Assembly: GCA_003864495.1 (NCBI GenBank)
Contig: ML133502.1
Location: 1,054,001 to 1,118,000 of the forward strand
Source of the DNA: Nemopilema nomurai
Lineage: Eukaryota; Cnidaria; Scyphozoa; Rhizostomeae; Rhizostomatidae
Direction: 5' to 3'
Length of the DNA: 64,000 nt
Below the pieces are notes generated by a model that was not told where the DNA came from, did not search any database, and was given only the letters and a program-made list of their open reading frames with translations. Position 1 is the first letter of the stretch, and the number at the start of each line of letters is the position of its first letter. Shown here piece after piece: positions 1-64,000 of the stretch. A program made the translations under genes and the position numbers.

Positions 1-2496
1 TGTATAGACCAAGATTTGTACGTATTTGAAGCTTTTGACTGCCGCACTTCGCTGTGTCCCTGCCGTCAGCGACTCTAGCTACCCCCGTCCGTGACCATCA
101 ACTAGGGTGATAGTGACGCTTATTCTCATTATTTTTATTATTGTATTATGGAAGACATGATTCCGAATGTTCGGCACGTCTTTTTGCTCCACATTTGATA
201 GCAGTATTCATTTCCTACTAGCAGCGCGTCTGTTGCCCAAAAACGTACAGAATACTAACTTCCCCAAAAATGTAAACATGCTTCAATCGGCCTAAATTTC
301 GAAACAGTTGTTTCTCGCTCGACAAAAGATTAGCTAAAGGACTTTCTTCACACTTACTGTGTATCAAAGTGGGCAATTTGCGGTCAGCCATATAGTGATT
401 GAGACATTATGTTTATAAGACCTTTTATCTATACGGAAGACGGCAAATAGAAAAAGTTTCCGTACCTTTTCAAGGTGCAAGTCTAGAAGGAAGTAGAATA
501 GCAATGGCAACAGCAACAACAAACGCCTCAGGAGTATGGGAGGAAAATTTAGAATTCAAGAACGGCATTGTTCTTCAGGGAAAGAAGTCACAAAAATAAT
601 TGCCCGTCGCATGGTTGTAACAGCTTTTTTCTTTGCGCGGACATTATTCAGTTTGACTGGGACACTTCCGAGTTCGTCAATTTGATCATGGAAGAGTTCT
701 TACACAAGCACTTGTTATTCGTTTCCAATCTAATAAAAGTTTCGAAACAAGATAAGCAATTGTTATGCCGTCTTTGAGTCCTTAGTTTGTGAGGCTGGAT
801 AAAGGTAACAATGGAGACAGTAAATGAAAGTACCAGCTTATTGTGAGATAAGTGCAGTTCAAAAATGAAGGACTAAATTCCACAATATTCAACTCTATTT
901 TTACAAGTCAAATTGGTTAAAAAGTTTCACTTTTGAGATCGTTAGCTCTCTGCATTATCAGTGCTCTTCCTTAAAAATCGAAATTGGCGGTATTTGAGGC
1001 CCGATATTCTGAAAGGTCGGGTGCAAATGAAGGAACTTCAACTAAAGCTAAACAAAGGACTTTATGTCGTTGAAAAATAAGGGGACTTCCAACTTTTGAA
1101 ACTCAGCACTAAAAGTTGCAGCTTTTATAATGTTATGATAAGGTGATAATGAAGGCCCTTGGAACTCTGTTTGTTCGTGCTTATAAGTAAATAAAGAGGC
1201 ATCCGAGAACCTAACATCCATTCTTGAATAAGAATATCCAGAAAAGATAAAGGTCCACATGATATTGATATTAAACTCAAAATTATGATTTTTTACTCAA
1301 AATATATCAAACAATGATGTTACTTATATCGACCCTGGCCTTGCTTTCCTTCCAGAAAACGTTTCAAGTTTTCTCATTTGTTGTTCTTTGAGTTTGATTA
1401 CATTGCATTTAATATGTCAAGAGCAGTGATAATTGATACCTTGTAAATAATGCACGATTAATGTTTCGACATTCAAAGTTTCAACAAGTGCTTAGCACTT
1501 TGAATTTATTGGATCACAACACGATTGAAAATTTTGTAATGAATTTGTTTGCGAATGACCCAAATGTCTTGTCCCAAAGGTCTCATCTTCTAGACAAAGC
1601 ATAGGCGCAGATTGAAGGCGGAGGAGGGGGGGTGGTGTGAGGGTTTGACATTTTTGCATTTAGGGCAACATGATTCGTATCTAAAGAGGCCGTAACATGT
1701 TTGGGGCCGACGGGCCAGGAAAATTATTCAATCTTCAAACTGACCATGAATACAATGAAAACGCAAGTAAATGAAACGCAAGTAAATCCAAAACACGAGA
1801 GAACAGAAACATTTTTCCTCCATCGACTTTTGATAGTCGATTGAATTGCTCCCAATAAAAGGATGGCGGCTTTCAACAAAAATTGCATTATATATTCCTA
1901 AAAAATGCTCTGAGGAGATTTTTGGAGAAATGCATATAAGCCAAGTGCATCCCTTAGAAATTTTCGCAATAGAAATGTTATTTTATAATTTTTACCCTGG
2001 GTACAAGACTCATTATTATGTAAAATAATTTTTTGATACATAATGGGTCTGTCACCCTGGGTTATAATTTTGCAATTTATTTACAATTCTTTTTTGCCAT
2101 ACTGTCTATGCAATCATTCATTTTTCAGTCTTGATTTCGTTTAGTAGTCTTTGAAATCATAATTTAATTTTTTTCAAATGATTTCGTCAGTCTTAACTGT
2201 GAAACATTTTACTCGCTTGACTTTTTTGCAAGTTAATATTTGAGAAGTGTGGGACTTAGTAATTTTTGTGAAATTAGAATGTAAAACATGGTAGACTTGA
2301 ATGACAATTTCTATTCTTGCGCCATCTTATGAAACTTTAGTGTTGAATAACAACACTCTTGTGTTTATATTTTTCATATGAACAAAAGATCCTTAATGGC
2401 ATTATAATTATCCTTGATTTGAAATAAAAGTAAGAATATGTTTTCTGCAATTCTCAGTGTTCATGATTACTCCCATACTTCCACAGAAGAATGTTC
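1..2496. other. Gene-free flank downstream of gene A
   Basis: No gene was recognised. Short reading frames here are not supported as exons. The stretch is repeated at 7195-9900. A hydrophobic frame at about 440-560 (minus) is partly open in both copies and ends beside a donor-like GTACGG, but it is disrupted in the related block at 14.9 kb, so I do not call it coding. Confidence 0.6.
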
Positions 2497-2502
2497 TTTA
2501 TT
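2497..2502 (-). terminator. Polyadenylation signal AATAAA of gene A
   Basis: Read on the minus strand this is AATAAA, about 190 bases after the stop codon of gene A. The equivalent place in gene B, near 9885-9900, reads AAAAAG instead, so gene B must use another signal. Confidence 0.5.
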
Positions 2503-2690
2503 TCATTTGGAGCAGTTTCTTGGATTCCGCTCTACTTAGAAAGCGCAGCTCTAAATTGCAAAGCCATTCTATGCAACAATAGAGTGGATTGTTAATGCAT
2601 TCCTTCTGTCCTCATCACCCATTAGATCATCTTCTTGATCAGAAACCTGAATCAAAGGTGGATCAGATTCACTTCAGTTAGTTCCAGGCC

Positions 2691-5600
2691 CTAGAGGTGC
2701 TTGGTGTTCTCATACTTCGGGACAGCATTTCCTATCTCTTCGTACTGGGACTGTAGGCCCGCGTAAGTTGCATCGGCATTGGTACCTTGGCCTTGAAGGT
2801 CCATGTAATGCCTCTCGGTCGATTCCGCACTCCTAAAGATTGGGACAAGATGAAATCATCAACTTTTAAACTGCTGACTACATGGAAGATAATTCACCAA
2901 AAAATAAGAGAAGGGCGTCTACAAGCGAGGAGACATACAAGAGAGGATTGAAGAAAGATGGAGCAAGATAATTTGGTCCAATGGGTGACCGTGAAATAGA
3001 CAATATGATGCTTACTTTTTACTTCCATCGACTTGAGCTAGAAAAAGAATTGGAAAATTTCAGTATTTTTGTTCTATGAAAATGAATCAGAAAAGCTTTA
3101 GGAGAAAAGAAACACTTTCACATGGGTAAAGATGGGTACCTTCTGGTTTCCCGTTTCTTCCTCTTACTCTTATCAAGTATATCAGCATTGCTGCCAACGC
3201 AATGAGCAAGACAGCAACAACAACTGACAACGCAGTGATAATGGCGCTTTTATTTGCAACGTCATTTCCTGCAAAGACATCAGAAAGCGTCAGTTTCAGA
3301 AAGAACGTTGTCAAAGCAATTATTTTCGCAAATCCTTCCTTACCCAAAAGTTCTTTACAAAATAACATGAAAACTTTGCTAAAACATGAACAAAGGGGAA
3401 CGAAAGATTTCTCGCATTCAAAAGGATATGTAGGTTCAAATATTTAAAATATTTAAAATGTCCAACAAAGTTAGAGTTCTGTTAAGTTAAGCGAAATGCT
3501 TGCCTCTCTTTCTTACACAATCGGGTGGTTTAGACTTAACTGTCATGTCTGTCTTCCTTGTTAGTGTTCTCGTCTGTGGTGTTTTCGAAAAAAACTGTGT
3601 ACTTTCTCCCTTTGTAGTTTTCGAGGTGGTAGTTGGTGGCAGTGTTGTTGGAATGGGGGTTTCTGAGACTTTCGAAGTGAAGACCTTGGTAGTACTCTTG
3701 AAGCTCATCGTCATTTCCACATCGGTGATGTTCACATTTCCTGGAATCTTGCACTTTTTCATTGCATCAATATTGTATCCCATTTCAGTATAAACAACGG
3801 ACCCTGACGCATTCTTCAACTTTACTTCATATTTCACGTAGCAAGACCCTGATTCCGCCTTTTCCCATTTGACTTCGACACAATTGTCTGTCCATATTTT
3901 TTTTGCTTGCAATTTCGGGTCAGTATCAAGCTTTACTGTCAAATAATTCATTACATAATAAGTAACAATCCTCAATAACTTTAACATCAATTTTGGTTAT
4001 TGCAGTGGTGGTGCATTTCATTTCAAGATGATATAGAGGCTGGATTCCCCATAAGAGTAAGGTATTCCAAGTTTAATCGTCTTTCCAATTACACAAAATA
4101 ATTTGCTCTACTATGTATTAATATATATGAAACATGGAAATTCACTTACATAAAACAGTGACATAGGTGTCCTTAGCCAGCGATGTTCCTACACTGTTCT
4201 TCACTGTGGTCTTCAAAACCCTTCCACAATAACTTGCAACCATGTTTCGTTGTGTGAATTTTGCTGAATAAACATACGGATGAATCTGGCTTCCTGCGAC
4301 TGTTGTTGCGGCTGCACCAGAATGAGGCCAAACAAAATCAGCTGATGCTGCAGGGTTTCCGTCCATCTGAATGGCAATTTCTAAATTTGAGTTTTCATTC
4401 ACTTCGATGCTTGCTGGAGGCGAGACCAGGAACTGTGGAATCCCTAGTTGGAAAATTGAAAAAGCGTTTGGCAGCAGAGCTCCTTAGCAAATAATTTAAA
4501 AAAACATAGAAAATTGAAAATACTTGTCTTTTTGAATGACAGGAAGGAGCCTATGCACTTCCATACCCTAGTGATTGCTTCACTTCACTTTCATCAAGCC
4601 GCTCGGTTTTCATGTATATTCCTTTAAAAAAGCTTCACCAGAACATTGCTTGCAGAATATCAGGTCCTGTCTTTTTCTTCTGTGCTAAAGGTCATTGGCA
4701 ACCAAGAAAAAAGTTCAAAGAAGAAGGCGTGAAATTGCGTAATCTTACCGATGACTGTGATGCGGACAACTGGCTTCAAGTTGAATTGAACAGGAAAGCG
4801 AGATGGTCCAACAATAACATCGAAGTTAACGTAAGATGCAAACTGGTAGGCCGAGTCGTTGTACTTCAAGCCATTTATCACCAGCGTGCTGTTGGATGCT
4901 ATCACTTGAAGCCTCCCAGTGAACGGTGCTGGAATGGATGGCTCCAGCTGAAGAGCGCCATTTGGCCCAATCCTCTTTGCGACTGTCTGCAGTGCTGCGT
5001 TGGACAAACTATTGAATCCAATAATCTGCTCTTTGTATTCCTTACTTCCTGAGTCATCACCAATGTAATCATATCCCCACGTCAACCATACTGATGAACG
5101 TCTTGCTGCTGTCACGTGACTTGGTGATGACTTTGTTTCATTAGCAAAAATATCTCCTTTTTTAATAGCAGAAACTACAAGGAAAGTACAAAATAAGGTC
5201 AAAAGGCAATTTTCTAAACAATTGACAGCGAGTGTTCAAATGAAATGAGGAGTATGCGGATTAAACAATGGACTCCAAAAGCAACAGCAGAATGCTCCTG
5301 GCCCCTGGGGAAATAACTTGAATTGAGAGATAAAGTCAAAAATGTATTGCGGCTAAAATGTGCAATTAGAGAAATTTTTTGGAAATTGAAGGGTCACATT
5401 AGGACCTTTTGCCGATAGGTTTCAACAAAACACTTCCTTTTGCGCGATACAGGGTCTCCCTTTTTATGCTCCACTTACGTTAATCTTTGTAAATGGCAAA
5501 ATTAGTTTCATACGTATTCTGTTTGTCATAAATCTATTGTTGATTATGCAATATTTACTCGACCTAAACCTCATTTTTCATACAAACTTACTGTAGTGAT

Positions 5601-6740
5601 TCATACTTTTTAATAGCACGTGACCAACGATGGAACAGTTTGATTTCAGTACGCCACTTTTCACGTGAGACACCACGTGACGCAGTTCGAAACAGGGAAA
5701 GGAGGCCCTCATCCATTTGACTGAACAAATAATAAGGTTTGTCGAATGCCTGTCTCAGGCAAAAAGGCAGCGTTGAACTGTGACGGAAGGGATGGGGACA
5801 GTGGGTTCTTAAGTAAGTTATCTTTTCGAAGCATTGGGAAAGAAATAAAATGACGTTTATAGGTAGAAAGAAGGAGGTCGAATATTCTGCAATACAATTG
5901 GATGGGTTGTGAGAGGATTTCATAAAATGCCACGTGTAAGAAACATTTCTTGACTCTATTGTGCCCCTCACTTTCAGGTGCACCTCGCAGGCCCTGGGTA
6001 AATGGTGTAAAATTCAACTTCCAAACAGAGCAAAGTTTATGCGCTCCTAGCCTGTTCTTTAAAAGGGATCACTCTTTTTCGAAATTCTGCACTTTTTATA
6101 GAGTTTAAAAACAAGATGCATGCATCAGAAGTATATGAATTCTGTGAAACAAACTGCTTGGTTTCTTAATTTGGAACTAACCCTATATAAAAGGCAAGCG
6201 CACATTGTCAGAAAATTAGAGAAAATGGTGCAAAGACCTATCAAACTGCTACTTGTTTAATTCAATCAATTCTTTAATTTCGTTTACGATTGACAAAAGA
6301 CAAAATATGTTGGTTGGGGCAGTTTCTCTTTGTTTGAATGCTAAGTTTCACAATTGAATGCTCCATGCAACATTTCCATTCACTCACTTCTCTAAATTCA
6401 CTATGTCGTGGCTACATTACATCACGTGTTTTAGCAATTTTGGTCAATATTTGTTTTTCTTCTCATTAGAACCTTAAAATGACTGTAGCTCCCATGGCTT
6501 CATAGTAGTTTGATGACCAAAATTCGCATGTCCACTAACCGCATGCCTAGAGATTCATCGTCGTAGATTCAAGTTTCAATTGTTGTCTTTGTTTCTTGTT
6601 TTAACTTCTAATGGTAATGAGGGGTTGAGACACTGTCTTGCAGGGTAAAATTGCCATGTAAATAAAATACCTGATGATAAAAGTGAAGCAATCCAGAAAC
6701 TCCAAAACATTGTGAACTTTGCATGAAATCGTAACTCCAT
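2691..6740 (-). CDS. Gene A: Alr-like immunoglobulin-superfamily receptor with ITAM-like tail
   Basis: Probable cell-surface recognition receptor of 471 aa. Coding exons in transcript order: 6740-6671 signal peptide (starts MELRFHAK), 5174-4749 V-set-like domain, 4443-4150 I-set-like domain, 3935-3603 FN3-like domain plus Thr/Pro stalk, 3268-3140 membrane span (residues about 383-406), 3037-3016 micro-exon, 2832-2691 tail. Extracellular exons all join in phase 1. The V-like domain has the core Trp and a DSAYQF motif but no cysteine. The I-like domain has only the later cysteine. The tail carries Y434-MDL, ten residues, D445-AT-Y448-AGL, then Y455-EEI, which is ITAM-like. Odd: the donor after the FN3 exon is GAAA|GTACAC, and reading through it stops at 3487, which would give a secreted form. 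The Alr resemblance is from memory of family architecture. Ligand and function are inferred. Confidence 0.85.
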
Positions 6741-7816
6741 CTCACGAAGTTTTCAACCCTAAAATGGGAAAACAAAGATCTTACACACGAATTGGCCAAT
6801 AAATGGAATCATAAAACAACCCTCTGATATATATTAATCTGCGAAGATTCAGATGTAAGTTTATATACCTAAAGATAAAATTAACCATTGCTCTACCATC
6901 GAATGAAATATGATACAGAGGTTAAAAGGTCAAGTTACCAACAGATAAAATAATGTCAATATTTTCGGTTTACTGTTATTCCAGACAAGCAGTTAAATCG
7001 TACCAATAGAAATGTAGAGAAAACAAAAAACTGTTACCGAACTAGAGACAGGTGATTCTTCCTGTGAAATTCTAAAACGTTAGAAATGAAAGAAAACTTC
7101 AAAATGCCCCAACATGTTTGGTTTTGTGTCCAAATACATATTGAGTGTGTACAAGGAATTGATGTCTATAATATTCCACGAGAATTCGATACATCAATGC
7201 AAAGACCAAGATTTGTAGCTGAAGCTTTTGACTGCCGCACTTCGCTTTGTCTCTGCCTTCAGCGACTTTAGCTACCCCCGTCCGTGACCATCAACTAGGG
7301 TGATAGTGATGATTATTCTCATTATTATTATTATTGTATTGTGGAGGACATGACTCCGAATTTTTGGCACGTATTTTGCTCCACATTTGATAGCAGTATT
7401 TATTTCTTACTAGCAGCGCGTCTGTTGCCCAAAAACGTACAGAATACTAACTTCCTCAGGCATGTAAACATGAGCCAATCGGCCTAAATTTTAAAAACAG
7501 TTGTTTCTCGCTCGACAAAAGATTAGCTAAAGGACTTTCTTTACACTTACAATGTGTATCAAAAGTGGGCAATTTGCGGTCAGCCATATAGTGATTGAGA
7601 CATTATGTTTATAAGACCTTTTATTTATGCGGAAGACGGCAAATAGAAAAAGTTTCCGTACCTTTTCAAGGTGCAAGTCAAGAAGGAAGTAGAATAGCAA
7701 TGACAACAGCAACAACAAACATCAGTTGAGTATGGGAGGAAACATTAGAATTCATGAGCGGCATTGTTCTTCAGGGAAAGAAATCACATGCTTGATTACC
7801 CGTCGCATGGTTGTAT

Positions 7817-8003
7817 AAGCTTTTCTTTCCAATTCTTTAAACTAATTTTAATAACGATTTGATCGGACATATACAAATTTACCAAATCAAATACAAATTC
7901 GCCGCATCAAATGCAAAAAAACAATTTTCAGTCCCAAGATACGAAATAATTTTCGGAGGACACAAACGAAACGGTAACAACATAAATTGTCCATCGCATG
8001 GTT
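7817..8003. repeat. Insertion specific to copy 2, flanked by a short duplicated sequence
   Basis: Copy 1 has the sequence CGTCGCATGGTTG once, near 605. Copy 2 has it at about 7801 and, slightly altered, at about 7992, with some 190 bases between. The intervening AT-rich sequence is absent from copy 1. Either a small mobile element inserted with target duplication or a local duplication occurred. Boundaries are approximate. Confidence 0.5.
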
Positions 8004-10082
8004 GCAGCAACTTTTTTCTTTGCGCGGACATTATTCAGTTTGTTGGGACACTTCCGAGTTCGTCAATTTGATCACGGAAGAGTTCTTACTCAAGCACTTG
8101 TTATTCGTTTCCAATCTAATAAAAGTTTCGAAACAAGATAAGCAATTGTTATGCCGTCTTTGAGTTATTAGTTTGAGAGGCTGGACAAAGGGAACAATGG
8201 AGACAGTAAATGAAAGTACCAGCTTATTGTGCGATAAAGGCAGTAAAAAAAGGGACAACATTTCTCAAGATTCAACTCTATTATTACAAGTCAAATTGTT
8301 TAAAAAATTTCACTTTTGGGATCGTTAGCTCTGCATAATCAGTTCTCTTTTTTAAAAATCAAAATTGGTGGTATTTGAGGCCGGGTGCAAATGAAGGAAC
8401 TTCAACTAAAGCTGAACAAAGGACTTTATGTCGTTGAAAAATAAGGGGACTTCCAACTTTTGAAACTCAGCACTAAAACTTGCAGCTTTTATAATGTTAT
8501 GATAGGGTGATAATGAAGGCCCTTGGAACTCTGTTTGTTCGTGCTTAGAGCGGTATCCGAGAACCTAACATCCATTCTCGATACGAAAATCTTTTCTTGA
8601 ATAAGAATATCCAGAAAAGATAAAGGTCCACATGATATTGATATTAAACTCAAAATTATGATTTTTTTACTCAAAGTATATCAAACAATGATGTTACTTA
8701 TATCGACCCTGGCCTTGCTTTCCTTCCAGAAAACGTTTCAAGTTTTCTCATTTGTTGTTCTTTGAGTTTGATTACATTGCATTAATATGTCAGGAGCAGT
8801 AATAGTTGATACCTTGTAAATTATGCACGATTAATGTTTCGACATTCAAAGTTTCAACAAGTGCCTAGCACTTTGATTTTATTGGGTCGCAACACAATTA
8901 AAAATTTTGTAATGAATTTGTTTGCAAATGACCTACAATCTTATCCCCTGCATTCAAAAATCTTCCTCGCAAATCTCATCTTTCTAAACAAAGCATGAGC
9001 GCAGATTGAAGGGGGGAATGAGGGTTGATATTTTTGTATTTAGGGCAACATGATTCGTATCTAAAGAGGCCGTAACATGTTTGAGGCCGACTGGCCAAGA
9101 AAATTATTTTGTATCTATTGTCTCGACTAGCTATAACATGGAACCATTCATATTACTACATATTTTAATATCATATGTCAATGTTTAATATTAGCTATGA
9201 AAACTGAGCATAAAACAATGAAAACGCAAGTAAATGAAAACGCAAGTAAATCAAAAACGCAAAAGAACAGAAATATATCTTCTCTATCAACTTCTGATAG
9301 TCAATTGAATTGCTCCCATTAAAAGGGGGGGGGGATGGCCGTTTTAAACAAAAATTGCATTATCTATTCCTAAAATAAACGCTCTAAGGTGATTTTCGGA
9401 GAAATGCATATAAGCCAAATGCATAGGTTCTCCGTGGAATTTTCGCAATAGAAATGTCATTTTATAACTTTGTACCTTAGGTACCAGACTCATTATCATG
9501 TAAAATAGTTTTTTGATACATAGTGGGTCTGGTACCTTGAGTAATAATCTTGCAATTTATTTACAATTCTTTCTTGCCATACTGTCTATGCAATCATTTA
9601 TTTTTCAGTGTTGATTTCGTTTAGTAGACTTTGAAATCATAACTTAATTTTCTTCGAATGATTTCGTCCTGTCTTAACTGTGTCTTAACTTGAATGACAA
9701 TTTTTATTCTTGCACCATCTTATAAAACATTAATAAGTTGGATGACAACACTCTTTTATTGAAATTTTTCATATTAACAAAAGCTCCTTGCATTGTAACA
9801 ATACTCAATTGGAAGTAAAAGTAAGAATATATTTTCTGCAATTCTCAGGGTTCAGGGTAACTCCCATACTGCAATAGAAGAATTTTCTTCTTTTTCATTT
9901 GAAGCAGTTTCTTTGATTCTACTCTCCTTAGAAAGCGCAGCTCTAAATTGCAAAGCCAGTCTATGCAACAATAGAGTGGATTGTTGATGCATTCCTTCTG
10001 TCAGCATCGCCCATTAGATCATCTTCTTGATCAGAAACCTGAATCAAAGGTGGATCAGATTCACTTCAGTTAGTTCCAGGCC

Positions 10083-13000
10083 CTAGAGATGCTTGGTGTT
10101 CTCGTACTTGGGGGCTGCATTTCCTATCTCTTCGTATTGAGACTGCAGGCCCGCGTAAGTTGCATCGGCATTGGTACCTTGGCCTTGAAGGTCCATGTAA
10201 TGCCTCTCGGTCGATTCCGCACTCCTAGGGATTGGGACAAAATGAAATCGTCAACTTTTAAACTGCTGCCTACATGGAAAACAATTCACAAAAGAATGAG
10301 AGAAGGGCGTCTGCGAACAAAGAGCCATGCACGAGAAGCTCGAAGAGAGTTGGACCAAGATGGTTTGGTCTAAGGGGTGACCGTGAAATAGACAATGTGA
10401 TGCTTACCTTTTACTTCCATCGACTTGGGCTAGAAGAAGAATTGTAAAATTTCAATATTTTTGTTCTATGAAAATGCTTTAGAGAAAAGAAACACCATAA
10501 GATGGGTAAAGATGGGCACCTTGTAATTTCCCGTTTCTTCCTCTTATTCTTATTAAGTATATCAGCATTGCTGCCAACGCAAGGAGCAAGACAGCAACAA
10601 CAACTGACAACGCAGTGATAATGGCGCTTTTATCTGCAACGTCATTTCCTGCAAAGACAGCAGAAAGCATCAGTTTCCGAAAGAACTTGGCAGTACGATG
10701 CTCTAGCAGTGAGAATACAAACGCGCTGTAGAGATGTTTATATAAACTTGGAAACACTTAATCTGTGACGTTGTGCAGAAATCAATAGCCCATGTAAGGA
10801 GAAATCCACTTTCGACATGAAAGAATTCACATGATACAGGACTCCTTTCCAGATAAAGCTTTAAAAGCAAAGCGGTATCACTAAAAATAAACTGAAGGCC
10901 TTTCCGCTATGTAAAATTTGACACTAAGGAAATCCGGTATCTTGTGACGGACGCCTAAAACTGTGAACAAACGATCTATAGAGTTTGCAGTTGAGGAACT
11001 GGTACTAACGTATAAAAATTGAATTTGAATTATATGAATTTTTTAGATTTCCTTCACAAAAATAATAAACATGAAGAACTTTATAGTTCGAACAGCATGA
11101 ATAAAGAATCATGAAAGAAAAATCAGCTTACCTTTAGTTGTTTTAGTTTTCGAGGTGGTAGTTGGTGGCAGTGTTGTTGGAATGGGGGTTTCTGAGACTT
11201 TCGAACTGAAGACCTTGGTAGTACTCTTGAAGCTCATCGTCATTTCCACATCGGTGATGTTCACATTTCCAGCAATCTTGCACTTCTTCATCGCATCAAT
11301 ATTGTATCCCGTTTCAGTATAAACAACGGACCCTGACGCATTCTTCAACTTTACTTCATATTTCACGTAGCAAGACCCTGATTCCGCCTTTTCCCATTTG
11401 ACTTCGACACAATTGTCTGTCCATATTTTTCTTGCTTGCAATTCCGGGTCAGTATCAAGCTTTACTGTCAAATAATTCATTACATAATAAGTAACAATTC
11501 TCAATAACTTTAACATCAATTTTGGTTATTGCAGTGGTGGTGCATTTCATTTCAAGATGATATAGAGGCTGGATTCCCCATAAGAGTAAGGTATTCCAAG
11601 TTTAATCGTCTTTCCAATTACACAAAATAATTCGCTCTACTATGTCTCAATATATGTGAAACATGGAAATTCACTTACATAAAACAGTGACATAGGTGTC
11701 CTTAGCCAGCGACGATCCAACACTGTTCTTCACTGTGGTCTTCAAAACCCTTCCACAATAACTTGCGACCATGTTTCGTTGTGTGAATTTTGATGAATAA
11801 ACATACGGATGAATAAATATCTGGCTTCCTGCGACTGTTGTTGCGGCTGCACCAGAATGAGGCCAAACAAAATCAGCTGATGCTGCAGGGTTTCCGTCCA
11901 TCTGAATGGTAATTTCCAAATTTGAGTTTTCATTCACTTCAATGCTTGCTGGAGGCGAGACCAAGAACTGTGGAACTCCTGATTAGAAAATTGAAAAAGC
12001 GTTTGGCAGCAGAGCTCTTTAGTAAATAATTAAAAAAAACATAGAAAATTGAAAATACTTGTCTTTTTGAATGACAGGAAGGAGCCTATGCACTTCCATA
12101 CCCTAGTGATTGCTTCACTTCACTTTCATAAAGCCGCTCGGTTTTTATGTATATTCCTTTAAAAAAGCTACACCAGAACATTGCTTGCAGAATATCAGCT
12201 CCTGTCTTTTTCTTCTGTGCTAAAGGTCACTGGCAACCAAGAAAAAAGTTCAAAGAAGAAAGCGTGAAATTGTGTAATCTTACCAATGACTGTGATGCGG
12301 ACAACTGGCTTGAGATCGAATCGAGCGATAATGCGAGTTGATCCAATAATAGCTTCCATGTTAACATAAGATGCAAACTGGTAGGCCGAGTCACTGTACT
12401 TCAAGCCATTTATCACCAGCGTGCTGTTGGATGCTAATACTTGAAGCCTCCCAGTGAACGGTGCTGGAATAGATGGCTCCAGCTGAAGAGCGCCATTTGG
12501 CCCAATCCTCTTTGCGACTGTCTGCAGTGCTGCGTTGGACAAACTATTGAATGCAATGATCTGCTCTTTGTATTCCCTAACTCCTGGGTCATCACCAATG
12601 TAATCATATCCCCACGTCAACCATACTGATGAGCCTCTTGTTGCTGTCACGTGACTTGGTGATGACTTTGTTTCATTAGCAATAAGATGTCCTTTTTTAA
12701 TAGCAGAAACTGCAATGAAATTTTAAAATCAAATTGATATCTTCCCTACAATAGAATAAGGCAGCATAAGAGGAGGAAGGTCATATTAGGACGCCCATTT
12801 CACTAAAAGACATAAGAGGCATTACCATCTGTCATGTTTGAGAATCGACTGACAAAAATGCGCATACGTTTCATCTTTTTTATCAATTAAATTTTGACAA
12901 CAAGAACTAGCACGTCCTATAGGTATAATCACCAATATTGATATAAAAAACACATTATAAAAGGTTTGAATAATTTGTTTGATGACATATTGCAGCACAA

Positions 13001-14206
13001 GCCAGGACAGGGTAAGATAACGATGTATTTCAAAGCAAAGACAGGGAACTATAGATTGACAACCATTGGGTGTGCGCCGTCAAATTCTTCTTTACCTACA
13101 TGTCCATCTTTAGGGTGCAAATGAGACAATACTATTCAAAAGATCGAATGAGAATGGCAGCCTGAGATTTTTGCCAAATGGCTTGCTTGAAACAGCTTCT
13201 TACTATGAGCTCCATTTTTAATTCTTACTTGTTAAGACCTACTTTCCTAACGGGTGTTGCAACTGTGAAACAATATTTCTTTTCATTTGTTTATCTTCTA
13301 TTATCTGTTTATCTCCAGCTATTAGCTCCAAACGGGGGACTACCCTTCGATTGTTTGAAAAAGGTGAAATTATTTTGCAAATGCAGCACTCTTTGAATGA
13401 AGGTCATAGGCTAATGACAGGTCTTGGTATATGAATTCCTAAAAACCTGAAACTAGTCATTTGATTGTTAGGTAGAACAGACTGAAACGAGAAAATGTAC
13501 TGGACAAGGCAGTTTTTAAATAATCGTTTTACCAGCATTTGTAGTTACAATTCTATTGGGTCATGTGACTTACCGTAAGTTCTCGAATTGGCCCCCTTCC
13601 TCGAAAAAGCCCCTCTCGCGAATAAGCCCCCGCCCTAGAACTACAAAAAACTACATTTCGTTGCCTGAGGTTGCCTTTGGCATTTTAGTGAAATACCACA
13701 AAAATTCATATTTTTGTTAGTAATTCCCCCTCGAATTATCCCCCTCGAATAAGCCCCCATCCAAAAATATCAAAAATAAATAACCCCTCAGGGGGCTAAT
13801 TCGAGGATTTACGGCATACAGGCTACCAATAGAATTGAAAGACAGAAATTGAAGGAACGTTTTTTCATGCGTATTACGTCAGATCGTTGTTGTACTGAAG
13901 TTAAAGACGCTAATAGACCTGGTGTCATTTATGTTATTAAGGCTTCCAAATTATCGTAGCCTTACAAAGATTTATTACAATTAACTTTTAACTTCCTAAG
14001 CAAGGACTTTGTCGTATTCTCAAATTTTGTTTCCAATAAACAAATACAATTACAACTTTTCGAAGTAACACTGAATTACATCTATGCATTCCTATTTCTT
14101 GTTTTTACTAAGAGCTGCATTGATGCCAAGTTTTACCTGATGATGGAATGGAAGAGAGCCACAGAGTCCAAAACAGAATGTCAAGCGCATGACATTCTAA
14201 CTCCAT
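10083..14206 (-). CDS. Gene B: Alr-like immunoglobulin-superfamily receptor with ITAM-like tail
   Basis: Tandem paralogue of gene A, 473 aa and complete. Coding exons: 14206-14137 signal peptide (starts MELECHAL, hydrophobic core then SS|V), 12709-12284 V-set-like, 11978-11679 I-set-like (two residues longer than in A), 11464-11132 FN3-like and stalk, 10648-10520 membrane span, 10429-10408 micro-exon, 10224-10083 tail. All splice sites are GT-AG and phases agree with gene A. The tail keeps the tyrosine set YMDL, YAGL and YEEI, with one change before the last KYENT. Compared with A and C, the end of the V-like domain (12284 to about 12370) differs in a cluster of residues while the rest is almost the same. 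Likely an activating-type surface receptor; ligand unknown. Confidence 0.87.
10826..10960. mobile_element. Small inverted-repeat element (MITE) in gene B intron
   Basis: The element ends carry a GATACCGGA-type inverted repeat followed by bases resembling TGTGACGG. It lies in the intron between FN3 and membrane exons. A related copy sits at the same intron position in gene C (22001-22204), so the insertion predates the B/C split. Gene A lacks it. Confidence 0.5.
12710..14136. other. First intron of gene B, with a MITE
   Basis: This is intron sequence between the signal-peptide and V-like exons. It holds the inverted-repeat element at 13571-13817. Its 3' part is not similar to the matching introns of A and C, which resemble each other. 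Confidence 0.6.
13571..13817. mobile_element. MITE with CTCGAATTNGCCCCC inverted ends
   Basis: The left end reads CCGTAAGTTCTCGAATTGG followed by a C-run. The right end, reverse complemented, reads GCCGTAAATCCTCGAATTA followed by the same C-run. Internal copies of CCTCGAATAAGCCCCC occur. No coding capacity. The target duplication is not clear, so the superfamily is unassigned. Confidence 0.65.
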
Positions 14207-14484
14207 GGCAGGACAATTTTGATCTCTGAAATAAAAAGTTAAAAAGATTACTCACTTACTGGCTGGAAGCCTTTAATAAAACGACCACATATTACACACA
14301 CTGGTGATTACACACAACTGTTTTTAAAATTCCTGTCGATATGTTTTGATCTATGAGTAATTCAAATGTAAATTGTATTCAAAGATGAAGCACACCTTTG
14401 TTCTATCACTGAATGGGAGATTAGCAAACTGAAAAAACGATCTTATGTTACTGAGGATAAAAATAACAGTTTACCCATTCAAAG

Positions 14485-14600
14485 ACTTGATGCTTGCAGT
14501 TATAAAAAATTTTCAAATCGAAAAGTTCTTAGTGATTTCGTTTTTATTAGTATAATTTCTTTAAATATTTCGGCCTACTACATGTAGGTTCCTTGGCTTT
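14485..14600. repeat. Dispersed repeat, intact copy
   Basis: The sequence from GATGCTTGCAGTTATAAAA to CTACATGTAGGTTCC recurs at 27557-28066. There it is split by a LINE 3' end, so this copy shows the uninterrupted state. Confidence 0.7.
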
Positions 14601-14749
14601 TAAAAAACCTTGTAGTCCTTGTGTTGCGTGGACTATCGCCGGCACTAAAGAAACCTGAACAGCAAGCATCCATTTCTTCCTTCAGATCGAATGACAGTAT
14701 TCGAACTAGGCTAGGGGCACTTCCCATTCCTTGACTTGCAAAACGCAAA

Positions 14750-15010
14750 CTTCTTCAAGCTTGAACGTCAATCGGCCTAACATTGTGACAACAGTTACTG
14801 ATTGCGTAAAGAAAAATTGACTGATAAACTTTCGTTACACTCTATGTAAAACGTTTATGTTTATCGAAAAGAATTAAATTCAAATGTTTGCTATACAATG
14901 ATTTAGACAAATCTTTTATTGAGATTTAATGACGTAGATAGAGAAAACATTTCCATACCTTTACAAGCTGCATTTCAAGAAGAAGGAAGTACAATGGCAC
15001 AACAACAGCA
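14750..15010. repeat. Diverged third copy of the array's upstream block
   Basis: This block shows the same order of landmarks as 270-570 and 7460-7715: CAATCGGCCTAA, a GTTTATG stretch, a CATTTCCATACCTTT or similar, then GAAGGAAGTA and a CAACAGCA-rich run. It lies about 0.6 kb upstream of gene B, as the 7.2-7.7 kb copy lies upstream of gene A. It is much more diverged than the other two. Confidence 0.5.
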
Positions 15011-15361
15011 GCATTACAGCAACAACAACATATTGATCGGAAGTGACATAAAATTCGAATTTACAAGCAGTGATATACATATGGTGACGAAGAACACAAT
15101 CTTTATTATTGTTATTACTATCATTTCCATTTTATTATTATTACATTTATTTGCTAATGAAGGTCAGTTGACTGTTTAGTGTAACAATTAGCAGTAATAT
15201 ATAGCAAAGCAAAACTTAAAATGTATTTTGGTAGGACTTAAATGTCAAGGAGTCAAAAGCAAAAAGCAATCACTAGAAATAAAAGTAATCTTAGTGTTTT
15301 TGTCCAAACTGCTGTCTTATTATCATCTGACATTTTCAAGCTTGCATGTTTTCAATCTTTT

Positions 15362-15990
15362 CTAGAAGGTGTCTATTAGTCTGGAAGGTGAGTTTGGTCT
15401 TGGCAGTTCAAAACTGTATAAGGCTTTAGTCTTGATGGTTTTCTTCTTCTTGAAGATATCTTCAATCTCTTTAGGAAAATCTCCACGATAGACTTCGTGC
15501 ATTACTGATGCAGCTTTTCTTTCATAAATGTAACTGAGTGGTTGCCACTTTGCATTTTCAAGAGCATCATCAGTCGAAGACAACACATAAATGAACCATG
15601 CAGTTCGTCTGTGAACAGCTTCCAGCTGCTCAAATTTCGATTTGCTGACAGTTCCCTACACAGCAATGCAGTAATTGACGCCTGCAATCACTGATTTAAA
15701 ATGATTTCATTGATTTCTTCCAAGACTTTTCTTCCCAAGAATCTCACCCTTTTAGCTGACATAATTGTCCATCATATTTTCATTACATAACGACGCTCTT
15801 AATTTGCTTGAATCCCAGCTCAAACCTTGGTCACTTGTAACGCCAAGGCATTTTGCAGATTCCTTCAGATCAATCACTTACTCACCCAAGGTAAGCCTTT
15901 GAATCGTGCGTATGAATCGGGCCATTTAGTAATTGGCATTGCTCCAGTTTTATCAGTGTTGATCGTTAATTTACTTTTAATGCACCATTA
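15362..15990 (-). pseudogene. Non-LTR retrotransposon reverse-transcriptase remnant
   Basis: Conceptual translation of the minus strand, with frame changes, gives the C-terminal landmarks of LINE reverse transcriptases in order: a LTINTDKT segment, a CLGVTSDQGLSWDSSK segment, a FEQLEAVHRRTAWF segment and an IYERKAASVMHEV segment ending near YSFELPRP. Several stops and frameshifts break it. It is a dead fragment between genes B and C. Family resemblance is by eye. Confidence 0.65.
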
Positions 15991-17017
15991 TTTTGTGATC
16001 TGCATCATCTTGTTTTCGCATTCTTTACAAAATTTTACCACTTTTATAATTCTTCCATTCGTTTAATATCCAACAATTTCTATATTATTATTATAGAAAT
16101 GAAAAAGATGTTGCTTTTTTCGTCATCTTCACTTCCATGGCTGCTTATATTTCCGCAAAGCATGAGCAAAACATTTTCAACTGAAGTAAAATGATAGAAC
16201 AACTTGCTGGGAAATGGCAATATTGCTTTCGTGTGATGTGTATTAAAACTAATTAACATATGATTAGCATACGTTTTGAAAAAGGCAGAAATTGGGGCAA
16301 TGCAGGTACTTCTCATTTGTATGGGCCTTAATCTGGTTTTAGCAACATCCAAGATTGGATGTCCTTATTTCTCATTTTTATCGGGGAAGTTTTGCCTATA
16401 ATTTGGATTTAGTTCTGCACTAGAAGTCGGATACCAGCTGCTACTTGCTTCCTCAAATAAATCAAGCAGCGGGTTTTTATCTTAATTCTGAGGGTAAACT
16501 CATTAGTTCAATCTAAGCCCAGGAAGATGAGACTTGGGCCTGAAGGTAGGAGCTACTGCACTCAAAGTAAAAGGGACAGAGTTTCAGCGAAATTAGAAAA
16601 CTTCAAACCGTGATGCAAGAAGTGCAGAAAATCTTACTGATAAGAAAAGATATCGAATTCAGACGTTTGAGATAGATGGAGCAGAATTCATTTGCAGCTC
16701 GTGACGATAGGGGGGCAGCTAGATGATTGTAGCGCAGGCTTCCATTATCGTGACAAGGAAGTGAAGATTGTTTGAGTGACAGCAACAGCAACCACAACAG
16801 CGGTTGAAGGGCGCGGTGGCCGCTGCACTTGAAAGCTTATTTCTTGTCCTTGAATGGGCGAGCCCAGCATACTGTTTGTTGGTCATAAATATATTATTGT
16901 TACCTGTCGTAAAATGTAAGCAGTGGAAAGACTGGTAGTGGATGTAGGTATATCTGACTAAGGAAGTGGCAATCATTTGAGGAACAGACAACAACCTCTA
17001 ACTGAAGTCCCGACAAG

Positions 17018-20000
17018 ATGGCCGGTCTTCGGTTAGGCCTTTCGGGCCCGAGTGGTCGCCAGATGCTAAATGTGCTTCTTGTTTGCTTTGTGTTCATGGA
17101 TGCACGGTTCTTTAAATCAGGTAAAATACATTCTTGATTGTTTGATTTAATTCTTTCATAGTCTAAGAGCAAGTTTTGGTCTCTGAGTCACAATTTGTGA
17201 CTCACAAATGACTACTTTCTTGTGATAGAAACTGAAGAGAAAAGAACTGATCGGGTTTCAGTCTAGACAACCAGAGAAATTTAGGCAAGTTTAGTTTCAT
17301 ATTACAAAATGGCACGAAAAGCCTGAAATATCTTACTACTTATAAGAATGCGGAAAGTGCATTTACATCCCAAAGATTGCCAAAAGTCTAACCCGCGCGC
17401 ATCCGGCTTTCCTTCATCGTTCTGGGCTTATTTTCAAAGTGACCTAAGACGAATATTAGGGTGCTTGCGAACTATGTTGTTATGAAGGGGGCGGTCCTTG
17501 GCTTTTTCTGAATTTCTCAACAGCTGCATCATATCCTAAAGAGTAGTAGTTTATTTTGAAATGGCTACACACCCTCAGATTTTACTGATTCCTATGTCAA
17601 TTTTAACCCAAATGATATTCATTTTGGCATTAGCTACAATAATTTGATGTCCAATATATGAAGATTCTTTACGCAGATTTCTATATTTACACACATTCCT
17701 TCACTTTGACCTAACATTCTTGGTATTTTTTATTTTGGTTGTGAATGGAATATTTTAATTAAGACATGAGAGTGAACTTAGAAATTAATAGTAGAAACAA
17801 CTTAATGTTTTAGAGAAGGCCTTAGTGAATTCACTCTCTTTCATACAATTTTGAATTTAATGGTTAAATAACAATTTGCCCAAGTTTTTCACTGGCCTTA
17901 TGCATGTCACAAGCAAATTTACATAATGTTCAAGTGTGCTAGAATGTGTCCAGCTTGGTAGGATTGTCTGAATTAACTTATGTACAGCATGAATCAATCA
18001 TGCAAAAACCACAGAAATAGATGTGGTTAGAAGAAATTGAGGACAATTAGACGATTGGATAGGCTGTTATTAATTCAAGAAATTTTCAGGTATTGGTAAA
18101 AATATTAGTGAAGCAGGAATGTTTTATTTTTCACTAACAATTTTTTGGGAGCAAAATGACCAGTTTACTGTTTCACAAAAGTTAAGTTGTCTTTCTCCAA
18201 AAGTTTAAACATAGCCACTAGTTGTTTTGGAAATGTGTTTTAGCTCTAAGAGCAGTTGCTTCAATGCTGCTGTATCAACATCAGCTTTTTATTTGAACGT
18301 TATTACACCAAAAAGCTCTTTTTAAATTGAATAGTTCAAATGTTGGAATCATTGTAATGCTTTTGCTTATTGCTTAGGAGAAAAATCAAATAGTTTTACA
18401 GAATGTTGTACTTTGGTTATTCTGCCAAAGTTTGTGATAACTGGAAAGCAATACTAATGTTTAGCAGGAAAGGGTCAGAATGGCAACGCAAATGAAAACA
18501 TCTTGAATTTTTTAAAAAGCACCTGTAAAATGTTAATTTATGTTATTGTTAGTTATTATCAGGCCTTTCATATCCTGAGTATAAGAGGAGTTTCAGGGTG
18601 AGAAAAAAGACCTCAGTAGGAACTAGGACATCAATCTTTATAAGTGAAGTGAGAAAAGTTATTTTAGGAAATAGGAAAATGGAAAGATGAAATAGGAAAA
18701 CCAATGAAGGGAGGGCTGAGAGGGTTCCTCCACATACCATCAAGCACTTAATGGTTTTGAGAGAATTGCCAGGAAACACCATGCCTTGCTTACTTGTTCA
18801 GAAAAACCCACTGGGTGTTTCCTCTGCCACCTGTTATTGATTTTACGAGGTATAAGAATCTTGAGGATATTTAAGTTGTGGGAGGGGAGGGAGAACAACA
18901 ACACAGGAAGTTTGTGTGTTAAGAAGTCCTGGTGTCAAGTGTGTAAGGTCATGTTCAATAGCGATACTTTTAAGCCTAGCACTACAGGTAAAAAATATAA
19001 GATTCGTTTAACTGTGACTCGTCCAATGTTGTATATTTAATTGATTGCAATGTCTGTGGTGTTCAGTATGTAGGTAGCACATGCACGCCTTTTAGGCTTA
19101 GGTTTTATGATTACAAGGCGTGTAGTCGCAAGTTTAATTTAGGGTCTTCAGTCCCTTGAATGGAATTTTTCAGACATTTTTTGAGGAAGGACATCATGGG
19201 TTTCTGAATGACATAAGTGTTAAGGTTATAGATAGGTTAGGAGGTAATGATTGGAGGAGAGAAAGTTTTTGGCAAGTAGACACATAAACACATATTGCTA
19301 TCATTCATCTCTTGAAAGACAGTCAACACCAGCATCTCCATCACATTCTTTTTTCTACCTTTCTATTCACTTCTCTTCCAGTTCCCCATAGCAATTTGTG
19401 TTTTTACATATTTAACAATATGTATTGTATTAGGCAGGTTTCTCTTAGGTTACTATTGTTCTATTGTTATTTAGGTTGAGAGGTAGGCTCCTCTGATTTT
19501 GTAAAGTTGAACTCGCTACACCTTTCCAGTACTCTCTAACTGTAATGTCTCCTGAAAGATTTTCCTTAGGGATCAATATGTCTCGCTCCATCCAATCTGG
19601 AAAGGTTAGCTTGCGGGTCATTGATGGGTGGTGGGTGCCTCCAGAGTAAAAATAGTAATGCAAGTTCATCAGTGGCACGAGCACCATGCCCTATGAACTG
19701 GAAACATTTCGTAAGATACCACAAAGTATGCATTTTTTTGTATTTGTATGTAAATTATAATTTTGGACAATTATTGAAAAAATTGCAGTTTTGAGATTTC
19801 ACTGTCAAGACTGTTCTCTAAATTCAAGGTTGATTTAAAATTTGCATTGTCCAAGATAGAAACAGACATTTGACAGTCAAGACCTTCACTCTGCCAAGTT
19901 TGCTTAGACGATTGCACCAGTCTTTACCCAAGCCTAAAGCAGACTTTGACAGAATCGTTTTTGTAGTACATGACTTCACAATGGCTTGAAATAGCAGCAA

Positions 20001-23000
20001 CATAGATTTTGCATACTTAAAGTAGTACTTTTTCCTCTGAAACTCCTACAAAAATATTGTTTCTGCTATTTCTTCTCATAAAAAATATATTACCCCATGG
20101 GCCAGGAGCAGTTTCCCATTTCTTTCTGCTGTTGTTGAATGCAGAGTTTCATCCGCATACTCCTTATTTCATTTAACATTGGATTTTCATTGCAGCTTCT
20201 GCTATTAAAAAAGGAGATCTTTTTCCAAATGAAACAAAGTCATCGCCAAGTCACGTGACAGCAGCAAGAGGCTCATCAGTATGGTTGACGTGGGGGTATG
20301 ATTACGGTGGTGATGACCCTGGAAGTAAGGAATACAAAGAGCAGATCATTGGATTCAACAGTTCGTCCAACGCAGCACTGCAGACAGTCGCAAAGAGGAT
20401 TGGGCCAAATGGGGCTCTTCAGCTGGAGCCATCTATACCAGCACCGTTCACTGGGAGGCTTCAAGTGATACCATCCAACAGCACGCTGGTGATAAATGGC
20501 TTGGAGTACAACGACTCGGCCTACCAGTTTGCATCTTATGTTAATTTCGACATTATCATTGGACCATCTCGCTTTCCAGTTCAATTCAACTTGAAGCCAG
20601 TTGTCGACATCACAGTCAACGGTAAGATTACTCAATTTCACGCCTTCTTCTTGGAACTTGTTTCTTGCTTGCCAGAAGAAAAAGACAGGAAGCTGATCTC
20701 CTGCAAGCAGTGTTCTGGTGAAGCTTTTTTAAAGGGATGAGGATGATTGTGTCTTAGACAACCGAGCCAGTAATGTAGAGAAGTGAAGTGATCACTTGGG
20801 TATGGAAGTTCATAGGCTCTTTCCTGTCATTCAAAAAGACCAGTTAAAGTGTATACTGCCATAAGGACCACGAAAAATGTTTTCAATTTTCCATGTTTTT
20901 TCCAACTAGGGGTTCCACAGTTTCTGGTCTCGCCTCCAGCAAGCCTTGAAGTGAGTGAAAACTCAAATTTAGAAATTGCCATTCAGATGGACGGAAACCC
21001 TGCAGCATCAGCTGATTTTGTTTGGCCTCATTCTGGTGCAGCCGCAACAACAGTCGCCGGAAGCCAGATTCATCCGTATGTTTATTCAGCAAAATTCACA
21101 CAACGAAACATGGTCGCAAGTTATTGTGGAAGGGTTTTGAAGACCACAGTGAAGAACAGTGTTGGATCGTCGCTGGCCAAGTACACCAATGTCACTGTTT
21201 TACGTAAGTTAATTTCCATGTTTCATATATATTCAGACATGTCGGAGTAAAACAGGGTATTTGTTGTTGGAACGATGATTAAGTTAGGAATATCTTGCTC
21301 TTATGGGGAGTCCAACCTTGTAATCTTTGTTATCATCTTGTATGAGTTGCATCATCCTGCAATAAACATAATTGACGTCAAAACTGTTTAAATAAGTAAG
21401 AATTGGAAAGTACGTAACATCAATGAGAAATAGCAATCTACCATTTGCTTTATGGTGATAAAGGAAAAATTCAATTTTGCAATTAATTCTTTTACAGTGA
21501 AGCTTGATGCAGACCCGAGATTGCAAGCAGGAAAAATATTGACAGACAATTGTGTCGAAGTCAAATGGGAAAAAGCGGAATCAGGGTCTTGCTACGTGAA
21601 ATATGAAGTAAAGTTGAAGAATGCGTCAGGGTTCGTTGTTTATACTGAAACGGGATACAATATTGATGCGATGAAGAAGTGCAAGATTCCAGGAAATGTA
21701 AACATCACCGATGTGGAAATGACGATGAGCTTCAAGAGTACTACCAAGGTCTTCACTTCGAAAGTCTCAGAAACCCCCATTCCAACAACACTGCCACCAA
21801 CTACCACTTCGAAAACTACAACAACTAAAGGTACGCTGATTTTTCTGTCATGATTCTTTACTTATACTTTTCGAACTATAAAGTTCTTCATGTTTATCAT
21901 TTTTGTTAAGGAAATCTAAAAAATTCAAATAATTTAAATTTAATTTTTATACGTTAGTACCAGTTCGTCAACTGCAAGCTGTATAGATCGTTTGTTCACT
22001 GTTTGCGGCTCCCGCCACAAGGTACCGGATTACCTTAGTGTCAAATTATTCATACCGGAAAGGCCTTGAATGCGCTTCCTGTAGTTTTAGCGAAACCACT
22101 TTGATTCTAAAGCTTTATCTGGAATCCTGTGAGCAGGAGAATTCATACCGGATCGGGTCAGGAGTTGGATGCGAAAGGAGTCCGGTATCATGTGAACGGG
22201 GCCTAAATTTCTTTCATGTCGAAAGTGAATTTCTCCTTACAAGGGCTATTGATTTCTGCACAACGTCACAGATATAGTGTTTCCAAGTCTATATAAACAT
22301 CTATATAGTGTGTTTGTATTCTCACTGATAACATACTAATGTTTACAAGAGGAAGTGCTAGAGCATTCAACCGAACTATTTTTAGAAACGACTAGCCCAG
22401 GATCGGCCCAAACAACCCATTCGTTGTCACCCGGCTCCACAGCGTCCTCCCTGAGCAGCGCTCGAGTAGCCAAACCCAAAGGTACATCGATTTATTTTGG
22501 GGAATAGTTGTAGTCAGGCCGCCCCCTTGCGTTTTAACCTCCGCAATTCCTATGCTTCTGTGTCAAAAGGCCTTCAATGTTGAAGTTTAGAAATGACAAC
22601 GTTCAGTTGCTCTTTCTCATATTGTCGGTTTAAAAGTTCTAGCACTTATTTGTTGTCGACAGTTGTAAAAAAGGAGCACGATAAACCTTTCTGTATCATC
22701 TTTCTTCATAAGCTTTGTGAGGTAGTTATCATAGAACAAAAACAAATCGATGTACGAAATGAGGAAAGAGGCAATTAGAAAATTCCGTGAGGATCCAACA
22801 ATATTATTAAGATCCAGGCCACCTTATTATTTTCTTTACGTCTTCGTAACTGCTAGTGAAGCCAAAGCCCTAGAGGTATTCAGCGCACGAATAGAAGTCG
22901 CCAGCTGAACCCCTGAGAATAGACCTAGAGTGAGAAATGCAACTTAGGGAAGTTTCTTGCTAGAAGTCTGTGGATACGTTTTTCGTGTAGAATTAGTATC

Positions 23001-24753
23001 AGTGGCTTTTTAAATACTTTGGTCACAACAGTCAATAGACTTCGACGAAAGAAGTACTCAAGTAGGCCTGTCTCTTTTGAATTTTGGCTTTTGCTTAACT
23101 TTCAGGCCCAGGCACAGGCAAGCAAACTTCCACACCAATTGGCGCCATAATTGGCGGAGCCTTCGGTGGACTGATCCTGTTAATTCTGCTCATAGTTCTC
23201 ATCATATACGTGAAGAAAAGATCGAACAGTGAGTAAAGTCGAATTACTGATGTGTGCTACAAACTGTGTTGAGTTTAATGAAATTTTACTTTCGGAATAC
23301 GTTGCAGTTTCTGTTGAAAAATAGATGTGCATTTGGAACCTATTGGCTTAAAACTGTTACGTCTCGATGCTCCGTTTGCGGACGAACTTTTACTGTCAAA
23401 AATTAGAATCATAGCCTCCCTCGAGGATCTATTTCATCTGACTTTTTGTTTTCAAGACCTTCGTATACTTCAATTGTTAAGAAACTCCAATGATTTTAAG
23501 GAAGGAGTTCTCTCGGGACATGCTGCATTTCAAAGGACCGAGTGTTATTGTAAACTTTATTCTAGATATGAATAAGTTGTTCTTCTCTTTCAGGAAGCGA
23601 AAAGAAAGGTTGCGATTCAGGGTATGTCGTGATTTTCTCTTTTTTAATTGTGGAGATGATTTCTCCAAACCAACGCCAAAAAGGATAAAATTTTATGACC
23701 GCTGGGTCCATGAAGAAGTAGGGAATGTGTTGTAGATTTTCATTCTGTAATTCGTCGCCTAGTCCTTGCTGGTCCTTCTGACCCCTGTGCTTCTTTTGAT
23801 TCATCGCCATATCTGTTGTCCATCGTCCCGCTATTTCTTCACGATGACCAAAGATGTTGCAATGTCCCTTTTTCAGCGAACCTGGCTTCCCACTCCAAGA
23901 TGAGGATGTCCGCTACTCTTCAGTAAGTTTTCGCCTTTCAATAAAAACCTAGCTGCCTGGATACTTTTTGGGCGTCATTTGATTATGTAGATTATTAGAC
24001 CCACTTTTATTTCTATTTTTATGTATACATGCATTCTTTAATGAAATATCTGTATGTTTATATATACATCCATTCACCAAAAAGGCAATTTCCTCTGTTT
24101 TCCTCGTTGTATTGACTTATTACATGTTGTATTATATCAGTCGAAATCTATTATATGTAAACTCTGTTGTATTGATTCTATTGTATTAATTTTTTAAAAG
24201 TATTATTGATTTGAAATTAAAAAGTACTTTAAGAATGCGGAAACTAGTTCCACTATTTCTAGCTATTGTAAAAAGATTTGTTTATATATATACCTTACAT
24301 TTATGAGGAATGATGCCCTGTACATTGTACTTGTGACGAATGTTGACACCTTTGGCTTTCTTTTAGGCTGGAGCTCGCCAGGGCCAAACAGAACCCTATG
24401 AGCCAACGTACGCCGACCCAAAAGGGCCAGTTGTCTACGGGAAGTTAGGTGCCGGCGGTGGAAGGAAAGGGCCCCGGCCGACCAGGCGGGAGGACGAGTC
24501 GAATTACGCCGATGTGAAGGTGGACGAGCAAGGATACCCCGCTGTCGGCGCCATGCCTACGTCTTACACGGACGGCTACGGGCAGAGCAGAGGTGGTTCG
24601 CGGGGGGAGCGAGACAGCGGTAGACGGGTGGCGCCAGACAGGCGAGCGCCGCCGCCTTATAACGACGCCAATTTAGACGACGATGGCTACCCGGTGTCAC
24701 GGCATGCTCCGCCAGTTTATGCCCAGGTAAACAAACCGAAAAAACAGCGATAA
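17018..24753 (+). CDS. Gene C: Alr-like immunoglobulin-superfamily receptor with ITIM-like tail
   Basis: Complete receptor of 611 aa. Coding exons: 17018-17120 signal peptide (a second Met at residue 16 would give a more compact signal), 20196-20621 V-set-like, 20910-21203 I-set-like, 21498-21830 FN3-like and Thr-rich stalk, 22386-22481 extra Ser/Thr stalk, 23106-23228 membrane span (residues about 429-453, followed by KKR), 23594-23621, 23877-23922 and 24367-24753 cytoplasmic tail. Exons outside the tail join in phase 1. The ectodomain is nearly the same as in A and B, but stalk, membrane span and tail are unrelated to theirs. The tail has ITIM-like VVY507GKL and SNY530ADV, a further VY601AQV with Pro at -2, and a PPPY motif. 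The last exon is strikingly GC-rich. The first intron is 3.1 kb and holds a Penelope relic. Likely an inhibitory-type partner of A and B (inference). Confidence 0.88.
18890..19290 (+). pseudogene. Penelope-like element GIY-YIG endonuclease relic in gene C intron 1
   Basis: Broken reading frames give CKxxxC-like SWCQVCKVMF, then TGKKYKIRL, then CNVCGVQYVGST (the GIY-YIG core form QYVGxT), an arginine-containing RLRFYDY stretch and a late RRESFW segment. This order is that of the C-terminal endonuclease of Penelope-like retroelements. Stops and frameshifts show it is dead. It is on the sense strand of gene C. Confidence 0.65.
22001..22204. mobile_element. Small inverted-repeat element (MITE) in gene C intron
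   Basis: The ends show an imperfect inverted repeat: CCCGCCACAAGGTACCGGA on the left and TCCGGTATCATGTGAACGGG on the right. A related copy at 10826-10960 lies in the corresponding intron of gene B. No coding capacity. Confidence 0.55.
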
Positions 24754-25988
24754 CTGTCCAACCTACAAAGGCCGCAGGGCTCTTCTTGTCTTCAGCGTGA
24801 AGTGCCCTTAGGTCCTTCCTTCGAAGCTAGCATGTAGCATTTTCGTTTCAAGTATGACAAAAGAACCCTGCCCTAGTGGTAGTTATGTGTATCACATGTG
24901 ATTCGAATGATTTGCTAGCAATAATTAGCGCTGTATGTACTATACAAGATTGCTTTTTTACAATAATATATCTTTAGCAAACTGTTTATAGCTAGGCACA
25001 CCGCTTGGTACATTTCGTTTAATTATAAAGCAGCCACAAGTGCTACGCTGAGTTTACCCTTAAACATGCATCGATTTTTTATGCCTCAAGAGAAAGAGGC
25101 CTCTAGCAGATGCCTCGAGTAGATAGCCTCGAGTAGATAGCCTCGAGTAGATAGCCTCGAGTAGATAGCCTCGAGTACATGGCCTCGTTCTGAAGGACTA
25201 AGAGCCTGCCCCAGACGCATTTACCTCGAACAACAACAACAACATTGTATTTAGACACTTTCTGCTGTTATATACTAGGTATTCATGACTGCTGATTTGT
25301 CTGATTTGATTCTTGCCGTCGCCTGCCATTTAAACCTTGGTTGACCTGTTATTTAGGTTATTTTTCTTTGGTTATTGAATTGTTTTGTCGTTTGTTTGCG
25401 ATCTAATTAGAAACGCAGTTAAGTTAACAAAAGTCTGCACATTTTGTTCATGTTGTCATAGGTCTCTCCTGTCCCCTCGATGACACATTGGAGACATTGC
25501 CGCTGTTCCATCGTCTGGACGTATCTGCAATGATAAATTAGTGTTTCGAGCTTCAGTCGGTATAGGCAGATCACAGGCATTTGTGTTCATTGTTATGTCT
25601 AAAAGGGAGCCAAATTTTCATAAAATTGGCTCTGCTTGGAAATCTTTGCAGTTTGAGATCAGACAATCTTTTAGAACATCGTATAAATGTCTGTCTTGCT
25701 TCAAAAGGGAATTGAAATCTTGAGCCCAGCCTTGACTGAAAGCTGTAAATGCGCAGGAACAAGGGAAATCGACGAGATGTTCCAGAAACACTTTGGTTCT
25801 TTCGGAAAACATTATACCTACTTTAGAAGGATTGTAATTTCCCTGTTTTTCTAGAACATGAGTGTAATTGGCCGGTGGCATTTTTGCTAGGTGCCCCAGG
25901 CGCGGATCTAGACCGGTTGCACAGGTTTCAAAAAACCAGTCAAATTCTCAGAACTATGTTTCTGAACAAGTGCTTTGTGGTACAAAAC
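24754..25988. other. Gene-free stretch downstream of gene C
   Basis: This holds the 3' untranslated region of gene C and a 14-bp tandem repeat. No clear AATAAA was found close to the stop codon. No further gene is supported. Confidence 0.5.
25112..25187. repeat. 14-bp tandem repeat, about 5.4 copies
   Basis: The unit is GCCTCGAGTAGATA. Four units are exact, the fifth has changes near its end, and a partial GCCTCG follows. Each unit contains an XhoI-type CTCGAG palindrome. It begins 358 bases after the gene C stop codon. Confidence 0.9.
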
Positions 25989-26439
25989 TTCACAATTGCT
26001 AGAAAAAGCGGAACTATTTTTCGCATACTTAAAAGTACTTTTTTCGTCCGACACTCCTCAGAGTATGCAAACGTTGGAAGATAACCAAAAACTGACCGAA
26101 TAAATAGCCAGATGCGGATCGAAAACACTAGAGTTTTGGAGTCTGTCTATATTTCAATGGAAAATCCCATTCTTTGTAGACAGAAAGAGTTCGTCTTTTC
26201 CCTTGGGCTCTTCTAAAGTGAGCTGTTAAGTAACGCAGATTGGTCAATTATAACCAATCACGATTTTCCATTGAAATATAGACAGACTCCAAAACTCTAG
26301 TGTTTTCGATCCGCATCTGGCTATTTATTCGGTCAGTTTTTGGTTATCTTCCGACGTTTGCATACTCTGAGGAGTGTCGGACGAAAAAAGTACTTCTAAG
26401 TATGCGAAAAATAGTTCCGCTTTTTCTAGCAATTGTGAA
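25989..26439. mobile_element. Fold-back MITE with 178-bp arms
   Basis: The left arm 25989-26166 and the right arm 26262-26439 are near-perfect reverse complements, separated by 95 bases. A related half-element lies at 40850-41062, and shorter fragments with the CGGAACTANTTC core lie near 24225-24280. No protein is encoded. The arms could form a very long hairpin. Confidence 0.9.
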
Positions 26440-27556
26440 ACTATGTTTCTCTGCGAATTTTAAATTCGTATCTAGAATCTTAAAGTAAGTCAACGGGCAT
26501 AAGTCGTCCGATTTAAAAATACACTGCAACTCAATTTAATTCAGGCGTGTGGATTGATTGTTTAGTCAAAGTGTTCACATGGGGGCCGCATCGTCTTGTA
26601 TCACACCACATGCAGCGGTATTTGAATTGATCACATGAACATCCACTCTTCTCAACCTTGATTGGATAGCTAAGAGTTTCTAATTTTAGGTGGCCCAGTC
26701 CCCTGAGCTAAGCTGCGTTTTAACTCCGTTGATTAACTTTAATTCCAACTATATCTTCTTTTTCCCTTGACGGACTAATGACAGAAATTCCTATGTTTAA
26801 ACACTGAATAAAATCAGGGCATAGAACGATGCAGAAATAGTGGTAGAAAGAATCACTCAATTTCCCTCTTTGCAGATATTGCGACAGAATTTCCAGTTCC
26901 CTCTTCAATTTGTCTTTTATTCTAAAGTATCCGAGGAATTCAAAATCGCGGAAATCAGTCGGCACTTCAAGTCACAGTTTGCAGTATGCTATCTATGCTC
27001 CAATTCGGAAACCGGGGGATATTGTTTCCTGAAAACCTGTTAAAACCGGTGGCTAAAAAGCATATTCAATATCGATATGCAGAGTTCATATGGGGAACGC
27101 ACAGTAATGGCAAAGAATAGAGATAGTTCGCAACTGAAACAAAATGAAATATGGAGGAGAAAGAAAATCTGAAGTCTTGTATTGAGGGATTTGACATCAT
27201 TTTTCGAAATAATTCACGGAAATTAGAATTGAAGTTGAACGAGGAGGGTGCTAAATGGAGTACACGCTTTCTTTTTATAAGAAACCTAACTCAAGGCCTA
27301 GTTCCAAAAGTTCCTTATTCGTAGACATCAAATCATCAGATTTTAGTACCAAAAGTTCCTTAAAAGCTCCTTAATTTCACTGCATATCAATAAGCTATAG
27401 CCGCGGCCTTAGCACTTAATAGGGAGAGGGGCGAGACCGGGCGAGACCGGGCGAGACAGCATATGCAGAAACTACTCCACGAAGAACTTGACACACGAAT
27501 AGCAAACAATCTATGCGAGTATTGGCTGCAAATGAATGGAACCGGCTCTTTAGTTA
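26440..27556. other. Gene-free stretch
   Basis: No gene recognised. The only structure seen is a short tandem repeat GGGCGAGACC, about three copies, at 27431-27456. Confidence 0.5.
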
Positions 27557-28066
27557 TTGATGCTTGCAGTTATAAAAAAATTTCAAATTGAAAAATTCCT
27601 TAGTGATTTAGATGGACATTACGACAACGCGAAAGGAACAGGATCAATGCTTTCGAAATATGGGCTTACAGACGCTTGTTTGGAATATCATGGAGCGACC
27701 GTGTTACAAACATTGAGGTATTGGAGAGAGTGGGGCACTCGAAAACCCTGCTGAGCAATATTCAAGAAGCACAACTACGGTACTTCGGCCACATAGCACG
27801 CCGAGACTCTTCCTCACTGGAAAAAACCGTAATGCTGGGTTTTGTTGAGGGTCAAAGAAGTAGAGGTAGACCGAAACACCGATGGACAGATAACATCAAG
27901 GCCCAGGTTGGTGCATCTCTCCGGGAGTGTATCGAACAGGCGCAAGACAGAAGATTGTGGTGTGGTATCATTCAGAGGTGCACAAGCAGCCCGCCGGCGG
28001 CTGAATGAACAATGATGATGATGAGTATAAGTTCTTTAAATATTTCGGCCTTCTACATGTAGGTTC
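27557..28066 (+). repeat. Dispersed repeat interrupted by a LINE
   Basis: The flanks 27557-27605 and 28028-28066 together match the uninterrupted repeat at 14485-14600. The break falls after TTAGTGATTT and before TTCTTTAAATATTTCGG. Confidence 0.7.
27608..28027 (+). mobile_element. LINE 3' end with reverse-transcriptase C-terminus
   Basis: A continuous frame from about 27610 to 28008 encodes the typical C-terminus of RTE-like or similar non-LTR reverse transcriptases: FEIWAYRRLFGISWSDRVTN, then LRYFGHIARRD, then GxRSRGRPKHRW and a final DRRLW. It ends in TGA followed by an (ATG)n-type tail. It is strongly 5'-truncated, as usual for LINE insertions, and the frame is still open, so the insertion may be fairly recent. 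Confidence 0.8.
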
Positions 28067-29665
28067 CTTTTAAAGTGGGTCCTTATAAAAAAGCGTGTAA
28101 TATACCGGTCGACCAGGAAGCAGAAGAGTTATTTCGAAAGTATATTTTACAAAAGCATGTAGATAGAGACCAAAATATGAGAGTAAACGGGGAAAGCACC
28201 AGGAAACCGGTCAAAAATTTAGCTAGATCCGCGCCTGTGCCCACAAAGATTACCTTTTTCGAAAAACTGCTGTCTTTAATTAAATGGAAACGAATTTATT
28301 TGACCTATGGTGCATGGATTTCGAATCTCGCCTTTTGCATCTGCCAAACCCTAGCACTTGAAGTTGTAGAAACATAGGAAACTTTAGAAATGATCAAGAG
28401 GGGTAATAAAATGTCCAACTTCGCATCGAAATAGGCCAATGAAAAAGGTGAGCTAAGGTATTTTTGATCTCATCTCATGTCTCGATCGCCTTTGTGATTC
28501 AGGTATTCGATCCATAAGTTTCTGCTTTGTTCGCTATTCTGACGTTCCATTTTCTTGAGACTGTCCAACTAAAACGCATTTCATCAAAACATATGCATTT
28601 TTAAAGCAATTTTGAAGTATTCGACGACAGTAACTCAAAATAATTATTGACTTTTTGAAAAGGCCTTTTTTGACCAGAACAAATCAACTTTGAAGAGAAT
28701 TTTGGCTATTGTGATAATGGGACATCTGTTCAAATGTTGGTTCGGTTTCTTTAATAATTAATGTGTTGGGGAAGCGTCTCCCTTTCACTTCTTAGAAATT
28801 GAAAAGACGCAGCTCGCTAAAGTTTTCCTAATTTAAATCAACCCTCTTGATTTGGCAGATTCACATTTATAAGTAATTGCAAAGATGTGGAGCATGTTCA
28901 TGGCGCGTTTTTTCAAAGAGATCATAACAGGCAATGAATCATTGTTTGCTTAGATTACGTCATCGGTAGCGGCTCCAAGCCGCCCGGCCTAGCCCCGGTG
29001 ACTCAGTAATGACGAAAAGAGGAAGTTCAAATACAATGCTTCCTTTTTCGGTTTCGCCTAAGAACGAGGCCATTAATCCAGCATTAAAATGAAACAAATT
29101 GCATCTGTAAAATTATATTGCAAACAATTAAGAACTGAAAGTGAAAAAGGAATCTATGTATTCAGCATCAATACATCCTTTATACAGATTTCTCAGAATC
29201 CGCTAAAGATTTCAACAATTGTTTTTAAAGCATTAGGCATGACTTATCTTTTATTTATAACTTAAGCCTGTTTTAGTTTAAAAGTAGTGTCTCATCATAG
29301 CAGGGCTTCTCTCCTAGACCTCAGATAACGCTTCCTACATCTTTGTGACAGACAGTTACTGATAGGCACAGTTTTAACATTGTCTGTAGATGCAACTTGT
29401 GTGCCATATGATATAAAGGTGACACAAATTTGAAAATGTCAGGTTTCCATTGCTAAAGGAGAATTGAAACATTAAAATTGGCCCCCATTATGGCTCATTA
29501 GCAAAAAGAATTTCAAGCTGAAAAAGAACAACTCAAAGCTTTATAAGCTGCAAGGTGTGTTTAATCTTAGCCCAGAAAACTACTAATCAGAAAAGATATG
29601 ATCAGAAAAAGATCAGAAAAAAAGACATTGTGACAAATCTAGTTTAAAAATGTCACCCATTAGCC
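28067..29665. other. Gene-free stretch between the LINE and DDX51
   Basis: One 100-codon frame at 28075-28377 (plus) resembles nothing I recognise and has no convincing splice context. The rest has only short frames. Confidence 0.5.
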
Positions 29666-29671
29666 TTTATT
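29666..29671 (-). terminator. Polyadenylation signal of DDX51
   Basis: AATAAA on the minus strand, 76 bases past the DDX51 stop codon. Confidence 0.7.
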
Positions 29672-29746
29672 ACTTTAACTTTTAAGGAAAATATTAAACT
29701 TAAATTATGTATTTAACAATTTTCTTCAATGTGTACTACAGGGGTC

Positions 29747-32650
29747 TTAATGCTTTACTTTGTTTTCAGTCTTTACAACATCCTTCAAAGAAGCAAGTGC
29801 ATTTTCATAATCAGTCATTAATGGTTCCAAGTCACTCTTTGGCACAATCAATTTTTTGACTGAAGATTTTCGACTTGATCCCATTGCCATCTTCTTGAAG
29901 TGAAAGACTTCCTTTGATGATAGAAGCGTCAGAGCAGTGCCTTTCAGAAAGAGAGAAGTTAAATGAAACTTGACAGGTAAAATGACCTATAATTAAGCTT
30001 GTAAGAAGTGGCACTTCCAAATAATGTTTATTACATAAAAACAAAGTATGATGTTCTAATTTGCTGCAAACGTTTTTTAGAAAAACCATTCTACATTTTG
30101 CAAGCCATCAACAAAAAGAATTAGCAATGAAGTACAATAGTAGTAAGAATGAACTGCTGCCCAGCAAGTTTTGAGTGAGGCAAAAGGTACCCATGATGAA
30201 GGTATGTCAGTCTAGTAGGGTTAAATTTCTAGAAAAAAACTTTATAATAAAGTGTTGACAGACATTCAAACCCAAAAAATGAGATACCACTGTCAAAATG
30301 ATCGAAGAAATTCTAGAATATTTATTAGATAACTATATTTTGTAAAAATGCAAAATTGGCCTGTTGTACAGAACTTTACACATGAACTGTGATTGCTTCG
30401 AAAAATGGGGAAAATACCTGCATTGCCTGCCCTAGCTGTCCGTCCAACCCGGTGGACATAAGTCTTCATATTCACGGGAGGGTCATAACTGATAACGAAA
30501 TCAACATCTTCGATATCCATGCCTCTTGACATTGCATCTGAGCAAACAAGCAAGTCAATCTTCCCAGCTTTGAAATCACGCAAAATGCCCTTCCTCTGAG
30601 TTTGATTCAGGGTTGATGAAAACTCTGCTGTCTTGATATCAAATGCTTTCAAGAGTAAGCACAATCTAAAAAAATGATAACTATGAATTCCAACAAGTAC
30701 AGGGCAAAAAGATCATTTTGGTGGGATATGCTTAGGTTAAAAATCCTTTTCCCTGATCATTAGACTCCTGGTTATCAGTCAAACCTTTAATGCTTCCTGC
30801 AATTTCAACTATTTCTTTTAATGCATCAGCACAATTGACTGCATCTTCTTTTATTTATTCATATTCTTTATACATGTGAAAATATGCAAAATATGACAGG
30901 CATCATGTTTCAAGAGTCATTTTTGATTGATACACAAAATACCTGCTTGGAGTATTATTCTATAATTATCCTCCCCTTAAGATAGGTTGCTAGATAGATA
31001 GTTCTTTTCTAGACTGCACCAGGGTATATTTAAAGCCATTTTCTAACAAAAACTAACCTGTGTGTTGCTTCAATAGATCCAGTAAAACACAGAATTCTCT
31101 TGTAATGCAGCACTTTGACAAAGTAAGCAACTAGTATTGGCTTTTCTCCTGGCTTACAAATTGCAATTTTCTCCTCTAGTAGCTCAGGTAGTGTATATCT
31201 TTCAGCATCTACTTCTCCTAAAAGGAACACAATATTATTAAAAGTAAATTATTATGACAAGATAAATTAAAACATAAACAGATATTTAGGAGAATGGATG
31301 ACAATTTACATGAAGATAACAACTAAAGGATAAAGTATAGGAAGAAAGCAATTATTATTTAAACAATACCTTCTTGAAAACTTTCCTCTTCACCTGCTTT
31401 CCCCATTACCTTGAAAAATATTGGATTGTACAAGTTAAGTGGGCCTAGCTTTTCTGGGTTTTGTGTCATTGTTGCAGAAAATAGGAGCTTTTGTAATGGC
31501 AGCTCATTCCTGTCAATGGTTGATGCGGTTGGATGTCCTTTACCGTACCTTTCTTCTGACAATGCACTGAAACATAATTAGAAAGCTGTTATCATGAGGT
31601 ACTAATCAGCCATCAATCAAATTCTTGATCATGTGGAAGCACCAGCACAACTTCATTGAGAAAAGAATCTTTCAAAGAGAAGATAATCTCAATTTACTAA
31701 AAAACCTATAAAACAGACAATGTGAGCTACTTTTGCATACTTGATAAAGTGTATTTCAGCATTCTGATTTGTCAACAAATTAAGCTGATGTCGAATGTTA
31801 CCAAGAATAACATATCAATTCACTTTAGCGTTAGCTATTAATATTAAAATAAGCAGACCTATTTAGTCTCTTTAGACCTATTTAGAAAAATTTATAATCT
31901 AATTCATCAAAAGAGAACCTTGCTTGCTTGACTTGCTTAGATGTACTAAATGTTTAGGTGTAATACATAAAATTCAGAAAAAATGTTTAACGTGATGTAA
32001 AAATGGTTTTGATTGGCTATTGTATCAGAATTGCCATTGAAAAGCTTCCCATCTAATAAGTCAATGTTCTTCCTTAGGAAATTGGAAATGGCCAGGTTGT
32101 CATTTGACTTTAACTTTTCATTCTGTATTTTCATCTTAAATGAAAAAAAAACATTCAACAGTACAATTTAATTCAGTATATATGCTCATATCTGCTTCTA
32201 AAGTTTGACATGGTAACCTGAGTCACATGTCGTCTTGGTGTCATACCAATTGGTTTAATGCTCATACAAATAAGAATATATTTCTCATTTATTCGCTTGA
32301 ACATCGCTAATCAATAAAGTTTGCCAACCTTTTCGGAGAGTCACAGGATGATGCTAAGAATACAGATTCGAAAACCTTTTCAAGCCAATTGTGATAGGAC
32401 TGACCAAGCAAGCGATCAGCCTCATCAATCACCAAAAAACGAATATGCTTTAGGGAGAATCCTTCTGTTGAAGTTATGTGATCAACTAGTCGGCCTGGAG
32501 TTGAAACGAGAATATCAACATTGCTCACATGTCCATTCTGCCTATAATTGGAAAATAATTTAATCAACTCAAATAAATCAACAGATATTTCAAAAATGAA
32601 TTATTGAAATTGTGCCTTTTCATTAAAATAGCAGGCAATATTTCATGTAC

Positions 32651-32681
<31 letters not shown>

Positions 32682-34580
32682 ATTTTGTGAAATATTCTAA
32701 AAATGAATTAATATGGTACCATATCAACAAATGAGGATGACTTTTGAGTACATAGTTAGAAAAACAAGGCTGCAAAGCAGAATAATGAATGAATTTTTTT
32801 GTTTATTTTGAAAAAATGTTGCCTATAATTGTTGAAAAAAGACTATATTTTGCAGTTTTATCAAAGAAAGCTTGTGTTGCTAATACTGCTTCTTTTGATT
32901 CAAGTTTTTTTTTGCACAATTTTCAGACTTCAATTGACTGGGTCACAGTAAATGAAAGTGTCTTAAAACCAATTTATTGTCCAATCTTGGCTGATAACAG
33001 TGATTTAAGCAGAATTTCTTTGCAAACTTCACGCTCACCCTGAAACCATTTATGCTTGTAAAATTAAAAAACATCTTTCAGATAGATTCTGCTTCTATTT
33101 GAATTTACAAAGGACAAACAAATTTATCAGACATGCAGTATATCTTTTGGTTTTACAATCAAAACAAAATGTGGAAAGGAAGAAATCATACTGAATGTGA
33201 TAAATTTCTAAATCATCACACATTACAACCTCTGTAAGACTTAGAAGTGTAGAGCTCTGGTCAAGGATTTACTAAACATGCAAGCATAACAACACCACTG
33301 CTTTTCAGATGAAAGTTTTAAAACACCTTCTACATAGCCATCAAAACTTTCCATTTGACTTGCCGTGGTAAGAAAGGCAATGCAAACTGGAAAAAACTCA
33401 ACAAACCCTGCAGTAACAAGTAGCTGTTGTTCATCACGAAAACTCTTGATTCCTGCAGCAAGACCTATCTTAAGGTGTGTTCCAGCAACAAGCTTGGAGA
33501 AAACAGTCTTCACTTGAAGTGCCAAGTCTTTACTTGGCAATACAACCAATGCTTGCAATCGTCTGTATAGACAATGATGGAGAACTTGAACAATAGGTAA
33601 AACATAGGCAAGGGTTTTTCCACTTCCTGTAGGTGCAGATACACAGATATCTGATGGTTGTAGTCCTGCCTTTCCAAAAATAGACCCAGCACAAGCTTGG
33701 GACAAAACGTATGGAATAACATTGGACTGTACAGGGAATAGATGGTTGACATTGAGAAGCTGAAGATTTTTCTTCGAAAATTCTTTCAAATATGTGCAGT
33801 CTTCTACTTTAATGTCTTCACCATTTTTCTGTGAAAAAATTTCCTTGGGCTGTGCAATCCATTTTGGTAACATTCGCTTTACACTTGCTTTTTTATTTTT
33901 CTTTTTTAATGACCCAAGAATAGGATAATATAATGATGATTCTTCAGTACTCTGAGGTTTGCTGTTCGAGTCCAAATTAATAGTCGTATCAACACCATCC
34001 TTGCCATCTTCAGTGTCAGAAACATCTAACTTATCATCCTCAAAGGAAACGTTATTATTATTGTTTACGACTTCTATATTAGAGAGACATTTGGTGTCAA
34101 CAGATTTCTGTAGTTCTCCTTTGTCAGAAACAGAATCATTTCCATTTTACTGTTTCCAAGCAATTTTTCTCCTTCTACCTTTACAGCATTGTCACCTTCA
34201 TTTCCGATTGATTTCTTTTTCCTCTTTTTCTTGGGTATCACTTCCGCAGAACCTTCTTCACTGTCTGCGAGCTGGCACGATTTTCCAAGTTCCGAAACAC
34301 ACAATTGACTATTCTCCAAATCAATATCGCAATTCTTTTTCTTTTTTCTTTTCTTTTTGCTTCCAACGACGTCCATCGTCATTTCTTCGCGGTTTGCAAT
34401 TTTATCTATCTTTTGCGTCACATTGTGTTCGCTATCAAATTTTTGAAGCAGCCTCTCAGACTCCTTCTTTTTTATCTTATGTTTCAATTCTTCGAGTCTT
34501 TGCTTTTCCTTTTCTGGATCTTTCTTTAAACCAAACTCATCATCATAACCGTAAAATCGTTGAACATGGAACAGTTCCAT
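29747..34580 (-). CDS. DDX51: DEAD-box ATP-dependent RNA helicase DDX51 (Dbp6 family)
   Basis: Nucleolar RNA helicase of the family that acts in maturation of the large ribosomal subunit. Exons: 34580-33407, 32541-32329, 31566-31370, 31217-31058, 30665-30418, 29940-29747; about 728 aa. Motifs in order: lysine-rich acidic N-terminus with KKKRKKKK clusters, [11 protein letters not shown] (residues about 315-322), [52 protein letters not shown] and [10 protein letters not shown]. The human protein is 666 aa by memory. Odd: exon 1 changes frame at about 34139-34141, where three T on the plus strand would have to be four. With that one base the two halves join and the exon ends in the phase required by exon 2. 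The frame change is either a sequencing error or a null allele. It shares an intergenic region with the divergent beta-trefoil gene. Confidence 0.93.
32651..32675. repeat. (AT)n microsatellite in DDX51 intron 1
   Basis: Uninterrupted AT dinucleotides for about 25 bases. Confidence 0.95.
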
Positions 34581-35338
34581 ACTTACAACAGACCTGTTCC
34601 ATACATGTGCCCAATCCTAACTCCGCAACCGAACCTAAACCGAAATCTCGTAATAATCAGCTGAAATCTAAAGCGAGGCTCGCATGTAAATCAGACAAAG
34701 AGTGGGGAGAGTGCCTATTTTCAGAAGTGAGCCACACAACTTGGGGTTTGACATTTTAAGGACACTATTTGCAGCTGTGTTGACATTGGGTGTCCTGTAA
34801 TTCTTAACGAGAACACTTTTCTTTACGAGAACAGCGCTTGATGGAGAGCTTGAAGGAAACAACTGTGTTTATAAATGTCGGACCCCCTTTACACTACATA
34901 ACTTTAATTAATCACAGTTTTTCACACCTAATTATGTGTATAAATTGATTAACTTGTGGTTGTTTAAATACATTGCGTAAAGAGAAGCAAAATCTGTTGC
35001 TAAAAAGTAGCTTCAGTTGGACCATGGACTAATTGAAGTTTAGTTCAGTTTAATTATCCACCTTGAAACAATATATCTAAAGCAAGTAAAACTGGCTAAA
35101 TTCACTGCTTGGCAGAAAAATTGCATTAGCAAACAGTAGACCATTAAATTAAAAACTGACTGGACAAGATTATTAAACTTGCAAACAGTGCACTTTCTCC
35201 TGTCCTTGATATGACGTAATACAATTTATTGACGTTGCTGTTGTTGTTAAATTGCAATACGTAATTTCTTGTTGGGAAGGACGCTGAATTTAATTTTGGG
35301 AAACAAAAAGCCGGTATTTTCCGTCGAAGCTATCAGAT
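34581..35338. promoter_or_regulatory. Shared divergent promoter region of DDX51 and the beta-trefoil gene
   Basis: The two start codons are 758 bases apart and point away from each other, so both promoters and 5' leaders must fit here, unless upstream noncoding exons exist. No specific motif was assigned. Confidence 0.5.
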
Positions 35339-38300
35339 ATGGCACAAACACCCTACAATCCATATGGTCAAAAGTATCCACAGCAAGGGTATGGCCCTCC
35401 ACCAGGTATTGCTTTAATTTTTCATGGTGCAATGCGATTCGTGCGTTTTTAACTTATTTTCACTTTTACAAATTACCATGCACCCCACAAAAATGTTAGG
35501 CTGTGCGCTTAAAACACAACTACACAACGTGGTAGATGCATTCGCAAATTCTTCAGTGTGCAGTGTGCTGTTTTGCCGTCCTCTAAGATCTGTCCATAGC
35601 TGTCTATAGGCTGTCTATAGAAGCAGACAGGTGTGTGATGCACATAAAATTGTGGCTGACTCTTTGCCAGCCATAGGCGCCGACTATGTCGGGGCTTAGG
35701 GGCTCGAGCCCCCCCTGGGAATTGCTATGGCTGGGCTCAGCCCCCCCCTGGGAATTTCGTTTGAAATCAATTAATGAATTGAACTGATGATACTGTAGAC
35801 CATGATGTTATATCTGCTTTATTAAAATGTTTTGTTTTGTTATCATACATACTACATATGTTGTATTACATTATTTAAGCGACAGGTAATTTCTCTACCT
35901 TTCAACTTTTTTTAATGTTCTCTAAATTTAAATTTTGAGCCCCCCCCCTGGGAAAAATAAAAGTCGGCGCCTATGTTGCCAGCTATCACAAAACTTCTTT
36001 ACACCCATGCTCATTCTGTCCCAGTATGACTGAAGTTCCTAAATTGTTCCAAAACAACCAAAGCTGGATGTTTTGGGGTGCAAGGTGGGTGTGGCTTGGA
36101 CACAAAAGTTTGCAAGTGAACCAAGTGTCCATCGTATAATTTTGTAAAATGAGATTCCCTTTGGTATATTTCCTTCATAAAGAAAATGCGCTGAACTTAA
36201 TCTACCATTATATTATTTGCAATTATTCTTAATGTGGAATGAAACTGATACGAAATGTATTTGCTACATCCACTGTATTTTTTGAATTTTATATTTGTCT
36301 ATTCTTCAGGATGTTATTCAATGTGATCTCTAAGTTTTGTTTTAATTCAAAGTTTCATGTCTTCAATAATCACAGGTGCAGCTCACCACACAACAGTTTA
36401 TGTGAACCAACAACAACACATCATTGTACCAGCCCAGCAAAGGGTTAGTACCATCAAATTTTGAAATATGATGATCACCTTTAAATTTTTCATAGTTTTG
36501 ATCACTTTCTTTCTGATACTCATAAACAAAGTCAAATTGCAGAAAAACCTTCAGATTTCTCAAGATTGCTATCTAGGAAATATTTTCAATCACAATATTT
36601 CCTATCTTTGGGCTTATATCTTCATATATCTAATTATTGTCTTCAACTAAATTTCATAGTATTACTGTAAAAATGTAATGCATTGTTTCTTTAAATTTTG
36701 TTTTTTGCCATAGAGCACAAGTCAGAAGGCAGCTGTAAGTAACAAAAATTCCACATTTCTGTCCTTGTGCCTGGCACTATACAATTGTTAATCATGTGGC
36801 TGAATTATGTAAAAAAAGCCCAGTACCGTTTCCTTCTTAAAGAGTTTAGCTGTCCTGTTAGCAGGCAGAAAGCACAGGATTTGCATTAAATTTTCCTGCG
36901 ATTCCCAACACTAAATAGCTATACAGGTAGCAAATCAATATGCAAACTTGAATTTCCTCACATGATAGATAAGAAGGATGAGTGACAGTGTTAAATATAG
37001 TGGCTAGTGTGGTAAGGATAAAGTAATGCAAAGTAAACAGGAAAACAGGCTTAAATAAAGTTTGTATGGTACTATGCAGTAATAATCTTTTTTGCTGACT
37101 TTTTGTTTCAAATGAATGAAATATTCTTGATGTGCATCAACATTTTTTTGATTCATTACCTTTCATCTGTATGACATTTAATTTGACAGAGGGTCTTAGA
37201 CACCAGGTTAAGATTTCAGGAAGTACCCATCTGTAAACTTTAGAAATGTTTACACCCTCACTGTTTTTTATTTTTAATGTCATAATTTCCAGGGATTTAT
37301 TGGTGGTGTTCTTGGGTCTGCTATCAGATCTAGCTCTGAACTTGTAACTGATATTGCCAAAGAAACATCAAGGGAGCTTGACAGATATGCAACTAGTCCT
37401 CTTCTAGTAAGTTTCTTTTTATTGCTCTTTGCTTTTTTCTTACCTTTGAGTGGTTTCTGCTGATTATTAGTTTTACCATTTTACATTCACAGTCAATTTG
37501 ACCCTTTGCACATTACAATTTATACACATAAATGACTGATAAGCCCCATACCTCAGGCTTGTTTGGTCATGAGACATCTTATTTTGCAAACTTGTGCATC
37601 TTTTTCATTAGGACTGTTTCAAGCCAGGCTGTGGAGTACAAATCAAAAGCAAATTGTCTGGGGGATACCTTCGTGTTCTTCCAACTGGTCATGTTGACTG
37701 CTTTGGATCTCAAGGGAACGATTACTCAGGTGTGAATGCTATGCATTTTTGATTACCCATAATAATTTGGGGAACATTTAACATTAAAAATACTTATAAT
37801 AATTAGTGGTGATTTTTAAAAAAATTCTATAGGGGGCATTGGAGCTAGTTTCCCCTTCACTACCCCAAATAGTACAGGTAGTACATGGAAGTACAGGCTA
37901 TCAAGCTTGTCCTTCATTATAAGACAACTTATTTTCTTCTGGATTGAATAATACTGGATAAGCCAATAAGTAATATTACTTGTTTTTCAAGGACATCAGG
38001 AAATAATTATGCTTGTGATTAGTAGAAGATGACAATGAGTTTGTTTTTGCAGCTCATTTTACGATTGTGACACGACATGAAAACAAAGTTGTCTTACGAA
38101 ATGTTGCCAGTCCTGGCTTCCATTTGGCAATGGGCAACGGAATGCTTGTTGGAACAGTGAGTTAATACAACTATAACAGCGTGTTGTTATTTCGGGGAAG
38201 AATTTGATTTGCACTTTTGTTATATCCAGGCTAGACACAAAGGAACCACTATGGTACTAGAGTGTAAAATTTGTGTGCTATGATTAACTATCTTTAACCA

Positions 38301-39275
38301 ACCCTGTTGGGAAATTTCTCTTGTTACACCAACCACCACCCCTAACCCTCCGCCCCCCCCCCCCCCCCCCCCATCAAAAGCCCTTCGGCATGCCACTGCC
38401 AGCTAGCTCTATTCATGTGCTTTGATCACAATTGAATTGTACTCTATGAAAATGCACTCTTCCCTCTTTTCTAGTGTAACATATTGGCCTACCACTTGAA
38501 GACCCATCCCTTAATGGATTGGGAGAGCATGATATGGCTCCTATTTGATTAATTAACAACGATTTTGTTATTTTTCAGGGCATCGGTGATGCAGCCAGTC
38601 AGTTCAGGATTCACGAAACACTGAACCACTACATCACTTTCCAACACAGTTTGACTGGCCAATTCATTGGGGTTGATTCATCCAATCAAATCAGACCTCC
38701 AAGCTACCTTAACCAAAGCAAAGACGAATGCAAATTTGAAATACATCTCATGGTAAGCCATTTGATTGCTTTTAGAACCAAGTAAATTAGAGCAAGTGAA
38801 GTTTATTAAAGCATTTGCTTCTTTCTTCTTTATCGAAGAAGGTGCAAAAGCCTTTTTCTAACTAGCGATCTCTCAACCCGCCCCTTTCTCTTTTCTAATA
38901 GCCCCCCATTTCTATATACATTCACATACAGTAATATTTTCAACCCGCCCCTTTCTTCTTTATAATAGCCCCCTCCCGTTTCTATATACGTTCACATACA
39001 TTAATATTTTCAACCGGCCCCTTTCTTCTTTATAATAGCCCCCTCCCGTTTCTATATAAGTTCACATACAGTAATATTTTCAACCCGCCCCTTTCTTTTT
39101 TCTAATAGCCCCTCTCCCATTTCAATGTAAGTTCACATACAGAAATATGTTTGCCTATCGTCAATGATGCAAGGTCCTTTGTCCTGGTGTTGAACATTAC
39201 TTCTTATACAATTTTTGCTGCTTTATTCCACAGTACAGTCCATTTGGTCACAAATACACACCAACACACTATTGA
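35339..39275 (+). CDS. Beta-trefoil (FGF/fascin-like fold) domain protein
   Basis: A protein of 235 aa from eight exons: 35339-35405, 36376-36443, 36714-36734, 37293-37406, 37612-37729, 38053-38156, 38579-38752 and 39234-39275; all are GT-AG and the phases agree. Residues 1-45 are rich in Pro, Gln and Tyr (MAQTPYNPYGQKYP). Residues 53-90 form a Gly/Ala/Ser-rich segment that could be an amphipathic helix. From residue 91 the pattern of a beta-trefoil repeats: VQIKSKLSGGYLRV, then NKVVLRNVASPGFHLAM, then YITFQHSLTGQFIGVDS. No signal peptide is seen, so it is probably intracellular. The molecular role is not known to me, and the fold assignment is by pattern only. Its first exon lies 758 bases from the divergent DDX51. 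Confidence 0.8.
35672..35975. mobile_element. hAT-type MITE in intron 1 of the beta-trefoil gene
   Basis: A 304-bp element with inverted ends CATAGGCGCCGACT (left) and AGTCGGCGCCTATG (right). It is flanked by an exact 8-bp target duplication TTGCCAGC (35664-35671 and 35976-35983). Target duplications of 8 bp are typical of hAT transposons. The interior has three C-rich CCCCCCCTGGGAA runs and no coding capacity. Confidence 0.88.
38353..38372. repeat. Poly-C run in intron 6 of the beta-trefoil gene
   Basis: Twenty C in a row. The length is likely variable or uncertain in assembly. Confidence 0.9.
38875..39150. repeat. 67-70-bp tandem repeat, four copies, in the last intron of the beta-trefoil gene
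   Basis: Each unit begins AACCCGCCCCTTTCT and ends around TTCACATACANTAATATTTT. Starts are at about 38875, 38942, 39012 and 39082. Within units, TAATAGCCCC recurs. Confidence 0.88.
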
Positions 39276-40849
39276 CGTCACACAAAGGAACTTTAGATTG
39301 CATAGTACTTTGTTTAGATAAATAAGCAGATGGAATTATTCTAATTAGGTATTGATCATTTGTTTCATGCCTTGATAATTAATACACAACTATAGGTTGC
39401 CTGATCCGTACTTGTGCGTACGTTATGCATTTATTACAAATACAGATAGATGCACATTTGAAATGAAATGCTTATTACCACACACACCCCTCCCTTCAGT
39501 TACCCTGTGAGGATCTCAAGTTCCAACAGCACTGCTTTGACCCTTCTCAAGAGGATTAATAAGTTGAAGCAGCTTTCCAATTCCAAACCTTGAATTCTAA
39601 ATGATAGTCCGACTCCAGCTGAGAAGAGTTATCGTGGAAAGCACTTCCTGATTAAGAATATCGCACATTTCATTAGAGTTATCGTGGAAAGCTATAGCTG
39701 GCAATCATTTATTGCAAGATTTCGAGTTTATGCCCTTCTAGACAAGTGTAAATGAGTTTTAGCTGCTTTTTAGATCAGCAAGATCGGTTTGCTTGTCTAA
39801 AGAGAGCAGTATTCGCTCACAACCCTAAGGTATTTGTGCAACAAATGCTCCTGATCAGGCTTCCGCCATTTTAGCTGTTCCATGCTGTCTTCTTTGATAG
39901 CCATTCCCTTTGACATTTCCACTATCGTAGCAACCTTTTCCCCTCAACAGATAGCGCTCTGTATACAATGCCTTGCAGCCGTGTGCATCAGAAGATGATT
40001 GTATGGTAGATGATTTACAGTTCAGTATCACTAATATATTTAGTTCTAAACAGCTTCACCTGAAAAATCTTCTTTTAAATCTAGTCGCCTTCTTTGCCAA
40101 CAATTATATTTTGTGTTGGATTACAATAAGGAGGACCGTGATTCATATGAGAAGGTCATGCTGATTAAAGAATAAATCATTATTATTAACTGATGCTGTC
40201 GATAGATGGTCAAAAACTGTTTTGGCATAAACATGCGGTGGCCATCTAAAAGGAACTCTAAGTTTATTTCAAACAGTCGAAAGTCATAGGCATTCAATCT
40301 TACACTAAGGCACTTTTTATAATGCATTTGAAGATATTCAAACTCTTGTTAGATTTCATATTGTATGTTTTCAATGCCCCAAGATTCTCACTAGCTATGG
40401 TCGCTTCTTGCAACGTTTCGGAAATAGATTGGTAGAAACCAAGTTTCAATTTTCTTAGGATCATCTCTCGAGGTTCATTCCCTTGTGAAAAAGAAGTTAT
40501 GTGAATCTTGATCTGAATGAAAAGCTAGCATTATTGTTATTTTGTGAAGTTCCAGGTTAGTTTAAATGTTCAAGGATTCTTGTGCATGTCCCCGTGCATG
40601 TCCCCGTGCGTGTGCCACTGTCCCAAGGGAAAATCTTCTATGGTTTCCGAATCTGCATGAAAAGAGGTATGCAGGTTCGCATTGAATCTGGAAGTACACA
40701 TAAAGGGAAACTTTCGCTCACTAGGCCTAAGCCGTCGCATTTCCAAGCAGTGAATAAATTCGCTCCTATTACCAGGATGCCTCAGTACCGTGCGTATTTC
40801 AAGCCCAGGTGAGTTTGTTTTAAACTATCAAAAAATTTTGTTTTTCTTT

Positions 40850-41062
40850 TCCTTGGACGCTCTTCTAAAGTAAGGTTTTAAGTAACATTGATTGTTCAAT
40901 TATGACCAATCCTTAGCTCTTTTTATCACCCTCTAGTGTTTTCGATCCGCAACTGGCTATTTACTCTGATAGCTTTTGGTCATTTTCCGACACTTGCATA
41001 CTCTTCGGACGAGAAGTACTTCAAGTATGCCAAAACTGATTCCGCTAGTTCTAGCTATTCTT
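40850..41062. mobile_element. Half-copy of the fold-back MITE family
   Basis: Similar to the spacer and right arm of the element at 25989-26439: GCTCTTCTAAAGT, then CAATTATGACCAATC, then GTGTTTTCGATCCGCA, CTGGCTATTTA, TTGCATACTC and AAGTACTTC. The left arm is absent. Confidence 0.7.
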
Positions 41063-41339
41063 CTTTCCGCGTGGAATTAGCTACAAGTCGCATCACAGTT
41101 GAAGTATGTTCAAAGTTGTCTCAAATAATCCAGTTCCTAGTGCCTAAATCTTCAAAAGTAAACATTTTTGGCGAAGTCTGGTTAGTTGTTTTCGGTTGTA
41201 CTTGGCAATAGTAAGCGTAACATGATAATAATGATGAAAACTATACCTTTTTACTGTCAGTGTTTGAAATAAATTTGAAAATATCAATAGACACTAATAA
41301 GTAGCATTTCAAGAGAATGCATCATTTAAGTTATTGACT

Positions 41340-41615
41340 GCAGGCATTACAGGCGCATCGATTTTCGAAATACCAATCATCTATAATAGCTTTGAATTGA
41401 CTTGTATTTTTGGACAATCTTATTTCATTCGATTTAATTTCATTCGGAAAACAATTCCATACCTTTGCACCCGAAAAGCTAACCGATTCAACCACAACGT
41501 CGTACCACAACTTGTAGTTCCAACCTTGGGAACAAACATAGTGACGGTTCTTCGAGTATTACAGTCATTGGAATTTGGCAGAAAGTGGTCTTTGATAAAG
41601 GCTGAATTCAACTTC
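41340..41615 (-). pseudogene. LINE reverse-transcriptase C-terminal remnant
   Basis: Minus-strand translation gives, across frame changes, TRR, FVPKVGTT and SFSGAKVWNCFPNEIKS, which matches the common end of non-LTR reverse transcriptases. Short and broken. Confidence 0.5.
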
Positions 41616-42450
41616 TAATGCCAGCAGCCGGATAGAGTGGATATGATCTGTGGTAGGTTTGGCTAGAAGTTTGAATACGATGAAGTGTAATCAGAGAGGG
41701 CGAACTTCCCTTCCCCAGTTAGGCATGAATTTGCAACCTTTATCAATATCGGTTGTCGTTTCTGGTAAAGCGGTTACCACCCAAGTCAGTGCATCTTCGA
41801 GTATTTCCTTTGAAACGCTGGCCCAAAGTGAACGTAAGGAAATCCTTTTAAAAAATCCCTGATAAATATCCTGACAGGAAACAAAGCTCATCTCTATTAT
41901 TCATTAAAATTCACAAAAAACATCTTCAGTTTGATTTTCAAAGTAACCAAGATTGTCTTTTCGAAATAAAAATGATCGAAGGTAACAAGATCTTTTCTTT
42001 TCGTTCTAGAAATTAATTTTTAAAAATTGACATTACTCCTTAAGCACACCAACCGCTGATTCAATAAACATACATCCACTCTACTCATTTCGACGAATGA
42101 GTCCAAATCAAGCCATATCAAAGGAAACTCTTAACCATGTTTTTCATTTCCGTGGAAAACTTAATCTGCGTCACAGATACGATAAATAGAGTAGGTTGTG
42201 AGAATTTATCACTAGAACGTCTGAGAATTGACGGAAGGACACGCAGGTTCCATTTATATCCATGGGACAAGATGCTGAATGAAAAAATCAAAACAGATTG
42301 GTGCTTGATCTTCAGAAAATAATTAAGAAATAATTATTTTTCCACTCCAAAACACGTCGTGAGAATTCTTTCACAAAACAGTTCTTGGGTAGGTTAAATT
42401 TATGTACAAATTATACTCAGACAAATAAGCTAACTCTTCAAGGGGTAGGC

Positions 42451-45400
42451 TCAGCGATCAACTTCTCCAAAGACAATATCTTGTGTACCTAGAGCAGAAA
42501 CAAGAGTTTTAATTGCATTTCGACACTCGCTTTGAGCAGATGTTTGGGCATGCACGTGAACAGGCACGTGACAGTGCAGGTGAACAGGCACGTGATGGTG
42601 CACGTGAACAGGCACGTGACGATGTACGTGAACAGGCACGTGACGATGCACTTGATAGATTATTGCCATTCTAAGCTTTTCTAGTAATCAGTGCACTCCA
42701 TGGCAAAAAAGCTTTTATTCGAAAACCAGCCCAGTATAATATAAATTTTGCTGTATTTATTGGCTATTGTAGTCATTTCTATTTTGAAAAGTCTTGAAAG
42801 TTTTGAAAATTTGAAATATTCAATGCAGTGATGATGAATGGTGAATGAATGAATGTCGTCAATGAATTTAATATCATTTTCCGTAACATTACTAGAATGA
42901 CATCTCGTATATTGATATTACTCTCAAAGAAAAAAGGTACTTTTTCCCTAGAAAAATTCTACTGTGAATTTTGGGATCAAGTGTTACCAAGATAAGAAAT
43001 GCTTTATAAAGAGCACTTTCATTAAGGCTTTTAGAAGTAGTTGAAAATGATTGCCACGTACCTATGATTGCCACGACGTCTGCTAACATGTGACCTTTCG
43101 ACATGTGGTCAAGTGATGCCTAAGATCAAAGAGCGCCTCAGGTTAAGACGGTAGGAACTCAACAATTCTTTCACGGAGTTTAAATATAGGCAAGACGTCA
43201 TTATTTTGCATCACAGGGTTCTAGCATGCTTCTTTCTCTACAAAAAACCTACTTTAGAGAGAATGCGATAGACTATACAAAATTGAATGAGTGGCCAAAA
43301 TGGGCACTGGCTCGGTCCCAATCCAATGACTGCATTTTCACCTTTGAAATTTATAAAAAATTTACAAATTTAGCAACGGTAATTTTGGTGCTACTTTTGC
43401 GACATCATTCATCTTTGTGACATCATCAATGGTGAAAAATCCAAGTAGATATCACATTCGTGACACCATCAATTCCTGATGTCGCAATCAAGTCTCGGGC
43501 ATCAATGCTCATTTACTCCGAAAACAGCGTAGGCAACTGCTTTTTATATATATACATTTATATATAATTATGTGTATGCATGTCACACGAACGAAGATCA
43601 ACATACTCACCAAATGAAAAAAGCCTGGTGCTCTGATCTTGCAGCGATATGGCTTGTTGGTTCCGTCAGATACTAGGTAAACAGCCATCTCCCCCTGAAA
43701 ACGACAAAATGCTTTGGAGTCATACAGTTAGTTCGCCTTGAATAACGGGGTGATCAGCGACAGAAACCAGCAGCCAGCAAATCCCCCCGTCTATTCTAGT
43801 AACCCTGACCACCTACTTTGCCGTCATATTTCATTGACACCACTTGGTAGCGCAGTTAATGAAACAAGATTCCAAAAATTTGCACCGTAATCAGTCAGCT
43901 CTTTATCGGTACCAGAGAGATCAGACAAAATCTAACCTAAGGTTTTAGAATCATCAACTGTGGTTTTATATAAATGTCCTATACTTTCGTCCATACATAA
44001 GACCGAGCAAGAAGGATGGCAAACTATGCTTAAGTCAAGGACTTATGGCACAAAGTTTTTGACTTTCTTTCTTGGTTCTTAGCAATCGCTTAAGCTCGAA
44101 AAACGTATCATGGTAAACAGGAGTGCTTTTGGAATATGCACATGAAAAGAAAACCACGTGCAGCGATGGCTTTAAAATTCGAGAAGGCATTACAAAACAA
44201 GCACCTTTGGAGCTTCAATGGCGCTGTAGGTGCAGCCAGGTGGAACATTATAGCCTTCTGTGTATAACTTGAAGTGGTGAATCAAGGCTTCCATTGAGTC
44301 CTGCACAGAAGAAATTGAAATGTGATTTTAATGGTCAGAAATTCCTAAAACAGTCATCATGGAGGCTAGAAGGTCAGACGCCGACACAAAAAATTAATCA
44401 TATTAAAGTTATTGGCGGCGGGTGGATTACTAACTGATGAAAAAACTCCTTAAAGGGTCATATTGACTTATATTCCAAACACAAGCCCGCCTAAAATACG
44501 CTGTCTCCAAGCTGTAGGAAGTAAGGAGAGGGGAGCAATATTAGCACATTTCATAAAATTGTATAAAAATCCTTTTTATTCTGTCATCGAGGATAAAGAG
44601 AGGAAAAATTGAAACTTCAGCAACTCGCCTTCATTTCAGATCGTTTTGGCGGGGAAACCTTCGCATCGTCAACTTTGATGGGTCCTTCGGGCATTTTGTT
44701 AAGGCACTGTTAAAAGAAAATGGAACACAGATAAGACACAGAATTCAGGGAATGGGGGTTGACAACAAGGGACGCAAGCTTAAAAACGGCTAATAAAAGC
44801 AGCCTGCATAGAAAGCCTTAAATACGGCGACATATGAAACTACCACTAGTTCTTAACCAAGTATGCAGAAAGATTTCTTTATACGAACTAGTAGCACATT
44901 CATCAACTAGCAAAGCACTGTTAATTTTGTCAAGGGAATATTTTTACAAAAACTGGATAGAAAAAGAGATGAAGATAGTGATGCAATTCAAGACGTAGCC
45001 TTGCCAATGAATCCTATGGCCTCTTGGAAGGATTTGTTGGCAACTGCGATGGATATAATTATTTCAAGAACACTGTAGGGTAGAGATATTAAAAAACTCC
45101 ACAAAACCGAATGTTTAACACCTAATAGTGAAAATACAGGCGTTTCCATAACCGTTTAATTGGATTCAAGCTAGAATTTGATAGCGTAGCCCGAAGGGAC
45201 CCACTTAACTCGACCAAAATTGTCGAAGGTGGTTGGAAGTTATTGATGAAGTCACGTGCAACGAAAAAAGAATTGCAAATCACGTGCAACGAAAAAAGAA
45301 TTGCAAATCACGTGCAACGAAAAAAGAATTGCAAATCACGTGCAACGAAAAAAGAATTGCAAATCGCGTGCAATGAAAAAAGAATTGCAAATCACGTGCA

Positions 45401-48400
45401 ATGAAAAAAGAATTGCAAATCACGTGCAATGAAAAAAGAATTGCAAAGTACGCACCTGGTGGATAATGCTCATACTCTGCCTCATTTCTTCGACCCGACA
45501 AAGATACCTGTCGCAATAGCAACACATATTTTGATTTATTGTATTTTAACAAAGTTCAAGTTACCTAGTTTAAGGGCAAATCACTACAAAACCAATAGAG
45601 ATAAGGCCTAAAATTGATCTGTGATTGGTCATTTGGTAACGACCATCAAAACATATGAGTGCAAATCTATACTTTGAGCCCACAAATCTTTTGTCGCCGG
45701 CTTTCCCTTCTGCTTAGAGAATCATCGGTGATTAAAGGTACAAGGTAGGTGTTGTGTAAAAGCGATTTTCTTAAGCAAAGAAAGAATGTTGCGAATTTCA
45801 GGTACTGTCTCAAAATATTGTTTATTTTGGTTGATAATCATATCGCACTTGACTGATTAATCGTGGCATTTACCAAGTGTCAAAAAGGTCAAAATCAGGA
45901 TTCATTCAATTGAAAATTTCCTTTATGCCAAATCAGAAATTATGTCAACTCCTTTGTGCAAAGAGTCTCTCTAGGCTATTATGGGGGAGGACAGCTTTAT
46001 TTCTCCAATACGCACATGTTTTAAGATAAGGTAGAAGAACTGGAGAGAAGAAACAAGCGATAACTTGCCTATCATAGCAGTCTCCGTGCTTTCCAACCGG
46101 TACGTCAAACTCAACCTGGTCATACGCATCGTATGGCTGTGACTTTCTCAGGTCCCACTTAATACCGGAGCCACGGAGCATGACGCCACTATGAAAAGAA
46201 ACAGCTTTGGAGACGATAGCAAAGAAGGGAGGGGGTATGGGCAAGGTTTGACAGCATACATAAGGTGTGCTGTCTCGAAGTCTCTGTGCTGCCAAAAAGC
46301 AAATACAAAAGTCTCAAAGATATTTAAAAATTCTTAAAAGTCTTACGAAAATCCATAACTCATGGCATCTTCAGCTGTAACAACGCCAATGTCGACCAAT
46401 CTCTGCTTCCATATTCTGTTTGCAGTCAACATCTGCAAGTGAATAACGCAGATTACTCAGGAGGAGTTCTGAGCCTTGGAATCTCAGTCAAGTAGCTAGA
46501 AACACTGGCAACAAACGCTTATCAGCAGAAGAAGGACAGGTGATTCTTTGTCCTGTTTACCCAAAGCATTTTGGAAATGTTTGTCATGACACTATTCTAG
46601 AATCAATTCTAAACCCAAACTCTGATTACACTTAACACTGCAATAAAAGTAAGATTCATTACCTCCTCAACTTCATCTATTCTTTGACCAAACTTCAACA
46701 ACCAGTCATATATATCATCCATTAGTCCAAGTGGTAAATCCTGGAAACAATATATTTCACCACAATGAAATTCAACTCTCTGACTAGACAAAGTCTCTAG
46801 AAAAATGCATTACTTGTGGTACAAAAGAAAATGTATAATGCATGTTAAACATACTTATCTAAAACACAGAAAAACCCTTTAAGTTCAACAAAACTTTAAT
46901 AACCATTTGGCAAGAAAAGATTGTCTTTTGATAAATGTGATTACATCAAAACAAAGTTCTTGAACAAACATTTATTAAACAAGAACAAACAATTGCACAA
47001 ATTGTCGTAAGAAATCCTGTTGCCCATTAAACATTTAATGTGAGACTTCGTGGTATACATGATTCAATAGGTTCTTTTATTCGTAATTCAGGGTAAATTA
47101 TGTATAATAAAAAAAATGCTGTTTACCTGGGAAACACCACCAGGTCTTACATAAGCCGCATGAAGTCTTGCTCCTGATACTCTTTCATAGAACTCCATTA
47201 GCTAAAACAGAGAGTGATTCCATGTCAACATAGACTGATTTGTTGCAAACACAAAAAGGATAGCAGAGGAAAACAAAATTCAGTCACTCAGTGTAACAAG
47301 TTAGAACACATAAACCACTGAAATGGTGTACTATATTGAGTGTAATTGCTCACAGGCATTTTATTGCACTTTGAGCACTTTATTGAAACATGAATAGAAA
47401 ATCAATTATAAGAAACCACTTGGATTTTCCACACTTATCTCTAATCCACTTCAAACTAAAACAAAGTCATTTAGACACTAAATTATCAAATTTGAGATTA
47501 ACTGTACATTCTAATGCATAAATGCAAACAATGGCAGACAAAGATGTGAAACCTTTTCCCTCTCTTCAAACATCCAGAAGAGTGGAGTGAAAGCACCAAC
47601 ATCCACTGCATGAGTTGTCACAGCCAAAATGTGATTCAAGATTCTTGTTATTTCACCAAATAGAACTAGAACAACAAATACACAATTATATATAAAACAT
47701 AGCATTGAATTTGCAACTGCAAAATGTATCTGCGTTTGGTAACTATTTCATGTATTTCTAGGGAGACAAGTCCTTCAATAGCAATATGTCATGTACCTAA
47801 GCATTGCCAGTAGATTTTGCAAATACCATTAACAACCTTTATGTACCTCTTATCCATTTTGCTCTCTCTGGAATTTGAATGTTAAGCAGCTTTTCAACAG
47901 CTAGTGAGTAGCACTGCTCATTTGTCATCATTGACACATAGTCAAGTCGATCGAAATAGGGCAGAGCCTAAATGAGATGAAGAAAATACTACCCATTTGA
48001 AAACTAATTGAGAGTTGATAACCGACAACTGATTTTGTTAAGGGCAAGACAAATTCAGAAAGATGTCCATCTGCCAAAATTGTCACTTTGAACTCCATCT
48101 CTCCATGTTTCAATCATGTTTTTTAACATTCATACTACAACCTCCCAAAATTCATATCCCAGATAATTTCACCCAAGAGAAAAAAGCAGACATTTACAAA
48201 TTTCGTAATCTTCTGTAATAATTCGTTAATTTAATCTTGTTCATTAAAAGCATATGTTTATTTATTTTCTATTTCTTATCATTAAACACATCAGAACAAT
48301 TTTTGTTACTTTTTTTCAGAATTATTCAAAGAAATTATTTCACAGAATTGAGAATGAAAGAAAGAATTAAAAAACAAGCATTCACCTGGAGGTATGTTTT

Positions 48401-50167
48401 GTATTCAATGAGCTTTTCAGTTCCCCTATGAAGAAGGCCAATATGGGGGTCTGCTCTCTCTACGACCTTCAAATAAATTGAATCATAAGTACAAATAATG
48501 ACACACAAAAAATGGACAGTGCTTGGGTATCAGGCAATTTCCAGAAACAATGGCAACTAGATTGTTACATTAAATTTTCAAGTTTACATTTATTATATAA
48601 ATTTGAAAAAAATATAATTTTGATGATCATGAAAAATTGAAACGGTTCTTACCTCTCCACTTAGCTCAAGGACAAGTCGAAGGACACCATGGGCAGCAGG
48701 GTGTTGAGGCCCAAAGTTCAATGTGATGTTTGTGACTCCTTTTTCAATAACAAGCTCTGAAAACAAGAATTTAAACAGCCAATTTAGGATTTTTGAAGTG
48801 ATGTGCACTGTCAACCTTCAGACACTGTAAAAGTATTGTGCATTAGAAAGAAACAAAAGCGTCTTTATATTGAATAATAAAAATGTGTTGTTAACAGACT
48901 AAAAATTAAATTGAAAAGTCATGGCCAAATTTGCATAAAGTCTGTTTACACTATACATTGATTTGGGGGTCAACACCAAGCAAATGCAATGAAATCTTGA
49001 TACAACAAACCAAATTGGAGACCACATTTAAAATTTTGGGGTCTTATTTGCTCGGTACACATTTACCTTAGACTCTATTTTTCTTTAATGCTAAAGATTC
49101 CTTCATGATGTGACTATCAAATTATCTAATATAAGATCTTAATATGTTGTTCCTTGTAATTTAATCTTTATTGTTATTTATGATTGTATCTTAACAACTA
49201 ACATGGTGTTTCTTGTAATTAATTTATTTGTGGCTTTAAAAAAGGTTTTGATTTGATTTTATTTGCATAATTTAGCCTTTTCTTGCATTTAGCCTCCTGT
49301 GTCCTTTTCTTGCTCTGGATAGCACAGTAGAGGTAACAAGCTTGTCTTTTTCAAGCTTTTTATATTGAGGAAAACTTACAATACCTAGTAGAGTTGCAGA
49401 AAAACATTAAAATAATCATCAGAAAATTCATAACATTAAGCATTTGACTTTTCAGGGTGAAAAGAGTGATGTTCATATGGAAAACTAATAGGCTTACCTT
49501 CTTCACCCCACTTCGCGGTAACCTCATCCGGGTAATACACAGCTCCGGTATATTCTGAAAGTTCACCAGGGTACTTTGGTCTCTCTATCTGTTTTAGAAT
49601 CTCTTCCTTGGGAATTTGTGTAATGGATCTGTTAAAGAAAATGGCTTTAATGTACTAGGGAACTTTGAAACATAAACTTACACAACAAGAGAGGCATACT
49701 TTGCTGCCAGAAAATGGATGACTTTTGAAAAACCTTCAGTGTTCTTTGCAACCTTTACTCTAGCAACCAACAAAATCAGAAACTCTACCTTTGCATTAGT
49801 TGCATAACTTTCAGGTATAAATACTATGAGCCAGTCATCATTCAAGTTACTATCCAAAATAATAGAAGATAAAAGCATTGAATATTAGTTGAGATAATAT
49901 GTGATGCGTTGCTTGCAATAGCAGATGATTAGCACTGAATGGACAGAGAAGTCCAGTTTAACCAAAAACAACTTTGCAACCTTGATGAAGGACTTAATAA
50001 CCGAAGCCTTTCGTGCACTATCTTCATCCGCGAAACATTAGTAAAAATCAAAAATTCAGTGTAAATTGTTACCTTGACGAAACCAAAGGTAGCGCATTTC
50101 TAAAATAAGCGGTAACTGTCGGCAATCGACCAATGTTTCTGCCAAACGAAGAGATCAACGACGCCAT
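42451..50167 (-). CDS. NDUFS2: NADH dehydrogenase (ubiquinone) iron-sulfur protein 2, 49-kDa subunit of complex I
   Basis: Mitochondrial complex I core subunit that helps form the ubiquinone-binding site; 469 aa (human 463). Exons: 50167-50073, 49628-49498, 48756-48653, 48466-48386, 47967-47847, 47665-47553, 47201-47127, 46740-46663, 46432-46347, 46188-46069, 45507-45456, 44706-44629, 44300-44205, 43694-43611, 43119-43062, 42488-42451. The N-terminus is an Arg/Ser-rich mitochondrial presequence ([16 protein letters not shown]). Hallmarks: [14 protein letters not shown] with the quinone-site His, [11 protein letters not shown] with the likely quinone-site Tyr, [42 protein letters not shown] and the C-terminus [12 protein letters not shown]. 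Splice phases agree throughout. Introns 10 and 12 start with GC rather than GT. Introns 11 and 15 hold tandem arrays with CACGTG. Confidence 0.97.
42551..42655. repeat. 24-bp tandem repeat, about 4.4 copies, in NDUFS2 intron 15
   Basis: The unit is close to TGCACGTGAACAGGCACGTG followed by ACGA or a variant. Six intact CACGTG palindromes occur. The array starts 63 bases from the last coding exon, on its intron side. Confidence 0.92.
45249..45444. repeat. 28-bp tandem repeat, seven copies, in NDUFS2 intron 11
   Basis: Seven head-to-tail 28-base units beginning AAATCACGTGCAACG and ending GAATTGC, nearly identical. Units 5-7 have CAATG instead of CAACG, and unit 5 has CGCGTG. The array ends only 11 bases from the donor of the 52-nt exon at 45507-45456. 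Confidence 0.97.
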
Positions 50168-50579
50168 GTTAGCCTGGAGGATGGATCTACAAGTAATCTC
50201 GTTTCCGTGCGAAACCTCGTTCAAACGATCTGGTACATTGTAAATTGATACACTGGCCTTTTTTCGGCTAATTTTCAAAATCTTGGTAAATTTGAAACTG
50301 ATCGGCCGGAAGATTGATTTGCTACCTATTATTTTGCCGAGCCTCGATATTTCTAAAAATTTTCGATTTTGAGCCTAAGATTATTCTTAAATCATTCTTG
50401 CCCAACAGAAGGTTTAAATTCGCCCTAGATCATAGAAAAATATTAAATCTTTTCTAATGTGTTGCTTCATCATCAATTTCAACAAAAACAAACACACGCA
50501 CACACACAAATTCTTGTATAAAAAAGTGTATGATGTTGAATTGGATTTTTCAGAAATTTCGCATATCCATTTCTATTTA
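50168..50579. promoter_or_regulatory. Upstream region of NDUFS2
   Basis: The promoter of NDUFS2 should lie here or close by. Apart from a CACACA-type stretch at about 50492-50508, no specific motif was seen. Confidence 0.3.
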
Positions 50580-51283
50580 CACTACCGTTCAAAAAGTCTT
50601 GGGAAGATTCGAAGTTTTTTAAAAGGCGCTTATGTTAAAAGCTTTAAAAAACATCCATTTGATCCTCTCTTATTAAATACGACAAACGGATATTTCCATG
50701 AAACTTTCATAGGACATTGTTCATGTTTCGAAGTATTTCAATTTTGCACATTATTCGAAAAAAATTAACCGTAAAATTTTTGTAGGCCAGAAACATGAAC
50801 ATGGAGGTTATCAAACGTCGTGAAATATCATACGAGAAGCATCTGGAAATTATCTGGAAGTAATGGTAAAAGCTATCAAGAAACTGCATCAATTGTGGGC
50901 TGCTCAATAAATGCAGCTTTCGCTGTATGCAAAAAATGTTCTTTAAATTTAGAACCGTAAAAGATTTGCCAAGGGTTGGCAGACCGAAGAAGTTCCAGAC
51001 GCCAAGACATGAAAGGTCTTTATTGAGAGATCAAAAACAGGATACATCTTGATTAATTTGCTAGAAGGTCAAAGCGCAGAGGTTGCAAATTCTGATAATT
51101 AATTGTAATCAATAAATAGAGCTGAGATTTTGCAACTTGTTGATGCTTTTACTGCGTTATTTAGATCATCTTAAAGGATGATAGGAGTGTTTCAAAAGAT
51201 ACATTTTTGATCGCCTTAAATTGTTTTCATTCGCCAAAAAATTCGAAACTTCGAATCGTCCCAAGACTTTTTGAACGGTAGTG
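50580..51283 (+). mobile_element. Internally deleted Tc1/mariner element
   Basis: Inverted ends CACTACCGTTCAAAAAGTC and their reverse complement GACTTTTTGAACGGTAGTG are flanked by TA on both sides, the target duplication of the Tc1/mariner superfamily. The inside, about 50794-51053, shows the N-terminal helix-turn-helix part of a Tc1 transposase in broken frames (NGKSYQETASIVGCS, then TVKDLPRVGRPKK). The catalytic DDE region is absent, so the 704-bp element cannot be autonomous. Confidence 0.88.
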
Positions 51284-54200
51284 TATTAACATCCCTCTAA
51301 TACTTAATATAATGCAACAAGTATTCCCCTCACCTCTAGTTTCAAATTTCAGAAAATCTAAGTATTTCAATATATTATGACCCCCTCCCCCAATTTAAGG
51401 TTTTTTAAAAAGGATGCCAACCCCCTCCTTATAGGTTGCAGGAGATGGAAGTCATTTTAAATGTTATGTATTTTCTTGAAGGCGACTTCTTTTGACAATC
51501 TTGATCGGTGTGTCACCAGTTGTCACAATTGCTTCCTGCCCCTTTCAGCCAATCTCAATCACTCTGGGACAGGTGCAACGTCTGTCACTCTCGAAGTGTC
51601 ACTTGATCATCTGGATTTCGACTGAACAGGACTTTGTTTGACAACACCGTTCTGATGTCTATTAGAAGAAAAACGGATTCCGAAATCATGGAACCAGCAC
51701 CGGAAAGCCGAACCACACGCAAACGTGAAATCAGACATTTGAAATCACAAGAAAACTGATTGAAGCCGGGAGACCGTAGGCAATATGCATAAATTTTTAT
51801 TCAATGACGGCGTGTCCTAATATCCTCACGGGTTTGCCGTGTCAATAAGCGTTGGCGACAGTGGACCCTTTTTCACTATCAGTTCCTTTCATGGTCCATA
51901 CAAAACATTTGCTCCCACCATAGTTGTTGATTAAACCAGTATCTTCCCCTTCTGTCTTTCCATGTCCTATGCATATACATGTCCTAGTACATATTATCAC
52001 GTGGTTATGATATCTTCTTGGAATTTTGCTGGTCGATGGCAGTGTTTCTAGTTTCTAAACCTAAATTTTTTTCAAGGAAAGGTAGCTTTTACCTCGACTA
52101 AACCCATAAAAACCACTGCTTGTAGAAACTCAAATGATCTGGAGATGGCACCACTAAGAGAGGTCATTTTTAGTACACCGATCGAGTTCTTCAATATGGT
52201 AATGATTGATGACAAGCTACCACAAATTTGTAGTTGGCTTACTTTTAATCAATTTTGTATAGCCCAAATCCTACCAAAAACTAATAGAGGAAATGCAAAG
52301 GTTGATTTGATGCTTCAAGCCCGCTGCCTGCTGCAGTTGAAAGTTTATTAAGATTTAAAAACATAGAGCTTCACTTTCCCATCACTTTAAAACAGACAGC
52401 AGTAGTAAAGCTCTGCCTTGTGCCACGTCATCAGCGCTTTTAGTAAAGACTCGCGTGCATTCCAGATAGATCGCTTTTAAAACCGTCACATAGATCATTG
52501 ATTCCTAAGCCTATGTTTTCATTACTCCACTTCACATAGAACTTTGCATGTGCGATATCGCCGATGTTAATATTACAAGGCATAAGCTTTAGGAAGCATA
52601 TTTCCACGAAGAAGACCAAATTTCGTTAACATAATCCACCAAGAGTCGTAATCTTGGATGAATATCTCTGTTTGCTCTAATCGCATGTAATCCTTAAAAT
52701 TGGGTCATGCTTTATTTCTTTAGACTTCATATCATGGGGAATACAACCCCCTATTGGAGTAATGACACAAAAATGTCACGAAGGATTATTATTGTGGTTC
52801 CTGTAGGCTTGGCTGCACGTTTTTGGATACTTCGATGGCACAAACGATCAAATTAGAGACAAAAGATTACGCTTTGCCTGTTATACCTGTTCTGGCCTTC
52901 TCTTTCTAAGTAAAAGAAGGATCGAAAAGTTTAGTAATATATATTCAACTCAAGCAGATATATCAATTAAAGCTAGATTTTTTTCTCGTATAGCCTTATT
53001 TTCAGTGTCACTTGGCTGAGTTGGTGATGTCAAGGAGCTGATCTTTACGCCAAGTCAAAAGAAAAATTTCGCACATAACCAAATTGGAATTACGGACGGA
53101 GCGTTTGATTTCTGCGTAATTGATAATAAAATGCAACGAGGATAGGCTGTGGACAAATCGAGCAACAGTACGGACTCAAGGCCCTACAGACACTTTTGTT
53201 TTGCAGCGATGAATCAGCATATAATTGTTTGTAAAGTCAAACTTTGCGTTTGTGCAGAGCTTGACAGGGCTGATATCTCTCCTTGATGTGTATGGCTTCC
53301 TCTGAGTGAAAAATAGTGGAAAGGTTTTTTGTGCCCCTTGAAAAGAAGGCTCGATGATTGGCTATAGCACAGCTTATCGTGGGCCCTTTAACATCATGTC
53401 ACGTGGTTTTTGATCTACAACTAGACATTAGTTTGGTTAGCCTTTGATCACATCTACATTCCCCAGTAGAGTGTCTGATTATATGAAGATATGAAGAGTG
53501 TTCAAAATATGAAGAAATTACTTTTCCATGCTTCTGTGCTTTTTTGCAGTATGATGAACCTGTTCAACAAAGATTTCCATTGCACCTGGTTAAGATAGGC
53601 GAGGGATATGATTTTGCTAAAAAACATGAGCATTTTCCTAAGGTTCCCTCTTATTTAGTAGCTTTGCTGTACGGGGTGGGGGGGGGGGGGGTACATATAT
53701 CAATCTAGTTCAAGGGGAATCTGTTATTATCTTGGAAAGTCATCATTTTCATAAAATGGTGTAGTCGAACTGCAAATTATTTGTTTGAAATGCAAAGGCC
53801 ATGTTCGGTGTACCTCATGGATTCGTGCTTGGGCCTTCTGCGTTGCCATGATTCCCTAGTGCCTCCACCAGTACACAACGCATCTTTAGTGACTAGCTAG
53901 TAAAACTATTTGCTTATTATCAAGTTTACGTTGATTGATCATCAACAAAGAATGTGACACACAAATATGAACCCTTTGGGATGGATTCGTTTCTTCATGC
54001 TTCTTCATCCTTACAGCACGAAGCTCTGTTCTCCTTGCCTCGTTTTCGTGCTGCAGTTCAAAAGTCTGGCGGCATACCTTGCCTTTAGGACACTGGCAAT
54101 ACTGGGAAGAGAAATTCAGCACGAGGGAGTGAAAATAAATAAATTCATGGGGAAGAAACGAATATACAACCACCAACAATGATAAATGCTCCAATTGGTT

Positions 54201-57200
54201 ATATTCAAATGAAATTGGAGTTGTAAGTAGAATTAGCTACGCTACTCGCATATTTGCTTATTTTTATTCCTTCGACAATGCTCGGTTATTATTTTTTTCC
54301 GCTTCAATTATGTGGAATTTTAATGTGGAAAGTGGGTATGTGGCGGGTTTTTCCTTAAATAGGCAATATCAGCTATTCTAGCTATAATTAAAAAACTACG
54401 CTTACTTCATGCCTGATGCAAGTAAAATTTAATTGCCATGCTTTACTTAGGCTTCTTGCCTTGTAATAGGCCCTCACTCTTGGGGCTTGAACTCTGTAAA
54501 ATTGTTTGGCTGCCAGAGCATGCAAATGCGGCTCCTTAAATTCCTGCCAAATAACAATCGATGAGACAGGCCTGATATTATACCGTTTTTAGCTCTTTTC
54601 ATGAGCTTCCAGTCCTGAAAAAAATTACAAAATTCACATTGATAAAACACAGTTCACAGGTGCGTAAGGTCATTTTGGATTTTTAAAGCTGAGTGGTTTC
54701 ATTGCAATCCACCAGAATCAAAACACAAGAGGGAGAAGGACAAGTCATGGCTTCCATGCTCATGTAGAACTTGGGGCGAGTGTTCATTTAATGCTCATTC
54801 CTGAATCAAATTGCTGAATAAGGGCCTAGGTAAGTGTTCACGGTGTGCCGAGACTTAAACGTGATCCAGTTTGCCTAAAACTATTGTTTTCTCGTCGTCA
54901 CTGTGAGATGTAGAGTGCAAACAAACGAATCTCGAGGAAACATCAGCTTAGAATATTCACTAATCTTTTCAAACAGCCAAAGTAGTCTTCAAGAGAACAA
55001 ATTATTCGGTCAAAAGGTCAACAAAACAGCACCTAAGATTCTAACCAACCTTTGGAAGGAAAGGATAATTAGAAGAAGGTTCCCAGCTGAAAAGGCTACC
55101 AAACACTCTATTTTGATGCTTTAAAAATGTTTGCAAGTTGTTATGGCAATGAAGGGGCGTACTTGCTAAAGACAGACGTAAACGTAAGAAAAGTGAGGTT
55201 ACATATAATATATCAGTTCGTGTTGATACTCTCGTGGAAATGTAGGACCATCTCGCTTATTAGAAAACCTTGAAGTAAAAATATACGATGGCTCGGATTG
55301 TCCATAAAGGTTGCGAAGCGCAGTCAGTGGGAACCCAATTCGTTTCAACAACCCTTTGAAGCTTTTGTTGATCAAAATTACAACCGATGAGCTTATCATC
55401 CTATTCGTTTTCGAACATTTAAGTTCGTCATTTATTGCGTAACAGCTTCTGCGAATCGTACATGGCTTTAGTTTTCCATCATAATTCTGCTCTTGAAGAA
55501 TTCGCCAAAATTTGTTTATCTACAAACATTGAGAAAAATAATGTAGATACTTTGAGAGTAGAAATAATTCCCCTAATGCAGTGTTGATGCATTTTTAAAT
55601 AGAAAATCATTGAACGACAAATAAAATAATCTAGAGTGGAGGGCGAAAACTCCAATTCGTAAGAGCAGCGTAAAGTTGAAAACTATCAAAAGTTGCATTT
55701 TGTTTCAACTCTATTGTCTTGGGCTATAGGCTCTTTTAAGTGTTTTTTAATATCATACATCAGGATCTTTTTAAGTAGCCTTTGCTTCTATGGAGTTTTG
55801 TAAGAGTAGGGAATCAAAGGCACAATAGCAGTTGCGGTTTAGGTCTTTAATCATCTAAAAAATTTGCACCGCGTGAAACAACGTCCCTTGTGACATTGCA
55901 TGCCCCAAAACTCTGCCCCCTTGGGGCTACTGCTTACAGAAACCCACACAAGAAGGTTTCAGATTGTCAATGGTACAAAGGACGAAGGTTATCTCCAGCG
56001 GGTTTAATTTCCATTTTTCGATGAGAAGTGCAGGCTTTGATGATGAATTTCTGTCGCTTCTTATCGCGCGCGTTCTGCTTTCACTGTGTGCAAAGTCTTA
56101 TCCGTTTGATCATTTGTCTAGAGGCCTCTGACTCGAGATAATAGTAATTGCATTAGGCTTATCTCTTTTGGTAGCTCTAATGTTGGTTTATCCAGGGTTT
56201 GTCTTCGGCCAGCTTTACATCAGTTTAGAACAGTTAATTTGCGATCATTATCGTTTGATATTCATGCCTTTAATGACCGTGAAATTCACGTTCAAAGTAT
56301 GAGACCCGGCTTTCAGGCATTGAGTCTTCTATTTTCTGTTTTACTTGTGGTTCAAGAACAAACAAATCGTGAATAAACTTCTGCCAAACGAACGTTGCCC
56401 TGTCCATCATCCTGGCATTAATTTTTTTCCTTGCTTCTAACTGCCTTGTTGTGGCTCATGATTAGTTGGTTATATTCTCAGAAAGCCGTCGTCTTTTTCT
56501 GCAAGTGAAAGCAATTATGTTTGTACTATAATTGCATGACTTATAATCATACTTGGCACGTCACCTGGCATTAGTCACTTGCCTTCCGCCTTGGTAAGGC
56601 ACCCAAAATATTTTGCAAAATACGTTTGGATCAAGACAAATCCTTCTTGCCCCGTCCAGCTAAGTTTCAGTTCAGTTTCATTCCATTTCAAAATTCACAC
56701 AACATACAAGTTCCATTACAAAATACATTAAATACAATGATGCAGATATAAAACAAACGATAAGAACATAGTGTCATAGTCACACTAGGGAGTCTATTCT
56801 TAAAGCTTCTTCTGCTACCGTCTTCTGCCTCGAGGCATACTACAGTCATATAGCTATAGATATGACTATCTAGGCCATAAACACTCAAAGAGTAAATCAG
56901 CTGGCAATGACTAATTCTATTGCTATGTCGGTACATATTATTTAAATGAGATATCATTATTATACTGACCGTCTCAAGGCCATTTCAAAATAGATCCGCT
57001 GAGCAGCAGCATAGTTGCGTGCTGTCGTCGCGAAGGAGCCAGCTATTAATAGAAATTCATTCTGAATGATAATACTTGAATGTAAGCTGGATTTGTCTTT
57101 CGTTTCACGTCTTCCAAAAAGCAGTAGGCTGTTGTCAGAGACTCAACAATGCTTTGAGGTTGTGACCAGCGAATCTGTCCGCTGTTGCCAGCTCAAATAA

Positions 57201-60200
57201 TAAAGCTAATCATGTTTGTCTATTATAATATCCTGTGTTTGATATTATTCTTCGTAAACGCGAACTAGACGTAAAACTATATCCAGCGACAAAACCTAGG
57301 CCTTTGTAAGCGCTGGACTACCTCTTCATACTGTTTAATCCTCGTCAAATCCAAATATGACAAGCTCCCTCCTACTCTCTTCAACCAGGAGCAGGGTTAC
57401 AAAGGATGTGTATTTCTTTAGCTTTACTGTGCGTCAAACTTTAAGCAAAAGGATTTCGTTTTGCCCAAGTCGAACAACACAAACTGCGTGGAACGGCCAA
57501 CTAGGGTGGCCTAAGTTGTGTTCCTCCGCAATTCAGGTAAGCCGAGATAACATGTTTCCTGCCTGGATTTAAATCTGAGATTTAATAATTTCCTGTTTAA
57601 GTGTAACAATATCTTCACACTAAGAAATCATTAGTTTCCAAAAATTCAAGTAGCAGTACCTTCATTTCGAATTCTTCAAAGCGGAAGAAAAAGTGAATGG
57701 CCATTTCAGCCAAGAACTGAAAAAATTATAAAGTTTGCTGTATAAATTCTGAAAAATTTCCCTGGTACCAAAAATAATATGCTATAGAGTTTTTGACTTT
57801 TAAAAGCCAACAGTTATCTTATGGAGGATGCCAATCTTTGACGGCAATACTTAGCCATGCCACAATATTCTTAGAACGGTTCTTCATGTAAGACCCTTCT
57901 TACCTTTGGACTACTTTTCGATCACTTTCTCATCGAGTTCTCAAATGTCCAGATGTATTTAAAAGTGAAGAGGTGCGCCACATCCCTTCAAAGGTCCTAT
58001 GCATTGCAATATTGAAGGTACTAGCCCTTGCTTGAAAGGAACTTGAGATAATAAAAACTCTTCCCTTCATCTCCTGGCACAGGCTTTATTTTTGTATATG
58101 GTTCCCTCCTTAAGCCATTTAATAGACCAATAAACGATTTTGAAATTACTTCATAACGTGCTCAAAAATATTTTCTAAGTAAAGTTGTGCTCTTTTCAAA
58201 TAGAACTGTGTGGATTTGAAAGAATAATAAACTTCACGGTCTTAGGTATTAATTTCAAGACCATGTTTAGCTTTTATGAAATTGGCCTAAAGAGCCTATT
58301 CTTGGTTACGCCTATTCCCTTATAATTGTCTTTTTCAAATCTCCCAAATTTCGATAACATTCCAGGCGACATCAATTAACCTAGAAATTTATGAGTTCTT
58401 AAAACATTCCTGTCTATGGCAAATGCTGGAGGAGACTTTTGGCTGATTCTTTTTCAGTTATTGATCAAAAAATGATCTCTGTCGGCCGAGGGCGTTTGAA
58501 ATGCTAAGTTTCTTCCGTTTTTAAACACTGATAAACGCAAATGTAACCTTTTTTAACGCCAGGCGTTTTTCTTGCATCTTCTTCTCAACAATGGCCTAAC
58601 ATTCGCTTTCTGTTTCCTGAAAAGCAAAATTCAGACCCTCTTGCTTTTTGAGTCTTATAGAACTTTCAAATGAAAAAATAGTTCAGAAAGTGTTGTCATC
58701 CCTTCTGATTTGACGATATCCACCCCTTTTGGGGCTGGCCCCGGTCACTCCCTACCAATCATCACCGTATAAACACTTGGCACAACTACCCCATGTGTAT
58801 AACTCACCCCTGTAGTAGGCAACCGCCCCCTGTTTACAACTGCTCATGACGATGACTGTCTCCCTTATTAATTCCCCATGCACGAAATGTCTCGGGTCGG
58901 ATGGGTTGAAAAGATATTGTTGCTGTTAAGGGACTGGAATTTTAATTAACAAGAGCGAATCAGTTGACATATCGGAAAGTAACAATTAGGTACCGTCTAA
59001 AGGCCCCAACAACAGACAAACTTCATAATTGCGCCATGGCAGCGGGCACATTGCAACGCAACGACGCACCGCCCGGGTGGGCCGATTAGAGCGAAAATAT
59101 GATTGCTGTTTCGATCACGTGATCGTTGCATCCGGGATGATAATTGGCCTATGGAAGAAAACATTTTGAATGGCAAAGACTCTGAACTACCCTAACAATA
59201 GCTACTTAAAAAACTTTGACCATGAATTTTTGACTAATTCTAAAAGCCATAGCATGGACGAGTCCCTCGGAGATTGCCGGATATTGCCACGCATGCTCTG
59301 CAGGCTCATATCAAGCGAAATGCCATCTATGGAGCAACGTGTGCTCTTTAGAGCAATATTTAGAGATTTAGCGTGCTTAATCTCAGAGTCTTAAAGTACA
59401 AAAATTGCTGCAGCTCAAGATTTGGTTCTGCGCCTTTGACAAACAAGGCATTAGCGGAAAGTCGCTCTACAGCCATCGCTAAACCAAGTTATCCACACAC
59501 TGCACAGTTAATTGAACAAATCTGACAAAATATTAATTTCAGCTTATTGTGTTTGCAATTGATATTGGTCGTCACAAGGGTCTCGTTATTACGCGGCATT
59601 ATTAATGACGGAGAAGAAAAGTTCGCAGGCGAAGTGTTTGTCGTGGGCATTCTTTGGTATGTCCATCTGGGAAAAAATCCCCTCTGTTTATAATCCCCAA
59701 TGTTAATTTTTTTTTAAATTTCCTTGAAAAATCTTGAAAACATAGTGTAGAATCTGGTTTGAACAAAAATGTTGATCGAGAAAAGTTTTTATAAAATTTG
59801 CTTGTATTACAGTTAGGAAGTATTACAATTACTATAATGTTTGTCATTATCTACTGCAAGACCACTCCAAATGTACTCTTTTATGGAATGTTCCTTTCTT
59901 CTGACGATTCCTTGCATCAGATGTGCATGCGTTTAAGGAAATATTATCTTCTTGCTCATCTAGAAGCATCGACTTCTACCTCAATTCTACCAAGTGTAGC
60001 ATGTCCTTGGCCTACAAATGCGAACATGCAGATATAAAGTCAGACGAAACTATACATGGTTAAAGACCTTGTACTGTTAGAGAAGGATCCTGCTTCGAGT
60101 CTTTCGCGTAAGTAAGTGGATAAAATCTTCTCTAATTGTATTTCTGGACTCAGCCTATTTGATTGCATTTTTGTCACATATTTCAATTTTTGTTTTGGCT

Positions 60201-63200
60201 AAAGTCTTTGCTGTTTTATCTTGACAAGGTTTCAAAAGTCTGAACGATGTTTTCGAAAGTCAGGATATACCTTTAGCCGGCTAGAGCACCTAATGCTAAT
60301 CAAACTCGTTTAAAAGGAATCCTTGCTGTTTGTTTTTGAAGGAGAACTTCAAACTGAGATTAATAACAGTGCTCAAAATGGTCTTATTTGAAAGATCAGG
60401 GACCTTACGCCGAAGCTGTCCCATCTTAAGTCTTATCAAGGTCTTATTCTCTTCATAAAGGGCAATGAATCGGGCTGGTGTTCAAAAGATTGCTTCCCTC
60501 TAAAGTCAGAATGAGAAGGCTGCAAGAGTGAAATTAAGAAGGTTAGTTGATGTAGATTACTATATAGGAGATGAATAGAGAAAGATAATCTGTCTAGGCT
60601 AGATTGTCTTAGAATTGAAGTCATGAAAATATGCCGGCGAGGGAATATTACATATTGATTTCAGTAACCACCAACAGTCCCCAGACCATTGGTTTAAATC
60701 TTTCAGTGGATTCATTTCGGCAAAGTTTACATGCAGTTCAGGTATTGTCTAGGGTTGGACAGTATTAGACGTAAACAAACCGGCTCTGTGCTGACAGCAA
60801 GACAGTGAAAGCTCTGCTTTGAGACAAGACGTTCCAAGGAGGCAAGCTTACTGCGCGACTTTCTAAACTTCAAAATCTCTACTGTCTGCCGGTGTATTCT
60901 CTGGCCTAAATCCTCCCAATCGTCTTTCTTAATGCTTAAAGAATATACCAGACGTTTCGGCTAGAAGAAACATAGGGTACAAAAGGTGACGTATTTTCCA
61001 CCTTAGACAAATTGCTACTGTCTTAGGAGCCTTGTCATGGAACGTTGCAGGACAAATACTGTTCTTGTGATAAAAATATCTTGTAAGAAATTTCCGCATT
61101 GAAATAGCAACAATGTTGGCACGAGCCTTTCGTCCTTTCAGGGTTTAGGTAGAGTGGGATTGAAAGAAAATAATCGGCTTCTATTGTTAATCTTCACAAT
61201 CCCTGCAATGTTTTGAATTCTCGCATACACATGCTGCCTTTTGCATGCCTTCCCGACACTTTGCCAGATTTTAGAACACACACCGGGCACTTGTCTTCGT
61301 CAAACTCGAAAAGTGAGCAATGCCTGATATCAAAGATTGAAAATCATCTAAGAGAATGTCAGTGATCTACAGAAATAGGCCATTTTGTTCACATTATCGC
61401 AGATTTCACGCCCAATCCTACCCCACTCGCTGTTGTTCTCACAACAGAGGCGAAAGAAGCTCTCCTTTAGGTGATCCCATCGTATTTGCTAATTAACAGC
61501 ACATTTTCATGAAAGAGTATCGTGGAAAACGAACAATTAAGTGAGCACATGACGAAAATAAATTAGCTAACAGCAAAAAGCTACCACCAGCACCCACCAA
61601 CCCAAGCTTTACTGTTGATGAGAAGACATGAAAAGTTGTTTTTCTTCTTTAACATTTACAGCAGCCTTATGGGTGCTTTCTCCTGATCAAGCTTTTCAAC
61701 TTGACTTGGCATTACTGCTGCATATTTCTCATTCAATGTACCACCGTATCTATTAGAAAGGAATAACAGAGTAATCGCTTTATCTTTGATCATTAATGGA
61801 GCTATTCGAAATCCCTAAGTATGTTATCGCGAATATCAGTTTCGCACATCGCCTTGAGCAGACAATCCTGGAGTAAACAAAGAAATCTACTTTTCCCTTG
61901 ACACTGGATAGTACAAAGTCAATCAGATCATACCTTTCCACGTCATTCATTCGTTTAGCTCTGCGACTTTTGTCAGCTCCTTAAACAATTACATACGGCT
62001 GTACCTTACCAGAATGACATGTTGCACCAAAAGTTGTTTATCTGTTCTGAAGTCATGGAAGTCCGTTTTCGTCAGACCACTTTTAACCTTCTAAAACTGG
62101 CGACAAGGCTACGTAAATAGAGTTTGCAATGCGAAGAGTTTTAAAGCTATAACTTGGAAAGATTAATAATTTGACAATCGATAACAACTTTCTATATATT
62201 TGAAGTCGAAATATTCTTTTTCTGCAAACATTGTCTAAGGAACCGATGGGGCCGTTCAAACTCACGCAAACAAATTTTCAGTAAAAAAATCATTCATTTG
62301 GGACTATTTATTCCAATATAGCCTTATAAAGACATCTCAAAATACCATTCTCTCTAATAGGTTTAAAATATCTTCTAGTGTAGTCTAAATAAAACAGAGA
62401 TTTTGAAAACTGCTTTCAAATCGTTTCTCTGTTTGAATCAACTTGCGATGTCTAAGTTTCTCTAATCGAATCAGCGAGACCACTGTTTGATTTAAACGTG
62501 CCTGTTACCTTTGGATCCTAGTCCGATTTTGTTTGCGTCCCTTCCGCTCATAAAATCGCGGATTAGTTCTTTTATCAGTGATCGCTGTGCGCTATTGACG
62601 CCCGAATCTTTGCCGTCCGCCGCACGCCTTTTCTCACGCGTTTGCGACGATCCGAACAAAAAGCAATTCTAACTGCGAAGGGACCTCGATTCATCCTTGA
62701 TTTCGCTTCGGCCAGGATTCGGCCCGCAAATCAATTAATTTCAAAGATTGCTCTGATAAGGACCACGTTTGGCGCAGGTCCTCCTTTCAGGTGGCAAAGA
62801 AGTTTGTCCAATTGATTGGAATTTGATCTGGCAATTAATTAATTAGAAGTGACTAGAATAAGGCAGGAAATGGTTGTTCTTTCTAGTCGATATATCATGT
62901 GTCTTTGGGGTACGACTACCGCCTTTAGCCTGCCGACCGACTAGGCCATGCTTTCTTACCATACAAACAAGCCCTTTGATGACCAGAAACTGTATTCATA
63001 GCCGTGGCTAGAAAGAGACAAGTTGTCCATTGACCTAGCCCTGCTTCGTAAGGACCCGAACAGGCTAAACAAAACTCTTTAAAAAAAGACCAGCAAAGGG
63101 CGGAAAAAGTCACTTTGTTGATTAGAGTTAGGAAGAAAGATGCAACTCATTAAATTTCTTGTTGAGATGCGAAATTTCAAACGCCAGATTCCAAACGTGA

Positions 63201-64000
63201 CATTATCAATCATAAAATGATCCCTCAGGGAAACTTCCTGCCGATCAGTAGAACAACCAACATTCCAACATTTGGAGAATAATAAAATGATCAGAAATTT
63301 AATTGATGGATGTTCCAAAATACAAAGTTTGAAAAGCGTAATTTCTTTTCTAAATTTTGAAAAGGTACCATCATAATGATGGATTCTAAACAATTTTAAG
63401 TATGATTCCCATTTTACAAATCTAATCAAATCGAATATATTTTTCAAACACACGAGTATATTACTTTCTAGTTACATTACTGCTTGCAAAATGTTCTACC
63501 CGGAATCGTCCCATAAGTTTTTGTGGACAATTAAGGACACCACTTAATGCAAGTGGACGCGTGAAGCTTACTTCAAAAGGTAACTGACCCATCCGCGTAC
63601 TAAAAAGGAGCACCGCATTAAAAAAATTGACTCGTAGAGAATTGATATCTTGATTCGTCGAGATTGATAATGCACTAGACATGCCACTTTTACATGACCC
63701 CCGTCTCAATTATGATCATGTTAAACAAACATTGCGGAATTTATTTGACTCTTTGCTCCATCTTGTCTCTGAAATACGATTGGCAGTGACGGGTAACTTG
63801 TTTTGAAACGGATTCGAGCTGGATTTAGGGAGCCAGTGCCGTGGATAGAAGCGTCTGTTGTATTATTTGCGGAGACAGTGCATAGATCAGGGGGGCGGCT
63901 AGGGTGTGCAACCAAGCTCTGCTCGATCGAGGCGGGTACACCCTGGAAATGAAGTGAAGCATTACTTAGTCTAAAGAGGCTGGACAAGAAAAGGGCATGA
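51284..64000. other. Large stretch without supported genes
   Basis: No frame here exceeds about 124 codons and none was recognised. Base composition is AT-rich, with a G-run at 53678-53691. Two adjacent minus-strand segments at 53973-54101 and 54460-54543 have exon-like borders but no identified product. A gene with very short exons or a noncoding RNA could be missed. Confidence 0.5.
53678..53691. repeat. Poly-G run
   Basis: Fourteen G in a row, preceded by GGGGT. Length may be unreliable in assembly. Confidence 0.9.

Follow-up and report, generated by a model that had tools for sequence, protein, structure and literature searches.

The genome of the jellyfish Nemopilema nomurai contains an array on contig C136 in which seven receptor genes with an ITAM-type tail lie in a row, followed at the end by gene C, which has nearly the same ectodomain and an ITIM-type tail. 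These genes probably encode paired activating and inhibitory receptors that are kept matched by gene conversion, as are mammalian CEACAM1 and CEACAM3, in a cnidarian. The paired-receptor logic had been proposed in an initial annotation of the 64,000-nucleotide stretch of DNA analysed here (the window), and is supported by the orthology of the tails across genera, the species-wise grouping of the ectodomains and the presence of Syk- and SHP-2-type genes. The seven array genes, six of them open, are predicted to encode receptors with V-like, I-like and FN3-like domains whose own tail carries an ITAM, and gene C to combine the same ectodomain with two ITIMs whose spacing suits a phosphatase with tandem SH2 domains. 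Where both bind one ligand, a Syk-type kinase would be drawn to the ITAM forms and a SHP-2-type phosphatase to the ITIM form, and the balance between these opposite signals would therefore set the response. Both tail types are old, as they are also present in Rhopilema, and in each lineage the ITAM array may by gene conversion repeatedly overwrite the ITIM gene's V-I-FN3 cassette, which would thereby let the inhibitor and the activators keep one recognition surface, above all in the CDR3-like loop. We infer the expression, phosphorylation and SH2 binding of these receptors, as well as their shared ligand and opposite output.

The set had initially been described as three genes (A, B and C). 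Whole-genome tail searches identified seven array ITAM tails and one ITIM tail, all on contig C136, and thus a set of eight genes, to which a diverged ninth gene (D) can be added. Gene D is of the ITAM type, lies approximately 300 kb from the array and has a tail that adjoins its own V and I exons. A genome-wide look at fn3 matches, in which 150 of 495 candidates were scored, failed to point to the receptor family. The genes are physically linked as proposed earlier, but the head-to-head orientation holds for B and C only, genes A and B being arranged in tandem. All gene structures are spliced models built from DNA with re-checked coordinates (Table 1). Models are open in six of the seven array ITAM genes and, for genes A, B and C, from ATG to stop, and the V exons of the array are 82-92% identical to that of gene A. 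Gene C has the ectodomain, membrane and tail exons that had been claimed for it, but its start was corrected to position 17018, with a leader exon of its own. This leader matches that of B at 5 of 23 aligned residues and that of Rhopilema P0008 at 15 of 34, the latter being weak evidence because P0008 and the ITAM-type P0003 also share 7 of 18. In a profile comparison, the V domains of relatives look like lambda V domains (E 1.6e-5 at best, the sum of two weak stretches), and Pfam Ig matches in the family are below the cut-off.

Table 1. Positions of the modelled receptor genes and their features within the window.
Feature	Position	Strand	Basis or remark
Gene A, whole model, 7 exons, 504 aa	2691-6740	-	spliced model
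Gene A exon 1, start codon and leader (MELRFHAKFTMFWSFWIASLLSS)	6671..6740	-	spliced model
Gene A exon 2, V-like domain	4749..5174	-	model; relatives' profile resembles lambda light-chain V domains
Gene A variable block following YQFAS, FG/CDR3-like position, YVNFDVIVGPSRFPVQFNL	4777..4833	-	
Gene A exon 3, I-like domain	4150..4443	-	model; weak Pfam Ig_3/I-set matches in family
Gene A exon 4, FN3-like domain and linker, GC-AG donor	3504..3935	-	spliced model
Gene A exon 5, transmembrane	3140..3268	-	spliced model
Gene A exon 6, 22-nt micro-exon	3016..3037	-	spliced model
Gene A exon 7, tail	2691..2832	-	spliced model and tail search
Gene A ITAM YMDL-x10-YAGL	2754..2807	-	motif scan
Gene B, whole model, 7 exons, 473 aa	10083-14206	-	spliced model
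Gene B exon 1, leader	14137..14206	-	spliced model
Gene B exon 2, V-like domain	12284..12709	-	spliced model
Gene B CDR3-like block, 9/19 identical to C	12312..12368	-	loop comparison
Gene B exon 3, I-like domain	11679..11978	-	spliced model
Gene B exon 4, FN3-like domain	11132..11464	-	spliced model
Gene B exon 5, transmembrane	10520..10648	-	spliced model
Gene B exon 6, 22-nt micro-exon	10408..10429	-	spliced model
Gene B exon 7, tail	10083..10224	-	spliced model and tail search
Gene B ITAM YMDL-x10-YAGL	10146..10199	-	motif position
Gene C, whole model, 9 exons, 623 aa	17018-24753	+	spliced model
Gene C exon 1, own leader	17018..17120	+	spliced model
DNA block common to C and B, pieces 20185-21382 and 21474-22330	20185..22330	+	alignment
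Gene C exon 2, V-like domain	20196..20621	+	spliced model
C identical to g5 at 29 consecutive polymorphic sites	20467..20577	+	identity-run test
Gene C CDR3-like block	20537..20593	+	18/19 to g5, 17/19 to A
Gene C exon 3, I-like domain	20910..21203	+	spliced model
Gene C exon 4, FN3-like domain	21498..21830	+	spliced model
Gene C exon 5, linker	22350..22481	+	spliced model
Gene C exon 6, transmembrane	23106..23228	+	26/29 aligned residues identical to Rhopilema P0008
Gene C exon 7	23594..23621	+	model; product partly conserved in P0008
Gene C exon 8	23877..23922	+	model; product conserved in P0008
Gene C exon 9, long tail	24367..24753	+	model; single match in genome
Gene C ITIM 1 VVYGKL	24430..24447	+	motif scan
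Gene C ITIM 2 SNYADV	24499..24516	+	motif scan

The ectodomain alignment suggested in the initial annotation yielded near-identical ectodomains with opposite tails, as 307 of 345 aligned residues (89%) are identical between C and B, compared with 26% in the transmembrane segment and 27% in the tail. At the DNA level, the block shared by the two genes has an abrupt 5' boundary at the V exon and extends from the V acceptor to approximately 20 bp short of the gene C linker exon; the exchange had thus been placed correctly in the intron after the FN3 exon, because the shared DNA stops there. One such block with sharp edges would also agree with recent common descent only, i.e., C gaining its ectodomain a single time, through duplication and an exchange of tails, with neither ongoing conversion nor functional pairing. 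This is improbable given that Rhopilema repeats the pattern, its ectodomain sequence being different and its tail orthologous, and that the cassette is a mosaic, different parts of the block being nearest to different copies, e.g., g5, g1 and B.

Rhopilema carries both types, a C-type gene (P0008) and ITAM-type genes, with the C-type gene and the ITAM cluster located on different contigs. C and P0008 are 76% identical in the ectodomain, 90% in the transmembrane segment and 85% in the tail, and the corresponding values for P0008 and the ITAM-type P0003 are 83%, 9% and 28%. The predicted tail and membrane segment of gene C are orthologous to those of P0008. In the ectodomain tree, which left out gene D as well as P0001 (its model is merged) and P0010 (it lacks a V domain), sequences group by species and not by tail type. 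AU tests rejected both a grouping of C with P0008 (dlnL 210, p 0.001) and a single clade of all four ITIM ectodomains (p 1e-44). Of the tail exchange proposed earlier, the break site stands, but a single swap is rejected, as ectodomains group by species while tails are orthologous across genera; it is replaced by ectodomains that are repeatedly homogenised between two tail types, both of them old. The tree alone cannot supply the direction of conversion, which we infer.

C matches its neighbour B best in the intron that follows the FN3-like exon but not in the CDR3-like loop, where C is identical to g5 at 18 of 19 residues, to A at 17 and to B at only 9. The proposal of one ligand may accordingly apply to C with g5 and A, judged by the loop, but not to B. 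The V-exon DNA of C and g5 is 91-98% identical across four 100-bp windows, and identity falls from 98% in the final full window of V to 56% in the next, mostly intronic one. The identity run of C and g5 at the loop has a p of 0.0005, or 0.014 when corrected for 28 pairs (of which seven pass), although these p-values assume a random order of sites and may be inflated by exon-intron contrast. The loop of Rhopilema P0008 matches that of P0009 at 17 of 18 residues, the available isoform of P0009 lacking an in-frame ITAM. We tentatively hypothesize, at somewhat less than even confidence, that this is an independent and complete non-bilaterian paired system in which recurrent germ-line conversion copies the CDR3-like loop of chosen activators onto each species' single inhibitor and thereby renews matched specificity.

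We rejected positive selection for both the V domain and the loop (dN/dS 0.51 and 0.50), the loop value therefore giving no sign of it by this count. This bears on a ligand variant compatible with pairing, in which pathogens exploit the inhibitory C and the ITAM copies are decoys mimicking its ectodomain. The ratio of seven activating genes to one inhibitory gene would fit, and the likeness of C and g5 reaches as far as the V exon does but not into the intron, which resembles the pattern given for mammalian CEACAM genes in the available text (PMC2832619), but dN/dS below 1 in both V domain and loop, and the lack of any known microbial ligand, make this variant doubtful. In the ITAM tails, purifying selection is strong, with a dN/dS of 0.05 versus 0.51 in the V domain (values averaged over pairs that are not independent).

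The tail motifs first noticed in the initial annotation were recovered in the spliced models, with YMDL, x10, YAGL, x3 and YEEI in both A and B, and VVYGKL and SNYADV in gene C. Using YxxL/I-x(6-12)-YxxL/I as the ITAM pattern, the motif is kept with x10 spacing in 7/7 array copies and in 6/6 Rhopilema-type proteins with an in-frame tail (P0007 and P0009, with the tail not in frame, and P0001, with no tail, were left out), and the diverged gene D tail reads YMDL-x8-YASL. The array spacing of 10 exceeds the textbook ITAM spacing of 6-8, which counts against the paired-receptor reading. Both ITIM positions keep the consensus S/I/V/L-x-Y-x-x-I/V/L in the three other ITIM-type proteins (P0008, P0011 and P0012), and the ITIM tyrosines are 23 apart in gene C and 22-23 apart in all four ITIM-type proteins examined. 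By chance, the ITAM pattern (spacing 6-12) arose in 0.9% of 20000 shuffles of the gene A tail exon and in 3.3% of those of the gene D tail, and shuffles of the gene C tail contained at least two ITIM patterns in 0.7% and at least one in 12.9% of cases. Motif conservation is better evidence for the putative ITAM and ITIM tails than these shuffle odds.

Tyrosine motifs can also serve as YxxL/I/V sorting signals or as Grb2-type YxN, YxxP or PPxY sites, and the receptors could be ordinary adhesion molecules with endocytic or adaptor sites instead of antagonistic immune signals. The gene C tail has 11 tyrosines, including YADP, PPPY and YAQV sites in addition to the ITIMs, and the ITAM tails terminate in YENT (YENP in g4), as this explanation would allow. 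Nevertheless, we consider it improbable in view of the constant ITIM spacing, the retention of the ITAM in every array copy and in the diverged ninth gene, and the signalling genes of the genome. A Syk-type gene (C89:799-806 kb) contains tandem SH2 exons, for which SYK is the best match (1.5e-46), and, downstream of these, a tyrosine-kinase exon recognised by motif only. Furthermore, a SHP-2-type gene (C24:2476-2496 kb) has an SH2 exon with SHP-2 as its best match (2.6e-25) and adjoining PTP exons, the one tested being slightly nearer to receptor PTPs than to SHP-2.

The SIRP, KIR and PIR families likewise have shared ectodomains and opposite tails, and their activating forms signal mostly via adaptors such as DAP12 and FcR gamma, unlike the jellyfish receptors, in which the ITAM lies in the receptor itself. 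Closer in design are mammalian CEACAM1 (ITIM) and CEACAM3-like receptors (ITAM-like), which, in the available text, have a V-like ligand-binding domain, an activating motif in their own tail, and V exons kept similar by gene conversion or recombination next to differing tail exons (PMC2832619); CEACAM3 has been argued to be a decoy copying the pathogen-exploited inhibitory CEACAM1. In contrast, the jellyfish receptors belong to another phylum with no sequence link to CEACAM seen, possess a V+I+FN3-like ectodomain, differ between types also in leader and membrane exon, and comprise one inhibitory and seven activating genes.

Another ligand variant compatible with pairing is homophilic self-recognition of the kind proposed for Hydractinia Alr, in which the array would be a jellyfish allorecognition complex and C its inhibitory self receptor. 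We regard this as rather unlikely, as the diversity of the array V exons is low, scyphozoan medusae to our knowledge form no fusing colonies, and no Hydractinia protein was among the 11 matches per ectodomain search of 5.8 billion proteins; since this search needs shared words and scores the 8000 candidates sharing most of them, distant kin can be missed. In its favour, the variable block sits at the CDR3-like position, and V-like/I-like ectodomains, clustered paralogues, and ITAM and ITIM tails recall what is reviewed for Hydractinia Alr, such motifs being reported in some of the candidate genes (PMC12065747). In the accessible parts of these sources, Alr genes are likewise clustered cnidarian IgSF genes with V-set and I-set domains (PMC12065747, PMC11999971, PMC11067881, PMC13119343), and a 2026 preprint mentions unpublished work in preparation on Alr gene homology across cnidarians (PMC13119343). 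However, Alr proteins are described as having low overall identity (PMC11067881), unlike the near-identical jellyfish array. Botryllus fester co-receptors (FcoR) are also invertebrate V-type Ig receptors with activating and inhibitory forms, thought to partner with fester-family proteins; the accessible review text assigns ITIM, hemITAM or core tyrosine motifs to their loci, two oligomorphic ones switching motif by allele or splicing (PMC12065747). Their V, sushi and two C2 architecture (PMC12065747) differs from the jellyfish receptors, which have separate genes, fixed tails and homogenised ectodomains.

Vertebrate paired receptors with opposite tails on gene-converted ectodomains are thus already known, and ITAM/ITIM-type motifs have already been reported in Hydractinia and Botryllus allorecognition loci. 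In the searchable literature, which most subscription papers lie outside, we came across no pair of cnidarian genes whose ectodomains are homogenised. If paired receptors matched by gene conversion are indeed present in N. nomurai, the push-pull receptor design and its matching mechanism would also have arisen outside vertebrates, in another receptor family.

All introns of A, B and C are GT-AG except for one GC-AG intron in gene A (GAGAG/GCAAGC). For its FN3-like exon, the donor GATT/GTGTAAG was rejected as it yields a stop, and the linker length is not certain because the GT donor GAAA/GTACAC is also in phase. The GC-AG donor keeps the frame and is also present in g1-g5, i.e., in six copies.

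An exon-by-exon search of the whole genome (212.9 Mb, 226 contigs) identified eight sets of V, I and FN3-like exons, located at 1016-1076 kb of the 2.44-Mb contig that carries the window at 1054001-1118000 (ML133502.1, hereafter C136). Seven of these genes encode ITAM tails and lie on the minus strand, namely A and B in the window and g1-g5 to its left, and the ITIM gene C, with the motifs VVYGKL and SNYADV, lies on the plus strand. Reading is open in six of the seven ITAM genes; in g4 a TGA interrupts the reading frame of the FN3-like exon, and this copy also has a partial second V exon (C136:1044328-1044399). The tail exon of C has one match in the genome, and its membrane exon gives, besides itself, four weak matches elsewhere (E 0.005 to 0.06), which were taken for chance.

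Genes and exons of the receptor locus and its surroundings (window positions unless C136 is given)
Feature	Position	Strand	Description
Gene A	2691-6740	minus	spliced model, 504 aa, 7 exons
Gene B	10083-14206	minus	spliced model, 473 aa, 7 exons
Gene C	17018-24753	plus	spliced model, 623 aa, 9 exons
Gene D	C136:1377098-1385100		ninth, diverged family gene; outside the window
DEAD-box helicase gene	30296-34146	minus	Pfam DEAD and Helicase_C exons
Exon matching 49-kDa NADH dehydrogenase subunit	45948-46313	minus	Complex1_49kDa

A and B consist of leader, V-like, I-like, FN3-like, transmembrane, 22-nt micro- and tail exons, with a longer linker in the FN3-like exon of A than of B. C begins with the same four kinds of exon; a linker exon and a transmembrane exon come after the FN3-like one, and the tail is split over two short exons and one long exon. 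Leader and membrane segments were assigned by eye; the small-exon junctions of C are supported, since Rhopilema P0008, an ITIM protein, has similar products there. The intron following the FN3-like exon (3504-3935 in A) is apparently GC-AG in A and g1-g5 and GT-AG, at an earlier site, in B and C. Between D strand and FG loop the family profile aligns with V domains of lambda light chains, with a best E of 1.6e-5 that sums two weak stretches in one chain (0.23, 0.43) and an E of 0.033 for the second-best chain, and YQFAS stands where the canonical cysteine of the F strand is expected. Weak, below-cut-off Pfam matches (Ig_3, I-set, Ig_ILCR1, fn3) underlie the terms I-like and FN3-like.

The closest named relatives of the receptors are those of Rhopilema esculentum, at 55-69% identity (eight named proteins, ectodomain search). 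Two EukProt proteins, P0001 and P0004, were counted with Rhopilema as 'Rhopilema-type', because P0001 contains a 330-residue stretch letter-identical to Rhopilema P0009 and the gene numbers of P0001 and P0004 are adjacent. Two JGI proteins, P0011 and P0012, have C-type tails (LIYGRL or LIYGKL, then SDYADV). Rhopilema P0006 is a predicted isoform without a transmembrane segment, and the tail exons of P0009 are apparently read in another frame; alternative splicing may give rise to soluble or signal-dead forms in this species.

C and P0008 are identical at 132/156 aligned residues of the tail, 26/29 of the transmembrane segment and 261/345 of the ectodomain, compared with 17/63, 7/27 and 307/345 for C and its neighbour B. 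The same pattern is found between P0008 and the ITAM-type P0003 within Rhopilema (tail 18/65, transmembrane 2/23, ectodomain 288/345), and the two ITAM proteins B and P0003 share 37/60, 17/27 and 250/345 residues, respectively. In an ectodomain tree of 18 sequences (eight own, eight Rhopilema-type, two JGI), C falls within the own-species group beside g5 (97/96) and P0008 within the Rhopilema group beside P0009 (93/93). Uniting C with P0008 was 210 log-likelihood units worse (AU p 0.001), and a single clade of all four ITIM ectodomains, 215 units worse, was rejected (AU p 1e-44). Because tails and membrane segments agree across genera, the tree follows species and the AU tests reject these groupings, the two tail types are older than the split of Nemopilema and Rhopilema, and the ectodomains were homogenised within each genus.

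The DNA common to B and C extends from 20185 to 22330, and its segments have different nearest array copies. In the last full V-exon window C is 98% identical to g5; in the next, mostly intronic window identity to g5 is 56% versus 86-90% to A, B, g1 and g3, and at 21800-22300, after the FN3-like exon, C matches B at 80-93% versus 39-54% or no match for other copies. C equals g5 at 29 consecutive polymorphic sites (20467-20577; permutation p 0.0005, the floor of 2000 permutations, or 0.014 corrected for 28 pairs), and seven of the 28 pairs passed this run test. Between C and g5, V codons 91-132 contain one synonymous and one non-synonymous difference, and codons 31-60 six and four. As C falls inside the array group in the tree, conversion probably ran from the array to C. 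Within the V-I intron of g4, a 407-bp segment (C136:1043243-1042868) resembles the transmembrane-exon region of C (22794-23195) at about 80% identity and is a relic of such exchanges.

Variation is concentrated in a putative recognition loop, the 19 residues after YQFAS (FG/CDR3-like by light-chain alignment), where 14/19 residues vary among the eight copies versus 29/121 in the rest of the V exon (hypergeometric 4e-5). The loop of C is identical to those of g5 at 18/19 residues, A at 17, g3 at 12, B at 9, g2 at 8, and g1 and g4 at 7 each; the Rhopilema loops of P0008 and P0009 agree at 17/18. Within this block C differs from A by five synonymous and two non-synonymous changes, and from B by five and 14. 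As both classes of difference are raised (uncorrected pS 0.40 vs 0.10 in the preceding codons) and dN/dS is 0.50, the pattern looks like an exchange of old loop variants, and positive selection on the loop is not demonstrable.

Among the seven ITAM genes the tail exon has a mean dN/dS (Nei-Gojobori, averaged over all, non-independent pairs) of 0.05 (dS 0.20) and the membrane exon one of 0.57; the V, I and FN3-like exons of all eight genes have means of 0.51, 0.40 and 0.23. These values point to constraint on the tails. The ITIM tyrosines are spaced by 23 in C and P0008 and by 22 in P0011 and P0012; spacings in the low twenties suit tandem-SH2 phosphatases, as in PECAM-1 and SIRP. Among at least 49 SH2 matches in the genome, two exons on contig C89 (799-806 kb) are best matched by SYK (1.5e-46; ZAP-70 1.2e-40) and lie upstream of a tyrosine-kinase exon recognised by its HRDLAARN and DFG motifs. 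On contig C24 (2476-2496 kb), SH2 exons, one of them best matched by SHP-2 (2.6e-25), adjoin phosphatase exons; the phosphatase exon that was compared scores nearly alike against receptor PTPs (9.8e-13) and SHP-2 (2.6e-11).

Most likely, activating and inhibitory receptors would present one recognition surface, the ITAM forms signalling via a Syk-type kinase and the ITIM form via an SHP-2-type phosphatase; germ-line conversion would most probably keep the C ectodomain matched to some of the activating copies (g5, A). The ligand could about equally well be self, as argued for Alr, or microbial, as for CEACAM. ITIM and ITAM members of mammalian CEACAM1/CEACAM3 are kept alike in the ligand-binding exon by conversion or recombination that scarcely extends into flanking introns (PMC2832619); the jellyfish receptors would work similarly. 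ITAM and ITIM motifs are also reported for candidate Hydractinia Alr genes (PMC12065747), whose kinship with the jellyfish receptors is possible: two ectodomain searches, each scoring the 8000 candidates with most shared words, gave 11 hits each and no Hydractinia protein among them, and a preprint mentions Alr homology across cnidarians as unpublished (PMC13119343). Botryllus FcoR loci, with ITIM, hemITAM or core motifs, differ from the jellyfish arrangement in that two of them can switch between ITIM and hemITAM by allele or splicing (PMC12065747).

The diverged gene D shares 33-42% (V) and 29-32% (I) identity with the array, and a long low-complexity repeat separates these two exons. Its predicted tail, HYMDLKGCSEQATYASL, contains an ITAM with spacing 8 (YMDL-x8-YASL) and additional YENY and YENT motifs. 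When the V and I exons of D were used as genome queries, the eight array copies and D were recovered, together with a single weak I-like hit on a different contig (E 0.03). Directly downstream of gene C lies a short tandem repeat (25112-25185, unit CCTCGAGTAGATAG), and an inverted repeat at 25989-26439, with 178-bp arms 99% identical and open reading frames that mirror each other on the two strands, is perhaps a small transposable element.
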